From positions 1 through 64,000 of IMG/VR virus record IMGVR_UViG_3300050821_005389: a stretch of DNA of 64,000 bases. One strand, written 5' to 3'. The position numbers and the translations under genes were made by a program. This DNA comes from a virus. The notes under the pieces were generated by a model. That model ran no database searches and was not told the origin of the DNA. It saw only the letters and a list, made by a program, of their open reading frames with translations. Of the stretch, positions 1 through 64,000 are shown in pieces; position 1 is the first letter of the stretch, and every line of letters begins with the position of its first letter.

Positions 1-135
1 TGAGGTTCGCGCCGCTGAGGTCCGCTCTTCTGAGGTCCGCGCCGCTGAGGTTCGCGCTTCTGAGGTTCGCGCTTCTGAGGTCCGCGCCGCTGAGGTTCGC
101 GCTTCTGAGGTTCGCGCCGCTGAGGTTCGCGCCAG
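1..135 (-). repeat. Nine tandem 15-bp units coding pentapeptides
   Basis: Nine 15-bp units follow one another with only a few variable positions (TTC or TCC; GCCGC or GCTTC). The period is exactly five codons and in one minus-strand frame reads A(N/D)L(S/R)(G/S/R). The repeat is therefore coding, not a CRISPR or a non-coding minisatellite. Confidence 0.85.
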
Positions 136-229
136 CTTTTCTAGCCGCCTCTACTGCCAGCAATAGGCTTGCCGCCTCGCACGTAAACAAGATAGTTGAA
201 TCCCATCGAGATTTAATCTCATATTTCAT
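1..229 (-). CDS. Pentapeptide-repeat protein, 3' end cut by the window edge
   Basis: Translation on the minus strand from the ATG at 229-227 gives a head beginning MKYEIKSRW, about 33 residues, followed by at least nine pentapeptides of the A(N/D)Lxx type (GANLS, SANLR, GADLR). The frame is open to the window edge, so the C-terminus is missing. A GAGG Shine-Dalgarno lies just upstream of the ATG. Pentapeptide repeats fold as a right-handed quadrilateral beta-helix. This head type (a short strand-rich segment, then a helix ending [10 protein letters not shown]) is frequent in phage pentapeptide proteins of unknown role. It is probably the last gene of the early minus-strand block inside this window. 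Function is not inferred. Confidence 0.85.
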
Positions 230-252
230 ACTACCTCACAATCAATCGGATA

Positions 253-465
253 TTATTTATCTTCTGGCACGCAACTCGAATCGCAGTACTGCTTGCCATC
301 CTTCACAACCCAACCGTGTTGTATTAAATCTTTCTCAATCGCCGAGTCCGCCGTATCGTAATATCCGCTTTTACCGGAATAATCATGAAACACATAGGCC
401 GGCTCGATCTCTATTTTTGCATCACACGTATCACAATACACCGGAACAATAGCATCGCCGATCAT
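253..465 (-). CDS. Small protein with paired cysteines, possible zinc ribbon
   Basis: This 70-residue protein starts at an ATG preceded by AAGGAGG. It has a CDTC pair at residues 11-14 and a second pair, CDSSC, near residues 61-65. The layout resembles a small zinc ribbon with a tyrosine-rich and acidic loop between the knuckles. It sits 9 bases after the stop of the upstream gene, so the two are probably co-transcribed. I do not recognise the family; function unknown. Confidence 0.75.
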   Translation of the reverse strand: MIGDAIVPVYCDTCDAKIEIEPAYVFHDYSGKSGYYDTADSAIEKDLIQHGWVVKDGKQYCDSSCVPEDK

Positions 466-474
466 ACAGCCTCC

Positions 475-801
475 TTAAGACGTTGGAACGCATATTCCCT
501 CGCGTCCCCAATCGTTTGTATAACCATCCGGTACTTGAATCTTCACCGTGCAACCTCGCGGATCGTTCTGGAATACAGCTACAGCACCGAATGATTTACA
601 GATAGTAGAAACTTTTTTCAACAAACGCAAAAGTTTTAATTCTTCTTCGGGGGTCAAACCACGATTGCATTGATCCTCTGCGATTCGGCCTATGCTAGAA
701 CCGTAACGCATAATTCGTTGAAGATCGTGGATTGTTGCTGACGAATGTCGCGCCATCAAAAATGCGAATTCTATCTTTTCTTTCGTTGTGGCCGTTCTCA
801 T
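475..801 (-). CDS. Conserved phage hypothetical protein
   Basis: 108 residues, starting at ATG with GGAGGC upstream. The N-terminal two thirds looks helical (an EEELKLLRLLKK segment). The C-terminal part has a compact motif, FQNDPRGCTVKI, then NDWGREGICVP. This ending is familiar from small early proteins of many tailed phages, but I know of no assigned function. It is the first gene after the promoter at 843-871 and the palindrome at 823-837, so its expression is probably controlled there. Confidence 0.8.
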   Translation of the reverse strand: MRTATTKEKIEFAFLMARHSSATIHDLQRIMRYGSSIGRIAEDQCNRGLTPEEELKLLRLLKKVSTICKSFGAVAVFQNDPRGCTVKIQVPDGYTNDWGREGICVPTS

Positions 802-822
802 TTTTGTTGCCTCCGTTTTTAA

Positions 823-837
823 TGACCTGTCCGGTCA
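823..837. promoter_or_regulatory. Perfect 15-base palindrome, candidate operator
   Basis: TGACC-TGTCC-GGTCA has perfect 5-base arms around a 5-base centre. It lies just downstream of the -10 element at 843-848 and upstream of the Shine-Dalgarno of the 475-801 gene. This position suits a repressor site or a 5' leader hairpin. Which of the two is not decided by the sequence. Confidence 0.45.
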
Positions 838-842
838 AGTTC

Positions 843-871
843 AATCTAACAAAACCGTGAAACCTTGTCAA
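843..871 (-). promoter_or_regulatory. Sigma70-like promoter for 475-801
   Basis: On the minus strand TTGACA (871-866) is followed after 17 bases by TAGATT (848-843). The -35 is embedded in CTTGACAAGGTTT, the same 13 bases found at the promoter upstream of 2529-3167. It reads toward the genes at 475-801, 253-465 and the pentapeptide gene. Confidence 0.7.
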
Positions 872-894
872 GAAAAATCGTAAACAAGTAAGTA

Positions 895-1143
895 TTAATT
901 CTCTTCTAGTTCCTGCAATACTTTTCTTAATTGTCTTCTAATTAAATCTTCACCCGCTTTTTTAGCTTCGCTTAGTTCGGTGAATCGTGCGCGAAGCGTA
1001 GTGTCTTGAAATGTTACCTGGTAACCGCCGGGATTAGGATCTTCTCTTGATCTCATACTATCCCATCCCACCGTAACCATAAAACCATAAGAGAATCTCA
1101 AATACCAAAAACCATATTTTCCTGCTTCCCATTTAACTTGCAT
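895..1143 (-). CDS. Small hypothetical early protein
   Basis: 82 residues. The first half is aromatic and strand-rich (GFWYLRFSYGFMVTVGWDS); the second half is a charged helix ending RKVLQELEEN. No strong Shine-Dalgarno precedes the ATG at 1143. It belongs to the minus-strand early series. I do not recognise the family. Confidence 0.7.
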   Translation of the reverse strand: MQVKWEAGKYGFWYLRFSYGFMVTVGWDSMRSREDPNPGGYQVTFQDTTLRARFTELSEAKKAGEDLIRRQLRKVLQELEEN

Positions 1144-1189
1144 AGATCAATTTCCGAATCCATTTTGCTCTATAGATTCCATGTAACTT

Positions 1190-1390
1190 TTACACATCTA
1201 GACATTTTCGGAGCGAATCCGCATACTCCGATAGAGCCGTAAATGATAGGGATAATTTACGGGCTCGATTCTCTTGGCGTGTATCATCGGGATTGATAAT
1301 ATCTAGCGCGTCCGCGATTAATTGGAGATCGTTCGCGGATAATTTAATTTCTGTTTCGCCGTACTTGACATAGACGCCCTGTTTTGCCAT
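1190..1390 (-). CDS. Small hypothetical early protein
   Basis: 66 residues with an N-terminal strand pair (GVYVKYGETEIKLS) and two predicted amphipathic helices (NDLQLIADALDII; FTALSEYADSLRKCL). GGATG lies just upstream of the ATG at 1390. Part of the early small-gene series; no family recognised. Confidence 0.7.
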   Translation of the reverse strand: MAKQGVYVKYGETEIKLSANDLQLIADALDIINPDDTRQENRARKLSLSFTALSEYADSLRKCLDV

Positions 1391-1436
1391 AACATCATCC
1401 GTTCGCTGATAGATAATGAACTATTGTTTTTGTGAC

Positions 1437-1754
1437 TTAAACTCCTAACGCCTGGTTGCGTTCGCTAGCAATTCTCAACGCTTCGAGACGCAATTCCTTA
1501 CGAGTTAAATGCTTCGTTTGCTCGTAACATTGACGCGCCCGATCTTCACTCAATACTCGGAATAAATTATCTGCTAACCTACTACTTGGATTTTTAAGCG
1601 TACGGCGAACCAATGCCGCTATCACATACTCGCCGTCATTCATTTCAAAGCAAGTATCAAAGCACCGACCATTTAACGGTATAGTTCCTGTCCCTATTAC
1701 CGATGCCGCATAGTTGACTCGATCCTCAAACGCATCGCGGTTATACACGTCCAT
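1437..1754 (-). CDS. Small hypothetical early protein
   Basis: 105 residues, start ATG at 1754 preceded by GGAGGG. Contains RCFDTCFEM, a central EYVIAALVRRTL helix and a charged C-terminal helix with repeated arginines. The gene lies 23 bases after 1778-2026 and is probably co-transcribed with it. No family recognised. Confidence 0.75.
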   Translation of the reverse strand: MDVYNRDAFEDRVNYAASVIGTGTIPLNGRCFDTCFEMNDGEYVIAALVRRTLKNPSSRLADNLFRVLSEDRARQCYEQTKHLTRKELRLEALRIASERNQALGV

Positions 1755-1777
1755 ATTGCCCTCCGAGAAACAATTGA

Positions 1778-2026
1778 TTATTGTTTGTGCCTATTCACAA
1801 GTACAACACTTGAATTGCAGACAGGACACGTCCGCGATCCTACAACCTCTTCTTGATTCTCGTTCGCTTCGGCCATTGCTTTCTGAATTAGCTTGATCCA
1901 ACCGTCGCCACGATTATGAGCACTAACCGTACCGGAGTAGATGCGGCGCGTATTGATGTACGCTTCGACATCGTAGGTTGCTTGTGTTTCCGATCCGCCA
2001 GTATTCATTACCTTGAGCAATAGCAT
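1778..2026 (-). CDS. Small protein with a C-terminal CxxC zinc knuckle
   Basis: The chosen start is ATG at 2026-2024, preceded by TGGAGGTAAC. The longer open frame reaches back into the upstream gene and lacks such a site. The 82-residue product begins MLLLKVMNTGG, has a mixed strand-helix middle (DVEAYINTRRIYSG), and ends with CPVCNSSVVLVNRHKQ, a single CxxC knuckle. Function unknown. Confidence 0.75.
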   Translation of the reverse strand: MLLLKVMNTGGSETQATYDVEAYINTRRIYSGTVSAHNRGDGWIKLIQKAMAEANENQEEVVGSRTCPVCNSSVVLVNRHKQ

Positions 2027-2057
2027 GTTACCTCCAACATCACTCGACTGTTGATTG

Positions 2058-2309
2058 TTAATCGACGTTGGCGAAACGCGGGTTCGCGCCAACCTTTGCC
2101 AGATTAAACACGTTGACACGCTCGGGCATATCCGCGCCTTTCCAGTCGATTGAGGCTAGGATAAGGTGCGATCCAAGCGCTTGAATGCCTGTAATAGTTC
2201 CGCGTGCGTGTGCCGCTTCGCCGTGACTCATTCCGCACGATTTTAGGAATTGAACGGAATAGGCCACTTTGTCGCCCACTTGGAATTTCGGTACAGAGTA
2301 CGTTCGCAT
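2058..2309 (-). CDS. Small hypothetical protein, possible SH3-like fold
   Basis: 83 residues starting MRTYSVPKFQVGDKVAYS, with GGAGGC upstream of the ATG at 2309. The pattern of short strands (GDKVAYS, HARGTITGIQ, HLILASIDW) is that of a small SH3-like barrel often seen in early phage proteins. This is a fold guess only. It lies 32 bases upstream of the 1778-2026 start. Confidence 0.75.
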   Translation of the reverse strand: MRTYSVPKFQVGDKVAYSVQFLKSCGMSHGEAAHARGTITGIQALGSHLILASIDWKGADMPERVNVFNLAKVGANPRFANVD

Positions 2310-2332
2310 ATCGCCTCCTAATCAATGTCTTC

Positions 2333-2491
2333 TTAATTACCTTCCGTAATCTCAACCGGCCAAAACTTAATGGGAATCAAACCTGCCGCATGATCTAGTA
2401 CGTTCTGTGCTTCGTCGGTATCGCCTATCTCTAACATGCGCCTAGCATCTTGAATTGCTATAGCTAACTCTTTAATCTGTTTGTCAGTCAT
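2333..2491 (-). CDS. 52-residue hypothetical early protein
   Basis: A short frame from ATG at 2491 to TAA at 2333 gives MTDKQIKELAIAIQDARR followed by a second helix (TDEAQNVLDHAAGLI) and the tail FWPVEITEGN. GGAGG is 8-12 bases upstream. It fits exactly between its neighbours and looks like a two-helix small early protein. No family recognised. Confidence 0.7.
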   Translation of the reverse strand: MTDKQIKELAIAIQDARRMLEIGDTDEAQNVLDHAAGLIPIKFWPVEITEGN

Positions 2492-2528
2492 CGCGATAGC
2501 CTCCATTCGAGAATCAATGCCTTGTTAC

Positions 2529-3167
2529 TTATCTCACAACTTTCAAAGCCGGTAAATTCTCTCTGCGATATGCGGCAGCAATCGCTCGCTTACTGAATCC
2601 AAATTGAGCCAAGATACCGCGCAATTCCGCTAATTGCTCTTGCTCGATCTCAGCAATGTATTCCTTGTCTGAATCGGATTCGATTCCCCACAATCCGCCG
2701 GATCTTACAACTTGCTCGGTGTATCCGAAACCGTCTGGTGTGCTGATATGCGCTACTGCTTGAATACCGATATAGTGCCATTGGCCGTCATCCAAGCTCG
2801 TCATCCGGCTATAGTCTTGTAATGCGTTGTTTTGCATCGCAAGAAACCAATACGATCTCTTATCGTCCACGGTTGCGGGAATCCAAGATGCGCCCACGTC
2901 AAATGGCTCTACCGTACCGGGATTGAAATAACGGTTTCGGCTAACATCCCAAGATGTGCAATCACATTCGCGTGCATCGTCCGGCACGTCAGCATTAGCC
3001 CAAAAATGCGGGCAGTCGCCGTCGTGTGCGCGATCTATTGAAAACTCATTTTCGGGAGAGTCGGAATACGTGCCAATATAGGATGGATCGTTTACATCGT
3101 CAAGCTTGTGGACTATCTCGACGCGTTCTATCTTATTCGGTATGCGTTTTGCCTTTGCTTGCGGCAT
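2529..3167 (-). CDS. Conserved hypothetical phage protein
   Basis: The ATG at 3167 is preferred to the in-frame ATG at 3182 because GAGGGTAAAG precedes it. The product is 212 residues. It is rich in conserved-looking motifs (RVEIVHKLDDVNDPSYIGTY, CPHFWANADVPDDA, HYIGIQAVAHI) and ends with a helix and RRENLPALKVVR. It is one of the larger early proteins and is led by its own promoter at 3205-3233. Similar proteins occur in other phages as hypotheticals; function unknown. Confidence 0.75.
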   Translation of the reverse strand: MPQAKAKRIPNKIERVEIVHKLDDVNDPSYIGTYSDSPENEFSIDRAHDGDCPHFWANADVPDDARECDCTSWDVSRNRYFNPGTVEPFDVGASWIPATVDDKRSYWFLAMQNNALQDYSRMTSLDDGQWHYIGIQAVAHISTPDGFGYTEQVVRSGGLWGIESDSDKEYIAEIEQEQLAELRGILAQFGFSKRAIAAAYRRENLPALKVVR

Positions 3168-3204
3168 CGTCTTTACCCTCATTTTAGATTTTAACTGCTA
3201 CTGC

Positions 3205-3233
3205 TTTGTATCAGACTGCCCAAACCTTGTCAA
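3205..3233 (-). promoter_or_regulatory. Sigma70-like promoter for 2529-3167
   Basis: Minus-strand TTGACA (3233-3228), 17-base spacer, TACAAA (3210-3205). The -35 neighbourhood CTTGACAAGGTTT is identical over 13 bases to the promoter at 843-871, so the two are probably related by duplication or share a regulator. Confidence 0.6.
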
Positions 3234-3250
3234 GCAAAAAAGAGAATCAA

Positions 3251-3403
3251 TCAACCCTTAATTTTGGGACAATACTGACCGCGCACGCATGTTAATGTGA
3301 CGGCCGAGAGAACAGAACCACAAGAGCAAAGCATGTTTTTAGCCAGTCTTTGTTTCTCTTTTTGAATCTCTTTCTCTATCCTATCGAATGCTTTGGCTCG
3401 CAT
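3251..3403 (-). CDS. 50-residue protein with zinc-ribbon cysteines
   Basis: The frame from ATG 3403 to TGA 3251 gives a charged helix (MRAKAFDRIEKEIQKEKQ) followed by CSCGSVL, a lone C and a final C. AAGGGGAAAAG precedes the ATG, which directly abuts the stop of the 3404-3517 frame, suggesting translational coupling. Probably a small metal-binding early protein. Confidence 0.65.
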   Translation of the reverse strand: MRAKAFDRIEKEIQKEKQRLAKNMLCSCGSVLSAVTLTCVRGQYCPKIKG

Positions 3404-3517
3404 TTACTTTTCCCCTTGTTGTATCAACGCGATCCGGCCGTTTAATAGCTTGATAGCTACTAGGCGTCGTTTCGGGTTGGCTTTGATAACCATGTGTCGA
3501 GTGTCCATCATTTTCAT
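3404..3517 (-). CDS. 37-residue basic protein
   Basis: ATG 3517 to TAA 3404 gives MKMMDTRHMVIKANPKRR then LVAIKLLNGRIALIQQGEK. A second and third ATG follow within four codons. No clear Shine-Dalgarno is seen. The exact junction of its stop with the next start favours a real gene, but it could also be a leader of the following gene. Confidence 0.45.
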   Translation of the reverse strand: MKMMDTRHMVIKANPKRRLVAIKLLNGRIALIQQGEK

Positions 3518-3524
3518 TTGATTG

Positions 3525-3737
3525 TCAAGCATTATTTTTAACTATTTTGCGTGTATTATTTGACACACTGCGCCAATGGTCAAGCATAGCTGTGGCGATC
3601 CGCAAATCTTCTTCTGTGGCTCTAGCATTGCGCTTTACAGATTCACACCACGCTATTTGATACTCGCGTTGCTGCGCTAGCCAGTCGGTATTACCTGATA
3701 GCCTGTCACTGGCTGTGATCTTCGTGGCTCGGTCCAT
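3525..3737 (-). CDS. Small hypothetical early protein
   Basis: 70 residues beginning MDRATKITASDRLSGNTDWL, preceded by GAGAGGTGACTT. It has two charged amphipathic helices (QREYQIAWCESVKRN; EEDLRIATAMLDHWRS). The promoter at 3754-3782 is placed ideally to express it. No family recognised. Confidence 0.75.
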   Translation of the reverse strand: MDRATKITASDRLSGNTDWLAQQREYQIAWCESVKRNARATEEDLRIATAMLDHWRSVSNNTRKIVKNNA

Positions 3738-3753
3738 AAGTCACCTCTCACCG

Positions 3754-3782
3754 ATAGTAGGCCAGTGGCTAGCAAACGTCAA
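3754..3782 (-). promoter_or_regulatory. Sigma70-like promoter for 3525-3737
   Basis: Minus-strand TTGACG (3782-3777), 17-base spacer, TACTAT (3759-3754), about 15 bases before the start codon region. Both boxes are close to consensus. Confidence 0.7.
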
Positions 3783-3804
3783 TCAAAGGAATGCTGTAAT
3801 GTAT

Positions 3805-4446
3805 CTAATCAGTACTCTTTGCAAAGTCTAGCAGTGATTTACGCTGCCGTTCGTCCTCTTCGCGTGCGACTCGCATAGACTCTTGATATTCGGCGGCCGA
3901 AACATTAGCCACTTCACCGTCTATCACAACGGGTTGATAAGGCTTTTCCTTTGGCTTGACTGGTTCTGGCTTAGGTTCCGGCGGTGGCTCGTATTGCCTC
4001 TTTTCGGCTAGAACCTGTTGGATTGGCTTGCCGCGAGGCTTATTGACGTCTTTATAGACTTCATAGCCACCTGGTTCGATGCGTACAAGCTTTTCTCTCG
4101 GTGAGTGTATTTCCTCTTCAACAGGCGCGAGATCGGCATACCTACACTCCGAGAAACACGTGCCAGTCCAATGCGGTCCACCATCTGCGAAGTGATCTTG
4201 AGCCAAATAATGGCGAATCTCGTCGAACCAATAAAGAGCATGAAACGACGTGCGATCGCCGTCGCTATCGGTTATGTAACAGGGTTCATCTACTGTTTTT
4301 AATACTTCGTTCAATACTCTTCGAATTCGCCTCGATTGAGACTTGCACGCTCGACAATATCGTGTACCGTCGCTCGGTCGAATCCAAACATTATCAGGCG
4401 TCATATCATGCTTGCCGCTTTGACATACCGTGTCTTTGTGTCGCAT
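3805..4446 (-). CDS. Zinc-finger early protein with proline-rich linker
   Basis: 213 residues. The N-terminus (C8, H13, then YCRAC near residues 31-35, followed by SQSRRIRR) matches the small zinc module often found at the front of phage HNH-type proteins, but no HNH catalytic core follows. The middle is acidic and aromatic; residues about 150-170 form a Pro/Glu/Lys linker. It is the first minus-strand gene leaving the divergent control region and so probably an immediate-early product. Nucleic-acid binding is an inference from the zinc module. Confidence 0.7.
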   Translation of the reverse strand: MRHKDTVCQSGKHDMTPDNVWIRPSDGTRYCRACKSQSRRIRRVLNEVLKTVDEPCYITDSDGDRTSFHALYWFDEIRHYLAQDHFADGGPHWTGTCFSECRYADLAPVEEEIHSPREKLVRIEPGGYEVYKDVNKPRGKPIQQVLAEKRQYEPPPEPKPEPVKPKEKPYQPVVIDGEVANVSAAEYQESMRVAREEDERQRKSLLDFAKSTD

Positions 4447-4468
4447 AACTCTCCTGTCGGGTTTTTCC

Positions 4469-4534
4469 CGTCACAATACTTAGATGCGATGTGTCAAGAA
4501 AAGGTTTCATCTCGTCACAATATAAGCGTCACAC
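4469..4534 (-). promoter_or_regulatory. Three copies of CGTCACA upstream of the minus-strand genes
   Basis: CGTCACA occurs at 4469-4475, 4513-4519 and 4527-4533. The first two continue identically as CGTCACAATA and the last two are 14 bases apart. On the minus strand they read TGTGACG. The latter two belong to the large inverted repeat; the first is an extra copy nearer the early genes. Confidence 0.5.
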
Positions 4535-4758
4535 TTGTGTCATAGTTTAGCGTGGAGTAAGAGAGAGAGATTTTACCAGAAAAAACAGTATTTTAGTAAG
4601 TGTATTATTATCTTATACTTATATAAAATATCCCTCACTTTACATTTTAAGAGCATTTTGGTGACATTATTCGAAAAAGATCTCTCTCTTAGACCACGTT
4701 AAACCCTGACGTAAGTGTGACTGGTTAGGTGTGACGGGATACAGGATGTTCCTGACAC
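4491..4758. promoter_or_regulatory. Co-centred 78-base inverted repeat, divergent control element or origin
   Basis: The left arm (4491-4568) and right arm (4681-4758) are reverse complements at 56 of 78 positions with no gaps. Matches are clustered in blocks, read outward: TCTCTCTCTTA, 2 free bases, CCACG, 1, TAAAC, 8, AAGTGTGAC, 8, TGTGACG, 1, GAT, 8, TTC, 1, TGACAC. All blocks share one centre near 4624.5. Keeping spacing while the in-between bases diverge indicates protein-binding sites or paired outward promoters. The element lies exactly between the divergent early and late transcription units. Confidence 0.75.
4569..4680. other. AT-rich core between the inverted-repeat arms
   Basis: About 110 bases made largely of A and T separate the two arms. 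It includes an imperfect inner hairpin (TAAGTGTA...TATACTTA) and no coding frame. An easily melted core flanked by symmetrical sites is typical of origins and of divergent promoters. The sequence alone does not choose between them. Confidence 0.5.
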
Positions 4759-5267
4759 GAGAGCAGGAGTGCAGACCTAGTGCAGAATGCCGAGCGCCGA
4801 GAGATCGCGCTATGAGGCTAACAGATTATTACTAAATCGATTGGTTAACTAACGAGCAATTTGATTGCCGTGAAATTTTTCGTAAAGAGTTTTGAGCACA
4901 AATGTAACTTTTTTACCCATTCGAAGCGATCCGAGCAACGTAATTAACGGAGCATTATGTATTAGCGCAACAAAACACAAGACTTCGCAACAAAACGGAC
5001 TAATTTAATACCCGCAAGGCGAGCGATCAGGCGCGAAATAGGCCTAATCGAGCGCATGAGCTTGTGAGCGCCGGCGAAAGGTTAAATTGTTTAGTTTGAG
5101 TTAGTTGCGGCGAAGAATGCTTTTTGTTTGGCTGGTTAAGACCGGGCGCGGTCGCCCCCGGAGCCTGATGGAGCCTCGAAGCATCAGCGATGGCAAAATA
5201 GGCCGGGTACCTCCCCCAGCCGCCCCTTTTCTATTTAAGCACCTGATTATAAAAAAGTTATATTGGG
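4759..5267. other. Non-coding leader stretch with short repeats
   Basis: No credible gene is seen. The stretch holds a direct repeat CGCAACAAAAC at 4966-4976 and 4986-4996 (20-base period), a GC-rich patch around 5040-5075, and a hairpin GGGCG-CGGT-CGCCC near 5144-5157 without a T-run. A 66-codon frame at 5105 lacks a ribosome site and looks fortuitous. The region could contain late-promoter, origin or packaging signals. Confidence 0.4.
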
Positions 5268-5297
5268 TTGACCTATATTTAGACCTATTGATTATGT
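5268..5297 (+). promoter_or_regulatory. Weak candidate promoter for the plus-strand block
   Basis: TTGACC at 5268-5273 is followed after 18 bases by TTATGT with a preceding TG (extended -10 form). It is the best plus-strand candidate before the first plus gene, but the -10 is poor. A long leader of about 100 bases separates it from the pseudoknot element at 5401. Confidence 0.3.
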
Positions 5298-5400
5298 ATT
5301 TTTAAAAAATAATGCATGCCCGTTTCCGAACCGCTTGTAGGAAGAAAGAAAAAAAAGAAGGGAAACCTTTCTTCAAATTCAAAATTTAACGATATGGCTA

Positions 5401-5445
5401 GGGGGTGCCATCACCACCCCCGGCCAACTCTGTGATGGAGAGAAC
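5401..5445 (+). promoter_or_regulatory. SD-masking pseudoknot leader, copy 1 (GIY-YIG gene)
   Basis: Stem 1 pairs GGGGGTG (5401-5407) with CACCCCC (5415-5421). The 7-base loop CCATCAC (5408-5414) is perfectly complementary to GTGATGG (5432-5438), whose GG begins the Shine-Dalgarno GGAGAG. Formation of stem 2 would hide the ribosome site of the gene starting at 5446. Five more copies with different sequence but the same geometry occur in the window. Confidence 0.8.
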
Positions 5446-6000
5446 ATGTATATTTCAGACGAACGCGCTCGGGAGATCAATCCCAATTTCGGTAAGGTAA
5501 AAGAACCAAAACCTAAATCTAAGCGTCAGCCAGTTTTTAAAGTAAAAGAGTTAGAAAAGCTAGTTCCTTTTGATTTCGCCGTCAGAACACCCAACACGGC
5601 TATGAAGGAGCTTTCAAAGCAGGTTTTACCAGCCGAGAAGTTTCGGCGCCAGATAAGTAAGCCTAGACTTGATTGTTCGCCGGTTTACGATAATATTTAC
5701 TTTATCGTTCCTGAAAACGAGCGGATGGTTAAGATTGGTCGATCAATCGATGTTCAGAGGCGATTGATAGATTTGCAAATAGGAAGTCCGGTTCGACTCC
5801 GAGTGTATGCTTCTTTCAGAGTTCCGCTTTCTCATAGCGTAAGCATTGAAGGGTATCTTCACTACGCATTTAAGAAACACTATCTTCACGGCGAGTGGTT
5901 TAAGTTTACTGCCGAGATGAAGCGAGCCGTAGATCGAGGGGCTGATTTGATACCGAGTGAAGCCGCACTAAATGATTACTTACAGTCGAGGTCGGCATGA
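5446..6000 (+). CDS. GIY-YIG (T5orf172-like) endonuclease, free-standing homing type
   Basis: 184 residues. A basic linker-like N-terminus (1-75) precedes a GIY-YIG-superfamily domain: NIYFIV (83-88), KIGRS (96-100), RR with QIGSP (105-115), a catalytic-type Glu in SIEGYLHYAF (about 135), and GEWF (149-152). This order is that of T5orf172/MUG113 nucleases. The gene follows the divergent control region and carries the same pseudoknot leader as the five HNH-type genes, so I take it as a mobile homing endonuclease. Target site unknown. Confidence 0.85.
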   Translation: MYISDERAREINPNFGKVKEPKPKSKRQPVFKVKELEKLVPFDFAVRTPNTAMKELSKQVLPAEKFRRQISKPRLDCSPVYDNIYFIVPENERMVKIGRSIDVQRRLIDLQIGSPVRLRVYASFRVPLSHSVSIEGYLHYAFKKHYLHGEWFKFTAEMKRAVDRGADLIPSEAALNDYLQSRSA

Positions 6001-6091
6001 CCACCCTTATAACCCTTTTCTCCTTTGTAACCTTCTCCGTGTCCTTTTCGCTCCTGTCGACCCAACTGGCTAGAATCAACAAAACAAAAAT

Positions 6092-6340
6092 ATGAATGAC
6101 TATACTACACCTGGTCGCGGACAGGCAGGCCCGTTCGGTAAAGAAGACGCTTCCGACCCTAAACCGCCGGCACAGCGCAACCCCGCAATCAAGGATCCCG
6201 GCCGCATCTGGCAAAGAGAAACTCGCGAAGGGCGCCCCTTGGACCCAAGCGGCAAGCTCAGAATCCAAACCGCCCGTCCGGATCTTAAACAAACCGGTCA
6301 TGTCGACCTAACCAGACTACCGAGGTTCAAGAAGATTTAA
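6092..6340 (+). CDS. Small Pro/Gly-rich hypothetical protein
   Basis: 82 residues starting MNDYTTPGRGQAGPFGKED, hydrophilic and proline-rich, probably disordered. Its stop directly abuts the next start at 6341. An alternative frame at 6096 covers the same bases but does not join its neighbours; this frame is preferred. No ribosome site of note, no family recognised. Confidence 0.6.
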   Translation: MNDYTTPGRGQAGPFGKEDASDPKPPAQRNPAIKDPGRIWQRETREGRPLDPSGKLRIQTARPDLKQTGHVDLTRLPRFKKI

Positions 6341-6595
6341 ATGGGTGATTTTGATTTATATAACGTGTGGGACGGTACTAGAACTTTCTTGATTCACTGG
6401 TTTGTTAAGTTTCTGATGTTCGTTTTACCTTTATCGATAATCGAAGCTATAAACGAGAAGTTTCGTCGACCATGTGATTTTCATTTTCTTTATTATGGTA
6501 GTTGGAACGGTAGCTGTCTTTGGTGTGGAACTTGGCAAGGACGACAAAGCATTAAACCGGATGTTGTAGACATAAGAGAGGCAGAGGCGAAGTGA
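6341..6595 (+). CDS. Small membrane protein with C-terminal cysteines
   Basis: 84 residues. A hydrophobic segment (LIHWFVKFLMFVLPLSIIEAI, about 17-37) looks like one membrane helix, followed by basic residues and a CLWCGTW motif. The stop overlaps the GTG start of the next gene by GTGA, indicating coupling. Function unknown; a lysis role is possible but not shown. Confidence 0.65.
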   Translation: MGDFDLYNVWDGTRTFLIHWFVKFLMFVLPLSIIEAINEKFRRPCDFHFLYYGSWNGSCLWCGTWQGRQSIKPDVVDIREAEAK

Positions 6596-6807
6596 CTGAC
6601 ATCTTCGAACAAAACGGCATTTGCCGCCAGTGCGGCGTTCCCCACGGCCCCAACCCCTGCCCGAAGCGTGTGAACAGTGTACGAGCCTCGGAAGGGGTGC
6701 CAACCCCACCCGTAACGCCTCCCCCGGCGCCGTCAGAACCTTCGAAGGCAGTTTCATTGAACTCTCCTGGTTTTTGGGACTGGGCGAAACTTTGGAAAAT
6801 GACTTAA
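6592..6807 (+). CDS. Small zinc-knuckle, proline-rich protein
   Basis: 71 residues from a GTG start overlapping the upstream stop. NGICRQCGVPHGPNPCP gives a three-cysteine, one-histidine knuckle (residues 8-24), then a proline-rich stretch and a tryptophan-rich end (GFWDWAKLW). The last base is shared with the next ATG (TAATG). No family recognised. Confidence 0.6.
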   Translation: MTDIFEQNGICRQCGVPHGPNPCPKRVNSVRASEGVPTPPVTPPPAPSEPSKAVSLNSPGFWDWAKLWKMT

Positions 6808-6953
6808 TGGAACCCGAAAGCCTCGAGTCCCTTCTCCGCCAGTACCAAAACGTCCTGGAAGTAAAAAAGTACCTTCGCTACAAACTGGCCGAGCACGGCC
6901 TGAAGAACACCGACCAGATAGAAGAAGCCCTGGCCGAACTGGAGTACACCTAA
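6807..6953 (+). CDS. 48-residue helical protein
   Basis: Starts at ATG 6807, whose A is the last base of the preceding stop. The product is a run of charged helices (MEPESLESLLRQYQNVLEVK; KNTDQIEEALAELEYT). Coupled translation in a tightly packed series of small genes is the main support. Function unknown. Confidence 0.6.
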   Translation: MEPESLESLLRQYQNVLEVKKYLRYKLAEHGLKNTDQIEEALAELEYT

Positions 6954-6956
6954 ATT

Positions 6957-7208
6957 ATGAACGCAAAAGAAGTTTACGAACAGAAAGCCGACCCATCTAT
7001 GGGCGTAAGTATTCCCGCCGTCAAAAGCGGACGTGGCTGCGACGACACCTTGACGCAAGCCGCAGGAGTCTCCGCGGTAACAAAATCGCCCAGCCCTGGT
7101 GGTCACGCTCAAGTAGGCGCCACACTCAAGGCCGTCAGAATTCAATCCGGTTACCGCCATCTCGACAACATGGTTCAGGAAAATCAAGACATCGAACCAA
7201 CTTACTAA
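6957..7208 (+). CDS. Small hypothetical protein
   Basis: 83 residues, Gly/Ser/Ala-rich and hydrophilic (MNAKEVYEQKADPSMGVSIP). It starts 3 bases after the preceding stop and is followed after 11 bases by the lipoprotein gene. Probably disordered; no family recognised. Confidence 0.6.
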   Translation: MNAKEVYEQKADPSMGVSIPAVKSGRGCDDTLTQAAGVSAVTKSPSPGGHAQVGATLKAVRIQSGYRHLDNMVQENQDIEPTY

Positions 7209-7219
7209 TTAGGAGCAAC

Positions 7220-7855
7220 ATGAATCGAATCTTATCAGTTGTACTAATGGTCGCCATCACCTTGGCAACTATCCCAATGTCCGGTTGCAGCTCCACCAAC
7301 TTCGTCGCCGCCCTTAACGCCATTGTACCCGCCGCTACCGCCGTCATTGAAGTCATCGCCGTCTATGAAGGCAAGCCCGCTGATCCTAACGCCGCGCAAA
7401 AGATTGCCCAAGACGTAACTGCCGCAGAACAGTTCTACGCCGACTATCAAGCCGCATTGGCATCACTCGACGCCGGTCAAGTCGCTAGCACGAAACAAAA
7501 GCTTGAAGCCGGCCTTCAGGTTCTAGTCTCGGATATCGGTTTAATAGAACAAGTCGCCCAGATCAAGGATCCCGCAACTCAGGCCAAGGTCTCTGCACTG
7601 GTTCTCTTAATCCAAACTGGTATCAGTATCGCCGAAGCCGTCGCCGGAGTTCAGCCAGTACCGGTCGCCGCGAAGCTAGTCCGTGCAGGAATCAACCCGA
7701 ACTCGGTCAAAGACGTAAACTCTCTAGTCAAAGCCTTCAACCAGGTTCTTGTCGCTAAGACAGGCAATTCGAAAGTCGACGCTTATACTAGTAAGCACCA
7801 AGTCCACATTCACGGCAAGCTCGCCAGAGTAGCCAGCTTCGGGAAGTTGGCGTAA
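7220..7855 (+). CDS. Phage lipoprotein
   Basis: 211 residues, ATG preceded by TAGGAGCAAC. The N-terminus (MNRILSVVLMVAITLATIP) is a signal peptide ending in a lipobox, MSGC, with Cys at residue 23, so the mature protein would be anchored to a membrane by lipid. The body is mostly alpha-helical and alanine-rich. Phage lipoproteins can be spanins, exclusion factors or envelope modifiers; nothing here chooses among these. Next gene overlaps by one base (TAATG). Confidence 0.8.
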   Translation: MNRILSVVLMVAITLATIPMSGCSSTNFVAALNAIVPAATAVIEVIAVYEGKPADPNAAQKIAQDVTAAEQFYADYQAALASLDAGQVASTKQKLEAGLQVLVSDIGLIEQVAQIKDPATQAKVSALVLLIQTGISIAEAVAGVQPVPVAAKLVRAGINPNSVKDVNSLVKAFNQVLVAKTGNSKVDAYTSKHQVHIHGKLARVASFGKLA

Positions 7856-8052
7856 TGCCGGTCGCCGTCGTAGTAATGGGGCTGGTATTAACTGCGTCAA
7901 CTATAGCTGTCAACGGCGCCAACTTCGTTCGAATTCTAAAAGGTGGTCAAGCTATTACTGCAAAATCCGCCAGGTTCGTTAGCCATAAATCGAAACAAGC
8001 GGCTCATAAATCCAAAATAGCGAGCAAAGCTGTAGTTAACTTCTTGAAGTAA
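7855..8052 (+). CDS. Small membrane protein with basic tail
   Basis: 65 residues. One hydrophobic helix (MPVAVVVMGLVLTASTIAV) is followed by a lysine/serine/histidine-rich tail (SHKSKQAAHKSKIASK). The start overlaps the lipoprotein stop. A hydrophobic N-terminus with a basic cytoplasmic tail is seen in some holin-like proteins, but this is only a possibility. Confidence 0.65.
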   Translation: MPVAVVVMGLVLTASTIAVNGANFVRILKGGQAITAKSARFVSHKSKQAAHKSKIASKAVVNFLK

Positions 8053-8060
8053 AGGAGACT

Positions 8061-8789
8061 ATGCGTTTACGCGGAGCCTTCCCTTCCCCGAGACATAAAT
8101 TAGCCGCAGTTTCTCCACATCAACTTCTCGGCACTACACCCAGCCAGTTCCTTTGGAAACCGACGAAGTTGTCAATGTGGCTTAATGACGTAGATGGTGA
8201 TTGCGTCACGGCGGAAGAAGCTTTTAAGTGCGCCTGTAACAATCCGGAAATCTTCATTACAGATGACACTGTCCTTGCGTGGGCAACCGCCAACAATGTT
8301 TTAAACGGCGCCGATCTCACAACTGTAATGGACACGATGCGAACGGCCGGCTTTTCACAAGACAATAATTTGTATAATGACGGTCCGTACGTTTCAGTCG
8401 ACTGGACTAACGAAGCTGTTCTTCAGAACGCCATAGTACAAGGCCCAGTTAAGATCGGAGTAGCCGCCGACCAACTGGAACAAGCAGTAGGAACTGTCAA
8501 TCCTCCGCCAAGCGGTTGGGTCGCAACTGGTTTCCAGAAAGATACGAATGAAGATCATTGCGTCAGCCTTCCTGGTTTTGGTCCAGCAAGCTGGTTAGCG
8601 GAACAACTCGGCGTACCTTCGCCGGGAGACTTTCCGGCTTATGCTTTGTTTACTTGGAGCAGTATCGGGATTATAGACGTACCATCAATGCTAGCTATCA
8701 CAGGTGAAGCCTGGTTACGTAATCCCGGCACGATAACAGTTCCTCAGAATAAACAAACATGGCTAGATAAGATTAAGAAGTTTTTCTAA
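8061..8789 (+). CDS. Papain-like cysteine peptidase-like protein
   Basis: 242 residues, start ATG with AAAGGAGAC upstream. A GDCVTAEEAF segment (Cys48 before a helix) resembles the papain nucleophile region. DHCVSLPGFG (His166) and ALFTWSSIG (Trp199) occur in the order Cys, His, Trp/Asn-like that the C1/papain fold uses. No N-terminal signal is evident. The stop overlaps the next start. Assignment is by motif order only; substrate unknown. Confidence 0.5.
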   Translation: MRLRGAFPSPRHKLAAVSPHQLLGTTPSQFLWKPTKLSMWLNDVDGDCVTAEEAFKCACNNPEIFITDDTVLAWATANNVLNGADLTTVMDTMRTAGFSQDNNLYNDGPYVSVDWTNEAVLQNAIVQGPVKIGVAADQLEQAVGTVNPPPSGWVATGFQKDTNEDHCVSLPGFGPASWLAEQLGVPSPGDFPAYALFTWSSIGIIDVPSMLAITGEAWLRNPGTITVPQNKQTWLDKIKKFF

Positions 8790-9259
8790 TGCCGATCCGT
8801 ATTCAATTGGTAACAGAGAAGTGGAATCCCATTTCAGCCAGTATCCGTTACAGCACCCGAAGCTGGTGCTCACATATTGAATTTTGTGATCTATCCGCCG
8901 GCACAACATTGGGATCTCGCAGCATCGGCGGAGTTAAGATCCGCCCGTCAAGTAAAGATCATTACACCCGCGTTGAGCAGTTCGTTGTCGACGATTACAA
9001 AATAATGCAATCAGCTTACCATTGGGCATTAGGCCAGATCGGCAAGCCTTATGACTTCTCAGCTATTACCGGTATGGTCGTTGATCGAGATTGGCGCAAT
9101 GAATCTAAGTGGTTCTGTTCCGAACTCATCGCCGCCGCATTCGAAGCCGTCGACTATCCACTGTTGTCAACCCGGCCTAGCGTCGGTGTTTACAGAATAA
9201 CACCTCGAGATTTACTTCTTTCAAGACAGTTAACTTTTATTACAGGCACCGGAATATAA
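8789..9259 (+). CDS. Permuted NlpC/P60 (YiiX/YebB-like) cysteine hydrolase
   Basis: 156 residues. His29 in SWCSHIEF comes first and the nucleophile Cys110 in KWFCSELIAAAFE later, with GKPYDF (86-90) just before it. This is the permuted order of the YiiX/YebB group. Members cleave amide or ester bonds in peptidoglycan or lipids. It lies directly after the papain-like gene and near the lipoprotein, suggesting an envelope-directed set. Confidence 0.7.
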   Translation: MPIRIQLVTEKWNPISASIRYSTRSWCSHIEFCDLSAGTTLGSRSIGGVKIRPSSKDHYTRVEQFVVDDYKIMQSAYHWALGQIGKPYDFSAITGMVVDRDWRNESKWFCSELIAAAFEAVDYPLLSTRPSVGVYRITPRDLLLSRQLTFITGTGI

Positions 9260-9292
9260 TCGCAGTAACAATAAACTAATAGGACGAAAACA

Positions 9293-9742
9293 ATGAAAGT
9301 ACCCGAATTGGTAAACGTAGGTCAAGCTCTGTGGAAAAAAGAATTAGAACTCGTACAAAAGAAGCACGGAAGAAAATTTAAGCAACAGGAAACATTCGAG
9401 CAAGCTAAAATAAGGCATCAGAGAGATTGTTCTCATTTAAAAGGCGGACCGAATCGTAACCGTCTTTCTCGAAAAGATTATAATGTATCCAAACATACTT
9501 TTATTGATTGTACCGTTAGAATTCGTTGCCTGACATGCGGGATGAAGTGGTTTAAAGACGACACTCGATCAATATTAATCAGAAACGGTAAAGAGCATAT
9601 AAATCACACGGGGTTGGGATGGACCGACGCGTTAAAGATGGTAGAAGATTCCACCAATACACCATCCGCTTCTGAACACTTTCCGCAATTTAAAAAAGAA
9701 GACGCGCATAAAAAAGGTCCAACGGAGTATTACACGGACTAG
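9293..9742 (+). CDS. Zinc-ribbon protein, paralogue of 26046-26645
   Basis: 149 residues. A basic N-terminal helix is followed by RDCSHLKGG (Cys46, His48) and CLTCGMKW (Cys79, Cys82), forming a probable CxH...CxxC metal site. The tail NHTGLGWTDALKMV and STNTPSASE are nearly matched in the 26046-26645 protein (NHTGIGWREALNMV, STNTPSSSE). Clearly the same family. Nucleic-acid or protein binding is possible; function unknown. Confidence 0.75.
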   Translation: MKVPELVNVGQALWKKELELVQKKHGRKFKQQETFEQAKIRHQRDCSHLKGGPNRNRLSRKDYNVSKHTFIDCTVRIRCLTCGMKWFKDDTRSILIRNGKEHINHTGLGWTDALKMVEDSTNTPSASEHFPQFKKEDAHKKGPTEYYTD

Positions 9743-9748
9743 GAGTTT

Positions 9749-10129
9749 ATGAATCCTCAACTTTTAAATTTTATCAGCCAGCACTGGTTCGGCGTTCTGT
9801 CAGTCGTTGGCTACATCAGCTTGACCGGTATTAACCAAATGGCGCCGCCGGGAGTCAAGGGCGGAGGAGCATACGGTTGGTTTTACAGAACGACTCAATC
9901 ATTGGCAGGTAGTGCTGTTATAAAGAATTGGGAAATGAAATTTGGACTTCAACCGGTGCCCAATCCCCCGCCCAGTAATGTTTCGACGACACAGCATGGT
10001 TTAGTCCCGCCCGTTTTTACGGTGTCAACACCGAATGCTATATCAACGAATGTCGGTCCAGTGGGCGAAACGTTTACAGTGTCAACGAATACAGGCACAC
10101 CTTTAGTTCTTCGCGCAGAGTCAAAGTAG
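9749..10129 (+). CDS. Membrane-anchored hypothetical protein
   Basis: 126 residues. One hydrophobic segment near the N-terminus (WFGVLSVVGYISLTGI, about 13-28) is followed by a Gly/aromatic stretch and a long Val/Thr/Pro-rich tail of low complexity. Start ATG preceded by TAGGAGTTT. It could be a holin-like or envelope-anchored virion accessory protein; undecided. Confidence 0.6.
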   Translation: MNPQLLNFISQHWFGVLSVVGYISLTGINQMAPPGVKGGGAYGWFYRTTQSLAGSAVIKNWEMKFGLQPVPNPPPSNVSTTQHGLVPPVFTVSTPNAISTNVGPVGETFTVSTNTGTPLVLRAESK

Positions 10130-10135
10130 GAGATT

Positions 10136-10501
10136 ATGTCAACAAACGGAACAATTTTAGGCACGTATTTATCCGTTGGTTCGGGTAGTGCGGCCAATAT
10201 TCTTTTAAACGCTTTTAGTAACCCGAGATCATTGGACATCGTTCAAGTTGTAAACGAGGGTGGTAACTGTGTCTGGAATTTAAATAACGTCGGATTGACT
10301 GCGACTAATCCAACCGGTTATACACAAGGTCCGGGTGGAAAGCCCCAGGCGCTGATGACATTGTTCGGAAATACTTTTGCACAAGCAATTGCCAGTGCAT
10401 CGAACTCAAGTAACCCTCTAGATCTTCTTCAGGTACTGGATAACAACGGCGGTGCAGTTTTATTCCATGTCAACAACAGCGGTTTAGCGAGTACACCTTA
10501 A
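10136..10501 (+). CDS. Small beta-rich protein, tandem paralogue A
   Basis: 121 residues, ATG preceded by TAGGAGATT. Two copies of a strand unit are visible: LDIVQVVNEGGNCVWNLNNVG and LDLLQVLDNNGGAVLFHVNN. The next gene has the same plan (SDILQIRNEGGFCIWSLNWNG; LDILQIYATNGQHLLLRV). Such units look like fibre or surface modules. Probably virion-associated. Confidence 0.7.
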   Translation: MSTNGTILGTYLSVGSGSAANILLNAFSNPRSLDIVQVVNEGGNCVWNLNNVGLTATNPTGYTQGPGGKPQALMTLFGNTFAQAIASASNSSNPLDLLQVLDNNGGAVLFHVNNSGLASTP

Positions 10502-10854
10502 TGGCGACTATCGGAACAGTTTGTGGAGTCTTTGAATCTAACGGTGCAGGCTCACCCGCCAGTATAGTTGCGGGTGCGTTCGTAAATCCGTCGAAATCGG
10601 ATATCCTTCAAATCCGTAATGAAGGTGGTTTCTGTATTTGGAGTTTAAACTGGAACGGCGTTGCCGCGAATAACCCGACCACGCCTACCGCAACCGCTTT
10701 GATTCAAACTTTATTTGGTTCGACTATTGCGGCCGCGGTAACTAACAATTCTTCGAACGCGCAGAATCCGCTGGACATTCTTCAGATTTATGCAACAAAC
10801 GGTCAACATCTTTTACTTCGCGTGACAAACGCGGGTACAGTTTCGCAGTCTTAA
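10501..10854 (+). CDS. Small beta-rich protein, tandem paralogue B
   Basis: 117 residues, start shares the final A of the upstream stop (TAATG). Sequence and spacing of the two strand units follow 10136-10501 closely, so the pair arose by tandem duplication. A related motif (GLDILQVVN) opens the large fibre at 32301. Confidence 0.7.
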   Translation: MATIGTVCGVFESNGAGSPASIVAGAFVNPSKSDILQIRNEGGFCIWSLNWNGVAANNPTTPTATALIQTLFGSTIAAAVTNNSSNAQNPLDILQIYATNGQHLLLRVTNAGTVSQS

Positions 10855-10863
10855 AGGAGCTTT

Positions 10864-11085
10864 ATGATGAGTTCAGATCCAGCAATGGGCACGATGCCGT
10901 GGCCCGCTGCCAAGCAGCATCCGCATAATCAGGATGAACAGATGGCGATGCCGGCGCATGGTGTAAAAGTGCGTAGAGCGGCTCGCCAGTTTCCTAATCA
11001 TCAGGATGAAACACCAGCAAGGCCTAGTCACGGTGTGATGCCGAAAAAGAAAAGAGATCCCGAAGACTTCCACGGCGGGATGTAA
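10864..11085 (+). CDS. Small His/Pro-rich protein with internal repeat
   Basis: 73 residues, AAAGGAGC upstream. The sequence contains two related segments (HPHNQDEQMAMPAHGVK and FPNHQDETPARPSHGVM) and ends in a basic then acidic tail. Probably disordered; role unknown. The extended -10 of the next gene lies just after its stop. Confidence 0.6.
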   Translation: MMSSDPAMGTMPWPAAKQHPHNQDEQMAMPAHGVKVRRAARQFPNHQDETPARPSHGVMPKKKRDPEDFHGGM

Positions 11086-11099
11086 TTTTAAACGAAATT

Positions 11100-11108
11100 T
11101 GTTATAAT
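11100..11108 (+). promoter_or_regulatory. Extended -10 promoter of endonuclease cassette 2
   Basis: TG-T-TATAAT is a perfect extended -10 in the short gap after the 10864-11085 gene. No -35 is obvious. It would start transcripts about 30 bases before the pseudoknot at 11145. Confidence 0.6.
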
Positions 11109-11144
11109 GTAAATACCCTTTGATTAATTACCAAAGGTTAGATA

Positions 11145-11190
11145 GGGATATGCCTTAGACATATCCCTGTCGCATCTTCTAAGGAGAAAT
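11145..11190 (+). promoter_or_regulatory. SD-masking pseudoknot leader, copy 2
   Basis: Stem 1: GGGATATG (11145-11152) with CATATCCC (11160-11167), 8 pairs. Loop CCTTAGA (11153-11159) is perfectly complementary to TCTAAGG (11178-11184), which contains the AAGGAG ribosome site. Same architecture as the copies at 5401, 13879, 20644, 24804 and 41608, with different paired bases. Confidence 0.85.
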
Positions 11191-11826
11191 ATGAAAGAAG
11201 TCTTATGTCACGAATGTAAGTGTGTTTTAACGGATGAGAATTGCGGTTCTAGTAGATTTAAGGAAAAAGGTTTAGCAGCTTATTGTCGTGTCTGTGATAA
11301 GAAGCGCTTAAAGAAATATAACGAAGAGAATAAAGAAAGGTTGCGTGAGTATAAAAGAGAAGCCTCGCTGGATTGGTATTATAAATTAAAGAATGATCCC
11401 GAGAGATGGGCTGCTCATGTTACTAAACAAAGGCAATTGTATAGAAAACTCTCACCGGAACAGAGGTCTGAATTATATCAAAAGAAAAAAGAATATCTTC
11501 GTAAAGATCACTGGAGTCGAAATAGGAAACACCACTACGGAATAACCGGCAAACAATTTCTTGAAAATTTAGCATCTCAAGATAACAAATGTGAGATTTG
11601 TCAAACAGAAATATCTTTTGAAGCCCCATCCAGAAAGTTTAGGCCACATCAAGATCACTGTCATTCGACAGGAGAGAATCGTGGGATTTTGTGTAACCTT
11701 TGTAATGTTTTGTTGGGCAACGCTCACGATAGTATAGAAATTCTTCTAAGCGCCGTTCGGTACTTAGAGAAGTACGCCGTAAGTAGTTCGATCCAAACTG
11801 AAAGCGTAATTAATAGCGGTGCTTAA
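11191..11826 (+). CDS. Endonuclease VII-like HNH homing endonuclease
   Basis: 211 residues. An N-terminal zinc knuckle (CHECKC, then YCRVC at 31-35) and a long basic coiled helix lead to a recombination endonuclease VII domain: CEIC (134-137), DHCH (155-158), TGENRGILCNLCN (160-172) and LLGNAHDS. These are the zinc ligands and beta-beta-alpha-metal residues of the T4 gp49 family. The promoter and leader of its own mark it as a free-standing mobile gene rather than a resolvase of the packaging module. Confidence 0.85.
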   Translation: MKEVLCHECKCVLTDENCGSSRFKEKGLAAYCRVCDKKRLKKYNEENKERLREYKREASLDWYYKLKNDPERWAAHVTKQRQLYRKLSPEQRSELYQKKKEYLRKDHWSRNRKHHYGITGKQFLENLASQDNKCEICQTEISFEAPSRKFRPHQDHCHSTGENRGILCNLCNVLLGNAHDSIEILLSAVRYLEKYAVSSSIQTESVINSGA

Positions 11827-11915
11827 ATAAATTTTGAGTGCTCTATTAAAGCAGCAGTCCGGGGGAAATCAGCAGACCCTCTCGGCTGTTTGTATATAAG
11901 GGAGTAATTGTTTTT

Positions 11916-12515
11916 ATGGCTATGGTGCAAACGAATCTTCTCGTGAACGGAATTAGTCCTGTCACTGTAGGCGGTACAGGGACCGCCATAAAATATTTCC
12001 CGATCGCCCCAGGCGCATCGATCGGCGTATCTTCGACGAAAAGTGGCTATCTCTATATACCAGGAAATGCCTCAGCAAATGGCCAGCGTATGTCCATTCG
12101 CGGCTCGGGTAGCTTCACAATCGGAACACCCGGCGCGGGTGTAGCGTCTCCTGCTGTAACTGTCGGTTTGTATTCCGCAACATTTCTAAACGGAAATCCC
12201 GGCAGCACAGCCACAGTTAACGCAACAGCAGTTTTATCGCAGCAATTCGCAGCGGCGTCAGATGTCCTGCCGCCGTACGGGTTCTCTTTCTTGTGCGATA
12301 TTGTTTGTGAATCCGGTTCTGGTTTGGCTCGGATAGTTTCTGGTTCAAATGAAATTGACGGTACGGCTGGTACAGTCACCGTTGGTTTGATTTCCGGGTT
12401 AACGTCTATTAACATGAGTTCGCCGGTACCGTTTGCGTTGCTTTGTGGCGTTACGTTCTCCGTTTCTGACGCGCAGGCATCTGCTTCGCTCTTCCAATTC
12501 GATTTGAGTTTGTAG
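11916..12515 (+). CDS. Beta-rich probable virion surface protein
   Basis: 199 residues, start ATG with AGGGAG upstream at a slightly long distance. Gly/Ser/Thr/Val-rich with alternating strands (SGYLYIPGNAS, RMSIRGSGSFTIG, VTVGLYSATFL) and no charged helices, as in decoration or fibre-tip proteins. A hairpin terminator follows. No family recognised. Confidence 0.65.
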   Translation: MAMVQTNLLVNGISPVTVGGTGTAIKYFPIAPGASIGVSSTKSGYLYIPGNASANGQRMSIRGSGSFTIGTPGAGVASPAVTVGLYSATFLNGNPGSTATVNATAVLSQQFAAASDVLPPYGFSFLCDIVCESGSGLARIVSGSNEIDGTAGTVTVGLISGLTSINMSSPVPFALLCGVTFSVSDAQASASLFQFDLSL

Positions 12516-12547
12516 TTCTCCGCAGTCCTTCCCCACGTTTAAAAAGT

Positions 12548-12580
12548 CGACCCGCCTTTAAAAAGCGGGTCGCAAATTTT
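12548..12580 (+). terminator. Hairpin terminator after 11916-12515
   Basis: CGACCCGC (12548-12555) pairs perfectly with GCGGGTCG (12565-12572) around a 9-base loop. A weak T-rich stretch (CAAATTTT) follows. Likely Rho-independent or an RNA processing and stabilising hairpin. Confidence 0.6.
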
Positions 12581-12694
12581 AATTAGTCTCGTCGCACGAA
12601 TCTTGGCAGTACGCACTAAGCGACTCCAGTTCGGCACGTCGGTGTAATCCCGAGCACGTTCAGTAACAGCCTGGACAAATTTTCAGGAACCTAA

Positions 12695-13156
12695 ATGATT
12701 CCTCTTCCGACTCCTCAGCAATGGCAGGAGTTTATATTAATCTCCAAGGTCATCGGCGGCATAGTAGTCATCGTCGGTGCGCTTTACGGCGCAGGTAAGT
12801 TCTTGTACTCGATGATCGATAACGCCCGGAATATAAACAAGAACGTAAATCTTCTTTTAATAAATCATTTTCCCCATTTACAAACTGCTATCGACGAAGG
12901 TAAGCAACAGATCACCGAATTGGCCGGCGATGTAAAGAATTTAGATACCAAGATGGAAGGTATGAGTTGTCGTCTCGAGGATACTAAGAAAGGCGTTCAC
13001 ACTTTAGGTGAAAGCTTCCTTCGTCACCTCGAAGCAACTAGCAGCCACGCGCATTACGAAAGAACTCAAATATTGGAAGCAGTCGAAGATATAACGCCAG
13101 CTAACGTCGTAGTAAATGTAGCAGCACCTACCGAAGAGAATCAAAGGGAAGTTTAA
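12695..13156 (+). CDS. Membrane protein with coiled coil, holin- or spanin-like
   Basis: 153 residues. A hydrophobic helix (LISKVIGGIVVIVGALYGAG, about 15-34) follows a short N-terminus. The rest is a long helical/coiled-coil region (INKNVNLLLINHF; ITELAGDVKNLDTKMEGMSC; VHTLGESFLRHLE). An N-terminal anchor with a periplasmic coiled coil suits an i-spanin, but a structural role is equally possible. Confidence 0.65.
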   Translation: MIPLPTPQQWQEFILISKVIGGIVVIVGALYGAGKFLYSMIDNARNINKNVNLLLINHFPHLQTAIDEGKQQITELAGDVKNLDTKMEGMSCRLEDTKKGVHTLGESFLRHLEATSSHAHYERTQILEAVEDITPANVVVNVAAPTEENQREV

Positions 13157-13326
13157 TGCCTTTCAAGTCTGTGGCGCAACAGCATTACATGTTTGCTCAT
13201 CCCGATGTTCTTGGTAAAAGTGCGCTGAAAGAATGGAGTAACGCAACGGACTATAAAGATCTGCCGGCGCATACACATAAGCAGACGCCGTACAAACTCG
13301 CGCACATGGCCCGACATGGCTCTTGA
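13156..13326 (+). CDS. 56-residue protein with a PYKLAH motif
   Basis: The ATG at 13156 overlaps the upstream stop (TAATG). The frame runs to TGA 13324-13326 and gives MPFKSVAQQHYMFAHPD, ending KQTPYKLAHMARHGS. The PYKLAH segment recurs as PYKMAHQKR in the next gene and PYSMAHEKR in 16073-16318. Function unknown. Confidence 0.65.
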   Translation: MPFKSVAQQHYMFAHPDVLGKSALKEWSNATDYKDLPAHTHKQTPYKLAHMARHGS

Positions 13327-13510
13327 CTTCTCCGGTTTGATGGGCGAACTACCCACACCGCCTTCGGGTGTCGCAACCGATCTTGCCAAGACAATGAGTC
13401 CGCACGAACCAGAAGCACCGTTGGCACCACGTATACCTAATGAGTTTGGAAACGCGCCGTACAAAATGGCACATCAGAAAAGAATGACAATGAAGAACAC
13501 AATACAATAA
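13316..13510 (+). CDS. 64-residue protein with a PYKMAHQKR motif
   Basis: Overlaps the previous gene by 11 bases. The sequence begins MALDFSGLMGELPTPPSG, is proline-rich, and ends NAPYKMAHQKRMTMKNTIQ. The C-terminal motif is shared with two other small genes nearby, suggesting a common docking or processing signal. Function unknown. Confidence 0.65.
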   Translation: MALDFSGLMGELPTPPSGVATDLAKTMSPHEPEAPLAPRIPNEFGNAPYKMAHQKRMTMKNTIQ

Positions 13511-13523
13511 AAGGAAAAACAAT

Positions 13524-13853
13524 ATGAATTGCCAAGATGTAGCAGTAAAGCAGGAAAAGAAACTAAAGTTTAGACCAATCGGAGATAGGATTTTAGTTCG
13601 GGTCAGGCAGGAAGCCGAAACAGTAGTTAACGGAATTTTGATACCAGATAATGCGGTTGAGAGGCCCCTTCTTGGAGAAGTGGTTGCCGTTGGTAATGGT
13701 ATTGTGAAAGATGGTGAAAGAATTCCTTTAGATATAAAAGTTGGCGATGTGATCGCCTTCGGGAAATATTGCGGAAACGAGGTTAAGGTTTCCGGTGAAG
13801 CTCTCTTATTGTTGATTGAGAGCGAAGTACAGGGTTGCTACTATCAAGATTGA
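13524..13853 (+). CDS. GroES-like co-chaperonin (Cpn10)
   Basis: 109 residues. Residues about 16-105 follow the Cpn10 pattern: FRPIGDRILVRV, a mobile-loop segment with NGILIPDNAVERP, GEVVAVGNG, the GDVIAFGKYCGNEV strand pair and GEALLLLIESEV. The family caps GroEL during folding. Phage members (T4 gp31 is the classic case) redirect host GroEL to the capsid protein. ATG preceded by AAAAGGAAAAAC. The position upstream of packaging and head genes fits that role. Confidence 0.9.
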   Translation: MNCQDVAVKQEKKLKFRPIGDRILVRVRQEAETVVNGILIPDNAVERPLLGEVVAVGNGIVKDGERIPLDIKVGDVIAFGKYCGNEVKVSGEALLLLIESEVQGCYYQD

Positions 13854-13858
13854 TATTG

Positions 13859-13867
13859 TGCTATAAT
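13859..13867 (+). promoter_or_regulatory. Extended -10 promoter of endonuclease cassette 3
   Basis: TG-C-TATAAT directly follows the GroES-like gene. Transcription would begin around 13874, only a few bases before the pseudoknot stem at 13879, so the structure would form at the very 5' end of the RNA. Confidence 0.65.
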
Positions 13868-13878
13868 TTAAGTTGGTT

Positions 13879-13927
13879 GGGTGTGCCTGATACACACCCG
13901 ACCTTATCCTTATCAGGAGGATTAATA
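13879..13927 (+). promoter_or_regulatory. SD-masking pseudoknot leader, copy 3
   Basis: Stem 1: GGGTGTG (13879-13885) with CACACCC (13893-13899). Loop CCTGATA (13886-13892) is perfectly complementary to TATCAGG (13911-13917), the front of the AGGAGG ribosome site. The start codon after it is TTG at 13928. Confidence 0.85.
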
Positions 13928-14737
13928 TTGAGAAATTTAAGAGATATTAGAAAACGTTCGCGTTACATTCGAGTACATACCCCGAATATATTACCGGAGT
14001 GTTTTGAACTTCAAAATCATATTTGTGACTTATGCGGTCAAGAAATTCAGTGTCTTGAAGTTGCTGAATTAGATCATTCTGTTTCTGTATATTATTTCGC
14101 ATCTAGCTCCTTGGATATTTTAGAAGCCGCGAAGCAATGTAATGGTCTAAATAATTTAAGGGCGGCTCACGCTCGTTGTAATTCTAAGAAAAGAATTCTT
14201 TGTCGCGACGAGTGGTTTGCGAAAGGAATGGATATTTTAGTGGGCTCGGCTCCTGTTTTAACTGAAGACGAAATTAAAACTTTGAAAGATCGTTCTATTG
14301 AGATAGGCCGCATAGGTGGCACAGCCGCGAATAAAAACCCTAGGAATCGAAATAGATTAAAGAGATATAGAACATTTGAAAGTTGTTCGGCGGGCGGGAA
14401 GGTTGGCGGAGCTAAAAACGTAGAAACAGGTCAAATTCTTAAATTGGGTGAGATACAGGGCGAACGAAATAAAAAGAGTGGCCACTGGGATAAAGTTAGA
14501 CTTTTGGGATCGCCTATTACTTCTGACAAAGCTAGAGAACAAGGTTTAAAAAATGTAGAGAGTGGTCATTTAGCAAGTCTTGATCAAGGGCATAAAAACG
14601 CAGCGAAGCCAGGCTATATGTCTAAAATAGGAAAAATTGGCGGGAAGAAAAGCGGCCCTATTGTTAGTCATGTGCGCTGGCATGTAAAACGAAATATTAT
14701 AAACCCAAATTGTTCTTTGTGTACTACTAGTTCTTAG
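13928..14737 (+). CDS. HNH homing endonuclease with glycine-rich DNA-binding repeats
   Basis: 269 residues. TTG at 13928 is chosen because AGGAGG lies 7 bases upstream; a longer frame would read through the leader RNA. The HNH core is CDLC (33-36), ELDHSV (about 47-52), NNLRAAHARCN. The rest holds NUMOD-like repeats with paired glycines (GRIGGTA, GGKVGGAKN, GKIGGKKSG) and the ending VRWHVKRNIINPNCSLC typical of phage HNH proteins. Free-standing mobile gene with its own promoter and leader. Confidence 0.85.
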   Translation: MRNLRDIRKRSRYIRVHTPNILPECFELQNHICDLCGQEIQCLEVAELDHSVSVYYFASSSLDILEAAKQCNGLNNLRAAHARCNSKKRILCRDEWFAKGMDILVGSAPVLTEDEIKTLKDRSIEIGRIGGTAANKNPRNRNRLKRYRTFESCSAGGKVGGAKNVETGQILKLGEIQGERNKKSGHWDKVRLLGSPITSDKAREQGLKNVESGHLASLDQGHKNAAKPGYMSKIGKIGGKKSGPIVSHVRWHVKRNIINPNCSLCTTSS

Positions 14738-14748
14738 GAGATATTTTT

Positions 14749-15000
14749 ATGCACCATAGGCATCATGGTTTTAAAGAATCGCGTTTGACGCATCATACTG
14801 ACGGTTCTGTTACTATTCATCACATGCATCACGAAGGTCCAGAAAAAGATATTCATCACGCTGTAGCAAATCTTGACGGCGTTCACGACTCGATGGAAGA
14901 TCATCTCGGTCAACCAAACCCCGGCGAAGCTGAAGCTAATGCTGGTCAGTCTGGTGTTCCTGGAATGCCTTCGGCGCCTGCTCCCGCAATGGGGGCGTGA
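14749..15000 (+). CDS. Histidine-rich small protein
   Basis: 83 residues. The N-terminal half is dominated by histidines (MHHRHHGFKESRLTHH; VTIHHMHHEG), suggesting metal binding. The C-terminal half is Gly/Pro/Ala-rich. Start ATG preceded by TAGGAGATA. Next start overlaps its stop. Function unknown. Confidence 0.65.
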   Translation: MHHRHHGFKESRLTHHTDGSVTIHHMHHEGPEKDIHHAVANLDGVHDSMEDHLGQPNPGEAEANAGQSGVPGMPSAPAPAMGA

Positions 15001-15191
15001 TGGCAAAGCATAACGTAAGTCTTTACAGAGCGCTCCATCATTTGCGTAAAGGTGGGCTTCACCGAGCATTGGGCGTTCCGGAAGATAAACCGATCCCCGC
15101 AGAAAAGTTGTCCGCCGCAAAGCATTCAGAAAATTCGCACGTAAAACACATGGCGAACTTCGCAGCTACGATGTCTCACTTCCACCACTAG
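15000..15191 (+). CDS. Small helical protein
   Basis: ATG at 15000 (sharing its A with the preceding TGA) is chosen over the GTG three bases upstream because GGGGG lies at the right distance. 63 residues, basic and histidine-containing (SLYRALHHLRKGGLHRAL; SHVKHMANFAATMSHFHH). Possibly partners the His-rich neighbour. Confidence 0.6.
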   Translation: MAKHNVSLYRALHHLRKGGLHRALGVPEDKPIPAEKLSAAKHSENSHVKHMANFAATMSHFHH

Positions 15192-15199
15192 AAGGTTCT

Positions 15200-16072
15200 A
15201 TGAAAAAAGTATTGGCAGGACTGTTTCTTATGTTAGTACTTAGTCTGCCAACTTTTTCAGCGACACCGGACGAAGAGTTCAAACAAAACCTGGGTCGGGC
15301 TACTCTGGCTCTTTACCACGCCGAACAAAAGTGCGCCTGGGTTAAGAAACAAATTTTCATTTTTGATTTCAACATGTGGGAATGTAAGTTTGAAGAACAC
15401 TTTGTTTGCACTGCGACCGTAATCGCTGGTGACGGTGCTGGTACTTACCTAGCCGTTACCGCCGGACATTGTTTCGATTGGAAAGAAATAGATAAATACC
15501 ACCTAGCTGAAAACACTTTCGGCAAGCCCGTGATGCATAAGGTAAACGTTCTTAAGTTCGAGAACGACGAACGATATGATTACGGACTGGTCACATTCAA
15601 AAGCCTTCGCGGACTGCCGATAATACAAGTATCAGGAATGGAATCGGATCCTCCGGCGTTGGGCACAAGCGTTCTTAACGTAAACATCTCTTACGGCATC
15701 ATTAAAGAATTCGCGGAAGGTAGAGTCGTTAGCAACGTTATTGAAGGTGACGTAGACGGTCGCTGTTCAAGTTGCAATGGTCGTTATTTGGTTAACATAG
15801 GTCTCGGTCCCGGTGCGAGTGGTTCGGCCATAGTTAATATGCAGACGCACGAGATCGTCGGACTGGCCGAAGCGATCTTTCCTGAAACCACAATGCCTAC
15901 CTTGGTTATTCCAATGGGCAAACGATTCGCCGATTTTTATGATGACGATTCCGCTGGTCTCAAACCGCTACCTGAAGGCCCCTTGCCGAAAGACGCCGGT
16001 CCAGAGCAGATAAAACACGGAGTTTTCTTTCGAATCATCCAAGCAATCATAAAGTTTTTTACCGGAGTATAA
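15200..16072 (+). CDS. Secreted trypsin-like serine protease (S1 fold)
   Basis: 290 residues. Residues 1-20 form a signal peptide. The catalytic triad is visible in order: His90 in AVTAGHC, Asp127 in YDYGLV, Ser208 in GPGASGSAIV, the usual chymotrypsin-fold motifs. Several cysteines (45, 62, 70, 91, 189, 192) could form disulphides, as expected outside the cytoplasm. A hydrophobic end (FFRIIQAIIKFFTGV) may associate with membrane. Cleavage target unknown. Confidence 0.8.
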   Translation: MKKVLAGLFLMLVLSLPTFSATPDEEFKQNLGRATLALYHAEQKCAWVKKQIFIFDFNMWECKFEEHFVCTATVIAGDGAGTYLAVTAGHCFDWKEIDKYHLAENTFGKPVMHKVNVLKFENDERYDYGLVTFKSLRGLPIIQVSGMESDPPALGTSVLNVNISYGIIKEFAEGRVVSNVIEGDVDGRCSSCNGRYLVNIGLGPGASGSAIVNMQTHEIVGLAEAIFPETTMPTLVIPMGKRFADFYDDDSAGLKPLPEGPLPKDAGPEQIKHGVFFRIIQAIIKFFTGV

Positions 16073-16318
16073 ATGTCTTCTAGCAACCCTTTAGCCGCCG
16101 CTAAGTCCGCCGCCGAGTCAGCCAACAAATTTACGCAATCGGTCGACAAACAAGCTGGCCACCCGTACGCGTCCGCGCCTTATAGCATGGCACACGAGAA
16201 GCGCGTCAAGTCAGGCGCCGCTCCCGCACAGGTAGCCGCCGGTCTCGGTAAAGAAGTTTCAGATATCGCAGGCGGAATTAAATATCGAGCGGAACAAGCT
16301 AAAGCACTAGATCAATAG
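16073..16318 (+). CDS. 81-residue protein with a PYSMAHEKR motif
   Basis: Starts directly after the protease stop (TAAATG). Alanine/lysine-rich, helical (NPLAAAKSAAESANKF) with ASAPYSMAHEKRVKSG in the middle, the third occurrence of the PY.MAH.KR motif. It precedes terminase; a small terminase role was considered, but there is no recognisable DNA-binding domain. Confidence 0.6.
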   Translation: MSSSNPLAAAKSAAESANKFTQSVDKQAGHPYASAPYSMAHEKRVKSGAAPAQVAAGLGKEVSDIAGGIKYRAEQAKALDQ

Positions 16319-16326
16319 GAGTACCA

Positions 16327-18462
16327 ATGCCATTAACTGGCGAAGCAAAGCGAGCGTATAACCAACAATATCAACAGAAGAAACAACTCGAGAAAAAGAC
16401 GTTCGGTGTAGGTGGCGAACAGACATTACAAGATTTTGAAAAATGTCGAGTACTAGATGAAGAAGGCGATAAGATCCCCGGTGAGTTCCACACATGGGTT
16501 GATCTTTGTAAAGTGTTTTACGGCGTTCCCAAGGAATTGGAAGACGAAGATTTAACGCCCAAGAAGAAAAAAGAAGCCGAGAAAGTTATTAATCCTTCAA
16601 CGCATTTGTTTAAGGGCAAGCGATTGTCTTTCGATGAATGGCAAGAAGGCCGCAAGATGCACCGTGGCGATATGTGGACGATGATGCAGCAGCGCGGAGA
16701 ATGGAATGAACAAGCGCATCGGCCATTGGCCGATTTCTTCGTTAAGAAAGATAACTCGAACCTTCATGTAGGATACACGCAAGATCAAATGAATCGTTGT
16801 CTGTTGAAACAAAACCTTCAACATAACCTTCTCTTGCTGTTTCCTAGAGCGTTTAGAAAGAGCACCGGCGCAATTTTGGACCTTGTGCAATGGATTCTAA
16901 ATTTCCCCGATATTATTTTGCTCATTTGTACTTCGACGAAGAGTTTAGGCAAGAAGCGCGTCAAGGAACTACGCGAATATTTCACGATCAAAGATTACAG
17001 GAACCCGACCGATTTTCAAGCCTATTTTCCTGATTATTGCATTCCTCCAGATAAAGGCAAAAAGTCTGGTGACGTGAGAGAGTTTTTGTGCCCGATGGCA
17101 CATTTAGGTCTTCCTAACCCAACCGCGTCCTTTACCAGTATGGAGTCGGGTACCGCTGGTGTGAGAGCCGATGTAATTTTATTCGATGATGCTGTAGATG
17201 AGTTGAATTATAAGAAATGGGAGATGCGGCAAGCAGTTCGCGAGAAGTTTGATGCTACTTGTGAACTTTTGGTTCGCCCTTTCGGTTTTTGTATTGTCAT
17301 AGGCACACGTTATACGGACGGTTCAAAAGGCGATACCCCCGATGGTCCGGAACCCGATCTGTACGGAACTATTTTCAAGCGTCAAGAGCGTTCCGATAAA
17401 GACGATTGGCGCATTCTTTGTAAAGCAGCCTGGACGCGTCTTGAACACGCTATAGATAAACCAATTCAGGAACTGGAAGAAGCGGATGTTTCTCTCCTTT
17501 GGCCAGATCCTCTTAGTCCCGGTTCGTTCGCTGTTTTAAAACAGAAGTGTTCTGATAACGAGATGTGGTTCCGGTGTCAGCAGTTAAATGAGCCGGTGGC
17601 GGAAACGGATGATGAAGTTCCGTATATTAATACTTTCACTATTGATAATATTCGAAAGGTTTTATTGCCGCCTTCTTGGATTTCTGAAGTCATCGGGCCT
17701 ACTTATCTTTTAGGTGATTTAGCTAAAACAGCCAGAGAGACTTCAGATTATTCAGCCCTAGTAACTGTCAGAATCGAAGCGAGAGGCGAGATAGAAGAAC
17801 CTCTTATTTGGTTCATTGATATGCAAGCAGGCCATTGGACTGAGAAAGAAAAAGCACTTCGAATCGCCCAAACGATGGCGAAATGGCAACCGGAAAAAAC
17901 TCTCGTAGAAAGACTGGTTGATGATAGTAATCTTTTCCGAGATGAAATTCGTCGCCAAATCGTTATTCATAATTGCGAGTATTTGAACTTTAGTTGGTTT
18001 GATACAGATAATACACCCGGTGCAAAAGAAACGCGCATTCGCGGTCTTCAGTTGCTTCATGAGCGCCGTTTGCTTAGATTTATTTCCGGCCCGTGTACGG
18101 ACCTTATGATTAAACAATTGACTGAGTACATGGGTGATAAAAAGAAACACGTAAAAAGTCCGGGTGGCAGAAAGGACGATCTACCTGATGCCATGTCGTT
18201 CATCCGTCTCCTTCCTTTGCCTTTCATTACCGGTTTCCAGAAAGACGAAGAGAAAGAGCAACTGGAACGTCAAGCTACTCGCAATCGGTTACTGGCTCAA
18301 TACGAATTCATCTACGGTCGTAACGGTGGCCAACCTTTAAGTATGTTACTGAATCCGCCGGAAGATAAAGTACACGATCCTATCCACGACGCACTGGCGC
18401 CGTTAAATTATCGTTCCGGGCCTACTGTCGGTTTCGCAAGAAAATCACCTGATGGCAGATAA
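16327..18462 (+). CDS. Terminase large subunit
   Basis: 711 residues. The ATPase half has a variant Walker A, PRAFRKST (173-180), and Walker B with catalytic acid, VILFDDAVDE (283-292). The nuclease half has GDLAKT (Asp464), TLVERLVDD (Glu528) and DDLPDA (617-622), the RNase H-like metal-binding acids. It packages DNA through the portal encoded next; the portal start overlaps its end by 11 bases. The first about 130 residues are an extension beyond the usual core. Confidence 0.9.
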   Translation: MPLTGEAKRAYNQQYQQKKQLEKKTFGVGGEQTLQDFEKCRVLDEEGDKIPGEFHTWVDLCKVFYGVPKELEDEDLTPKKKKEAEKVINPSTHLFKGKRLSFDEWQEGRKMHRGDMWTMMQQRGEWNEQAHRPLADFFVKKDNSNLHVGYTQDQMNRCLLKQNLQHNLLLLFPRAFRKSTGAILDLVQWILNFPDIILLICTSTKSLGKKRVKELREYFTIKDYRNPTDFQAYFPDYCIPPDKGKKSGDVREFLCPMAHLGLPNPTASFTSMESGTAGVRADVILFDDAVDELNYKKWEMRQAVREKFDATCELLVRPFGFCIVIGTRYTDGSKGDTPDGPEPDLYGTIFKRQERSDKDDWRILCKAAWTRLEHAIDKPIQELEEADVSLLWPDPLSPGSFAVLKQKCSDNEMWFRCQQLNEPVAETDDEVPYINTFTIDNIRKVLLPPSWISEVIGPTYLLGDLAKTARETSDYSALVTVRIEARGEIEEPLIWFIDMQAGHWTEKEKALRIAQTMAKWQPEKTLVERLVDDSNLFRDEIRRQIVIHNCEYLNFSWFDTDNTPGAKETRIRGLQLLHERRLLRFISGPCTDLMIKQLTEYMGDKKKHVKSPGGRKDDLPDAMSFIRLLPLPFITGFQKDEEKEQLERQATRNRLLAQYEFIYGRNGGQPLSMLLNPPEDKVHDPIHDALAPLNYRSGPTVGFARKSPDGR

Positions 18463-20611
18463 AGAAAAGAATGTTTTAGTTAGAAAGTTTTCGAATGCCC
18501 TGAGTTCGGCTGCCGAAAAAGTTCAAGCATTGTTCATCGAACCCGCTGCGGAAATTGACGCTGCTGGTATTACACAAGATTCTGAGACAGATACTTACCA
18601 GTTTCAAGATAGGGCCGCAGTAGCATTAGTTCTGGAAGATATAGAGCGCGACGAAAATTTTGTAAACGTATTGCAGTGGGCGGCCGGCTGGACCTTGGCC
18701 GATACTTTGTATCAGTCGCCAACGATGGCTTCAGCGTTTGATGGCGGTAACGTCGCGCAGGCCAACGTTCCAAAATATACGTTATCAAATGTCGTTTCTT
18801 CCATAGTTCCTAAGTTAATGGAAGGATTGTTTTATGAAGATCCGCCATTTCTTCTTCGTCCTTTCCCCGGTACCGACCAACAGGTAATCCGAGCCAAGAC
18901 AGCTTTATTTTCTGAGCAACTCTGGGAAATGAAGTTTAAAGAAGAAACCGAACGTAGTCTTGAGCAAATGTGTCTTCTCGGCACTTGTATTATGAAGTGG
19001 GGCTTCTCTTCTTATACCAAGAAAATTAAGAAGTATAAGAGAAAGGCCGCACCGACTACTATCGATGTTCCCGGCGGTAAGCCTAAAGTTGTACATACAC
19101 CGCTGTCTGATGCTTTCGAGATAGTTTACGACGAGCAAGAATACGCCCGCCCGTGGATTAAGTATTGTGATATCAGAACTGTCTTCGTAGATTCCGGTTG
19201 TCGTTACGGCGATATTCGTCGAGCTGGCCATGTTAGTTATCGCGATTATGCGACGTACCAGGATCTGGATCACTATCGTGATTTAGACGGTTACGATATT
19301 CCGGATGAATCAACTCTTAAAGCTTTGTTCATGCGAGCCAATGAGTCTACTCCGGGCGCCGACAATATCAGTATGACCATCCCGGAGAATATGCGTGGTT
19401 ATATTCAGCACGCTGTTCCGCGGAATTATAAGACAACTTCCGATCCTATGAAAGCGCCGATCGAGATGATCGAGCGTTGGGATGCAGAAAGAATCATTGT
19501 CATCTTGTCTTGCAACGGTCACAACATTTTGATTCGCAACGAGCCTAATCCGTACGGCAAGATTCCTTTCTTGTCGGCTAACTGGCGCAATATACCAGAT
19601 TCGTTTTATGGCCAGGGATTAGGTTTACTGGTAGGAAGCGAACAATTGGTAGAGCAAGGCGTAACGAACCTGGCTTTGGATCTATTGGCTTATGGGCTAC
19701 AGCCTACCGCCGTTCGAAAGAAAGGTTTCAATACGCCGACGCAGAATACGCGTTGGGGATTAGGTCGCATAGTTGATGTTGACGATGATGTAGACAAATC
19801 GTTTAAGTTTATGACCATGCCGCCAGTTCCAGGTGAGGCGTGGCAATTTATTCAACAGGCTAAGTCTGATTCTGCTACTACTGCGGGCTCGAATGAACTA
19901 GTCGGCCAGGGTTCAACTTTATCCGGTGCTCGTACATCTGGTATGCGTTCCGGAACAGGCGCCGCCGCTGTCGTACAAGCCAATGCATCTCGGCTTGACG
20001 GGCCGATGAATCGATTCATAGAACAAATTTTTATCCCTTGGCTATATACCCTCGACGAACTCAACAACGATCTACTTCCTTCTACAGTTCTCCGCCAAGT
20101 ACTCGGTGAGAAGATGGAAGAAGATTTTGAAGTCGATCATGAACTCTTCCGCAACGCTAAAATTGAATACGAAGTTTTGGCCGGTGCTCACCTCGGTGCG
20201 AAGCGGTCGATGGCTCAAGCCATTCCTGAGTACCTACAGTTGATTAATAATCCTACTTATACAGCGAATATAAATGACGCTGGTTATATCTGGGACGGCA
20301 TAGCTGTCTTGGATGGATTGAATGAGTTGTCCGGTTGGAGATTTGGCAGACCATTTGTTCGTAAAATGACATCGGAAGAGAAGCAGAAACACGATGCTAA
20401 TACACCGGCAGCTTTGCAGCAACAGCAATTGCAGGCGCAACAGCAAAATCAATTGTTACAATTCCAGCAAGAAGAGAAGTTGGAAGATCAGCGCCAATTA
20501 GGAAAAGCGGGAGCCGAGGTATTAAGGCAAACCACTGAACACGCCTTGACCGAACCCGAAACAGAAGGCCTCCCGAGTTCGACTGGATTTGGAGATATTA
20601 CTGCTTTGTGA
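18452..20611 (+). CDS. Portal protein
   Basis: 719 residues. Position directly after TerL, size, and the pattern of a helix-rich wing and stem (EQGVTNLALDLLAYGLQP, a DVDDDVDKSFKF segment, RLDGPMNRFIEQIFIPWLYT) with a Gln-rich C-terminal coiled tail (residues about 650-690) support a podovirus-type dodecameric portal. Its TGA stop at 20609-20611 is also part of the extended -10 of the next gene. Assignment rests on context plus general pattern. Confidence 0.8.
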   Translation: MADKEKNVLVRKFSNALSSAAEKVQALFIEPAAEIDAAGITQDSETDTYQFQDRAAVALVLEDIERDENFVNVLQWAAGWTLADTLYQSPTMASAFDGGNVAQANVPKYTLSNVVSSIVPKLMEGLFYEDPPFLLRPFPGTDQQVIRAKTALFSEQLWEMKFKEETERSLEQMCLLGTCIMKWGFSSYTKKIKKYKRKAAPTTIDVPGGKPKVVHTPLSDAFEIVYDEQEYARPWIKYCDIRTVFVDSGCRYGDIRRAGHVSYRDYATYQDLDHYRDLDGYDIPDESTLKALFMRANESTPGADNISMTIPENMRGYIQHAVPRNYKTTSDPMKAPIEMIERWDAERIIVILSCNGHNILIRNEPNPYGKIPFLSANWRNIPDSFYGQGLGLLVGSEQLVEQGVTNLALDLLAYGLQPTAVRKKGFNTPTQNTRWGLGRIVDVDDDVDKSFKFMTMPPVPGEAWQFIQQAKSDSATTAGSNELVGQGSTLSGARTSGMRSGTGAAAVVQANASRLDGPMNRFIEQIFIPWLYTLDELNNDLLPSTVLRQVLGEKMEEDFEVDHELFRNAKIEYEVLAGAHLGAKRSMAQAIPEYLQLINNPTYTANINDAGYIWDGIAVLDGLNELSGWRFGRPFVRKMTSEEKQKHDANTPAALQQQQLQAQQQNQLLQFQQEEKLEDQRQLGKAGAEVLRQTTEHALTEPETEGLPSSTGFGDITAL

Positions 20612-20627
20612 TATAATTAATTATAAT
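20609..20627 (+). promoter_or_regulatory. Extended -10 promoter(s) of endonuclease cassette 4
   Basis: TG-A-TATAAT (20609-20617) uses the portal stop codon as its TG. A second TATAAT lies at 20622-20627. Either would start transcription 10-20 bases before the pseudoknot stem at 20644. Confidence 0.65.
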
Positions 20628-20643
20628 TTGTAGCTACAAGGTA

Positions 20644-20684
20644 GGGGGTGCCTTAATCACCCCCGACTCTATTAAGGAGAGTAA
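20644..20684 (+). promoter_or_regulatory. SD-masking pseudoknot leader, copy 4
   Basis: Stem 1: GGGGGTG (20644-20650) with CACCCCC (20658-20664). Loop CCTTAAT (20651-20657) is perfectly complementary to ATTAAGG (20671-20677), part of the AAGGAGAG ribosome site. The linker between the stems is 6 bases. Confidence 0.85.
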
Positions 20685-21311
20685 ATGCCGTATAAAACTT
20701 TAAAAGCTAGGAAAAAGTATCTTAAGAAAAATAAAAAGCGTTTTAGAGAATATAAAAAACGATACAGTGCGGAACATCGAGAAGAGATTAAAAAGTATAA
20801 TTTTCAATATAAATCAAAACATAAAGCCGAACTTAAAAAGAAACGTAAAAAGTACGTTTTAAATAATCTAGAGAAGATACGTAAGGCTACAAAAGCATGG
20901 CGTTTTAAAAACAAAGAACATCTTAAGAATTACGAACAAGAATACGCTAAGAAAAATCAATCCGCTATTAAAGCGCGTCATCGAATTTACCATAAGAAAA
21001 ATAAAGCCAAGATCAAAATGTATCCATCCAACTCGCCCGCCAATAGGATGGCTATTCACCGCAAGTTTAAGTACGGACTAAGTCACGATCAGTTTCTAGA
21101 AAAACTTAAAATTCAAAAGAAGCGATGTGCTATATGTAAGCGTAAATTTTATACGCAGTGTGGAGCACCGTGTGTTGACCACGATCACGACACGAATAAG
21201 GTTCGAGACTTGTTGTGCCAGCACTGTAATAGAGCATTAGGCCTTTTTAAAGAAGAAATAATCTGTTTTGAGAACGCAATCCAATACTTAAAGAAACATA
21301 AGGAACAATAG
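20685..21311 (+). CDS. Endonuclease VII-like HNH homing endonuclease
   Basis: 208 residues. A very basic, lysine-rich helical half (1-125) precedes the endonuclease VII core: CAIC (148-151), VDHDHDT (164-170), LLCQHCNRALGLFKE (176-190). The stop directly abuts the ATG of 21312-21680, so the insertion is tightly fitted between portal and the next head gene. Codon use is strongly A-rich compared with the neighbouring structural genes, fitting recent acquisition. Confidence 0.85.
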   Translation: MPYKTLKARKKYLKKNKKRFREYKKRYSAEHREEIKKYNFQYKSKHKAELKKKRKKYVLNNLEKIRKATKAWRFKNKEHLKNYEQEYAKKNQSAIKARHRIYHKKNKAKIKMYPSNSPANRMAIHRKFKYGLSHDQFLEKLKIQKKRCAICKRKFYTQCGAPCVDHDHDTNKVRDLLCQHCNRALGLFKEEIICFENAIQYLKKHKEQ

Positions 21312-21680
21312 ATGAATCCGTTTTTATACGAAGAAATGTCTTTTCAAGACAAAATGTTCTTAGGTGATTTAGTTAAGCATCCAGGGTTCGGCGTTTTTCG
21401 TCGGATGATTGATGATGCTTGCAATCAGTTCAATACCCGGTTAATCAGGCTGAATCGAGAAGATCCGAGTTTTAAAGATAAATTAGATGCTTACCAGTTA
21501 GAGGCGCATGTAGCCAATGAGATTTGCGCCACACTGATCAAATCAATTGTAATGCATACTAGGGCAGGCGAATTAGAAGAACAGGTTCAAAAAGAACGAG
21601 ACGGTTTAGTTCCCGAAGAACCGCAGGCTTCTGTAGTCGGTAGTCGGTATGGTTCTATAGTAACAAAATCTCGCAAATAA
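21312..21680 (+). CDS. Hypothetical head-region protein
   Basis: 122 residues, mainly helical (QDKMFLGDLVKH; AYQLEAHVANEICATLIKSI) with a charged C-terminus. It sits between portal and scaffold, a common place for small head or chaperone-like proteins. No family recognised. Confidence 0.7.
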   Translation: MNPFLYEEMSFQDKMFLGDLVKHPGFGVFRRMIDDACNQFNTRLIRLNREDPSFKDKLDAYQLEAHVANEICATLIKSIVMHTRAGELEEQVQKERDGLVPEEPQASVVGSRYGSIVTKSRK

Positions 21681-21711
21681 TCCGCATTTCAATAACTAAT
21701 AAGGAATTCTA

Positions 21712-23055
21712 ATGGCAGACCAACCTGTAGTTGCAGTTCCATCTACACCTACGCCTTTGACTTTCGCAGATATTAAGAAAGCCGATCGCGACCAGATACA
21801 TGATTTTATGAAGAATCGCCGGCCCGAATTTGAAGAAGCGATCCGAGCAGAGAACGAGAGATTAGCTGGTTTAATCGACGCTGAAAACGAAGCTTATAAA
21901 AAAGAACAGGAAGTTAAAGCTGAACACGAAGCTAGACTAGTAGAAGAGGCTAATGAAGCAGCGAAATCTCCTGAACAGAAAGCGGAAGAAGCAGCCGCAC
22001 TTGCAGCCGTCGAGGCCGAGAGAGTCGTACAAGAAAAAGCAGCCGCCGACGAAGCCGCTCGAATAGAAGCAGAAAAAGTCGCACAGGCCGAAGAGGAACG
22101 TAAAGATTTAGAAGAGAAGCAGCGGTTGGCAGAAGAAGCCGCCAAACCAAAGCAAAAGATTGTCCGCGAGTACCAAGTAAAAGACGAGAAGGGCAATCCT
22201 ATCGGACGGCCTACACATCTCGAAGCCGATACTTGGGAAGAGATGGCGGAGAAGATGGAAGCCGCTCATGCGAACGCCGTAAGATTTGCGGAGCGCATGA
22301 AACGTCGGGCAGAGTTGAAGCCAACGTTTAGTCCGCCTGAACCAAAAATTGAAGTACTAGATGAACCAGAAATTTTGGCTATCCAGAAGGATTTGGAGTC
22401 AAAAGACGAACTGGTAGTCGCTAAGGCGAAAGCGGCTTTGGAATTAAATGCCGCTCGTCGAGATCGTTTAGAACTTCGTAAACGAGAAGATTTCGTCCGA
22501 GGTCAGGCAGTCAGTCTGACTTTTCGCGACCAGCATCCAGAGTTTAATGCCTGTGAAGCAAATTCTAAAGTTCTTAGCCAGTATATTCGAGACAATCAAC
22601 TCGAGTGGACTTTAGACAATCTTGAAATTGCTTACGCGGCAACGGAATCACAATTGGCGCCGAGAACGGTAGAGATTCCTTCTCGGACTATTGCAGTATC
22701 AGAGCCAGTCGCAGTTCCGGTTGTACAAGAGATTAAGCAGGAACCGCCGGTGACTAATACACCGGTGGCTGCACCAGTTGTGGCACAGCCGCCCGCTTCG
22801 GCAGCGGCAGTTGCACCAACTCCGGTCGATCCACCAGCGCCAACACCTAATGTCGCGGCGCAGGAACGGAAGACACCGGCCGCGGGTATTGAGCCCGGCA
22901 CGCTCCACGGAGCGCGACCAACCGGGCCAGTAGCAAGTAAACCCACCGGTCTAACAAAACAAGACATAGCAAAAATGCCGAGAGATGAATATCGAAAGAG
23001 AATGAGAGACCCCGGATTTGTCCGGATGGTTAACGCTCTCTTCGCGGCTAAGTAA
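21712..23055 (+). CDS. Capsid scaffolding protein
   Basis: 447 residues. A long Ala/Glu/Lys-rich coiled coil (about 40-150) is followed by a mixed middle (REYQVKDEKGNPIG), a Pro/Val-rich linker (about 325-390) and a short C-terminal helical segment (TKQDIAKMPRDEYRKRM) ending PGFVRMVNALFAAK. This helical, hydrophilic build with a compact C-terminal capsid-binding helix, directly before the capsid gene, is the scaffold pattern. Start preceded by AAGGAATTC. Confidence 0.75.
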   Translation: MADQPVVAVPSTPTPLTFADIKKADRDQIHDFMKNRRPEFEEAIRAENERLAGLIDAENEAYKKEQEVKAEHEARLVEEANEAAKSPEQKAEEAAALAAVEAERVVQEKAAADEAARIEAEKVAQAEEERKDLEEKQRLAEEAAKPKQKIVREYQVKDEKGNPIGRPTHLEADTWEEMAEKMEAAHANAVRFAERMKRRAELKPTFSPPEPKIEVLDEPEILAIQKDLESKDELVVAKAKAALELNAARRDRLELRKREDFVRGQAVSLTFRDQHPEFNACEANSKVLSQYIRDNQLEWTLDNLEIAYAATESQLAPRTVEIPSRTIAVSEPVAVPVVQEIKQEPPVTNTPVAAPVVAQPPASAAAVAPTPVDPPAPTPNVAAQERKTPAAGIEPGTLHGARPTGPVASKPTGLTKQDIAKMPRDEYRKRMRDPGFVRMVNALFAAK

Positions 23056-23086
23056 TGTCTTGACCCTAGTTTTTAGAGGTTAGTCT

Positions 23087-24763
23087 ATGGCAGGACCGAA
23101 TCCAGCAGCACAGAACGTAGGAAATATTCTTACGGCTCAAAGTATTTTGTTCAAATCGGACTCCTAACAGCGCGATCTGTTAGTAGACAATTCTCTCTTA
23201 TTGGCTTGAACTCCCGAGCGGACAACAAGGCGGAAGTCGAAAGACACCGTGAACGACTAAGCGAGAGAAGACCCACAATAATCGGGTCATACGATAGTCT
23301 GCTCTCATAAGACAACAATTATGAGAAGTTAGCAGAAATGACTAACTCGTTATCAACAGATAACGTAACAAATAGGTGATAAGGAATTGATCCCTAACTT
23401 GAAGGGAGAAACTGACGCGTTTGTTACTGTTGCAGAACGCCGAGTTCAACCTTTGAACATGGGTATCAATCGTACGTTTTTCCAGTACAATACGTTGGGT
23501 GCAGATCTTGCACAATCAGCGGACGGTACTGTCGGTTCACCGGAACTAATTTCCCAGATTTCAGCGCCCGCGCAAGTCGGAGAATGGAACAACTACTCGA
23601 ATTTTTCCGCCTTCGTCGTGGCGTCTGCAATCGACGATCTCGTTCCTAACTCAGCGGTCGAACTTGGCTATCAATGCGGCCAGTCGATTTCTGAATTGTA
23701 CAGCGCAGTAGCGGATTCCGCATCTGGCGTCGACGCTAACGTCAACCAGTCAGGTTTGCTTTCTTCGCCGTATACGCTTGATCTCGGTACATACCGAGAG
23801 CTTAAGCAGCAATTGGTTTCCCACAACATTCTCGCGTGCAAGCGCGGGAAGTATTTGGGCGTAGTTAGCTCAAATGTTTTGGGCGATATTTACAATGCGA
23901 CAACGGTTAACAACTCCATTATCGACTTCCTGAAGTACGGAATGCAGGAGAAGTTCGATAAGATGGCGGGTTCCGATCAGAAGGCAGAAATCGAATTGCC
24001 TGGTACCAATATCGTGATCCGTCAGACTCCTTTTGTCACTACTACCGCGAATTATAAGTCTGGTACGTCTACAGCGTATCGCTCGTATGTTTTCGGTAAT
24101 TACGCGATGATTGGAGTTTGGTTGGAAGTGCCGGGTGACACCGATCTTGACGAAGGCGATTGGAGAACAATCGATTGCCGCGTTGTGACGGATGCACCGG
24201 CGACATCGTTTGACCCCACGGCTAAAAGTTGGCCCCTCGCAGCGTAATCTGATGAGGAGAATCGATTCTAATTGAACTGGAAAACTTCTAATCGAAGTTG
24301 ACAGCGCGGAAGTCGAAAGACACCGTTAACGAGCAAACGAATCGACAGCCGAAAGGCTGAAGTGGTGCTCTGAACATCGTAAGTGATTACGAGAAGCTAG
24401 CAGAAATGACTAGCTCGTTATCAAAAGATAACGTAACAAATTTGACAATTGGGGCGTGGTGTTCGTATCGATTCCATTTACAAAGTTTGGTGGAATTAAA
24501 ATTTCCTCTGATTGACTCGAAAGGTGAGATTCCCAACGAGGCGCAAGCGAAAGCAGCGTGAGAGACTAAGCGAGGAAAGGTAATCGAGAGATTATCATTC
24601 AATAGTCCGAACACTAGTTAACATGAAGCTAGTGAAGTTGACAGAAATGATCAACTCTTATCGAAAGATAAAGTAACAAATGCAAACCGTAACGTTGCCC
24701 CCGGCCACTGGATTGAATACCCAACGTATTCGTTTCATTGACTCGGTTCCGGCAATTCAGTAG
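23087..24763 (+). CDS. Major capsid protein gene, four exons split by three group I introns
   Basis: No single frame spans the gene. Joining 23087-23151, 23377-24223, 24445-24477 and 24683-24763 gives one 341-residue frame starting MAGPNPAAQNVGNILTAQS and ending RFIDSVPAIQ. Junctions read ILF/DKELIPN, FDPTA/TIGAWCSY and YRFH/QTVTLPP. Each upstream exon ends in T and each intron ends in G, as group I introns require. Frame phase is kept at all three junctions. AGAGGT precedes the ATG. Location after the scaffold, length and composition fit a major capsid protein. Exon borders at intron 1 are the least certain. Confidence 0.8.
23152..23376 (+). ncRNA. Group I intron 1 in the capsid gene
   Basis: About 225 bases without an ORF. 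Core helices are visible: P2 CTAACAG/CTGTTAG (23164-23183), P3 TTCTCTC (23191-23197) with GAGAGAA (23263-23269), P6-type hairpin GTC-GAAA-GAC (23236-23245), P7 GACTA (23255-23259) with TAGTC (23295-23299), P8 GACCC/GGGTC (23270-23288), then P9-type hairpins and GTAACAAAT near the 3' end. Inferred 5' site after TTGTT, 3' site after AAATAGG. In-frame TAA codons stop unspliced translation soon after exon 1. Confidence 0.8.
24224..24444 (+). ncRNA. Group I intron 2 in the capsid gene
   Basis: 221 bases. P1 can form from exon GGCT and intron AA...TTGGCC, placing the required U-G pair exactly at the 5' splice site. P3 TCGATTC (24262-24268) pairs with GAATCGA (24339-24345). P7 is GAGCA (24331-24335) with TGCTC (24366-24370), a compensated change from the GACTA/TAGTC of introns 1 and 3. 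P8 is CAGCC-GAAA-GGCTG (24346-24359). The 3' hairpins and GTAACAAAT (24433-24441) match intron 1 closely. Confidence 0.85.
24478..24682 (+). ncRNA. Group I intron 3 in the capsid gene
   Basis: 205 bases. P1 pairs exon ATTCCAT with GTGGAAT with U-G at the splice site. P3 TTTCCTC (24502-24508) pairs with GAGGAAA (24572-24578); P7 GACTA (24564-24568) with TAGTC (24603-24607); P8 GGTAATC-GAGA-GATTATC (24579-24596). The 3' end shares GTAACAAAT (24673-24681) and ends in G. No ORF. Confidence 0.85.
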
Positions 24764-24766
24764 TAT

Positions 24767-24795
24767 TTGACACAATAGCAATATTGTGATACTAT
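24767..24795 (+). promoter_or_regulatory. Strong promoter of endonuclease cassette 5
   Basis: TTGACA (24767-24772), 17-base spacer, TACTAT (24790-24795) with TG at the extended -10 position. It begins 3 bases after the capsid stop codon. Transcription would start about where the pseudoknot stem begins (24804). Confidence 0.8.
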
Positions 24796-24803
24796 ATAAG
24801 ATT

Positions 24804-24855
24804 GAGGGGTGTGCCCTATACACATCCCTCATCTTAACTCTTGTAGGGAGAGTAA
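24804..24855 (+). promoter_or_regulatory. SD-masking pseudoknot leader, copy 5
   Basis: Stem 1: GAGGGGTGTG (24804-24813) with CACATCCCTC (24821-24830), 10 pairs including one G-U. Loop CCCTATA (24814-24820) pairs with TGTAGGG (24842-24848) with one G-U, covering the GGGAG ribosome site. Confidence 0.8.
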
Positions 24856-25431
24856 ATGACAAAGGTTGAAAAACGCAAGAAAGCCACTTCCAAAATGAGG
24901 AAGTGGAGAAAGAAAAATAAACAGCGTAATTTAGAAAACGGGCGCCGGTGGCGAAAAGATAACGTAGAAAAAGCAAGAGCGAAGAATAGAAAACATTATT
25001 GGAATAATCGGGAAGATATGCTCGCTAGAAATAAAGCTTACTATCCTGAATATTACGCAAAGAATGATATCAAAAGTAAACGACGGCTACGTCAACACGG
25101 TGTTACGCAAGAGTGGTTAGACGCAAAGATGTTGGAACAAGACGGCAAATGTGCTCTTTGTAAACAGCCGTTTACCGAAACACCGCACATCGATCATAAC
25201 CATATTTGTTGTCAATCGCGAAGGAATTGTGGAACGTGTCAACGCGGTTTGTTGTGTAAAGATTGCAATCTCGGACTCGGAAGATTTAAAGACAATACTC
25301 AAACTTTAGAAAACGCCATTCAATATCTTCGAAGGTATAATAATGAGTTGGTCAGTCAACCCCCAATACAAACCGCTGGAAGCACCCTGGAAAGAAACGC
25401 ACAACCAGAAGGTCACTCAGCAATCAATTAA
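24856..25431 (+). CDS. Endonuclease VII-like HNH homing endonuclease
   Basis: 191 residues. Basic N-terminal helices (1-80), then CALC (99-102), HIDHNH (111-116), an extra Cys-rich insert (CCQSRRNCGTC, 118-128) and GLLCKDCNLGLGRFKD (131-146). The last 29 codons overlap the start of the next gene in another frame (89 bases). It follows the intron-rich capsid gene and might supply cleavage for spread of those introns, but that is speculation. Confidence 0.85.
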   Translation: MTKVEKRKKATSKMRKWRKKNKQRNLENGRRWRKDNVEKARAKNRKHYWNNREDMLARNKAYYPEYYAKNDIKSKRRLRQHGVTQEWLDAKMLEQDGKCALCKQPFTETPHIDHNHICCQSRRNCGTCQRGLLCKDCNLGLGRFKDNTQTLENAIQYLRRYNNELVSQPPIQTAGSTLERNAQPEGHSAIN

Positions 25432-25993
25432 AGAAATTCTGAAGAATGGAACGCCCGACTGGATCCGGTTCCCGAAAGACTTCCGCCAATTCGCCATCGA
25501 ATCGGCGCAAGCAGATCGCGAACAGTCCATCGAACAGGCTCGAGCCTATCGAATGGACGATATGGATATCCTTGGCGACTACAAGGCCCGTTCCGTAAAC
25601 ACCATTAGTACCAAAGACTTTGTTTTAAAACTCAGAAACAACGGCGTTCCATGCGTCGGCATTTTTTCTGGTAAACCGCAAACAGTCGGTCTATGGGCCT
25701 ATGTACCAACAACACACGGCAAAGACGTTCGATATATCTGTTATATGCAGACGCCCGCGATGATCGAGTGGTCAGTCCTCAATCTAGATAAACACGGGCT
25801 ACCAGACGGCGAAGCCTATCGCGGTTGGCGCACCGTCCTTTCCGAACTAATCAAAAAAGGTGTCTTGACCGAACAACGCGCACATGAAATATTCGGCCGG
25901 CCAACCGAATCCGTAGTCTCTCGTCGGTACCGGCGCACATTGGCAGAATTCCGAAGTAGGAAAGAAAACATCGCAGTACGCGATGGCTTCTAG
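25343..25993 (+). CDS. Hypothetical structural-region protein
   Basis: 216 residues starting MSWSVNPQYKPLEAPW, ATG preceded by AAGGTATAATA. The start lies 89 bases inside the end of the endonuclease gene. The body is mixed alpha/beta (KDFVLKLRNNGVPCVGIFSG; QTVGLWAYVPT) with a basic C-terminal helix (SRRYRRTLAEFRSRK). Position after the capsid gene suggests a head-tail or virion role. No family recognised. Confidence 0.7.
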   Translation: MSWSVNPQYKPLEAPWKETHNQKVTQQSIKEILKNGTPDWIRFPKDFRQFAIESAQADREQSIEQARAYRMDDMDILGDYKARSVNTISTKDFVLKLRNNGVPCVGIFSGKPQTVGLWAYVPTTHGKDVRYICYMQTPAMIEWSVLNLDKHGLPDGEAYRGWRTVLSELIKKGVLTEQRAHEIFGRPTESVVSRRYRRTLAEFRSRKENIAVRDGF

Positions 25994-26045
25994 TTAGTAA
26001 CAAACATAAGGCAGTTAATTTAAATTATAAGGCAGGTAAAAGGAA

Positions 26046-26645
26046 ATGGGTATTTTTGATAAAGAACCAGAATCAAATATGAGTACTAAGAAGCCGGAAG
26101 TTAAAGAAACAGATTTATTGTCGCTGGTTCAGGCACTTCTTAAGACGAGCGAGATCGCGGCAGCGCGTGAAACACGATTAGCAAAACAAGAAGAACTAGA
26201 AGAAGAGCGTAAGCGTAATCGTGCAGCCCAGTATGAGAAGAATCGGGCCAATGAAACAACTATTGATCTCCAAAAGCAAGCCACATGCAAGCACCTTAAA
26301 GGTGGCCGCAACAGGCGCCGTAACGCAATCAAGGACTTTAACGTGTACCTGTTCAGCTATATCGATGGAGAGGTGGTTATTAAATGCCATGACTGTAAGA
26401 TGAAATGGCGCCCGACCGACACCACAGAACGCGTGGTTCGCAACGGTAAAGTATATAAGAACCACACAGGCATCGGTTGGCGCGAAGCATTAAACATGGT
26501 AAGTGAGTCAACGAATACACCGAGTAGCAGTGAGATTCCTCAGTCCCAATGGCATAAAGTTCAACGTAGCGGCGTAAGCATAGCTAATACAGTTGGCCCT
26601 TTGATTGACACTGAGCCTATCGGAGACTACGTAGAAGCGCGTTAG
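26046..26645 (+). CDS. Zinc-ribbon protein, paralogue of 9293-9742
   Basis: 199 residues. A charged helix (about 20-75) is followed by CKHLKGGRNR (Cys81, His83) and CHDCKMKW (Cys114, Cys117), then KNHTGIGWREALNMVSE and STNTPSSSE, matching the 9293-9742 protein over about 80 residues. The N- and C-terminal parts differ. Probably a small virion or nucleic-acid associated protein; role unknown. Confidence 0.75.
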   Translation: MGIFDKEPESNMSTKKPEVKETDLLSLVQALLKTSEIAAARETRLAKQEELEEERKRNRAAQYEKNRANETTIDLQKQATCKHLKGGRNRRRNAIKDFNVYLFSYIDGEVVIKCHDCKMKWRPTDTTERVVRNGKVYKNHTGIGWREALNMVSESTNTPSSSEIPQSQWHKVQRSGVSIANTVGPLIDTEPIGDYVEAR

Positions 26646-26652
26646 TATTTAA

Positions 26653-26680
26653 GGGGCGGTTCGCCGCCCCACCCTTTCTT
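26653..26680 (+). terminator. UUCG-capped hairpin, likely terminator
   Basis: GGGGCGG-TTCG-CCGCCCC (26653-26670) is a perfect 7-pair stem with the very stable UUCG loop, followed by ACCCTTTCTT. It directly follows the 26046-26645 gene. The T-run is interrupted, so it may terminate partially or protect RNA ends. Confidence 0.65.
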
Positions 26681-26690
26681 AGAGGACTAA

Positions 26691-26891
26691 ATGATTCTTA
26701 CGGTAATTTCAATTGCGGCCTTCATAATGTCTGCAATTGCTCTATTTAGATCCTTCTACCATCCTGTAACACCCCTACAAAAATCAAATCCCGGTATGCC
26801 CGATGCTACGGCATTATACCAACCTATCTGGGATAGCCGTAAGAGAATTTTAATCTATCCTAAAACTGATAAGAGGCAATTATGGCAGTAG
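26691..26891 (+). CDS. Small single-pass membrane protein
   Basis: 66 residues starting MILTVISIAAFIMSAIALF, an N-terminal membrane helix, followed by a polar tail with YQPIWDSRKRILIYPKTDKR. GAGGAC precedes the ATG. It overlaps the next gene by 10 bases. Holin-like size, but no firm assignment. Confidence 0.6.
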   Translation: MILTVISIAAFIMSAIALFRSFYHPVTPLQKSNPGMPDATALYQPIWDSRKRILIYPKTDKRQLWQ

Positions 26892-27391
26892 TCGGACCGT
26901 TGAATTCAGCCACGCCCACTACAGCACAAGTAGTTGGCGGTGTTTATAATGCTACGGCTCCCGCGCCTGTCACAGCCCAAGCATTAGCGCTTCAGCAGGA
27001 TCCTGCCGGTAATTTACTGGTAAACGTCGCTGTTGGCGGCGGTGTAGTCGGCCAGTATACAATTTTAAGTGCCAAGCCTACTACAGCGCAGACCACTCTA
27101 GCTCCAATCAGTTTTTCCGGTTCGGGTGCTAATACGGTTGTAGCTGGTGTTGCAGGTCAAACGGTTCGTGTTTGGAGACTGCTGATAGTAATGGGTGGCA
27201 CAACGAATATCACTTTTGCAGACACGACACCGACTTCTTTTACCGGCGCGATGCCTATGCTCGCCAACGGCAGCATCACTCTGGATTTTGATTCTGAGCC
27301 ATATTTTGTAACAGCGACAGGTAAGGGCTTTGTAATTAACTCGAGCAACGGTGTACAGGTCAGTGGCGGTGTTTGGTACACCCAAAGTTAA
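26882..27391 (+). CDS. Beta-rich probable virion protein
   Basis: 169 residues, Gly/Ala/Thr/Val-rich with regular strands (NLLVNVAVGGGVV, VRVWRLLIVMGGTTNITF, GSITLDFDSEPYFVTAT) typical of a jelly-roll-like decoration or fibre module. AGAGGCAATT precedes the ATG. Its stop abuts the next ATG. Confidence 0.65.
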   Translation: MAVVGPLNSATPTTAQVVGGVYNATAPAPVTAQALALQQDPAGNLLVNVAVGGGVVGQYTILSAKPTTAQTTLAPISFSGSGANTVVAGVAGQTVRVWRLLIVMGGTTNITFADTTPTSFTGAMPMLANGSITLDFDSEPYFVTATGKGFVINSSNGVQVSGGVWYTQS

Positions 27392-28984
27392 ATGAGTCAA
27401 ATAAATAATCCCGGACAAGATACTCTAGGTATTTCTAATTTAGGAAATACTGCGGGCACTAGCGGAGTTGCGACCGGGCCCAGCCTTCAGCTTTTATTGG
27501 CTGGTGGTAACAATATTACTCTGAGCCAGTCCTTGAATGGCGGTAGTGCTACGATTAGTATTGTCGGTGGAGCGGGTGGAGGTGGTTCGGCAGCTGCCAT
27601 ATCGATCGGCGGTAACAGTACTTCCGGCGCTGGTGGTTATTCGAATATTACCAGTGGCACAGCGTTGTTGGCTGGCGGTAACAATATTACCTTGAGCCAG
27701 AACGCTTCGGCGATTACGATTTCAGCCGCGAATCAGACGAACCAGCTAATCAATTTTTACGCCGTAGGCAACACAGCGTCAACTTCGACTTCGACTCAAC
27801 TAGATGCTCGAACAGTAAGTTTCGACGGTGCCGGAATCATCTCAGTTGGCATGAGTGCCGGAAGTATTATCATGAGCGCGACCACAGCCGCGCAGACCAA
27901 TCAGGCGATCGGTTTATACGCTGTCGGTAATACGGCATCAACGTCTACGTCCACGCAGTTAGACGCCCGAACGATTAGCTTTAATGGCGCCGGTAACGCC
28001 TCAGTAGGCTTTAGCGCCGGCAGTGTTATTATTTCCGATGCTGGAGCAGCAGTTTCCATAGGCGGCAATAGTACTTCGGCAGGCGCGGGATACTCTAACG
28101 TATCAACCGGTACTGTCGTGTTGGCTGGCGGTAATAATATTACGTTGAGTCAAAACGGTTCTGCGATAACTATTGTAGGCGGAGCAGGTGGCGGTGTCGA
28201 TGTTCAGATCGGCGGAAATACTTCAGGAACAACGGCGTTAGTTTCAACCGGGACTTTGACCTTGGCGGGTGGTAATAATATCACGTTAAGTCAAAACGGT
28301 AACGCTATTACAATTTCTGAACAAGATTTTATTCAGAGTCAAATGTTTTGGCCCGCTGATTGGAATTATTGTCAAATGTCGCTTTTTGCGAATTCTAACG
28401 CGCAATACTCCATTATTCAAGTTACAACTCCCCTTTATGTTACTTTTAGTCGTGTAGATGTTCCTATTAGCTTTAGCGGGGCTACTATAAATAACACATC
28501 TTCTGCATACTTTGTTCAATCCGCCATGTTAGTTTTATATACGTTGAATGGCGGTACTGCGTTAAGTCCGATCGTTGGTGCGTCTAGGTCGGATACTCTT
28601 ATGTGGCAAAGTAATACAGTTTCTCAATTGAGCAGTTTTACTGGCGGTAAATTATTATCTTTTCCGTTAGCATCAATGATAACTCCTGGAACTTATTTCT
28701 TGGGTTGTTGGATTTCAACATCGTCGGGATTTACGAGTGGTGGAGGCGCTACCACAGCCCTAAATGCTACCGTATCCATGCCCGTCGCCCGTGGTTTATT
28801 TAATCCGGCGACAGCTAATTTTGCTAATTTCGGATCATTGAATACATCATCATCTAACCTCCCCCTAGGTGGATTAGCTTCTGTTCCATCTGCTACAAAT
28901 AATACTTATAACTTAAACGCTGTTTCGATGTCGGGGTCAGCATACGGTCAAGCTCAGTTCGCGGCTGTTTTTAGAAACGTATAA
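27392..28984 (+). CDS. Repetitive fibre-like virion protein
   Basis: 530 residues. The first 310 are built of repeated units: AGGNNITLSQ followed by SAITI occurs at least four times, and VGNTASTSTSTQLDAR twice. The last 210 residues form a different beta-rich head (FWPADWNYCQMSLFANSNAQ to the end). A repetitive shaft plus a globular tip is the plan of tail fibres and head fibres. Placement well before the tail genes leaves both possible. Confidence 0.7.
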   Translation: MSQINNPGQDTLGISNLGNTAGTSGVATGPSLQLLLAGGNNITLSQSLNGGSATISIVGGAGGGGSAAAISIGGNSTSGAGGYSNITSGTALLAGGNNITLSQNASAITISAANQTNQLINFYAVGNTASTSTSTQLDARTVSFDGAGIISVGMSAGSIIMSATTAAQTNQAIGLYAVGNTASTSTSTQLDARTISFNGAGNASVGFSAGSVIISDAGAAVSIGGNSTSAGAGYSNVSTGTVVLAGGNNITLSQNGSAITIVGGAGGGVDVQIGGNTSGTTALVSTGTLTLAGGNNITLSQNGNAITISEQDFIQSQMFWPADWNYCQMSLFANSNAQYSIIQVTTPLYVTFSRVDVPISFSGATINNTSSAYFVQSAMLVLYTLNGGTALSPIVGASRSDTLMWQSNTVSQLSSFTGGKLLSFPLASMITPGTYFLGCWISTSSGFTSGGGATTALNATVSMPVARGLFNPATANFANFGSLNTSSSNLPLGGLASVPSATNNTYNLNAVSMSGSAYGQAQFAAVFRNV

Positions 28985-28993
28985 GGAATAGAA

Positions 28994-29734
28994 TTGCAAC
29001 CACAAATAATAATGCAGGATTTAAGCGGTGCTCACAATAAAGATTTGAGCAAAACATCAGCCCGATTGGTAAAAGGCGGTAGCTGGAAAAAACAAAGAAT
29101 TGTTTGTATAGTGCCGGCAGCAGAAACGATTCCGGCCAAAATAGCTCTTTGTTTATGGAATCTGGCCTTCCCGCCAAATAATGGCGTTATTCGTGTTTTG
29201 GCGCAGGGTATGGAAGTCGGAGACGCTTATTCTAATTGTATAGAAAGTATCATTACGCATCCGGAATTAAAAGACTGGGAGTATATTCTGACGATCGAGT
29301 CCGATAATGCGCCTCCGCAAGACGGGGTAATTAGATTGGTCGAACGAATGGAAGAACACCCAGAACTTGATTGTATATCGGGTTTGTATTTTACCAAGGG
29401 TGAGGCTGGCGTAGCTCAAATCTGGGGTGATGCTTCTGATCTTTTGGTTAATTATAGGCCGCAGCCCCCCGATACTAACGGTGAACTTAAACGTTGTTAC
29501 GGTACTGGAATGGGATTCGCATTATGGCGCATGAGAATGTTCAAGGATCCTAAACTGGAACGTCCGCTATTCCGCACGAAGAAAGGTTTAAATAACGAAG
29601 GTATCGGAACACAAGATTTAGTTTTTTGGGGCAATGCTTTTAAATGCGGTTATAAATGTGCCGTTGATTGTTCGGTAAAAGTAGGTCATTACGATTTAGA
29701 AGGCAAGTTCGGACCGCCGGACACAATGTGGTAA
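28994..29734 (+). CDS. GT-A type glycosyltransferase
   Basis: 246 residues. TTG at 28994 is chosen because AAGGAATAG lies upstream; an ATG at residue 7 is the alternative. IVCIVPAAETIP resembles the nucleotide-binding start of a GT-A fold, TIESDNAPP (about 96-104) gives the acidic metal-binding motif, and GHYDLEGKFGPPDTMW closes the domain as in phage-type glycosyltransferases. With the next two genes it forms a sugar-handling set. Confidence 0.7.
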   Translation: MQPQIIMQDLSGAHNKDLSKTSARLVKGGSWKKQRIVCIVPAAETIPAKIALCLWNLAFPPNNGVIRVLAQGMEVGDAYSNCIESIITHPELKDWEYILTIESDNAPPQDGVIRLVERMEEHPELDCISGLYFTKGEAGVAQIWGDASDLLVNYRPQPPDTNGELKRCYGTGMGFALWRMRMFKDPKLERPLFRTKKGLNNEGIGTQDLVFWGNAFKCGYKCAVDCSVKVGHYDLEGKFGPPDTMW

Positions 29735-29756
29735 CAATATAATATCAAGGAAACCA

Positions 29757-30302
29757 ATGGCAAAGAAAGTCAAAGAAGTTAAAAAAGAATTATTGAAGCT
29801 CGATCTAGGTTGTGGCCAAAATAAAAAACCAGGTTTTAAAGGCGCTGATATCTGGAGGGGTGAAGGCGTCGATTTTGTTGTAGACTTGTTTAAATTACCG
29901 TTGCCTTGGAAAGACGAAACGGTTGAGGAAATATTCGGCAGTCATTTTTTTGAGCACATGCCGCAGCACCTTCGTTTTGGATTCATGGACGAATTGTATC
30001 GCATATTGATTCCCGGCGGTAAAATCGAATTTATTACGCCTTACGCGACTAGCAAGCGGGCTGTGCAAGATCCGACGCACATGTGGCCTCCGATTTGCGA
30101 AAACAGTTATCTTTACTTTAACAAGAATTGGCGCGAGATAAATCGCCTGACTCACTATCAAGTCAAATGTGATTTCGACTTTAGTTACGGATTCATTTTG
30201 AATCCTGAAACGCAATTGAAGAACACCGAGACTCAGCAGTTTTGGGTCAATCATTATGTCGAATCGGTAAGTGATATGTCGGTTACATTGGTAAAGAAGT
30301 GA
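29757..30302 (+). CDS. SAM-dependent methyltransferase (class I)
   Basis: 181 residues. LDLGCGQNKKPGF (about 13-25) is the SAM-binding motif I, followed by GADIW (motif II), EEIFGSHFFEHM (motif III/post) and LYRILIPGGKIEFITP (motif IV), the Methyltransf_11 order. Probably methylates a sugar given its neighbours. AAGGAAACC precedes the ATG; its TGA overlaps the GTG start of the next gene. Confidence 0.8.
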   Translation: MAKKVKEVKKELLKLDLGCGQNKKPGFKGADIWRGEGVDFVVDLFKLPLPWKDETVEEIFGSHFFEHMPQHLRFGFMDELYRILIPGGKIEFITPYATSKRAVQDPTHMWPPICENSYLYFNKNWREINRLTHYQVKCDFDFSYGFILNPETQLKNTETQQFWVNHYVESVSDMSVTLVKK

Positions 30303-32284
30303 AACGAGTTCTTGTAACTGGAGCGGCTGGTTTTATCGGTTCACATCTCGTCGAACATCTTCTTCGTAATACCGATTGGAAAATAATAATTTTAGATAAG
30401 TTGACTTACGCTTCTAACGGATTCAATCGCCTTCGAGAAGTTGGCGCATATGAGAATAAGCGCGTAAAACTTTATCCAGTTGACTTGAGCCGTAAAATAG
30501 GTTCTGAACTCGAACGAGAAATAGGTTCAATAAATTATATCGCACATCTAGCAGCAGAAACGCACGTTGACAATTCCATTGGCGATCCCCGTCCGTTCGT
30601 AGAAGCGAACGTTCTCGCGACGATGGAAATGCTCGAATACGCTCGTCGATTACCTGGACTTGAAAAAATGCTTTACTTTTCAACGGACGAAGTATTCGGT
30701 CCCGCGTCTGTCGGAGTTGAATATAAAGAGTGGGATAGGTATAATAGTGCTAATCCTTACAGTGCTACAAAAGCGGCAGGTGAGGAGTTATGTTTAGCTT
30801 GGGCGAATACATATAAGGTTCCTACACTGATTACGCATTGTCACGATATAAAAACTAGAGCTTTTACTCCGGATGGTATTAAAACCTATAATGAACTTTG
30901 TGTCGGAGATAAGGTTTTTGCTCTTCGCGACGAAGAATTAGTTGAAACTGTTATCCGGGAGAAAGTTCGTCTTCCCTATTCGGGAAAAATGATACGAATT
31001 AGGTCAAATAAAGTATCGCACCTAGTTACGCCTAATCATCGCGAACTTATTCAAAGGCCCGTTGGGAAACCGCGACGTATCCAACCGGTTGAGGTAGTTC
31101 GAGCCGATTCTTTATTAAATTTTCCTAATAGAGTTTATATACCTGTAGCCGGTAAATGGAATTGTGCAACGGCTGTTCCTATTTCTTTCCCTAACCCGAC
31201 TCATTTCAATATGAAGAAGGTGGATGACTTCTCGCCAGAATTAATGTCGGAATTTATTGGTTGGTATGTTTCAGAAGGTAGTTCGAATGGTATGGGAACG
31301 ATATCTATCGCGCAAGAGAAAATAGAAAATTTAAATACTATTTCTGAAATTCTTGATCAAACAGGTTTATATTATTCTTATAGTGGTCGGGCATTTTTTA
31401 TTTCTTCCGGAATTTTAGCGAGATATCTAGAAGAGCAATGCGGGCAAGGTTCTGAAAATAAAAAACTGCCTGATTTTATTTTGCAGTATAAACCGTATTT
31501 GCTTAAACTTTTATTAAATTCTATGATCGCCGGTGACGGTACGTGGTACGGTAAATCCGCTGTTTATTATACTAAGTCACCGCGATTAGCAGAACAAACG
31601 GCAGAGTTAGGAATAAAATTAGGGTACAGTACTGCCATCAGTGAACGGTATACTTGGAATCCAGATAAAACTAAGAAATCTAAAAGTTTTATAGTTCGAC
31701 TTCGAAAAGCCGTGGCTGGAATTCAAAGAAAGCACACCAAAGAAGTGGACTACTCCGGGGATGTTTGGTGTTTGCGAACCGACGAAGGTAATTTTTTTAT
31801 AGAGCGCGACGGCATTGTTAGTTGTAGCGGGAACACGATGAACGCAATCGGCGAGCGCCAGCACAGAGAAAAGTTTATTCCCAAGGTAGTTAAGTCAGTC
31901 TTGACCGGCGATAAGGTGACCATTCATGGTGATCTTAAGGGTAATAGCGGTAGTCGTTTTTATATCCACTGCCGCAATATTGCTGCTGCTACTCTCTTCT
32001 TACTGGAACGTGGGCAGGTAAGAGATAAATATAATATTGTTGGTGAAAAAGAAGTTAGTAATCTCGAATTGGCTCAAATGATCGCCGCTATCTTAGACAA
32101 GCCGCTGTATTATGAAATGGTTGACTTCCATTCCAGCCGTCCAGGTCACGACCTTCGTTACGCATTAGATGGAACTAAATTGAAAGAAATGGGTTGGGAT
32201 ATACCTAAGAAATTTAATGATAGCCTCGAGAAAACTGTCCGTTGGATGATCCAGCCAGAAAATCTTCATTGGCTCGGCCTGTAA
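30299..32284 (+). CDS. RmlB-like NDP-sugar dehydratase interrupted by an intein
   Basis: 661 residues from GTG 30299. The exteins (1-180 and 513-661, together 329 residues) form an extended SDR enzyme: GAAGFIG (8-14) for NAD, STDEVFG (128-134), YSATK (154-158) with catalytic Tyr and Lys, then ITH joined to TMNAIGERQH. This is the dTDP-glucose 4,6-dehydratase pattern. Residues 181-512 are an intein (separate entry). The enzyme likely makes a sugar used by the glycosyltransferases at 28994, 49755 and 50963. Confidence 0.85.
   Translation: MKRVLVTGAAGFIGSHLVEHLLRNTDWKIIILDKLTYASNGFNRLREVGAYENKRVKLYPVDLSRKIGSELEREIGSINYIAHLAAETHVDNSIGDPRPFVEANVLATMEMLEYARRLPGLEKMLYFSTDEVFGPASVGVEYKEWDRYNSANPYSATKAAGEELCLAWANTYKVPTLITHCHDIKTRAFTPDGIKTYNELCVGDKVFALRDEELVETVIREKVRLPYSGKMIRIRSNKVSHLVTPNHRELIQRPVGKPRRIQPVEVVRADSLLNFPNRVYIPVAGKWNCATAVPISFPNPTHFNMKKVDDFSPELMSEFIGWYVSEGSSNGMGTISIAQEKIENLNTISEILDQTGLYYSYSGRAFFISSGILARYLEEQCGQGSENKKLPDFILQYKPYLLKLLLNSMIAGDGTWYGKSAVYYTKSPRLAEQTAELGIKLGYSTAISERYTWNPDKTKKSKSFIVRLRKAVAGIQRKHTKEVDYSGDVWCLRTDEGNFFIERDGIVSCSGNTMNAIGERQHREKFIPKVVKSVLTGDKVTIHGDLKGNSGSRFYIHCRNIAAATLFLLERGQVRDKYNIVGEKEVSNLELAQMIAAILDKPLYYEMVDFHSSRPGHDLRYALDGTKLKEMGWDIPKKFNDSLEKTVRWMIQPENLHWLGL
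30839..31834 (+). mobile_element. LAGLIDADG intein in the RmlB-like gene
   Basis: 332 codons. The intein starts at Cys181 (CHDIKTRAFTPDGIKTYNEL, block A), has VTPNHREL (block B with TxxH), two LAGLIDADG-like helices (FIGWYVSEGS; LLNSMIAGDG), and block F/G YSGDVWCLRTDEGNFF to VSCSGN, ending in Asn512 before Thr513. The penultimate residue is Gly instead of His, a known variant. Removal restores a continuous RmlB alignment. Confidence 0.85.
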
Positions 32285-32300
32285 TTAATTAAAGGAAAAA

Positions 32301-35300
32301 ATGCGACCGCAAAACCCTAAATCGCCGCCGATGTTCGCGCAGCTAGGTCCGAATCCGCAAGGCTTGGATATACTTCAAGTCGTTAATCCTGCGGGCGGTG
32401 AAGGCATCGTTTACCGGTTGAATGAATTCCAGGCTAGTTGGTATGCAGGTTCAGGTAATCCGCCGACGATACCCGGCCAATTAGCGGGTAATCTTTATCT
32501 TAACGTTACAAACGGTGACACTTGGCTCTGCAACGGATCAACCTGGACAGAAATAGCTAATCCGGCCGCTGGTGTTAATACGATTAACGGTTTGAACGGC
32601 GATGTTACTATCGTCGGCGAAGAAGGTATTACTGTTACGTTATCCGGTCAACAGATTCAACTTCTCAATACGGGTGTTACGAGTTTAAATACTCTGACCG
32701 GCGATATCTCTGTTACGCCCGGTGTTGGTATCCAAGTTGCTAATTCGGGCCAAAACATACAAGTTAGTAATACCCAGTTTACTATTTGGGCGGATATTCA
32801 AAATTATGGTGGTGTTCCTAAGCCGCAAAGTATTACTCAACATACTACCGTAAACACAACTGGTGGCTTGCCAACTATTACCGTCGGAAGCGCACTGCCC
32901 TATTTTCTGAACGGATCGGGTGTTTGTATCTGGCAAGGAGGAGTAGCTACTAGCCAATCAACGCCATCAGCTCCGACTGTTACTTCTCCGCCTGTTTCCG
33001 GTTCTCAAACTATAACTTATAAAATAGTCGGCGTTGATATGCAGTGTGGTTTGACTGCGGCGTCTTCGGCAGCAACGGTTTCAGCGCCTGCGGTATTTAG
33101 TCCCGTTGCGCAGGCAATCAGTTCTATAACAGCGTCGGCTGGAACAGTTACAGCTAATTTTGCCGCGCCGCTAAATACAACTGTTACGGCCGGCATGACG
33201 ATTCATATCGTCGGCGTAACCGGATCAGGTAGTGGTTGGAACGGTGTTTACACAATTGCTACGGCGCCAACTACGAGTCAAATAACTTATGCTGTCGTAG
33301 GTGCGACTGGTACAGGTACGGTTACCGGTGCGACTGGTCGAGTCAGCAATACGCAACTTATCACCGCGATTTCAAGAAATTCTTCCGGTGTTATCTCTGT
33401 CACGACTAGTCAAAATCATAATTTTAACGTCGGAACCGGAGCGCAACCAACAATCGTAATTATCGAAGGAGTCCAGCCTTACGATTTACAAGGACATTTC
33501 GTTTTAGCAACGACGCCTACTCCTACTACATTTACTTGTAATACTGGGAACTATAGAGCAGAAACTGGAACTTTAAATGCAAACGGAGCAGTTCAATCCG
33601 GATCACGCAATGCCGCATCCGCAACCGTCTGGGAATACACTTATCTAGCGTGTCCTGCTTTGTCTGGTACTACCAAGCAGTATTATATTTATTCGGATAA
33701 CGCGTCTCCCGGCGGTGCTTTAAATTTAATAGGTAAAACTCTTTACGGTGAAAGTCATTTTACTGATTACGGACCGAATTACGGCGGTGGCTTTGTTGCA
33801 CCAGGATATGTACCTACTACGGCACCTTCTGTTGCGCAAAATCAGCTTTTCTCGACGACGATTTTAAGCGGCCAAGGAACTACCAGTTTAACTCTAGCTG
33901 CCAATGTTCCGTCAACAGTAACAGGCGGCACGATATTGTACGACGACGGGCCGGCTTTAATCGCTGCCTGTAATGCTTTTCCTACCAGCGTCGATTCCAG
34001 CGGTCAAGTCGTCTTGTCTCCGTTGCGTAATCCTAATTCTATATCGCTACCGATGTATATGTTTAATTCTCCTATTAGCATTCCGGCTCTTAGAGAGATC
34101 ATCGTCGCTAGTGGAATGTGGATAAACGAGACGATTTATTTAAATCAATACGTAAGAATGAACGGATCCGCAGCGGCTAATTTTTCCGCAGCGTCTGATT
34201 TTACTGCCGTCGCTAATCCCATTTTATTTGGATTAGCCAGTCCGATGATTCAAGCGGGCATAGATCCAACGATTCAAACTACTGGATTTGTTTTTTCTAA
34301 CTTGCTTTTTCAGTGTACTCTTCAGAATATTAATGGACAATATGGGCTTTCTTTATTGGGTAGTAATTACGTAGAAATTTCAAATTGTGTCTTTGTGAGT
34401 TCGGATGCTTTAGCTGGCGGTACTAATGTTCCGTTGATGCTTAACGGAAACTGCGTCTCGGTTGATATTAATAATATTACTTACGACGGCGCAAGTGTAT
34501 ACGGCGATAATCAGCCGATCGGTCAGAGTTGTTGGGGGCCGTGTATAGGTAATATCGTCGTCAGAGCATCTGATAACCCCGGACAAGGAAATCAATCGCC
34601 TTCAAAAATTGTTATCTCCGGGATGAATACCTCGGCTAATCGAGGCATTTTAATCGACGGCCAGTATGCAACTACTAATAGTGCCGCCGATTTTGAATTC
34701 AGTCAAATATGGAATCAAGCCCCGACGACGCCGGCCGTAATGTTTTCTGGTTTCCAATCCCTGCCTCCTTCGGACATTCGAGTGCATCAGATCGTTAACG
34801 ATAGCGAGGCGACAGCGATTTTGGCAAATTGGACACCGCTGATTAATTCGGTTTTAATTGGAAACTGTGAAACGACTAATTCTGTTGTACCGTTAGTGAC
34901 CGGAAACTACATAAACGGTCTAGAAACTTACGGTAATATGACTCCTTTAGTCGGTCAGAATATAAACCGAACCGTAACCTTTTACGGGCCGGCGAATATA
35001 GGATCTGTCGTAACTACACCGCCGTATGAAGCAATTCAATCCAATACTTTTGCGCAAAGTCTAGGATTGACAGGAACAATTTTTAGTGCTTTTCCGTCTA
35101 CAACTGTAACAGCAGTGGCAACACACGGTGGCAGCATTCCGGCCGGAACTTATCCAGTTGTAGTAACTTTTGTAGGTTGGGACGGTGGAGAAGGCGGTCC
35201 TAATCCAAATATTCTTTTAAATGATCTGCCTGTTAATGTAACTTTGGCGGGGGCTAGTTTAGGAATTCAAGTAAGTTGGACGCCGCAGAGTGGCACGCAA

Positions 35301-35771
35301 GGCGCGTACATTTACATCAATGGGTTTAGAAATACGACGCTTTATACTACGTCGCCGCAGACTTTTACATCTTTGCCGGCAGATCATTCTCAGCCCCTTT
35401 GGGAAGGTTCCGGATTGCCTTTGTTGAATTCTTCCGGACTTTACACGCCGCAAATCGTAATGGCTTCCGGTTCAAACGAACTTGTTATAGCAACTCCAAC
35501 GATGACCGGTAATCGTACGATGTCATTTTGCGACGGAGCGAATAGTTCGGTAGTTTCTACGACTTTGACAACGACATTGAACGCATCGCCTTATGCGGTT
35601 ACATTGCAAGGCGCGACTAGCTCGAGTCACGCTTGGTTGCAACCAGCTAATGCTGCGGCAGCTACGGGATTGACCAGCGCCTATATTTCGGGCGTCGGTA
35701 CAGGAACGGTTACGGTAGTTACTTCAGGTACGGCGAGTCAAAACTTTAACGTATTTGCGACGGTGAACTAA
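32301..35771 (+). CDS. Large tail fibre or tailspike
   Basis: 1156 residues. The opening GLDILQVVNPAGGEGIVYRL repeats the unit seen in the 10136 and 10501 proteins, followed by NLYLNVTNGDTWLCNGSTW and repeated INGLNGDVTI/LNTLTGDISV modules typical of fibre shafts. The middle and end are Gly/Thr/Ser-rich with parallel-strand character (around 560-900), as in a beta-helix spike. Probably binds or cuts a surface polysaccharide. AAAGGAAAAA precedes the ATG. Confidence 0.75.
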   Translation: MRPQNPKSPPMFAQLGPNPQGLDILQVVNPAGGEGIVYRLNEFQASWYAGSGNPPTIPGQLAGNLYLNVTNGDTWLCNGSTWTEIANPAAGVNTINGLNGDVTIVGEEGITVTLSGQQIQLLNTGVTSLNTLTGDISVTPGVGIQVANSGQNIQVSNTQFTIWADIQNYGGVPKPQSITQHTTVNTTGGLPTITVGSALPYFLNGSGVCIWQGGVATSQSTPSAPTVTSPPVSGSQTITYKIVGVDMQCGLTAASSAATVSAPAVFSPVAQAISSITASAGTVTANFAAPLNTTVTAGMTIHIVGVTGSGSGWNGVYTIATAPTTSQITYAVVGATGTGTVTGATGRVSNTQLITAISRNSSGVISVTTSQNHNFNVGTGAQPTIVIIEGVQPYDLQGHFVLATTPTPTTFTCNTGNYRAETGTLNANGAVQSGSRNAASATVWEYTYLACPALSGTTKQYYIYSDNASPGGALNLIGKTLYGESHFTDYGPNYGGGFVAPGYVPTTAPSVAQNQLFSTTILSGQGTTSLTLAANVPSTVTGGTILYDDGPALIAACNAFPTSVDSSGQVVLSPLRNPNSISLPMYMFNSPISIPALREIIVASGMWINETIYLNQYVRMNGSAAANFSAASDFTAVANPILFGLASPMIQAGIDPTIQTTGFVFSNLLFQCTLQNINGQYGLSLLGSNYVEISNCVFVSSDALAGGTNVPLMLNGNCVSVDINNITYDGASVYGDNQPIGQSCWGPCIGNIVVRASDNPGQGNQSPSKIVISGMNTSANRGILIDGQYATTNSAADFEFSQIWNQAPTTPAVMFSGFQSLPPSDIRVHQIVNDSEATAILANWTPLINSVLIGNCETTNSVVPLVTGNYINGLETYGNMTPLVGQNINRTVTFYGPANIGSVVTTPPYEAIQSNTFAQSLGLTGTIFSAFPSTTVTAVATHGGSIPAGTYPVVVTFVGWDGGEGGPNPNILLNDLPVNVTLAGASLGIQVSWTPQSGTQGAYIYINGFRNTTLYTTSPQTFTSLPADHSQPLWEGSGLPLLNSSGLYTPQIVMASGSNELVIATPTMTGNRTMSFCDGANSSVVSTTLTTTLNASPYAVTLQGATSSSHAWLQPANAAAATGLTSAYISGVGTGTVTVVTSGTASQNFNVFATVN

Positions 35772-35971
35772 TGGCTTGGAGCCAAATTGACTCACGCAAT
35801 TATTATATCTTTCCAAATAGAACTTTAAATGTTCAAGGAACGTTGACGTATACAGTTCAAACGTCGAGTAACGCTGCGGTACCAGGTAAAGATAGTCGTG
35901 TTACAAAATCTACGGATAGTAGAATTTCTCCGAATATTCCTCAGAATAGTCGGAATGCGCCACCCTTTTAA
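35771..35971 (+). CDS. Small hypothetical tail-region protein
   Basis: 66 residues, coupled to both neighbours by TAATG overlaps. Begins MAWSQIDSRNYYIFPNRT, with short strands then a polar Ser/Pro/Asn-rich tail. Possibly a fibre-attachment or structural peptide; no family recognised. Confidence 0.6.
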   Translation: MAWSQIDSRNYYIFPNRTLNVQGTLTYTVQTSSNAAVPGKDSRVTKSTDSRISPNIPQNSRNAPPF

Positions 35972-37044
35972 TGCCTTATACAAATACAGCTTCTACAGTT
36001 CGATTACAAAGGATTGTAAACTTAGCGAAAGCGAGAGGGGACATAAATCCAGTCCTAAACTTGCCCGCTTCGGATACGACCGTACCACTAGCTATCGCCA
36101 ACGATGCGATGAATGATATTTGTTCTCTTCCGTTTCCACAAAAATGGAATGAGATGATCATTCCGCCGTTTTATACTTCGAGCTTTCAGCAAGATTATGC
36201 CGGAATTTATCCGAACGGATCTTCTATTACGAATCTCAGTTGGCTCGAGCGTGGAATTGTCGTAGATATTAATAACGATGCTCAACCGAAACCTTATGAG
36301 CCTTTAGAGGTTGGGCGCCAGTTACCGCAAGCAACCGGAACGTTTTGGAATTCGGCGACGAATAACCCACTATTCTTGGTAAATTATTACCCGAATAACA
36401 CTCTTTATTATGGTACGTGGGGCGCAGCTAACAACGGTACAGGTTCTTTAGGAAATAATCCTACGCCGGGTTCTACATATACGTTCCCGCTCGGTGTAAA
36501 TAGTCAACCAGCCAATCCTATCACACAGATTCAAGATGCCAACGGTAATTTTCTAGTATTGACTACGTACGGTACGACGGGTGGAGTAGCGCCGGTTCTT
36601 CCTGCTTTGTCTACTCCCGGAACAACGATTCCAGACGGCTCATGTGTCTGGACTGTTGTAGATCCGAACGGGCAAGGATTTCGTATCGTACCGGTTCCTT
36701 CTTCTACTGGCTTAGTGTGGCAGTTTAATCTCGTAGGTCAGATGTTGCCTGTCCGATTCACGAATCTTCAGCAAACATTGGCGCCGTTGCCTGACCAGTA
36801 CGAACCTAACTTTCGGCAGATATTTATCGCGAGATGTTACCAGTACTCTCCAGAATCTGGTATTAGAGCGAAGTTTAAAGATGAACACGCCTTAGCTATG
36901 GAAGCACTCGTCAACTGTATGAAAAAGTCCGATAGAGAAACAGAAGAGAATATTTTTACGCCGGATCGTTCCATAATGTCTGGTGGGCAGCGTGGTGGCC
37001 GTAGGTTCGGGCCACAATTCCCGTTCAATTATAGCGGTCAATAA
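35971..37044 (+). CDS. Tail adaptor-region protein
   Basis: 357 residues. Helical N-terminus (VRLQRIVNLAKARGD; AIANDAMNDICSLPFPQKWN) followed by a beta-rich middle and a C-terminal helix pair (FRQIFIARCYQYSPESG; ALAMEALVNCMKKSDRETEE). This plan and the position just before 37051 and the nozzle gene suggest one of the two head-tail or tail tubular components. Assignment is contextual. Confidence 0.6.
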   Translation: MPYTNTASTVRLQRIVNLAKARGDINPVLNLPASDTTVPLAIANDAMNDICSLPFPQKWNEMIIPPFYTSSFQQDYAGIYPNGSSITNLSWLERGIVVDINNDAQPKPYEPLEVGRQLPQATGTFWNSATNNPLFLVNYYPNNTLYYGTWGAANNGTGSLGNNPTPGSTYTFPLGVNSQPANPITQIQDANGNFLVLTTYGTTGGVAPVLPALSTPGTTIPDGSCVWTVVDPNGQGFRIVPVPSSTGLVWQFNLVGQMLPVRFTNLQQTLAPLPDQYEPNFRQIFIARCYQYSPESGIRAKFKDEHALAMEALVNCMKKSDRETEENIFTPDRSIMSGGQRGGRRFGPQFPFNYSGQ

Positions 37045-37050
37045 GGATTC

Positions 37051-37773
37051 ATGTCTTACACTCTACAGCAAACTATAAATTGGGCGCAGACATATGTTCA
37101 GTATATTCCTTTAACTGCGGGAACGGGAAATGAGCCTGCTATTTCTATAGGTAATACGGTTCAATCTACCATTTTAAACGCACCTTTTGTTTGGCCATTT
37201 AATCGTAACGAATTTCCGATTGTTTTAGTCACGGGTCAACAAGATTATGTTTTTGATGTAACCGACTTTGCTTATTTAGAAAAAGTTTCGTTGTTAAGCG
37301 CGGACGGTAGTGATGGTTTTGAAGTCAAGGATGTTTATAACACGAATATTTTAGGATTGGCGGCAACAGGTAGTACGGCTCAACCCAATGCTGTTGCTGT
37401 GAAACTATATACTCCGGATACCAGTATTGCGCTGCGATTTTTAAGTAATCCCGATCAAGCGTACACCGGAACGTTAACTTATCAAGTTATTGTAGATCCT
37501 TTTACTGCTTTGGACGACCCTTGGGCGCCGATTCCCGACAGTTTCATTGACATTTTTAATAACCTTTTCTTGGCTGAAGTCATGGCTGTCGCAGATGATG
37601 CTCGAGAACAGCTTTATCGTCAACGTGGTATCGCTGCTCTCTTATCTAAGGCAGAAGGTTTGACTGAAATGCAGCGTAACGTTTATCTCGCTCAGTATCT
37701 TGCCCGCGGCTCTTCTATGACGTTGGCTGCGCAATTGAGAACGCAACAGGCAATTCAAGCGCGTGGGTTGTAA
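37051..37773 (+). CDS. Tail tubular A (adaptor)-like protein
   Basis: 240 residues. ISIGNTVQSTILNAPFVWPFNRNEF, then VTGQQDYVFDVTDFAYLEKVSL and a helical end (IFNNLFLAEVMAVADDAREQ; RQRGIAALLSKAEGLTEMQR) follow the general pattern of adaptor proteins between portal and nozzle. Stop and next start overlap (TAATG). Confidence 0.6.
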   Translation: MSYTLQQTINWAQTYVQYIPLTAGTGNEPAISIGNTVQSTILNAPFVWPFNRNEFPIVLVTGQQDYVFDVTDFAYLEKVSLLSADGSDGFEVKDVYNTNILGLAATGSTAQPNAVAVKLYTPDTSIALRFLSNPDQAYTGTLTYQVIVDPFTALDDPWAPIPDSFIDIFNNLFLAEVMAVADDAREQLYRQRGIAALLSKAEGLTEMQRNVYLAQYLARGSSMTLAAQLRTQQAIQARGL

Positions 37774-40700
37774 TGGCGCCTAATTTACTTCAGAACGCAG
37801 GCGCACAGCCGAACAAGCAACCGAAATATGTTCCGATTTTTATCGATCGGGCGTTTACCGGCATCTGGACGCAGCGTTCTGTACTTCACGATCCCTCGGA
37901 TATTGCGACGGCCCACTTTTATGGCGGTAGGCCGGATGCTCTTTGGCAAGGTTCAAACGTAGAGTTAACTAACAGATTGACGCTGCAACGCCGTCCCGGA
38001 TTGACTCCTTTTTCCGCCGCGACTTATCCGACGCCTCCGCAACGAGCTTTTGCGTTTGAATTAACCAACGGAACGATTCGGGTAATTATCGATACAGGTC
38101 CGAGTCCGGTATTTAATCTGTCATCAGTAAACGCGATTAGCGGTGCGGCGTATTATATCTTTACGTCGCCCGTGACATGCGCGGCGAATAATGCTTACGT
38201 CGGATTGATTTTTAACATCACCGGATTTGACCAGACGACTAATAACGGCGCATTCACTTGTACCGCTTCGACAAGTAGTTATTTACTTCTTTCGAATGCC
38301 TCGGCTATTAACGATACTTCGGCGGCGACCGCGGTAACTTCCGGTGGAGTTTATTGGGATACACAAGTCGGCGGTATTAGTTATCTGCTGTTTGCTAAAT
38401 CGGCTGATGCGGGTCAGACCGGATTTGTTTCCGTCGCTGGTACGCTTTATATGGGTGACGGCGTTGATACTAGGAAGTATACGCCGCTTAATAACAACGG
38501 TACGATTGCTAATAGTGTTGCCGGTCAAGGATCGATTTGGAATTATAGTATTGCCGCGCCGACTAGCCAGCCGGCTGTCACTATAGTAGAGTCCGGTGCA
38601 TCCGCTGTCCCTTGGGAGTCGTCGACATTTTACTCGACGATGGGCCTGTTAGTTGACAGTAACGGTAACATTGAGTACCTAACCGGTATTAATAATTCCG
38701 GAACCAATACTACTCAGTTCGGAACGACTGGCCAAGGGCAACCGCAGTGGAGTAGCGTTACTGGTAACCCGCCTGCGTCTGGTGAAGACGGTAGTTGTAA
38801 CTGGCTTTGCGCCGGGTCGTTATCTTTGTGGCAATCACAGACTGCCTACACCACCGGCGCTTGTATCTACGTTCCTGGTGTTGGCGGAACACCGCTGCCC
38901 GCTTTTTCAGAAACCAACGGGAATAATACCGGTGTCGGAGTTAATTGTCCTGGTACAACCGGTGGCGGTATTTGGCAAGCGTTTCCACACGGTGGTACTT
39001 CTGGATCGTCGACTCCTAAGTGGAGTCCGATTTCTAATACTCATACCGACGATTTTAATGGTACTGGTTCGAATGATATCGAGTGGCAATATCTCGGTCC
39101 GGCTATTCTATGGCAGCCTAACCACATTTATAACTCGTGGTGGGAACATCTCCAGATGTGCGTCGTTGAGCCATCTTTGCCTAATTTAGCTCTTCTTGAA
39201 GCTGGAACTCAGACGATTTTCGTTCAAACAAATAATAATCAATCTACTGGCAGTGTCAACGTTCAAGGAACTTCTGGATCCGGATATACTCCGCCGTGGC
39301 CTCTAGCAGCCAATACTAGCCCTAGTTCAGTAGGTCAAACTACGGGCGACGGCGATTTACAGTGGATTTGTCTCGGTTGGGGAACTTGGAAAGTTGACAC
39401 CGAATACGTTGCGTGGACCGCTGGCGCCAGCCAATTTAGTGCTATTAAAGACGGTAACAACAATTTTCAAGTTTGTCTTCAGGGTGGATTGTCTGGAATC
39501 AACATTGCTGCTACGCCTTATAACGGTTGGTTGCCTTCGCATGTTTATGCTACTAGCGCATTGATCGCGGTTAAGAGTACGGGTGGTTATTATCAATTTT
39601 CTGTATTGTTTGGCGGAGGAACTAGTAGTAGATCTACCGAACCGGTTTGGAATTTTACTACAGGTAATAACACGCATGACGGCAGCATAACTTGGCGATG
39701 CAACGGCCCGTTGCCGGCCAGTCAAGCGGTTTGGGGAACTACGTATGGTGCTCAGACACGAGATAACGAAGTTATTTGGACGTGTGTTGGCTCGGCAGTA
39801 GATTCTACCTGGACAGCTAGTACTCAGTGGTATTTTCCGGCCAGCGGTTTTGCTGCACCTACGTCCTCACAGGCTTACGGTGGTGCGGAAGTCATCGCAA
39901 ACGGCGATGTTCAAATTGTAATTGATTCCGGATTATCTGGATCGGCTACGCCGCATTGGGGGGCTATTGGTACTACCACGCAAGACGGTTTTGCTGTTTG
40001 GTATACCAATTCAGTTGTAAGTCCGAATTCGTTAGCGTGGCAAGTCGGATATGTTTACGCATATTCTTATAAAGCCCGCTCGTTAGACGATTATTATTCT
40101 ACACCGAGTTACGTTTATACAGGACCCGGACAGAGTACTTTCCAGATTCCGATTCCTCCGGGATTGAAATCAGCGTTACCGCCGCCATCAGGCTCGGAGA
40201 CGGAAGGTATTTCTACCGCCTCGCCGGTGTTTACAATCACAGGCGTGAATGCTGGCGCGGTTAACTATGTTACGGTTACAGGTTCTTTAGATCCGCAAGT
40301 TGACACGATTGTTATTTGGCGGTCTGCTGACGGGGGCGGACCGAGTAACATGTTCGAGTTGACCGAGATACCTAACCCAAAGCCAGTCAACGGGGCGCCG
40401 GGTGTAGCAACTTTTGCAGATTATTTACCAGATGTGGCTACTCTTTCGGCGACAGGGGTATTGTATCCTGGACTTGATGAAGAAATACCCGCTCCAATTG
40501 ACGGTATAAACAATCCCCCGTTAAGCAATTTTATTCCTATGACGTATAATTTTCAGCGGATATGGGGTGCGGCTGGGCAAGAAGTTCTTTGGAGTGGTGG
40601 TCCCGATACGTTGACAGGCACCCCGAATGAAGCTTACAACGTGTCGGATAATTTCAGTTACCTCGCGAACGTAACTAGAATAGTTAAGAATTCGCAAGGC

Positions 40701-41591
40701 CAAGTAGTTTTTTTAACCGACAGCGTAGAATTTATTGCGGGCGGCCCATCGACTCAATCATTTTTTTCTATAACGCTAGCCCCTGGAATAGGCTTAAATA
40801 ACTTTAACGCCGTCGATGTTTATGCTGGAGATCTGGTCTTCTTTTCATCTGATTCACAGTTGAAAAGCATTAACCCCTCTTTGCAATTGGCTAATATGGG
40901 TTTTCCGATCGGAGATCAGTTAGCTCTACTAGATTCGTCCGAAGTTGGCGTGGCGTATCACCAAAACGGAATCGATAATGCAATTTACGTAAGCGATAAC
41001 GATACCGGTTGGTGGCGTGTAAATCCTAGACAAATTCCGGGCGGCCTCAACGGCCCCGAGCCCGTCTGGAGCACTTTTTCCGCGATCACGGGCGGGGCGG
41101 GTATGGTTCAATCTGTTGAAACAACTCCCGGTATTAAGCAACTTTTAGTGGGTGGTACGGGGTGTAATCAACAAATATTGGTTAGGAATTTAAACGTATT
41201 TACCGATTATGTAAATGGGGTACAAACCCCTTACGATGCTTATTTTGTTATGGGTAGTGTGGTTTTAGCGCATCCCGGCCAATTGGCTATTTTACGTTTT
41301 ATTGAAATGGATTGTAGTGGCGTAAATTATCAACCTGTTGTTTCGGTTCTATTGAATGAGATTTCGGGAAATTTCCAAGTGCTCCCAACGACAGATGTTT
41401 TTGATCCGCCTAGCTTGTATGGTACTACAATCTCTCCTACGAGTTATTCTCCCCAAAGGTGGTATTTTGCGTCGACCGGTAGTTTAGCTCGCGCACGTCA
41501 TATACAAATAAAATGCGATCTAGGAACCACGAGTAATGGGGATGAAGTCTTGTCGCTAACAATTTACGGACGACTTATGGTAGAATTATAA
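37773..41591 (+). CDS. Large nozzle (tail tubular B)-like protein
   Basis: 1272 residues. The opening KQPKYVPIFIDRAFTGIWTQ to RSVLHDPS, then ELTNRLTLQRRPGLTPF, and the C-terminal part (VYAGDLVFFSSDSQLKSINP; VGVAYHQNGIDNAIYVSDN; KQLLVGG) resemble podovirus nozzle proteins. The middle (about 260-830) holds repeated WxxxTxY and GT-rich modules around WQPNHIYNSW and TWKVDTEYVAW, probably carbohydrate-binding-like insertions that explain the unusual length. The extended -10 of the next gene overlaps its last codons. Confidence 0.7.
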   Translation: MAPNLLQNAGAQPNKQPKYVPIFIDRAFTGIWTQRSVLHDPSDIATAHFYGGRPDALWQGSNVELTNRLTLQRRPGLTPFSAATYPTPPQRAFAFELTNGTIRVIIDTGPSPVFNLSSVNAISGAAYYIFTSPVTCAANNAYVGLIFNITGFDQTTNNGAFTCTASTSSYLLLSNASAINDTSAATAVTSGGVYWDTQVGGISYLLFAKSADAGQTGFVSVAGTLYMGDGVDTRKYTPLNNNGTIANSVAGQGSIWNYSIAAPTSQPAVTIVESGASAVPWESSTFYSTMGLLVDSNGNIEYLTGINNSGTNTTQFGTTGQGQPQWSSVTGNPPASGEDGSCNWLCAGSLSLWQSQTAYTTGACIYVPGVGGTPLPAFSETNGNNTGVGVNCPGTTGGGIWQAFPHGGTSGSSTPKWSPISNTHTDDFNGTGSNDIEWQYLGPAILWQPNHIYNSWWEHLQMCVVEPSLPNLALLEAGTQTIFVQTNNNQSTGSVNVQGTSGSGYTPPWPLAANTSPSSVGQTTGDGDLQWICLGWGTWKVDTEYVAWTAGASQFSAIKDGNNNFQVCLQGGLSGINIAATPYNGWLPSHVYATSALIAVKSTGGYYQFSVLFGGGTSSRSTEPVWNFTTGNNTHDGSITWRCNGPLPASQAVWGTTYGAQTRDNEVIWTCVGSAVDSTWTASTQWYFPASGFAAPTSSQAYGGAEVIANGDVQIVIDSGLSGSATPHWGAIGTTTQDGFAVWYTNSVVSPNSLAWQVGYVYAYSYKARSLDDYYSTPSYVYTGPGQSTFQIPIPPGLKSALPPPSGSETEGISTASPVFTITGVNAGAVNYVTVTGSLDPQVDTIVIWRSADGGGPSNMFELTEIPNPKPVNGAPGVATFADYLPDVATLSATGVLYPGLDEEIPAPIDGINNPPLSNFIPMTYNFQRIWGAAGQEVLWSGGPDTLTGTPNEAYNVSDNFSYLANVTRIVKNSQGQVVFLTDSVEFIAGGPSTQSFFSITLAPGIGLNNFNAVDVYAGDLVFFSSDSQLKSINPSLQLANMGFPIGDQLALLDSSEVGVAYHQNGIDNAIYVSDNDTGWWRVNPRQIPGGLNGPEPVWSTFSAITGGAGMVQSVETTPGIKQLLVGGTGCNQQILVRNLNVFTDYVNGVQTPYDAYFVMGSVVLAHPGQLAILRFIEMDCSGVNYQPVVSVLLNEISGNFQVLPTTDVFDPPSLYGTTISPTSYSPQRWYFASTGSLARARHIQIKCDLGTTSNGDEVLSLTIYGRLMVEL
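41578..41586 (+). promoter_or_regulatory. Extended -10 promoter of endonuclease cassette 6
   Basis: TG-G-TAGAAT lies inside the last codons of the nozzle-like gene, about 22 bases before the pseudoknot at 41608. No clear -35. Confidence 0.5.
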
Positions 41592-41607
41592 AGTTGTGGC
41601 TAACAAA

Positions 41608-41658
41608 TAGGGGGGTGCCAGTTACACCCCTCTAATCCTTTAACTGGAAGGATTTTTT
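41608..41658 (+). promoter_or_regulatory. SD-masking pseudoknot leader, copy 6
   Basis: Stem 1: TAGGGGGGTG (41608-41617) with CACCCCTCTA (41625-41634), 10 pairs with one G-U. Loop CCAGTTA (41618-41624) is perfectly complementary to TAACTGG (41641-41647), the front of the GGAAGG ribosome site of the gene at 41659. Confidence 0.85.
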
Positions 41659-42549
41659 ATGTACGAAATAGGTAGTATTGTTGAAAAAGAACTTTTTCTT
41701 AGGTCACGAGATAATCCTCGGTCTACACAGATGTGGCGAGCTTATATTTCGTTTTTAGAAAATTGCCCTTATTTAGAAACTTGGACACCTAATTCTGTAG
41801 TTCATCATATACTTTGGCGAGCCGAATACCCCCAGTTTGTTAAATCGAAATGGAATTTGATTCGACTGTCTCATGATGATCATACTGCCGCCGCAGCTCT
41901 GATGTTAGGGGCGGAACCTAAAAATAGAGGGTTGTTGGACGGTTTTAAATTTACCTCCAAATTAACAGCCGGAATCCGCCCGAGTTGGCAACCTAAAAAT
42001 CCTCGGCGTGTAATTAGATTATACACAAAAGAACGTTGGTCAGCCGCGCGGATAGGATGTAAATTTAAAGTTGGTATATATCGGGTAATTCATTTTCTTA
42101 GAAGAAATAAAATAGAGATATCTTCTAGAAATCACGGACGAAGCCTGCTCTTTAGATTTTCTAAAAAAGAAATAAAGCAGATGATTCGCATGTATTTAAG
42201 AGAATTAAAAACATCCGTGGTTATCGGAAAGAAATTTGGACTTTCTTCTAGTGGTGTTATGTCAATTCTTCGGCGAAACAATGTGCCCATCAGAGATCTT
42301 TCTATTAGTCACCAAAGCCATCAGTGGTTTGCTCAACAAACAAAAACAGCGATTCGTCTTTATACGAAAAAGTTTTGGGGAACCGAACGAATTGGTCGAT
42401 ATTTAAACATTCCCGAGGGCTGTGTTGCCGGGCATCTTATTCGTAACGGAATCAGGATTCGTACACAAAGCGAAGCGTCGAAATTAATAAAAATTCGTGT
42501 CAGAAAAGAAAAATCAAACCCCGGAAGAAGACAATTACGGGCTGCCTAG
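41659..42549 (+). CDS. HNH-type homing endonuclease with three HTH repeats
   Basis: 296 residues. VVHHILWRAEYPQFVKSKWN and LIRLSHDDHTAA form an HNH-type nuclease core (two His, Asn/Leu spacer, H..H..A). Three tandem helix-turn-helix repeats follow, each starting (V/M/A)IR(L/M)Y and ending in (R/I)RN(K/N/G)(I/V): about 112-150, 168-208 and 225-265. They would read the target site. The last 53 bases overlap the next gene. Confidence 0.8.
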   Translation: MYEIGSIVEKELFLRSRDNPRSTQMWRAYISFLENCPYLETWTPNSVVHHILWRAEYPQFVKSKWNLIRLSHDDHTAAAALMLGAEPKNRGLLDGFKFTSKLTAGIRPSWQPKNPRRVIRLYTKERWSAARIGCKFKVGIYRVIHFLRRNKIEISSRNHGRSLLFRFSKKEIKQMIRMYLRELKTSVVIGKKFGLSSSGVMSILRRNNVPIRDLSISHQSHQWFAQQTKTAIRLYTKKFWGTERIGRYLNIPEGCVAGHLIRNGIRIRTQSEASKLIKIRVRKEKSNPGRRQLRAA

Positions 42550-43903
42550 CAACTTCGTCCCGATCGACGCACCTCCAATAAACCCGAATCAACCTGTAGG
42601 AGCACCCCCACCGCCTTCTGGTGTCAACCCCTACGGTTCCGGTAGTCTACCCAGTAATCTCGGTTACCAACCGGCCTTGGTTAAAACGGGTTTTCCGGGT
42701 TCTTCAACTGGCCCGATCGACTTATTCCCGATTCAAAGTTTAGCGGCCGCGAATGCTAAATCACAAGGCGTAGCCGCTACTGTAGCGGCGCCAGCTATTA
42801 CTAATGCCGCCGCTGCTAATACGACGGCTAAAGCCGCCAACGTTACCGCCAATACCGCTAACACAACGGCTAATACAGCTAACACGAACGCCACGACAGC
42901 CGTAACCGGCGTTAGCACTATCAACAGTCAGACGGCTGTAGCCATAGTATCCGGCGTTCTTCAACAGATTCCTATATCGACTTTAGGAAGCACGACGACA
43001 ACCCCTAACTTAGATAATTTAAACGACGGATCAACGTATAAACGCGTCTCGGCCACGGCACTGACTAATCACCTTGTAGACAGTACGCAAGCTGGTTTTA
43101 AATGCCAAGCCGGCAGCGTCGTGCCTCAAATCGTCGGAGGTTCGGCGTCCTTTTTTACTTATACTAGCACAACTTCGTCGATAGATATTTCTTGGTCGAA
43201 TGAACCAGTTTTGTACGGTGATACTACTTCGAGTACTATCGTAGGCAGTTCCCAAAACGTTACGGGTTTATCAGCTAGCACGACCTATTACTTTTATGCT
43301 TATTCATTCGGATCCTCGGTGACTTTTGTTCAAGTTTCAGGCGGCACAGGAACACCGGCGATGCTTTATACTCCGCAAAGTCCTACGGCTGCTCAGGCAT
43401 TAAATAACCAGGCTGTCATCGCGTTGTCAAATGGTGGAGTCGCGAGTACAACGCCTAGTAGTGGTTCTGGTGGAGGATCCGGTGGCGGTTCTGGATTATG
43501 TGTCCGAGACAACACGATTGTTCTACATAGAGAAAAAGGCGAGATTCCGCTTCTAGATTGTCAGATTGGCGATTTCATAATGGGTCGCACCGCCTGGACC
43601 GAGATCGTTGCGATGCAGGTTTTACCGATGGATGAGTTTGTTCGCATCACGGTTGAAGGGGAATCGGTTTCTATTACGCCAACGCATCACACAACGACAG
43701 CCGATGAACGAAGTGTCGCTGGTAAAGATTTGACTTTGAAAGACTATCTGATTCGTAGAAAAGGGTACTCAAAGATCAAAACTCTAGAATTGGTTGAAGA
43801 AGAAGGTAGAAAGATAACTGTGACTTGTCTTCCGGAGCACGAATATTTCGCAGGCGAGGTTCATCCGACTATCCTAGTACATAATTCGGTTCCATTATCG
43901 TGA
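42497..43903 (+). CDS. Fibre-like virion protein ending in a Hint domain
   Basis: 468 residues from GTG 42497, inside the end of the endonuclease gene and without an evident ribosome site. After a proline-rich head comes an Ala/Asn/Thr repeat region (about 95-140), an Fn3-like segment (NVTGLSASTTYYFYAYSF) and a Gly/Ser linker (322-333). Residues 335-463 are a Hint domain: CVRDNTIVLHREKGEIPLLD, SITPTHHTT (block B), and ILVHN-S at the end. Only SVPLS would remain as C-terminal flank, so autoprocessing rather than true splicing is likely. Confidence 0.7.
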   Translation: MSEKKNQTPEEDNYGLPSNFVPIDAPPINPNQPVGAPPPPSGVNPYGSGSLPSNLGYQPALVKTGFPGSSTGPIDLFPIQSLAAANAKSQGVAATVAAPAITNAAAANTTAKAANVTANTANTTANTANTNATTAVTGVSTINSQTAVAIVSGVLQQIPISTLGSTTTTPNLDNLNDGSTYKRVSATALTNHLVDSTQAGFKCQAGSVVPQIVGGSASFFTYTSTTSSIDISWSNEPVLYGDTTSSTIVGSSQNVTGLSASTTYYFYAYSFGSSVTFVQVSGGTGTPAMLYTPQSPTAAQALNNQAVIALSNGGVASTTPSSGSGGGSGGGSGLCVRDNTIVLHREKGEIPLLDCQIGDFIMGRTAWTEIVAMQVLPMDEFVRITVEGESVSITPTHHTTTADERSVAGKDLTLKDYLIRRKGYSKIKTLELVEEEGRKITVTCLPEHEYFAGEVHPTILVHNSVPLS

Positions 43904-44208
43904 AAAATATCCATCATTTGACAAAAGAAGTTTGTTTAAAGCATCTTAAAAACTATCGCCAGTCCGCTTATCTCGATCTGCCTGACGGCACTGTTATCAT
44001 AACTGGTACGATCGACTCTCATTACCGAAAGCTACTGGAGCAAGAGTCTGGTACCACTGCGATTCCTTTTGTTGGTTCTGGTGACCTAGTGCCATCGCAC
44101 GTAGTCAACTCTCTTCAACATCTCGGTGTTACTGAAACCGACGACACCATGAAAGCCGTTCTTAAAATCTGTAAAGTACACCCATCGTTTCATCCAAGCG
44201 AACTCTAA
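43900..44208 (+). CDS. Small hypothetical protein
   Basis: 102 residues from a GTG start coupled to the previous stop. LPDGTVIITGTIDSHYRKLLEQ and a C-terminal alpha-beta stretch (VVNSLQHLGVTETDDTMKAV) suggest a small alpha/beta protein. It could act on or with the Hint-domain product, by position only. No family recognised. Confidence 0.65.
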   Translation: MKNIHHLTKEVCLKHLKNYRQSAYLDLPDGTVIITGTIDSHYRKLLEQESGTTAIPFVGSGDLVPSHVVNSLQHLGVTETDDTMKAVLKICKVHPSFHPSEL

Positions 44209-44227
44209 CTAAAAATTCGGGAGGCTT

Positions 44228-44635
44228 ATGAAGTTTACATCTACTTTGTTAGATGATATGCCGCAAATCGCCCGTTGGATAGAGTTAGACCCGTTTCATT
44301 GTAATCGAGGAACTAAACCAGAATGGTGGATCACGGGAGCAGATTGTTACGTAGCATTTTGTATTGAAGATGATTCAGGCCCGGTAATATACGTCAGGCT
44401 GGAAGAAGACGAAGATTTAATCCGGTTACATTGCCAATTTGGGCCGGAAAACGAAGTTAGTAAGCGCCGGGTCGCCGTAGCGATTTCAGAAGCTTTGCCG
44501 GCCGTAGAAATAATGGCGAGACAGAAAGGCAGTACTGGTTTGATTTATGAAAGTTCGTCGCCTGGATTAATAAAGTTTTTAGAGAAACGCGGATATGTTC
44601 CCGCCGAAACAAATCAATTCGTAAAGATTTTTTAA
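44228..44635 (+). CDS. GNAT-like virion-region protein
   Basis: 135 residues, GGGAGGC upstream. The core (CYVAFCIEDDSGPVIYVRLE, then IMARQKGSTGLIYESSSPG, LIKFLEKRGYVPAE) follows the N-acetyltransferase fold ending in F.EK.GF. Similar GNAT-like proteins occur among podovirus internal or tail genes. Catalysis is not established. Confidence 0.6.
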   Translation: MKFTSTLLDDMPQIARWIELDPFHCNRGTKPEWWITGADCYVAFCIEDDSGPVIYVRLEEDEDLIRLHCQFGPENEVSKRRVAVAISEALPAVEIMARQKGSTGLIYESSSPGLIKFLEKRGYVPAETNQFVKIF

Positions 44636-44656
44636 AAGATTTTAGAGAGGTGTACC

Positions 44657-45346
44657 ATTTGCGGTCCTTCCGGAACACAAAGTTCCCTCGAGAAGCAGGA
44701 AGCTAATTTTTCGCAACTGTTGTCACAGGATTTTGGCAGCAGATTTGCTGGCCAAAATGAAACGTTAGCTTCTTTGGGAAATATTCTTCAAAACGTCCAA
44801 GAAGGTAAACTGGTTCCTGGTTTTAGCCCTCAGACACTGGCTGCGCTTAATACCTCGGCAATTGATACAACGGCAGGTAACTTTGCAAACGCTCAACGCG
44901 CTGCTAATAACGCTAATGCGGGCCGCGGTGGAAATAGCGGATTGCAGCCAGGGACAGTGGGCCAAGAGAACGCGACGATAGCCAGTGCGGGTGCATCGCA
45001 ACTATCCAATGAGCAGCAACAGATTCAACTGGCTAATCAAAATCAAGCCGAACAGAATACGCAGATGGCTATAGGCGGTGAATCTACCTTGGCCGGATTG
45101 CAAAATCCTCTAGGCTTTGCTGGTGCTACTACTCAATCACAAGGCCAAGCATTTAACGCCGCGACACAAATAAATCAAGAACAGAATCAGGAAGAAGCTG
45201 ATATTGCCGGTGGTATTGCAGGATTGGCTGGCGGCGTATTAGGCGGTCCTATCGGTGGAATGATAGGTAGTTCTATTGGTGGCTTGATGAATCCCGGTAC
45301 CAGTTCGGTTCTTCCTAGCGATAGTGGAGGCTTGATCGGTGCATAA
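44657..45346 (+). CDS. Conserved MCG-type virion protein with apparent AUU start
   Basis: 229 residues if translation starts at ATT 44657, preceded by GAGAGG at 6 bases. The start gives (M)CGPSGTQSSLEKQEANFSQ, the usual opening of a phage family whose members begin MCG. The first ordinary start, TTG at 44720, would delete this conserved head. The middle is Gln/Asn/Ala-rich helical and the end is glycine-rich hydrophobic (IAGGIAGLAGGVLGGPIGGM), as in membrane-inserting ejection proteins. Confidence 0.75.
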   Translation: MCGPSGTQSSLEKQEANFSQLLSQDFGSRFAGQNETLASLGNILQNVQEGKLVPGFSPQTLAALNTSAIDTTAGNFANAQRAANNANAGRGGNSGLQPGTVGQENATIASAGASQLSNEQQQIQLANQNQAEQNTQMAIGGESTLAGLQNPLGFAGATTQSQGQAFNAATQINQEQNQEEADIAGGIAGLAGGVLGGPIGGMIGSSIGGLMNPGTSSVLPSDSGGLIGA

Positions 45347-45355
45347 GGAGCAAAG

Positions 45356-47521
45356 ATGGCGTTAGTACCCGATGCAGTTTTAGCAGGCGGACCGAGCGGT
45401 TTAGTCGGTCAACCAGACTCAGCTCCGACCGCGCCTAATCTTGCTGTACCAGATACTACTAACACCGGCGGCGCATCTTTATTGTCAGGATTGCCCCCCG
45501 CTCCGAAACCAGGCGGCATATCAGAGAGTCCTCAAGACCAATTTAGACGTTTAGTCGCCCAGAACGCTAATACCGCTATTAAAGGGGCATCGGATCCTTC
45601 AGCACCGTTTGCTTGGGCTAAAGCACTCGTCGGATCTGTAATTCCTTCGCTCGCAGGCACGGCATTGGGTGGACTCGGTGCCGCAGCAGATATAGGTCGC
45701 GTCCCGCCGGGAGCCGGCGCCCTTTACGGTATAAATAAAACAGTTGCCGGATTAAATGCGCAAAAAGCAGAACAACAGAAGCAAGCGGCGCAACAGAAAC
45801 AACAAGCTTTTGAAAACGATTATAAAACACAAGAACTTCAGTTAAGGAAAGATGCACAGCAAGCTCAACAAGCTGCTAATTTAGTCCAATCTCAAAAAGC
45901 CCTGCACGAATTGGATAAAGAAGCCCAAGACACTTTATTTACTGCTACTGCACCTTGGCGTGATGCTGCTGAAAAAGCCGGTCAACAGAAAATTCAAGAC
46001 GGTCTGACTTCCAACGACATTAATGAAATAAAAATGCAGCACGCTACGAAAGATGATCCGAACGGCACTAAATGGGCAATGGATCAGAATATTAAACAAA
46101 CAGGTTGGCAACCGATTACGAATGAAAACGGCGATCCTACAGGTCAGCGGCGAGCTACGTACTCGATATATACTTGGGGCGATCCGGTCCAGGTAAACGA
46201 CCAAATGTCTGCCGATGCTAAGAAATATCTAGATAAGGATCTTCCAAAAGGCACGATTCTCGATCCCAAAGATAGTCGAACAGTCGAGTTGCAAATCCAG
46301 AAAGCTCGAACCGACGAGATGGTTGGACTCGGTGCATTGGCCGCAGCAGGTAAACTACAAAACGAAATAGATACTTATAAGAAAAATTCTGATTTTAAGG
46401 CGGCGTCTGAGACATTGGTTCCTTGGCTGGTGGATGCGCACGGGGACTACGGCCTTGCGATGACGAGAATGCAAGATGCGGCTAATGAGAAAGATGCCGC
46501 TGGCCAGCTTACTACTCATGCTCAAGAGGTCCAGAAACAGTTCCTTCAAGTTCAACGCGGTTTAAGTCCAGAAATCGTTAAAACTGATATGGATTTATCA
46601 GAAAAGAAAGCTATCGAAGAAGTTAAAGCAAACGCTAAATCCGCTGCCGAAGGTAAAAAAACCGAGGCACAGGGTGATACAAATTTAACCGGTTTGGCTT
46701 ATTTAAATTCTATACAAGATCCTTCAGAGCGGAATCTTGTCAATCAGATCGGTAACGGACAGTTGCCCGTAAATCGAATCGAATATTTGCTTGCTAGAAA
46801 TCCTCGTATCCTTCAAGAAGTATCTTTAGCATTTCCAGATATTGACGCTGGTAAATTCCCCGGATATATCGCGGCGATTAAAGAATTCAATACAGGAAAA
46901 GCCGCGACTCAAATTAAAGCCATTAATACAGCTCTTCCTCACTTGGATCAACTATATACGGCTGTTGAAAACGGATTCGGTACGACCATTCCGGGTATAT
47001 CAAATGTTGAACGCGCCTTGGGCAACCAAAATGCAATTGACGTAAATAACCTTCGAACTATTGCATCGCAAGAATTAGCAAAAATTTACGCCACCGGTGC
47101 CGTAACCGATCAAGAACGGAAAGAATTTAATAATCAAATACAAGGTTTTCAGACACCGGCGGAATTAAAGGGTACTGTTTATGCGATGGTTAACGCTTTG
47201 ACTAAGCAAGTAGACTCTCTAGAAAATCAGTGGGAGACATCGCTGCCTAGTAAGCGGTTCCGTCCAGCACGGGCTATTATTGATCAAGATGCTCAGAAAG
47301 CTATGGCGGATATAGTCTCAAGACATAGTGGTGCTGGTCCGATGGCTCAAACGCCGGCTCAACAGCAGCAAGACTCGGTTCAGAGATTGAATAGTGCAGC
47401 CGGTCAACCAGCGGCGCATAAGATCGGTGATATAATTTTGCAAGCTGGTGTACCTTTTAAAGTTACTAGTGTAGACGCGAATGGCAAGGTCACAGGAGCC
47501 GATTTTAATGGGCCAAGATAG
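45356..47521 (+). CDS. Internal virion (ejection) protein
   Basis: 721 residues. A Gly/Pro-rich head with a hydrophobic helix (LVGSVIPSLAGTALGGLGAA) leads to a long Gln/Lys/Ala coiled region (about 125-240), then a helical C-terminal half (LVNQIGNGQLPVNRIEYLLA; IKAINTALPHLDQLYTAV). Between the MCG-type gene and the transglycosylase gene, this matches ejection proteins of short-tailed phages. Assignment rests on size, composition and order. Confidence 0.65.
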   Translation: MALVPDAVLAGGPSGLVGQPDSAPTAPNLAVPDTTNTGGASLLSGLPPAPKPGGISESPQDQFRRLVAQNANTAIKGASDPSAPFAWAKALVGSVIPSLAGTALGGLGAAADIGRVPPGAGALYGINKTVAGLNAQKAEQQKQAAQQKQQAFENDYKTQELQLRKDAQQAQQAANLVQSQKALHELDKEAQDTLFTATAPWRDAAEKAGQQKIQDGLTSNDINEIKMQHATKDDPNGTKWAMDQNIKQTGWQPITNENGDPTGQRRATYSIYTWGDPVQVNDQMSADAKKYLDKDLPKGTILDPKDSRTVELQIQKARTDEMVGLGALAAAGKLQNEIDTYKKNSDFKAASETLVPWLVDAHGDYGLAMTRMQDAANEKDAAGQLTTHAQEVQKQFLQVQRGLSPEIVKTDMDLSEKKAIEEVKANAKSAAEGKKTEAQGDTNLTGLAYLNSIQDPSERNLVNQIGNGQLPVNRIEYLLARNPRILQEVSLAFPDIDAGKFPGYIAAIKEFNTGKAATQIKAINTALPHLDQLYTAVENGFGTTIPGISNVERALGNQNAIDVNNLRTIASQELAKIYATGAVTDQERKEFNNQIQGFQTPAELKGTVYAMVNALTKQVDSLENQWETSLPSKRFRPARAIIDQDAQKAMADIVSRHSGAGPMAQTPAQQQQDSVQRLNSAAGQPAAHKIGDIILQAGVPFKVTSVDANGKVTGADFNGPR

Positions 47522-49748
47522 TCAGGCTCAAGCGCCTGCGTTTGACCCTAGTGCTCCGTATCAAGCAGCATCGACTCCTGCGATTCCGGCTTTTAATCCG
47601 AGTGCTCCTTATCAAACCGCACCTGTTACTCAAATACGCTATACAGCACCGGGCCAAGGCGTTCAAGAGTTCGTTAAAGGTTCTACTGACGAGCAACAGT
47701 TCTTGCAAAGATTTCCCGGTGCTAAAGCGATTCCCGGATCATACCAAAGACCTTTACAACCAAATGAACAAGTAGATACGGAAACGCCAGCGACTAGAAC
47801 GGCTCGACAAACGAAACAGGGCAAGCAGATGCTCGAAACAACAGGAGCGCTTGCCGGTTCGATTATAGCTCCTGAATTGTTGCCGGAAGCCGCTGGACTA
47901 TTAGCTACGTCTGCTGCCACAGCCGGAGGTGCGGCATTAGGGACAGCCGCTGGTCAAACTGCAATAGGTGAGAATCCGGTAAGTAAAGAAAACCTAGAAG
48001 AGTCCGGAAAGAATGCAGCGATCTACGGCGGCGGTAATCTCGTGTTTGGTGCCGGTGGTAAGCTACTCGGAAAAGTAGCAGATCGAGCTAAAGAGTTACT
48101 TACTCCTGTCGGCGATATCGGCGAAGAAGGTAATGCTCTTGTAGAAAAAATTGCCGGACAACCGATTGATCAGCAAAAAGTAGTTGCAAAGGTTCAGCAG
48201 GATTTAGGCAAGGCCGAGCAAAAGCTCCATCAAGATTACGAAGCAAAATTTAATCAGATTAGTCAGCGGGCCCAGAATCTTCCTGTCGATATCAATCAAA
48301 GTCCTTTACAACAGGCTGCCCAGAAATTACTGGTAGATACTAAAATCCCAGAAAATATTCGAGCCGCCTTAAAAGGAGTAGCACCGGATAGTGAACGATT
48401 AATTCCCTTATTGGAAGAATTCACCGGCAAAGAAGGTTCGCCGACTGTTTACACATTTGATGAAATCGAAGGAACCCGACAGGTCATAGGCGATCTATTC
48501 AGAAAGACGCCGTATGGTAGTCCGTTAAAACCTGATTTATATCAACTTCGAAGTGCAATTGATGACACTCTGGAGAAAGCGGTTACAGATGCGGGTCCGG
48601 CGTATAAGCCTGTACTAGACGATATGAAGGCTCTCCGCGCCAATTACGCTGATAAAATCGGAAGTTTTCATAATAAAGCTATCGAAGCTTTGCAAGATAA
48701 AAGCCCGGATATGGTCGCCGATATCTTGATGAACAAGCAGAACTCTATCGAGCGGGTCAAGGATCTTCAAAATCTCATAGGCGAAGAGAATATGAAGCCG
48801 GTAGAGGGCAGCATTCTGGATCGTCTGATCCAAAAAGCAACAGTCGGTTCCGGTGATACCGCTGTGATAAACGCGGATAAACTCCGCAATGCTTTCTCAA
48901 ATATCAGCCCGAACGTCAGACAAGCTATTTGGGGAGAAAATCTTCCTGCCGTTACTGATTTCATGGAAGGCGTAGTTAGAAATAATACTAAAGGCGTTGC
49001 GAGTCGGCGAGCCATAGCGCTTTTGTCTAAATACGGATTAGGAAACGGCGCCGCAGGCGGCGGTTTAACCGGCGGTATAATCGGACTGGTTCGAGGCGAC
49101 GATCCGGAAAAATTCTTAAGAGATGTCGCCATCGGTACAACTTTAGGTGCTGCCCCGAATTTAATTACCAGGTTTGGACCTAGTGCTATCGAGGGAATTG
49201 AGGGTTTAGAAGGCGCGGCTAGCGCGATTAAAGCATCTGGCGCTCCTTTAGTAGCAGAACGCGCAGCAGAGGCTAGTACAGCTTCGGCAGCTAGCGGTGA
49301 ACAGCCATCGGCTCCACCCGCCAAGATTGTAACTGCACCTAGAGAAGCAGAAGTGGCTCCTGACGTTCCCAGTTTAATCGACAAAGCTTCTGCCACTTAC
49401 GGTATCCCCGCCAACTTGCTTCGTGCCCAAGCTGGCGTCGAATCCGGTTTTGATAATGAAGCGGAAAGCCCGAAAGGTGCCAAGGGCGTTATGCAGTTAA
49501 TGCCCAAAACGGCGGAAGCTTTAGGTGTCGATCCTGAAGATCCGGAACAGAACGTTGACGGTGGCGCTCGGTATCTTAGCCAGTTGCATAAAAGATTTGG
49601 TCGATATGATCGAGCACTGGCTGCTTATAATTGGGGTCCGTCTAATGTGCAAACGGCGATTGATAAACACGGTGACAACTGGTTAGAATTTGCCCCGATC
49701 GAAACTCAGCGGTACGTTCATCAAATACTAAGACGCGCAATACAGTAG
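47508..49748 (+). CDS. Internal virion protein with lytic transglycosylase domain
   Basis: 746 residues. ATG 47508 (AGGAG 9 bases upstream) is preferred to the ATG at 47481 that lies deeper in the previous gene. Two FxPSAPYQ repeats open the protein. Helical and Gly/Ala-rich membrane-like stretches follow. Residues about 620-740 are an SLT domain: GIPANLLRAQAGVESGF (catalytic Glu about 645), GAKGVMQLMP, ALAAYNWGP. It would open peptidoglycan during DNA entry. Confidence 0.85.
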   Translation: MGQDSQAQAPAFDPSAPYQAASTPAIPAFNPSAPYQTAPVTQIRYTAPGQGVQEFVKGSTDEQQFLQRFPGAKAIPGSYQRPLQPNEQVDTETPATRTARQTKQGKQMLETTGALAGSIIAPELLPEAAGLLATSAATAGGAALGTAAGQTAIGENPVSKENLEESGKNAAIYGGGNLVFGAGGKLLGKVADRAKELLTPVGDIGEEGNALVEKIAGQPIDQQKVVAKVQQDLGKAEQKLHQDYEAKFNQISQRAQNLPVDINQSPLQQAAQKLLVDTKIPENIRAALKGVAPDSERLIPLLEEFTGKEGSPTVYTFDEIEGTRQVIGDLFRKTPYGSPLKPDLYQLRSAIDDTLEKAVTDAGPAYKPVLDDMKALRANYADKIGSFHNKAIEALQDKSPDMVADILMNKQNSIERVKDLQNLIGEENMKPVEGSILDRLIQKATVGSGDTAVINADKLRNAFSNISPNVRQAIWGENLPAVTDFMEGVVRNNTKGVASRRAIALLSKYGLGNGAAGGGLTGGIIGLVRGDDPEKFLRDVAIGTTLGAAPNLITRFGPSAIEGIEGLEGAASAIKASGAPLVAERAAEASTASAASGEQPSAPPAKIVTAPREAEVAPDVPSLIDKASATYGIPANLLRAQAGVESGFDNEAESPKGAKGVMQLMPKTAEALGVDPEDPEQNVDGGARYLSQLHKRFGRYDRALAAYNWGPSNVQTAIDKHGDNWLEFAPIETQRYVHQILRRAIQ

Positions 49749-49754
49749 AGGGCC

Positions 49755-50771
49755 ATGCAAGCAAGACTAGGAATCGCATATAAAAATTTTGCAGCTTGGC
49801 GCGGAATTTCTCACGTCGGTCTCGGCATAGCGGCTCAAGCTAATGCTGAGTATCTTAACGCGCATGGCGAGCACGCCGTCGTTTTTCCTGTTCGTCATAA
49901 TATAGATATCGTTAATTCTATAAACCAATACAATTCCGAACACGCCGAACCTCTTACGCACGTAGTTATTTCAGCACCTTGGTTAAGTTGTCGCGACATG
50001 GCGGCTCTTGTAGAACACTTTAAGATGATCCAGTTCGCCATTGTAAGTCATTCTAATGTTGGATTCCTTCAAGCCGATCCTAGTGGAATAGCACTTCTTC
50101 GGGATTATATCGAGCTTTCGTACAAATACGATAATTTAACCGTCGGCGGTAACAGCGAACGATTTACTAAATGGCTATCAGAAGCTTACGATACTTTTAC
50201 CGTACTATTGCCGAATATGTACCCGATCCCAGCTTTTGTTCCGCATAAGTCATTGGGCGACGTAATCCGAATCGGATCGTTCGGGGCGATCCGACCGCTG
50301 AAGAATCAACTGACAGCAGCCGCGGCAGCTATAATTATAGGTGAGAGACTTGAGAAACCAATCGAGTTTCATCTCAGCGCTGGCCGCGAAGAAGGCGGTG
50401 GCAACATCGTTTTAAGCGCCATCCAACAGATGGTAAAAGACGTTCTCGGTTTTACTTTAGTCTTAGACGGTTGGAGTCCCTGGTCGGATTTTAATGAAAC
50501 CGTAGCCAATATGGACTTATTAATTCATCCGAGTTATACTGAATCATTCAATATTGTTTCAGCCGACGGTATTAGTCAAGGTGTACCGGTCGTCGGATCA
50601 ACGGCTATCAACTGGCTACCGAAAGACTGGCAGGCTGATTCGGACGACGCTGTTGAGATAGCTGAACGAGGGATACAACTTCTAGGCAAAGGTGTGCATC
50701 AAGGAATAGAAGCGCTTACAGAACACAATCATTTTGGATTTAAGCACTGGAAAAAGTTCCTAGCTTCGTAA
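49755..50771 (+). CDS. GT4-family glycosyltransferase
   Basis: 338 residues. GT-B fold: an N-terminal domain from GIAYKNFAAWRGISHVGLG, the nucleotide-sugar domain starting IRIGSFGAIRPLKNQ, and the EX7E-type motif region HPSYTESFNIVSADGISQGV with VPVVGS. This is the GT4 pattern. Sugar transfer to a virion protein, DNA or host surface is possible; context after internal virion genes does not decide. Confidence 0.8.
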   Translation: MQARLGIAYKNFAAWRGISHVGLGIAAQANAEYLNAHGEHAVVFPVRHNIDIVNSINQYNSEHAEPLTHVVISAPWLSCRDMAALVEHFKMIQFAIVSHSNVGFLQADPSGIALLRDYIELSYKYDNLTVGGNSERFTKWLSEAYDTFTVLLPNMYPIPAFVPHKSLGDVIRIGSFGAIRPLKNQLTAAAAAIIIGERLEKPIEFHLSAGREEGGGNIVLSAIQQMVKDVLGFTLVLDGWSPWSDFNETVANMDLLIHPSYTESFNIVSADGISQGVPVVGSTAINWLPKDWQADSDDAVEIAERGIQLLGKGVHQGIEALTEHNHFGFKHWKKFLAS

Positions 50772-50780
50772 AGGGTAGAC

Positions 50781-50808
50781 TTGACAATTACTAGTCTAGG
50801 TGTACAAT
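50781..50808 (+). promoter_or_regulatory. Strong sigma70-like promoter inside the late block
   Basis: TTGACA (50781-50786), 16-base spacer, TACAAT (50803-50808). The spacer contains half of a TAGAC...GTCTA inverted repeat (50776-50797) that could be an operator. It precedes the 46-residue gene at 50826. Confidence 0.75.
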
Positions 50809-50825
50809 AGAAATAGGAGGTAGTA

Positions 50826-50966
50826 ATGGGTAAAGGTTATGGGGATAAATTAGCATCGGGTAGTGTCAAAGCTACATTCCCGACGACAGAACATAGAATG
50901 ACCGACGAAGAGTGGCAAGCAATGTTCCAGCCAGAAAAACCGGAAGAAAAACCAAAACAAGAATGA
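50826..50966 (+). CDS. 46-residue charged protein
   Basis: ATG preceded by TAGGAGGTAGTA, an excellent ribosome site. Product MGKGYGDKLASGSVKATFP, then HRMTDEEWQAMFQ and a Pro/Glu/Lys tail. Its TGA overlaps the ATG of the next gene (ATGA), so the pair is translationally coupled. A longer frame at 50912 is only a shadow. Function unknown. Confidence 0.75.
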   Translation: MGKGYGDKLASGSVKATFPTTEHRMTDEEWQAMFQPEKPEEKPKQE

Positions 50967-51745
50967 TTCAAGATTCGGTTTTTTGTATTCCTACAGCGAA
51001 GCGACCCGAGTTCCTTGCATTATGTCTTGAGAAACTAGCAAAAATTCCCGATATTGAGCAAGCCGATATTCGTATATTTTTAGATACTTGTACAGACGAA
51101 CGACTAACCGACGTTGAATATTGTCGTGATACTTTTCTTCCTGTAGCCGAAATTTTCAGGGCCGATAAGCATGTTTTCGCATTAAGCGGATGCTGGAATA
51201 TTTTAAGAAGCTTGCACGAAGGCTGGCGAACTAATAAGGAATACGTATTTTTTGTAGAAGAAGATGTATTAGTCTTACCGACCTTTACGAAGTTTCATTG
51301 GAACGTACACAATTCCGGTAACTATTTCGTGACGTGTGGGCGCCGTCATTCCAGTATGCCGTTGGATTTTTACAGCAATCCCGGTACTTGCTATCGTCAT
51401 AAATCACTCGATCACGTCGTACCGCACATCAACGATGATTATTTTCGAGACACGACTGTTTATCTCGACAAACACTTCCCTGGTATGAAAGGTATGGACG
51501 GCACATTGGATGACGGATTGATTCGTAAAGTTCAACGTTCGGTGAACGGTAAAGTTTTATGTGCTGAACCGCCTGTGGCGTTTCATTCCGGATTTCATTA
51601 TTATGATCGACTTGAAGAATATAAAAACAAAGGTGTAACGATTCAAGAACGTATCGAGTATCTTCGTAAAATGCTTCCAACTTTAACCAAACAGTCAAGG
51701 TACACGCATGACTGGGAGCCGTATATTGAACCTGTCGGCTGCTAA
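50963..51745 (+). CDS. GT-A (GT2-like) glycosyltransferase
   Basis: 260 residues starting at ATG 50963 (MIQDSVFCIPTAKRPEF). The fold signature is the opening strand with the R-P pair, IRIFLDTC, and the acidic metal motif FVEEDVLVLP (about 100-110). HINDDYFRD and DGTLDDGLIRKV supply later acidic residues. The start overlaps the 46-residue gene. Donor and acceptor unknown. Confidence 0.75.
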   Translation: MIQDSVFCIPTAKRPEFLALCLEKLAKIPDIEQADIRIFLDTCTDERLTDVEYCRDTFLPVAEIFRADKHVFALSGCWNILRSLHEGWRTNKEYVFFVEEDVLVLPTFTKFHWNVHNSGNYFVTCGRRHSSMPLDFYSNPGTCYRHKSLDHVVPHINDDYFRDTTVYLDKHFPGMKGMDGTLDDGLIRKVQRSVNGKVLCAEPPVAFHSGFHYYDRLEEYKNKGVTIQERIEYLRKMLPTLTKQSRYTHDWEPYIEPVGC

Positions 51746-53024
51746 AAAGTTCTTTAGAAAATCTAAGGCCCAAGTGAAAGAACCCGTTCTTGTCGACGTA
51801 AATAAAATGACGCCGGAAGCGCAGTCGTTGGAAAAGTACTTGCTTCGAGGTATTGTGGGACAAGACAGAGCAGTTCACCAACTAGTGAGAGCGTTTGAAT
51901 CGTATCAAGCGGGTATCGAGGATCCCACCAAGCCATTATCCAATCTATTGTTTCTCGGTCCAACCGGCGCGGGTAAAACACGTACTATAGAAGTTTTTTG
52001 TGAATACTTCTGGGGCAGTCCGAACGCGATGATTAAAATGGATTGTTCTGAATTTACTCATAGTCATGAAATCGCTAAGTTGATCGGATCCCCGCCTGGG
52101 TATCTTGGACATAAGGAAACGCAGGCTAGGATCTGTAAATCCAAATTAGAAGCGTATTGGGACCGCGGACCTAAGTTTTCTGTCCTGTTGTTTGACGAGA
52201 TAGAAAAGGGTCATTCCGATCTTCACCAGTTGCTTTTGGGTATTATGGATAAGGGTATTCTGACTCTAGGAACTAATGATGAAGTTGATTTGAAAAAATG
52301 TTTCGTTATCATGACCTCGAATTTAGGCGCGAAGGCCGTTAGTAAGCATTTAAATAGTCGCGAAATTGGTTACGCTAATAAAGAAGACACAAACGAGAAA
52401 ATAGATCAAGCCATTTATAAAACCAGCATGGCAGCCGTCAAGAAATTCTTTGAACCAGAGTTCGTCAATCGCGTCGACAGGGTTATAGTATTTCGAGCAT
52501 TATCCGATGATACGATCCGGTCTATTTTAGATCTCGAACTAGAAAAGGTGCAGCGCCGCCTAAAGGACTCTAATAAATATATCGTTATAGGATGCTCTAA
52601 GCCAGCCAAAGAATTCTTGATTAAAGAAGGCACGAATTCCGAATTCGGTGCTCGCGAGCTTCGCCGAACGGTCGAGCGGGAAGTTGTTAATAAATTAGCT
52701 CGTGTGATAGCAACTAAGCAAGCCGTAGACGGCGATCTTATCAAAATAGAATACAATACCGGAGATAAGAATTTAACGTTTTCAGTATTTAAAAATGTCG
52801 TAGATATTCCGAAAATTAAACCCGCGCCAGTTGAAGAGTCGGAGAAGAAGCCTGTTGCTCCTAGTCAGGAAGATAAAACAGTTAATATGACGCAGGAGTT
52901 CGGTGACGTTGCTATTTGTTTCGTTCTGCCAAATATGGAGCCGTGTATCGGCTGTGGCGCAAGGTATTTACATCGAACTGACTGTCCTGAGAAAAAGGAA
53001 AACAATCCGTATGTTAAAAATTAA
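51708..53024 (+). CDS. ClpB/ClpA D2-type AAA+ ATPase with C-terminal zinc knuckle
   Basis: 438 residues, one AAA+ module. GIVGQDRAV (48-56), Walker A GPTGAGKT (84-91), pore loop GSPPGYLG (127-134), Walker B VLLFDEIEK (159-167), sensor 1 MTSN (202-205), arginine finger in FEPEFVNRVD (Arg255), sensor 2 GAREL (314-318) and the small ClpB-type domain are all present. It lacks the N-domain and first AAA ring of host ClpB. The last 110 residues are unusual and end in CIGCGARYLHRTDC. Probably unfolds or remodels a virion or host protein. Confidence 0.85.
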   Translation: MTGSRILNLSAAKKFFRKSKAQVKEPVLVDVNKMTPEAQSLEKYLLRGIVGQDRAVHQLVRAFESYQAGIEDPTKPLSNLLFLGPTGAGKTRTIEVFCEYFWGSPNAMIKMDCSEFTHSHEIAKLIGSPPGYLGHKETQARICKSKLEAYWDRGPKFSVLLFDEIEKGHSDLHQLLLGIMDKGILTLGTNDEVDLKKCFVIMTSNLGAKAVSKHLNSREIGYANKEDTNEKIDQAIYKTSMAAVKKFFEPEFVNRVDRVIVFRALSDDTIRSILDLELEKVQRRLKDSNKYIVIGCSKPAKEFLIKEGTNSEFGARELRRTVEREVVNKLARVIATKQAVDGDLIKIEYNTGDKNLTFSVFKNVVDIPKIKPAPVEESEKKPVAPSQEDKTVNMTQEFGDVAICFVLPNMEPCIGCGARYLHRTDCPEKKENNPYVKN

Positions 53025-53370
53025 ACTAATAGCTTTATTCTTGTTTCTGTTCATTTGCACCGGTACGGCGTTCGGTCAAGGTACTTCGGTTCCGCCGCTG
53101 AATTCGACGGCAGTTGATACGGGATGTGCTAGCTTTTCTGCTTGTACTTATACGGATTTAAATGTTCCTCCAGGTCAACATTTTTATTTTGTCATCGCGA
53201 TGAACGCGGCTGGCTATAGCGGACCGTCAAACGCTTTTTATTGCACCGTGCCAGCGGGCAGTCATAACGTCGTATTAAACTGGAATCCTAGTAATTCAGA
53301 TCCTACAGTCGGGTACTTTCTTTGGAGGGGAGCTCCGCCGACCAATATTAATGCGATCGGCACGTTCTGA
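53011..53370 (+). CDS. Secreted Fn3-like protein
   Basis: 119 residues from ATG 53011 with AAAAGGAAAAC upstream; the longer frame is not needed. MLKIKLIALFLFLFICTGTA is a signal peptide. The rest has FYFVIAMNAAGYSGPSNAFY and NVVLNWNPSNSDPTVGYFLW, the end of one Fn3 domain and the start of another, cut after about 30 residues. The stop overlaps the next start. Looks like a fragment of a once longer Fn3 protein. Confidence 0.7.
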   Translation: MLKIKLIALFLFLFICTGTAFGQGTSVPPLNSTAVDTGCASFSACTYTDLNVPPGQHFYFVIAMNAAGYSGPSNAFYCTVPAGSHNVVLNWNPSNSDPTVGYFLWRGAPPTNINAIGTF

Positions 53371-53618
53371 TGTTCGGTCGTCGTTCTATAAAACTCACTT
53401 GGCACCCGTCGCCTGAACGCGTTGATGGATATTACGTCTACCGAGGAAGAAATTCTGGTCAAGAAGGATTACTTCCTGTTAATAAAACGATTGTATTAGG
53501 AACTAGTTATACTGACCAAGTCCCAATTATAGGAACTTTTTATTACGTAGTACGATCTAGTCGTAATGGCGTTTTTTCTAAGCCTTCTAATGAAGTTAAG
53601 ACAAAGAGATTATTTTAA
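53370..53618 (+). CDS. Single Fn3-domain protein
   Basis: 82 residues that make one fibronectin type III domain: IKLTWHPSPERVDGYYVYRG, TIVLGTSYTDQVP, TFYYVVRSSRNGVFSKPSNE. Conserved W, Y and the SxPSNE end are as in the next gene. Coupled to the upstream fragment (TGATG), so an original frame may have been split here. Confidence 0.8.
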   Translation: MFGRRSIKLTWHPSPERVDGYYVYRGRNSGQEGLLPVNKTIVLGTSYTDQVPIIGTFYYVVRSSRNGVFSKPSNEVKTKRLF

Positions 53619-53636
53619 CATTTTTTAAGGAGAAAC

Positions 53637-53915
53637 ATGGCACATTCTGTAAATCTTAGTTGGACCGGTTCGGCAGATTCGGTTTCCGGTTACAATGTTT
53701 ATCGTGGATCTTCGGCTGGAGGAGAAGGTCCGACACCGCTTAACGCGGCGTTGATCACCGGTACGACTTTCGATGATACTACAGTTGTTCCCGGTAATTG
53801 GTTCTACGTTGTCAAATCAGTTTTAAATGGCGTTTCGTCACAAGCTAGTAATGAAGTAGAAGCTACGATTCTTCCTGCTCCTCCTTCCGCTCTAGTCATA
53901 GTCTCAGAAAATTAA
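53637..53915 (+). CDS. Single Fn3-domain protein
   Basis: 92 residues: VNLSWTGSADSVSGYNVYRG, LITGTTFDDTTVVPG, WFYVVKSVLNGVSSQASNEV. Very close to 53370-53618 and to the Fn3 unit inside the 56041 protein. AAGGAGAAAC precedes the ATG. Probably a virion surface or adhesin module. Confidence 0.85.
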   Translation: MAHSVNLSWTGSADSVSGYNVYRGSSAGGEGPTPLNAALITGTTFDDTTVVPGNWFYVVKSVLNGVSSQASNEVEATILPAPPSALVIVSEN

Positions 53916-53941
53916 CTAAGAATAAAATTTTAAAATTCAAG

Positions 53942-53969
53942 GGAGACGGCACGTAGCGTCTCCTTTTTT
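53942..53969 (+). terminator. Rho-independent terminator
   Basis: GGAGACG (53942-53948) pairs with CGTCTCC (53957-53963), followed directly by TTTTTT. A textbook intrinsic terminator after the Fn3 genes and before 53985. Confidence 0.85.
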
Positions 53970-53984
53970 ATTTAGGAGAAATTC

Positions 53985-54431
53985 ATGGCGGGAGAAAAGG
54001 GAAACCAAAATTCGATCGGGTTTCTTTCTTTATTATTTCAGGCAGTCGTTTCTACAAGTTATGCTAACCTGGCAGCTAACTCCGGCAGCAGTCCACTGAC
54101 AGTTCTTTACGTCAGTCTTCATACAGCCGATCCAGGTGCCGGCGGTAACCAAAACACGTCGGAAGCTGCTTATACTGGCTATGCTCGCGTATCAGTAGCT
54201 AGAACTACGGGCGGTTGGTCGATTTCAGGTGAAACGATTACAAACGTTTCATCTATTACTTTTCCAGCTTGCACTGGCGGCTCAGAAACAGAAACAAACG
54301 TCGGCATCGGTACAGCCTCGTCCGGAGCGGGTATTTTGCTTTGGACTGGTCCGTTGACGGCTTCGTTGGCTGTCTCTAGCGGTATTACGCCTTCATTTGG
54401 TGCGGGCGAATTGTCAGTGACCGAGGGATGA
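53985..54431 (+). CDS. Conserved phage tail-associated protein
   Basis: 148 residues. The motif VSLHTADPGAGGNQNTSEA followed by YTGYARVSVAR and GGWSISG is shared by many phage tail-fibre-region proteins of unknown detailed role. TAGGAGAAATTC precedes the ATG, right after the terminator, implying its own or a read-through transcript. Confidence 0.75.
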   Translation: MAGEKGNQNSIGFLSLLFQAVVSTSYANLAANSGSSPLTVLYVSLHTADPGAGGNQNTSEAAYTGYARVSVARTTGGWSISGETITNVSSITFPACTGGSETETNVGIGTASSGAGILLWTGPLTASLAVSSGITPSFGAGELSVTEG

Positions 54432-54436
54432 CCTAG

Positions 54437-55357
54437 ATGCCAACTCCAAATACTATACCAATTACTCCGGGTACAGGACAAAACCTGGATTCTTTACAAG
54501 TATCCACTTCGGCCGGAACGGTCAGCAGAGAAGTAGTCACAATAGGTGATGCATCCACGGGAGCGAACGTGGCTGCAGTAAGTTCGGTTGGTGCAGTAAG
54601 CACGAATTTAACACAAGTAGCAGGAAGTTCTGTAATAGCCATCGCGACAGGTATTCAAGCCGTGGGCACTTTGGGCCATAACGGACTTAGTTTTGATAAT
54701 CCTTCGGGATCCGCGCCACCTTCAAGTGCGCTTTGGATCGGCTATAAAGTAAGCGGCGTGGATTTTGAAGGTGTATCTCTTTCTAATCCGCTGCCAGAAA
54801 ATATAGCTCAAATTGCCGGTAGCACTGTAACCACGGCCGCAACCGGCGTCCAGCAAGTCGGCGTAGTCGGTAACGCAGGCGCCGCTTTCGACGCCGCTAC
54901 AGCCGCCCCTGTCCCTGCCAATGCTATTCAACAGGGCGTTCGAGCCGCTACTGCATATCCAACAGCCGTAACAAACGGCCAATTAGTCGGCGCAATGTCA
55001 GATAAAGCAGGTCGTGCCGCCGTCGTCCTTAATTCGCCTCGAGATCTTGTCGGTACGGCAGCTTTAACTTCTGCTTCTGGTTCAGCTACTAGTTTCATTG
55101 CCGCCGGAGCTGCCAACGTATTCAACGATATCGTATCACTGGTGATTACTAACTCAACTGCGACAGCTACCACAGTAACATTAAGCGATAACGGTTCCGG
55201 CGGCAATACATATCTTTTCGATCTCGCCGGTAACGGCGGTATCGTTATGAATTTTCCTACGCCTCTTCCTCAAGGAACTGCTGCTGCTGCTTGGGATGTA
55301 CTTAATAGCGCAGCAGTTTCACTACATTATACTTGTATCTTTATTAAAAATAAATAG
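54437..55357 (+). CDS. Beta-rich appendage protein
   Basis: 306 residues, almost free of long helices. Repeating Ala/Val/Thr/Gly strands (VSREVVTIGDASTGANVAAV; TAATGVQQVGVVGNAGAAF) resemble tail-needle or fibre shafts, and the end (NDIVSLVITNSTATATTVTL) looks like a jelly-roll tip. Stop and next start abut. Confidence 0.65.
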   Translation: MPTPNTIPITPGTGQNLDSLQVSTSAGTVSREVVTIGDASTGANVAAVSSVGAVSTNLTQVAGSSVIAIATGIQAVGTLGHNGLSFDNPSGSAPPSSALWIGYKVSGVDFEGVSLSNPLPENIAQIAGSTVTTAATGVQQVGVVGNAGAAFDAATAAPVPANAIQQGVRAATAYPTAVTNGQLVGAMSDKAGRAAVVLNSPRDLVGTAALTSASGSATSFIAAGAANVFNDIVSLVITNSTATATTVTLSDNGSGGNTYLFDLAGNGGIVMNFPTPLPQGTAAAAWDVLNSAAVSLHYTCIFIKNK

Positions 55358-56017
55358 ATGGCCATTTCATTTGTAGGCGGAGCTTCCGCCGTCAGTTCTA
55401 GTGGTAGTACTGTCGCAGTTACTTATTCTCCTACTGCGGGAAATACAGTTATTGTTCTGGTGTCCTGCACTTCGACACAATCGGTTTCGGGCGTCGTCGA
55501 TAATGCTACCGGCGGGAGCTCTACGTATACTCAACAAGTAACCGTGGCCAACGGTTGCGATGTAGAAATTTGGTCAACTACGGTAAACGGTGCGAAAGCT
55601 GGCGCCACAACTATTACGGCCACCGTGACAGGCTCGACTCAAAAACCAGTTGCTTGTGTCGTAGAATATTCCGGCGTTACTAACTTCGGAAATACGGCTA
55701 ATAATACCGGAGCTACTACACCACTGACTGTTACGATTACAGCCCAAGATAATAACAGCGTTTTAATCGCCGGCTACGGGCAAAAATATTCCGGAACATT
55801 TACTCAAATTACCGGAAATCTCCGAGAAAAATCCGGACCGAGTAGCAACGGAAACGTCAATTGCGCTATCGTTGAGGATGCGGTTGTAGCTGCGGGTAGT
55901 GCGGTAATTTCATTGCACGGTACTACAGTGAATTATGGCGCCGTTGCTTTAGAACTTCTTCAAGCCGCCGCAACCGGACCTAATAACCAGTTAATGATGA
56001 CAGGCGCTGGAACATAG
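55358..56017 (+). CDS. Ig-like/jelly-roll appendage protein
   Basis: 219 residues. Regular strands of an Ig-like or jelly-roll fold (AVTYSPTAGNTVIVLVSCTS; TTITATVTGSTQKPVACVVE; SVLIAGYGQKYSGTF). Such modules decorate fibres and capsids and bind carbohydrate weakly. No family firmly recognised. Confidence 0.65.
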   Translation: MAISFVGGASAVSSSGSTVAVTYSPTAGNTVIVLVSCTSTQSVSGVVDNATGGSSTYTQQVTVANGCDVEIWSTTVNGAKAGATTITATVTGSTQKPVACVVEYSGVTNFGNTANNTGATTPLTVTITAQDNNSVLIAGYGQKYSGTFTQITGNLREKSGPSSNGNVNCAIVEDAVVAAGSAVISLHGTTVNYGAVALELLQAAATGPNNQLMMTGAGT

Positions 56018-56040
56018 TTAGAAGAATTTAGGAGTCAAGC

Positions 56041-57603
56041 TTGATAGCAGCAATTCTGGCTACCCGAGGTGCAGCTAGTAACCTCGCAGCGGCGATTAAT
56101 GGCCACGGATCTGTAACCGGAACATTAAGCACGCCCGGCCAGATTCAAGCCTCTGTAGCAGGTCATGCCTCAGTCTCAGGTCTTTTAATTCAAGCACATC
56201 ATGTAAATGTTACTTGGACTGCTGCGTCTGATCAGGTAGATGGTTACAATGTTTACCGTGGGTCGACTTCGGGCGGTGAAAGCGGAGTTCCGCTTAATTC
56301 TAGTATTATTACTGGTACTAGTTTCATAGACTACAGTCCGAATCTCGGACCTAATTTTTACATCGTAAGGTCAAGTATAGCGGGCGTTCTTAGCCAGATC
56401 TCGCCGGAAGTTGAAGTATTTATTGGCCAACAAGCTAGTTTTGGCGGTCACGCCACTGTTGGCGGAACGCTTATCGGTAAAACGGCATTAGTTTCCGCTA
56501 TTACCGGACACGCGTCTATTACAGCAACTGGTCCGGGAATTGGCAAGTTAATTGCATCGATCAATGGTCGCGCTTCTGTCTCGGGAACTTTATTTGGTAA
56601 AGCGGCTTTAATAGGATCCGTCGCGGGTCAAGCATCTGTTTCCGGAACGATTCAAGCAGTTCATACTACGTCTTCGGCGATAACTGGACACGCCACAGTT
56701 TCTGGAACGGCTGGCTCTTTTGGATTTTTGCAGTCAAGTATTACCGGGCACGCGACTGTTTTCGCAACGCCTCCTGGATTTGGACATTTACTAGCATCGG
56801 TTAATGGTCAAGCTACTGTCTCCGGACATATCGCCGGCGGCAGCCATATGGTCGGTAATATAAAAGGCCAAGCTACCGTTACCGGAACTTTAACCGGTCA
56901 AGCTATTATCGTACCGATATTCGCTAATATAAATGGCCAAGCCGTAGTTTCTTGTTCGCTAAATGGTCTTCAATTAACGCCACCACTATTTACTTTTGGT
57001 GTCTCGAGTCAAAATCCTGCTATATTAAATTTTACGCAGACTAGTGAAAGTAATTTTTATAAACCGGATATTTCGCCTTCGGGAAGTTTCTGGCCGTTAT
57101 CAGCTTTACCGGTCAATCAAGGTCAGTTAGGATGGGAAGCCGCTCGTAACCAGTTGTTAGTCCTACCTAGCTACGCATGGCTAGGAAGCCACCCAGCTAA
57201 AATTAATGCCGCTGGATATGTTTTAGCTCCGCGACAATCCCGTGGTGAATTTAATATCGTACTGTTACAGAATTATTTTCAGCAGACAGGGAGCGGTCCG
57301 GCAGGTATTGTAGTTTATAGCGATACATTAGCAACGTTTCCATTGAATAATATAATCGATCCCGGCACAACATGGCGTTGGAGTCTTCAAGCAGGTTTAA
57401 CCATCGGAAACGGTGGTATTGGCTGCGGGTATTCTATCACGCTGAACGGTACGACTTTTTACGGATCTGGTTTTTCTAATAGATACCAACAATTTAACAA
57501 AATCGTACAACCCGTCCAGTTAAGTATCGCTGGTTTCTTCTCCGGAACTACCTTTGGTTCTGATTTTTGCCAGTTGGGTTTGACCCAGTTCGAAGTTCGT
57601 TAA
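56041..57603 (+). CDS. Fn3- and short-repeat-containing appendage protein
   Basis: 520 residues from TTG 56041 with AGGAGTCAAGC upstream. It contains about eleven copies of a short unit of the form G(H/Q)A(S/T)V(S/T)GT, spaced 20-25 residues, one inserted Fn3 domain (VNVTWTAASDQVDGYNVYRG) and a C-terminal beta-rich head (ILNFTQTSESNFYKPDISPS onward). The plan is that of a long flexible fibre with a tip. Its stop overlaps the stop of the convergent gene. Confidence 0.7.
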   Translation: MIAAILATRGAASNLAAAINGHGSVTGTLSTPGQIQASVAGHASVSGLLIQAHHVNVTWTAASDQVDGYNVYRGSTSGGESGVPLNSSIITGTSFIDYSPNLGPNFYIVRSSIAGVLSQISPEVEVFIGQQASFGGHATVGGTLIGKTALVSAITGHASITATGPGIGKLIASINGRASVSGTLFGKAALIGSVAGQASVSGTIQAVHTTSSAITGHATVSGTAGSFGFLQSSITGHATVFATPPGFGHLLASVNGQATVSGHIAGGSHMVGNIKGQATVTGTLTGQAIIVPIFANINGQAVVSCSLNGLQLTPPLFTFGVSSQNPAILNFTQTSESNFYKPDISPSGSFWPLSALPVNQGQLGWEAARNQLLVLPSYAWLGSHPAKINAAGYVLAPRQSRGEFNIVLLQNYFQQTGSGPAGIVVYSDTLATFPLNNIIDPGTTWRWSLQAGLTIGNGGIGCGYSITLNGTTFYGSGFSNRYQQFNKIVQPVQLSIAGFFSGTTFGSDFCQLGLTQFEVR

Positions 57604-60600
57604 TTAACAACTCCGGTCAACCCAGTCGGTGGCGGAGGAATCGTTCCACTATTGATAATATAAGTCGCTTGGCTCGGTGGCGTCGTGTCGTTAAATCCGG
57701 TCAGCGTGCCGATCGCTGTCAAAACGGTAGTTCCGGTAGCGACTGGTATAGCAGTTCCAATATAAGTTTGAGTCGTTCCGCCGGAACAAACATGGCTAAC
57801 TTCCGTAGGTGTTGAGCCGTCGGTAGTATAGCAAATCGTAACGGAGCCGGGTGTAGTAACAGATAGCGTGACGTTTTGCGATCCCGTATAGGTCCCGCCT
57901 GCGGGAGCGAATGTTACTTGAGAAACGGTCGGTGTAGTTGATTGTTGCTGCTGGTAAGCGAATAAAGCCGCAGTGCAAACCAGTCCACTAGCGCAACTAA
58001 AAGATTGACTCGTAGCCGTTGATAGCGGTTGTGGATAAACCGGCGTTGACGCAAAAAAATTGACCGTTTTATCTGGCGTAACACCGGGTTCCCAACAGCC
58101 AGGACTTTGACCCGTCACCGGATCGAGGGCGGCGTTTAAACCGCCATTGCAAGGATTATTGGCGATTAATCCGGTACCGTTGGTACACTCAATAGTCAAT
58201 GAACTAGTCTGACAGTTATTATGAAATTTCTGCCAATTGACGATTTGCAACCCGTTCGGAGTAGAGTTTCCGCAACCGCCCGCAGCGTTTGAGTTGGCAA
58301 CGCAACTGTACGTTAAGAACCAATACGGCGTAGGATTACCATTTGGTGCCGGCAACAAAAATGGTATCGAAGTGGAACTAGCCCAATTAGTATTGCATGT
58401 CGACGGTCCGTTACAGTGTCCTCCGGCTAATCCGTTCACGGTAAATCCTTGCATGGGTTGCAGCGTTGCAACGTTTGTATCCGGTGTATATTGACTCGTC
58501 AACGCCGAACCCTTTAGAATACAATTATCAGTTACGTAATACTGGTGACTATATCTTTCCTGTGGATACGATCCACCGATCGATTGAACCAATTGTAAAT
58601 ACAATTCGTAATCTGGCTGCCACTCGTTTGCCGCAGTCGTAGAGTTACTAGGTATTCCGATCTTCGGGCCTACGACACCGCACAATCCATATCCCCAGTC
58701 GCCGTAACTGGTCCCGTTTGCTACGCCATTAGGCAAAGAAAGCTTGGCTGGACCACCGGTAAAAGCTGGCGGCGTTGTATTTAAAAAGTGGTGGAAATTG
58801 TCGTAGCCTAATCCGCCGGGATTCCACAAAGTTTTTGGCTGGAAATGTTCTTGGTCGATGTAATTTCCTATGGCATAAGCACTTTGCAGTAAACTACGAT
58901 CGCTCAGTATTTGTGTATTGCTACTCGTCCCGTTTAAAACCCCCGTAAATGTCACTCCACTCCAATCATACCCTCTGATATACTCTTCCGTTTGAGCAAA
59001 TTCAAAAATTCCTTCTTCAAGCTGCGAAGTCATAAAAGCTTTTGTCGTTGCGTGATTCGTAGGATCATCACCCGGTGGAATAGCTGCGTTTATTTGCATC
59101 GTAGCGGCACTCGACGGACCCGGCGAAACTCCGCAAGTTGCTCCGCTACTCAACCCAGTGCAACCCGAAGGCGATCCGGTTCCGGTCGGAGTATTGCTGC
59201 TATACGTGATTGTTACATTTGTTCCAGTTACATATGCTGAAGCGCATCCTACCGGATGGCAATCAAAAGCTACAGGCGTTACGCCCGAGACATAAACTGG
59301 CGTTGGCGATCCCGACGAAGTACTTATTCCGTCACAATTTGCTCCGGTCGAATCTGTCGGATAAACGTTTGTGCAAGCTGCGGTTACTACAGTAGGCGGT
59401 CCTGCACTCGTGACTGAAATCGATGAAATAGGAATCGTAGCGATAAAACTGTCGCTGACTCCATTATATTGAAAACCTCGGACTGGACTGATACCGGAAG
59501 AACACGGTCCGGCGCCTTGTCCGCCGGTGATAAAGCCGTCAGGACAATTAGTAGAGTCTGTCAACCCTAAAGGAAAGCCGGCGTCTATTTGAGGATTCTG
59601 GACAACGTAAGCTATGATATTTTCACCAGCCAAGGAAATACCAGTAGCTTTTCCAACAGGAGTTATCAACGGGTGAGGATAAGTATAAGGCGTATATGTA
59701 TAAACGACCGGACATCCCGCCGATTGATCTGCCGCCGATTCGCATCGATTCAGTGTTGCGGGTGCACTAGCCGGAAGGACTAAATCGCAAGGATTATGAT
59801 TCGGAGATACGGAAGCACAAGCACCTACGCTAGCCCCTGATTGAATATAGGTCGTATTTCCGTTGAATAATTTCCATAAAGCCGTATTGCCAGAAATACC
59901 CCAAATGTAAGCAGGACTTGATGTTTGATTGATACCTCTACCTATTTGAGTTTGCAAAGGATAAGTCGCCCCAGGCTGGCAATCTTCGGTATACTCAAAC
60001 GCTCCTTGAATAGTGTTACCGCCGGTTACCGTTTCATTAAATTCTATTCCACTACCGCCGCGGAGAGAAGTATAGTTTGATTGGTTAATTCCGGCAAATG
60101 TATTATACGTGTTGTTGTAAAGCTCCCAAAAACGAGTACTGTTTTCTGAATCAGTAGGTGTACAAGAAACCGATCCTCCGCTACCGTGTGCGTCAAACTG
60201 CATGTTATTTAATGTGTTGTGGCGAGCTGTTATGCGAGCAGCACTAAAATTTTCAATGCACGAAGACGCGTCGAAGAATCCACTAGTTGATAAATAGGTA
60301 CAAGTATTATCTTCAAAAAATCCCGATACCGGACCGCCCGGAACATAATCATTCGTCCATCCAGTAGGAAAAGTTCCGAACCAAGAATTATGAACTAACT
60401 CATCTGATCCGTGATGGGCAGTCAGAGTGTTATGATCCATTAACCAGGCGCCACCGCCAGAAAAAGCTACGATTGTTCCTTGCGCTGCCGGCGAACCGTC
60501 ATCAAAAGTATTGTGATCGAGTCTAAATGTAGCTCCTGTCGTTGAATTACCAGTATTAACATGAATCGCAGACTGCCCGTTATTTAATGATCCGGTGAAA

Positions 60601-63600
60601 TTAAAATTTGTAATTCGTTGAAGTCCTGTAGCTGGAGTTGTCACAACAACGGCCGATAAATTCCCGTTGTTAGTTGTACCCATATTAATATTTGCTCCAC
60701 CGCCATCTATAGTAATTAAATTAGAAGCGGTAAGAGTCAGCGGACTGGTCAATGTCCAAGTACAGTTTCCGCCGGGTACATATACCGTATCGCCTGCGGT
60801 AGATAGATTTATTTGCGTCGTAATATCCGAAACTGAACACGACGCTGCTGTACGGGCTACGCCAGTACCAAAACCACCGGGACAAGGAGAATTTGTATCG
60901 CCGGTAGTAGGATAATTCGCATTTCCTGTATCATAAGAAAATCTGCAAAGTTCACTGATCCAATGCAAAGCATGACCCGTCGCTCGAGTCACACCCATAT
61001 TCCCGTGTCCGGGATTCGGGCCAGTCAATCCGTTGCTATAGCCAAGTTGTAGATTGAATCGATCGTAACCACCTTGGTGAATTGAATCCAGCAGGTTACG
61101 ATCACCAGTAAGATAATACCACTCGACAATTCCCGCCGGCCAGCAATGGTCTAGGCTGGTTAATTCGTCGCACCAGTTCTCTATACCCATATTTGCGGTA
61201 TTAGTTCCGGCTGGAAGAATCATTTGTATTTTTTGCGGCCAGCCCCATTGGTCAAACGTATTGGCTGGACACGACGGCGCGGCTGGAGTTCCAGTACACA
61301 ACGATCGCCAATGACCTGTCCAATCCGAATGAGGCAATGCCGTATCAGCGACGTTAGTAATAAAGTTTAATCCGTAAGCGTATCTTCCGGGAACGCTTCC
61401 TGAAGTAGTGTTATATCCTCGTTGAATCCAATTCTGTATAAAAGATTCCATTACGTCGTGTTGATTACCAGCGCCGGCTTCGCCCCAAAGATACGCCGGA
61501 TAAACCGCCATATCAACGGGTTGAGTTCCTTTAGCCGTAATTGGGTAAGCAATACTTGTTGCCGTTGACGGCGTGTTATTCGAACCAAATTTCAATGTCG
61601 TCGAGGTAACAGCGGTTACTGTCAACGTAGCAGGTGAACAACCACCGGTACAACCGTAAAATGATACGACGGTTGCCGGACTACTTGAATATGCGTCCGT
61701 AGTATTCGGAACAGTAATTGTAGGAGTCCCGGCACCGCTCGTAATGGCTACTACGTTCTGTTGATCTTGAACGTCGTCTAAGCATTGGCCGGGGCTATTA
61801 GCTACCGTCTGACTACATGCTAATCCTATGCTCAGGTGATACGCATCTTCCTGCGAAGGATCAGGAATTTGATTCGGAAAGAAACAAACCGGTGTACTGG
61901 CCGAACAAGCTTGGTTATAATAAGCTACGGGTGCTCGAGCTATCAAAGGATGTTGAAAATCTAAAAACTCTTCGTTAGCCGCAGCGTAGTTTGATCCACT
62001 GACTACAGCGGGGTGGAAAAACCACAAAGTATTTGTATCGTTGCAATAATACGTATAACTGCAAACATAATCTTGTCCACCACCACCAAGGAATAAAGAT
62101 TGATCAGGAGCGATCGCAACGTGAAGTTCGGCGCCGCCAGAAGCTAGTTCAAGAGCCTTCGGCCAATGTGCTGCTAAATCGTCTATACCAATTTCTACGC
62201 CTTGAACACCATTGTCAACGTCAGCCCAACCCGCAGGATATTGGCTGGCTTGGCCTGAAAATTGAGTAGTTTGGGTTCCTATCGTGCCTAGATTAATCTG
62301 ATAACCGCATTGCGTATAAAACCAGCCTGTCGTCAAACCCGGACACGGCGTGCCTGTTGATCTAGCAATCGGAGACGTAAAACAATCCCAATTATTTGCC
62401 GCCGTGGTTGTTCCTGTGGCATTACATTGTGGTAAACCATTTGAAGCTGTTGCTATATCGGATGCTAAATGCTTATTCTGAAAACCAGTAGTAAGATCGG
62501 CGACTTGAGTTCCAGATAAGGTTGTGCCGGTTGTTGGAACCGTAGTGTGATTTCCTATACCCCAATTGGCGTTAACGCTTAATCCCGCCCATGTTACAAT
62601 TAATTCGGCCGATTTATATTGCTTATATGCGGTTTGAAGATCGTTACCAGGCGCTGTTAAAGAACCGGGTTGCTGCGCATTTTGTGGACAGACGGATACT
62701 ATTTTTACGTCAGAGCGACCAGCGTAAAAGTGCATTCGGACGTGACAAGCTACATAAGTATCACCTGACCCGTCGTTCGGTAGCGTGTTGACTAAAATAG
62801 CCGTTCGCATACTTCCGGCTTCTTCAATCGTAGCTGTACTAGTCGAGTCTTGGTTAGATAGATACGCCGTGTTACATCCTGCGGCGCAGCTAACTTGGTT
62901 TGTTACGCCGGATTGTCCCGGCGTTGGACCTAGAATTCTTATACCGTCGTTAGCGCCGTGGCTTCCCGTAGCGACAAAATGGTAAATTCCCGTACCCGCT
63001 GTCGTGCAGGCTAGATTGCCGCAATTGATATCTACGGCGTCGAATAAATTAAAATTATTTTTCTTAATGCTAAAACAAGCTGAGATTGCTGAAGGGCTGC
63101 AAACACCGTTCGACGTTGCTGCCGCACCGATCGTACGAACTATAATATGATTGCTGTCCGGACAATAAAGATCCGGCGTATTAGGTGCCGTACAATTTAT
63201 AGCTAGATTCGCAGATGGCTGGTTTCCTCCTGTTGCTGGCGTATACGTCAGAACATGACTGCTGTCTACGCCAGTAGGTCCGGAAGTAAATGTAGATTCT
63301 TGAAAATCGGCCAAAAGTACTTTAGTTTTTCCTGAAGGCCAATTAGCCAGAATCTGACAACTCCAATTTTGCGCTACGCTATTTACTTGAAGTTGAAAAT
63401 CTTGACAGCCATTCGCCCCGACAGATTCTGCTACAGGAACTCCTACTGTAACGGGAAGATTTGTATCTGTACCGGACGGACAAGTCGATCCGGGCCAGCA
63501 CTTATTTTGAACTGTCAAAGGAGCTAAAGCACCCGATGATGTAATCGGCACAGGCAGCATCCAAATTTGTTCAGCATTCGCGCCGGAGATAGTGGCGTTT

Positions 63601-64000
63601 TTCACGAATGCCACGAAGCAACCAGCGATAGTTTGGTGCAGCGGCGCTTGATTGCAATTGAAGGCATCCGTAACGTTGGGATCAAAGGCTCCGGTAGCAT
63701 TAAAGTTAGTCGGAGAATTGTTTTGGCAGGAGTTATTGGATAGCGCAGTACAAAACGTATTCTTGAATCCGGTCGGACCGGTAGGCGACGTAAGCGACGA
63801 TATATTTAAATCAGTCCAGGTTCCCGCTTGCCACTGGGCTAATGTAGTGCTGCCGCAACTTCCACCGCTGGGCCTGAACGCCCAAGTATGCGCCGCCGGA
63901 GCCTGACCGTCTACTAACATGACTTCATTAAGCGAACAAATATAGCTCATTAACGGATTCATAGTAGGCGGCGGTTGATTGACTGGACAGCTCGAATAGC
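57600..64000 (-). CDS. Giant beta-helix protein, 5' end beyond the right edge
   Basis: The minus-strand frame is open from the right edge to TAA at 57600, over 2130 codons. An ATG at 63962 has no ribosome site and the frame continues upstream (SSCPVNQPPPTMNPL), so the start is probably outside the window. Cys/Gly/Asn/Thr-rich. Around residue 1040-1200 (counting from 63962) TAGDTVYVPGGNCTWTLTSP and LITIDGGGANINMG indicate a pectate-lyase-like beta-helix. The last about 100 residues (APAGGTYTGSQNVTLSVTTP; ICYTTDGSTPT) match a chitobiase C-terminal-type domain. Probably an adhesin or spike. Confidence 0.75.
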   Translation of the reverse strand, partial: YSSCPVNQPPPTMNPLMSYICSLNEVMLVDGQAPAAHTWAFRPSGGSCGSTTLAQWQAGTWTDLNISSLTSPTGPTGFKNTFCTALSNNSCQNNSPTNFNATGAFDPNVTDAFNCNQAPLHQTIAGCFVAFVKNATISGANAEQIWMLPVPITSSGALAPLTVQNKCWPGSTCPSGTDTNLPVTVGVPVAESVGANGCQDFQLQVNSVAQNWSCQILANWPSGKTKVLLADFQESTFTSGPTGVDSSHVLTYTPATGGNQPSANLAINCTAPNTPDLYCPDSNHIIVRTIGAAATSNGVCSPSAISACFSIKKNNFNLFDAVDINCGNLACTTAGTGIYHFVATGSHGANDGIRILGPTPGQSGVTNQVSCAAGCNTAYLSNQDSTSTATIEEAGSMRTAILVNTLPNDGSGDTYVACHVRMHFYAGRSDVKIVSVCPQNAQQPGSLTAPGNDLQTAYKQYKSAELIVTWAGLSVNANWGIGNHTTVPTTGTTLSGTQVADLTTGFQNKHLASDIATASNGLPQCNATGTTTAANNWDCFTSPIARSTGTPCPGLTTGWFYTQCGYQINLGTIGTQTTQFSGQASQYPAGWADVDNGVQGVEIGIDDLAAHWPKALELASGGAELHVAIAPDQSLFLGGGGQDYVCSYTYYCNDTNTLWFFHPAVVSGSNYAAANEEFLDFQHPLIARAPVAYYNQACSASTPVCFFPNQIPDPSQEDAYHLSIGLACSQTVANSPGQCLDDVQDQQNVVAITSGAGTPTITVPNTTDAYSSSPATVVSFYGCTGGCSPATLTVTAVTSTTLKFGSNNTPSTATSIAYPITAKGTQPVDMAVYPAYLWGEAGAGNQHDVMESFIQNWIQRGYNTTSGSVPGRYAYGLNFITNVADTALPHSDWTGHWRSLCTGTPAAPSCPANTFDQWGWPQKIQMILPAGTNTANMGIENWCDELTSLDHCWPAGIVEWYYLTGDRNLLDSIHQGGYDRFNLQLGYSNGLTGPNPGHGNMGVTRATGHALHWISELCRFSYDTGNANYPTTGDTNSPCPGGFGTGVARTAASCSVSDITTQINLSTAGDTVYVPGGNCTWTLTSPLTLTASNLITIDGGGANINMGTTNNGNLSAVVVTTPATGLQRITNFNFTGSLNNGQSAIHVNTGNSTTGATFRLDHNTFDDGSPAAQGTIVAFSGGGAWLMDHNTLTAHHGSDELVHNSWFGTFPTGWTNDYVPGGPVSGFFEDNTCTYLSTSGFFDASSCIENFSAARITARHNTLNNMQFDAHGSGGSVSCTPTDSENSTRFWELYNNTYNTFAGINQSNYTSLRGGSGIEFNETVTGGNTIQGAFEYTEDCQPGATYPLQTQIGRGINQTSSPAYIWGISGNTALWKLFNGNTTYIQSGASVGACASVSPNHNPCDLVLPASAPATLNRCESAADQSAGCPVVYTYTPYTYPHPLITPVGKATGISLAGENIIAYVVQNPQIDAGFPLGLTDSTNCPDGFITGGQGAGPCSSGISPVRGFQYNGVSDSFIATIPISSISVTSAGPPTVVTAACTNVYPTDSTGANCDGISTSSGSPTPVYVSGVTPVAFDCHPVGCASAYVTGTNVTITYSSNTPTGTGSPSGCTGLSSGATCGVSPGPSSAATMQINAAIPPGDDPTNHATTKAFMTSQLEEGIFEFAQTEEYIRGYDWSGVTFTGVLNGTSSNTQILSDRSLLQSAYAIGNYIDQEHFQPKTLWNPGGLGYDNFHHFLNTTPPAFTGGPAKLSLPNGVANGTSYGDWGYGLCGVVGPKIGIPSNSTTAANEWQPDYELYLQLVQSIGGSYPQERYSHQYYVTDNCILKGSALTSQYTPDTNVATLQPMQGFTVNGLAGGHCNGPSTCNTNWASSTSIPFLLPAPNGNPTPYWFLTYSCVANSNAAGGCGNSTPNGLQIVNWQKFHNNCQTSSLTIECTNGTGLIANNPCNGGLNAALDPVTGQSPGCWEPGVTPDKTVNFFASTPVYPQPLSTATSQSFSCASGLVCTAALFAYQQQQSTTPTVSQVTFAPAGGTYTGSQNVTLSVTTPGSVTICYTTDGSTPTEVSHVCSGGTTQTYIGTAIPVATGTTVLTAIGTLTGFNDTTPPSQATYIINSGTIPPPPTGLTGVVN

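Follow-up and report, generated by a model that had tools for sequence, protein, structure and literature searches.

Paired hairpins with complementary loops as a probable translational lock on phage nuclease genes

Six nuclease leaders in an uncultured phage

The window analysed here, positions 1-64,000 of the 117-kb record IMGVR_UViG_3300050821_005389 from an uncultured phage, contains six nuclease or nuclease-like genes, each behind a copy of the same leader element. The genes are:

5446..6000 (+), nuclease gene 1, GIY-YIG superfamily (MUG113 / T5orf172), Pfam E 6e-12 and 1e-8
11191..11826 (+), nuclease gene 2, endonuclease VII family, Pfam E 2e-18
13928..14737 (+), nuclease-like gene 3, weak endonuclease VII / HNH similarity, PHROGs E 1e-4 and 2e-4
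20685..21311 (+), nuclease gene 4, endonuclease VII family, Pfam E 5e-18
24856..25431 (+), nuclease gene 5, endonuclease VII family
41659..42549 (+), nuclease gene 6, HNH-type with helix-turn-helix, PHROGs E 5e-8

The original prediction held that all six genes, and only these, are homing-type endonucleases. The nuclease families are indeed unrelated, but the assignment of gene 3 (13928) to endonuclease VII/HNH is weak (E ~1e-4), and the exclusivity fails, as three more nuclease-like genes on the other strand of the 117-kb record (~68.3-69.0, 94.1-94.7 and 98.8-99.2 kb) lack the element. Its six copies are:

5401..5442 (+), copy 1: stem 1 5401-5407/5415-5421, loop 1 CCATCAC 5408-5414, loop 2 GTGATGG 5432-5438, stem 2 5428-5431/5439-5442; gene ATG 5446
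11141..11187 (+), copy 2: stem 1 11141-11152/11160-11171, loop 1 CCTTAGA 11153-11159, loop 2 TCTAAGG 11178-11184, stem 2 11175-11177/11185-11187; ATG 11191
13875..13922 (+), copy 3: stem 1 13875-13885/13893-13903, loop 1 CCTGATA 13886-13892, loop 2 TATCAGG 13911-13917, stem 2 13906-13910/13918-13922; TTG 13928
20644..20682 (+), copy 4: stem 1 20644-20650/20658-20664, loop 1 CCTTAAT 20651-20657, loop 2 ATTAAGG 20671-20677, stem 2 20666-20670/20678-20682; ATG 20685
24803..24853 (+), copy 5: stem 1 24803-24813/24821-24831, loop 1 CCCTATA 24814-24820, loop 2 TGTAGGG 24842-24848 (one U-G), stem 2 24837-24841/24849-24853; ATG 24856
41608..41654 (+), copy 6: stem 1 41608-41617/41625-41634, loop 1 CCAGTTA 41618-41624, loop 2 TAACTGG 41641-41647, stem 2 41634-41640/41648-41654; ATG 41659

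All six sites were confirmed by direct reading of the sequence and by blind recovery with a descriptor. Each has a first hairpin with a 7-12 bp stem and a 7-nt loop beginning with CC and, 6-10 nt past the hairpin, a 7-nt complement of that loop whose last two bases are the GG of the Shine-Dalgarno sequence (SD). The loop/partner pairs and CC-initial loops originally reported were thus found again on rereading, as was the one copy with a G-U pair, a single U-G at the 24814 copy. A look-alike at 6695-6711 (GGGTGCCAACCCCACCC) is a hairpin alone; it has no complementary SD partner and was not recovered by the descriptor, and is therefore attributed to chance.

Distribution and movement with nuclease cassettes

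The pairing that matters most forms a pseudoknot, which covariance models cannot represent, and a descriptor was therefore chosen for the search for further phage copies that had been proposed. Scans of viral contigs yielded about 100 non-redundant copies ahead of similar genes in other environmental phages, and descriptor matches numbered 135 in 2.75 Mb of fetched loci, against 2 in each of two versions shuffled locally. One viral scan constrained the two stems only in part and left five loop positions free; all five were Watson-Crick paired with the SD side in 74 of its 83 viral matches, four of five in none, and three or fewer in nine. With the same pattern, cellular genomes gave full pairing in 1 of 119 matches, that is, essentially no copies. 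No convincing copy was seen at 13 cultured-phage nuclease loci, in the Tunturi_3 and Tunturi_4 genomes or in the first 49 kb of Tunturi_5, and neither megablast with the region nor blastn with a 62-nt leader against cultured phages returned anything useful.

Most genes behind the element encode free-standing nucleases from families with no relationship to one another (endonuclease VII, GIY-YIG, HNH and T5orf172), and they often lie between tRNA genes. A minority of copies elsewhere precede non-nuclease genes (DUF5055, replication-like), so that a strict restriction of the element to nucleases is not upheld.

That the element travels with nucleases, as first proposed, is borne out at the portal locus. 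The cassette is present there in the window and in two relatives (L439 and L130), while the other relatives read across the locus have an empty site, in which nuclease and element are both missing. Nuclease gene 4 and its leader are missing together from most relatives; copy 4 is identical in L439 and present as a compensated variant in L130. Homologues of gene 5 in L447, L454 and L457 keep the element with loops that are altered yet paired. The best explanation is that unrelated nuclease families have shared the leader or acquired it repeatedly.

Architecture and covariation

A second hairpin, for example ACTCT[ATTAAGG]AGAGT, presents the SD-side partner as its own 7-nt loop, a feature overlooked at first. 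The element, about 45 nt long, consists of a pair of hairpins whose 7-nt loops are complementary; the pseudoknot over the SD originally described stands as a covarying RNA of pseudoknot type, but its lone hairpin and strand give way to a loop-to-loop unit of two hairpins. In a set of 23 copies collected without requiring stem 2, it reached 4 bp or more in 20. Loop 1 reads CCNNNNN and loop 2 NNNNNGG, and in the 101 listed copies the SD lies within the paired region, with the start codon downstream, mostly 7-9 nt past the GG. An intrinsic terminator (hairpin plus U run) was not found among the four copies in 9.5-26 kb, where copy 3 alone was flagged, with a poor tail.

Covariation is strong in every helix of the element. 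The 101 listed copies carry 48 loop sequences, and 100 full loop matches were observed where partner shuffling leaves about 3; covariation scores of 0.57/0.59 compare with 0.15/0.13 for shuffles and 0.05-0.12 for slid controls, in agreement with the covariation originally claimed. At unselected stem-1 positions, G.U outnumbers A.C by 37 to 1, and the element therefore acts as RNA, on the mRNA strand. A DNA-level signal, such as a recombination or nuclease target, might be suspected of a sequence that appears and disappears with mobile nuclease genes, but this strand-asymmetric mismatch pattern makes it scarcely credible, as does the position of the element, which is always on the coding strand at a start codon and always includes the SD.

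The invariant bases of the element are confined to helices or the SD. SD-covering two-hairpin and pseudoknot leaders do exist among metabolite riboswitches (guanidine-II, preQ1), and ligand sensing had been suggested here. This pattern of invariant bases does not support the suggestion, nor do downstream genes with no common metabolic pathway. Moreover, Rfam 15 gave no match above the gathering threshold at the element in the window and 14 further loci, and even at permissive E-values the six sites remained without any family. We regard a riboswitch as very improbable.

How the two hairpins coexist is constrained by their spacing, as they lie at most ~10 nt apart and, with maximal stems, the linker is 2 nt or less (down to overlap) in 47 of 101 copies. 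Such a linker is too short in cis for two full hairpins and a 7-bp loop-loop helix, so that either some stem pairs open or the states are mutually exclusive. The latter would suit a regulated bistable switch, in which a closed state of hairpin 1 plus the loop 1-SD pseudoknot alternates with a partly open one of hairpins 1 and 2, the balance being tipped by a phage or host factor or by the time of infection. Both folds are conserved and covarying, the short linkers make them compete, and an A at loop 1 position 6 in 89 of 101 copies, more than pairing requires, hints at recognition. Nevertheless, the calculated energies fall strongly on the loop-SD side (about -7.5 kcal/mol for this duplex versus -2.7 for hairpin 2 alone), and neither an effector nor conserved unpaired bases were found; such a switch is a reasonable possibility, but not the one that we favour. 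Where no linker remains, full hairpins cannot kiss in cis; pairing could instead occur in trans, between loop 1 and loop 2 of different mRNAs, with control set by mRNA concentration or a second copy of the cassette. Complete complementarity between 7-nt loops is a typical feature of kissing complexes formed between molecules. Loops within one genome, however, show no sign of avoiding or sharing sequences (identical pairs, 1/61 within records versus 2.0% between records), and control in trans appears unlikely.

Upstream signals

Three features lie immediately upstream of copies in the window:

ends 13867, extended -10 TGCTATAAT of copy 3, found by inspection; predicted transcript start at the base of stem 1
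20628..20640 (no strand), palindrome TTTGTAGCTACAA just 5' of copy 4; a recurrent upstream element
24767..24795 (+), sigma-70-like promoter TTGACA-N17-TACTAT with palindromic spacer; predicted start at the base of stem 1 of copy 5

Promoter positions bear on temporal control of the T4 kind, in which read-through transcripts are folded and transcripts from an internal promoter, lacking the 5' part, are translated. This arrangement is established for I-TevI, with similar layouts in segB and mobE (PMC2988022), and a sigma-70-like promoter lies near about 29 of 101 copies. Yet all promoters detected by sequence scanning are 5' of hairpin 1, so that their transcripts, including those predicted to start at its base in copies 3 and 5, would contain it; the inter-hairpin gap is ~10 nt or less, and no conserved -10 element was seen in or between the hairpins. 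We consider this form of control improbable for the element. Ribosome coupling from the upstream gene was also considered; the distance from the upstream stop to hairpin 1 (~16 to >500 nt in the window) is so variable that coupling is not a common mechanism.

A portable lock on selfish nucleases

We think it likely that the element is a portable lock, acting in cis on the translation of phage nuclease genes. The leader RNA would fold into hairpin 1, whose 7-nt CCNNNNN loop would pair with NNNNNGG, at once the front of the SD and the loop of the weak hairpin 2, the 3' arm of which would carry the remainder of the SD (AGAG or AGG). With the loop-loop pairing in place, the predicted structure should close the SD and keep it out of reach of 30S subunits, so that a potentially harmful free-standing nuclease would be little translated even under strong phage read-through transcription. 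Selfish nucleases are thus probably kept down by loop-SD pairing through lowered translation, and the leader would be gained and lost together with their cassette. More tentatively, and with considerable doubt, it may be a mobile regulator exchanged among unrelated selfish nucleases that acts as a true conformational switch (hairpin 2 versus pseudoknot, or kissing in trans), responds to an infection-stage signal and diversifies its loop codes freely.

The element represents an abundant, compact and highly covarying RNA class outside Rfam, located on phage mobile nucleases of unrelated families. This suggests that selfish nucleases generally need to have the ribosome site masked, and that a portable RNA module does this for them. 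In the loops, five bases vary freely yet stay strictly complementary, which opens the model to a compensatory-mutation test and could yield orthogonal translation regulators, and the element may be used as a marker for nuclease cassettes in metagenomic phages.

Comparison with known systems

In the ColE1 RNAI/RNAII kissing complex, a fully paired 7-nt loop-loop helix joins two transcripts in plasmid copy control, whereas both loops of the element lie within one leader. Guanidine-II (mini-ykkC) riboswitches have ligand-binding ACGR loops and a second hairpin at the SD. Neither ACGR loops nor a match to the Rfam model was found in the element, in which, by contrast, all seven loop bases are paired and five are free to vary; both have two adjacent hairpins in loop-loop contact (PMC9300104). 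As in the H-type pseudoknots of preQ1 and SAM-II, a hairpin loop pairs with the SD strand, but here the loop is fully paired, hairpin 2 is additional, and neither a ligand pocket of conserved unpaired bases nor an Rfam match was found. The T4-type gene 32 leader likewise controls translation through a phage mRNA pseudoknot, which lies ~67 nt 5' of the start and is read by gp32 (PMC3014915), whereas in the element the pairing takes in the SD itself and the genes are nucleases.

The closest parallels are T4 I-TevI/II/III and segB and Aeh1 mobE, where leader RNA structures also mask the SD of phage homing endonucleases, segB lying among tRNA genes as do several copies of the element; the SD-hiding hairpins of T4 I-TevI and Aeh1 mobE restrict translation (PMC2988022, PMC3014915). 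The element shares with these leaders a homing-type nuclease downstream and an SD inside a predicted RNA helix. While the T4 and Aeh1 leaders are described as hairpins or secondary structures at the SD that late promoters bypass, the element consists of paired hairpins with complementary loops, is diverse in sequence, serves unrelated nuclease families and has its promoters, if found, upstream. It is best read as a new structural form of the T4-type hairpins that mask the ribosome sites of homing endonucleases.

The element in the window

The element is a two-hairpin leader RNA in which the loop of hairpin 1 (loop 1) is complementary to that of hairpin 2 (loop 2), which covers the front of the Shine-Dalgarno (SD) sequence. 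All six hairpins of the original prediction, each with a CC-starting 7-nt loop whose complement ends in the GG of the SD, can be read in the window as claimed (copies 1 to 6, at 5401, 11141, 13875, 20644, 24803 and 41608). A descriptor that asks for a stem 1 of 5 bp or more, 7-nt loops, no more than one G-U, a stem 2 of 3 bp or more and a start codon picks out the same six copies on the coding strand, its minus-strand matches being mirror images of them; in the remainder of the 117-kb virus record (53 kb) it finds none. The six genes behind it, and only these, had been called homing-type endonucleases; three further nuclease-like genes of the record, all on the opposite strand, lack the element.

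Abundance, anatomy and covariation

Pattern scans of viral contigs extended the family beyond the window to 101 listed copies (possibly including one leftover mirror image), with stem 1 of 7-12 bp, loop 1 CCNNNNN, loop 2 NNNNNGG, stem 2 of 3-9 bp and 12-25 nt between the loops. When hairpin 1 alone was specified, 27 of 126 matches in viral contigs were followed after 6-15 nt by a perfect 7-bp Watson-Crick complement, nearly always with an adjoining start codon; almost all of the rest had 3-6 pairs, scattered and without order. A second pattern, fixing parts of both stems and leaving five loop positions free, gave 83 matches in viral contigs (5/5 Watson-Crick in 74, 4/5 in none, three or fewer in nine) and at least 119 in 85,000 prokaryote genomes, with full pairing in one among the matches listed. 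The descriptor returned 135 matches in 2.75 Mb, where two locally shuffled controls gave 2 apiece; a looser pattern gave about 80 in 49 whole virus records against 5 with a reversed control.

The predicted covarying pseudoknot is borne out by covariation in all three helices, scored at 0.57 and 0.59 in gap-free subsets of 16 and 17 copies, against 0.15 and 0.13 when shuffled and 0.05-0.12 when slid. Stem 2 is not a search artefact, since it reaches at least 4 bp in 20 of the 23 copies retrieved by hairpin 1 and a perfect partner alone. Across the 101 copies, G-U accounts for 1 of 505 pairs at the free loop positions, whereas stem 1 tolerates it. Stem positions fixed by no search pattern hold 37 G·U pairs and a single A·C, a bias not expected from a DNA palindrome. 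Part of the constancy of GTG...CAC beside loop 1 comes from the search patterns themselves; ATG/CAT, CGG/CCG and ATA/TAT occupy this place in copies found via portal homology. Loop 1 position 6 and loop 2 position 2 form A-U in 89/101 copies though any Watson-Crick pair is allowed, which exceeds pairing needs.

Complete hairpins with fully paired loops would stack to 18-28 bp, and the linker between them is often 0-2 nt; in cis, therefore, either the stems would partly open around a loop-loop helix, or hairpin 2 and the pseudoknot (hairpin 1 plus loop 1-SD) would form as alternatives to each other. Energy calculation puts hairpin 1 at about -15.5, hairpin 2 at about -2.7 and the loop-loop duplex at about -7.5 kcal/mol, the last with initiation included and the pseudoknot penalty excluded.

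Upstream signals

Recognisable promoters lie upstream of hairpin 1 in about 29 of the 101 copies, and in copies 3 and 5 transcription is predicted to start right at the base of stem 1. Many GIY-YIG copies (e.g. at viral loci L166, L182 and L160) have a sigma-70-like promoter with a palindromic -35/-10 spacer, often centred on TTGCAA and with co-changing arms. About 22 copies carry a perfect palindrome of varying centre (TTGTAGCTACAA, TTGTACGTACAA, TGATGCATCA, TTGTGCACAA) 1-7 nt upstream of hairpin 1, and palindromes of at least 10 nt occur within 35 nt in 35/101 copies against 3.7% in shuffles.

Palindromic signals in the window
20628-20640: palindrome TTTGTAGCTACAA, before hairpin 1
24767-24795: similar sigma-70-like promoter with palindromic spacer
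41594-41606: degenerate form of the palindrome, before hairpin 1

Downstream genes

PHROGs names of the downstream proteins are overwhelmingly those of endonucleases. Pfam families, whose counts overlap within proteins, include endonuclease VII (28 of 103 proteins), GIY-YIG (14), NUMOD3 (12), HNH models (at least 10) and a few each of SegE, T5orf172/MUG113, PD-(D/E)XK and AP2; most unassigned proteins appear HNH-like by eye. Genes other than nucleases also occur, namely five of DUF5055 and a few that are replication-like or of unknown kind. The DUF5055 genes (loci L279, L283, L284, L294, L295) have a related two-hairpin leader with loop CCCGTAT and a mostly longer spacer.

Mobility and spread

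A comparison of portal relatives (59-72% identity) at the junction behind the portal gene shows the leader and an endonuclease VII gene in the window, L439 and L130; in the other readable relatives the portal is followed directly by the next gene, the leader being absent. Homologues of nuclease 5 (endonuclease VII family, 24856-25431, + strand) in L447, L454 and L457 (46-54% identity) retain the element, its loops changed yet fully paired. In other phages, several copies sit between tRNA-array genes, shortly after a tRNA end, a placement among tRNA genes shared with T4 segB. Phage contigs L111, L023, L055 and L185 hold 19-33 predicted tRNA genes in arrays with nuclease cassettes in between, and one of them has one tmRNA call.

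A relative of the window's portal is found in 28 of 49 element-bearing records; the 21 that have none include one of 103.6 kb with four copies, so more than one phage lineage probably carries the element, although some portal-less records are fragments. Among cultured phages, the closest terminase (24% identity) is that of a phage of Tunturiibacter (Acidobacteriota). By family counts, G000 (locus L433) carries sugar-metabolism enzymes at approximately 64-84 kb, namely nucleotide-sugar epimerases, FkbM methyltransferases, galactosyltransferases and a dTDP-rhamnose epimerase.

Proposed role and known systems

The ligand-sensing role once entertained found no support. Rfam 15 gave no match at the element, and searches confined to openly accessible literature turned up no described family. 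The element would most likely act as a cis-acting translational lock keeping free-standing nucleases poorly translated, for which there is direct precedent in T4 and Aeh1, whose homing endonucleases have their SD hidden by structures in the leader (PMC2988022, PMC3014915). The release device of T4 is a promoter within the structure, whereas none such was seen in the element, whose recognisable promoters are all upstream. The element is a new structural form of a known kind, the SD-hiding leaders of phage homing endonucleases, and stands out by its breadth, its strict covariation and its occurrence with unrelated nucleases.
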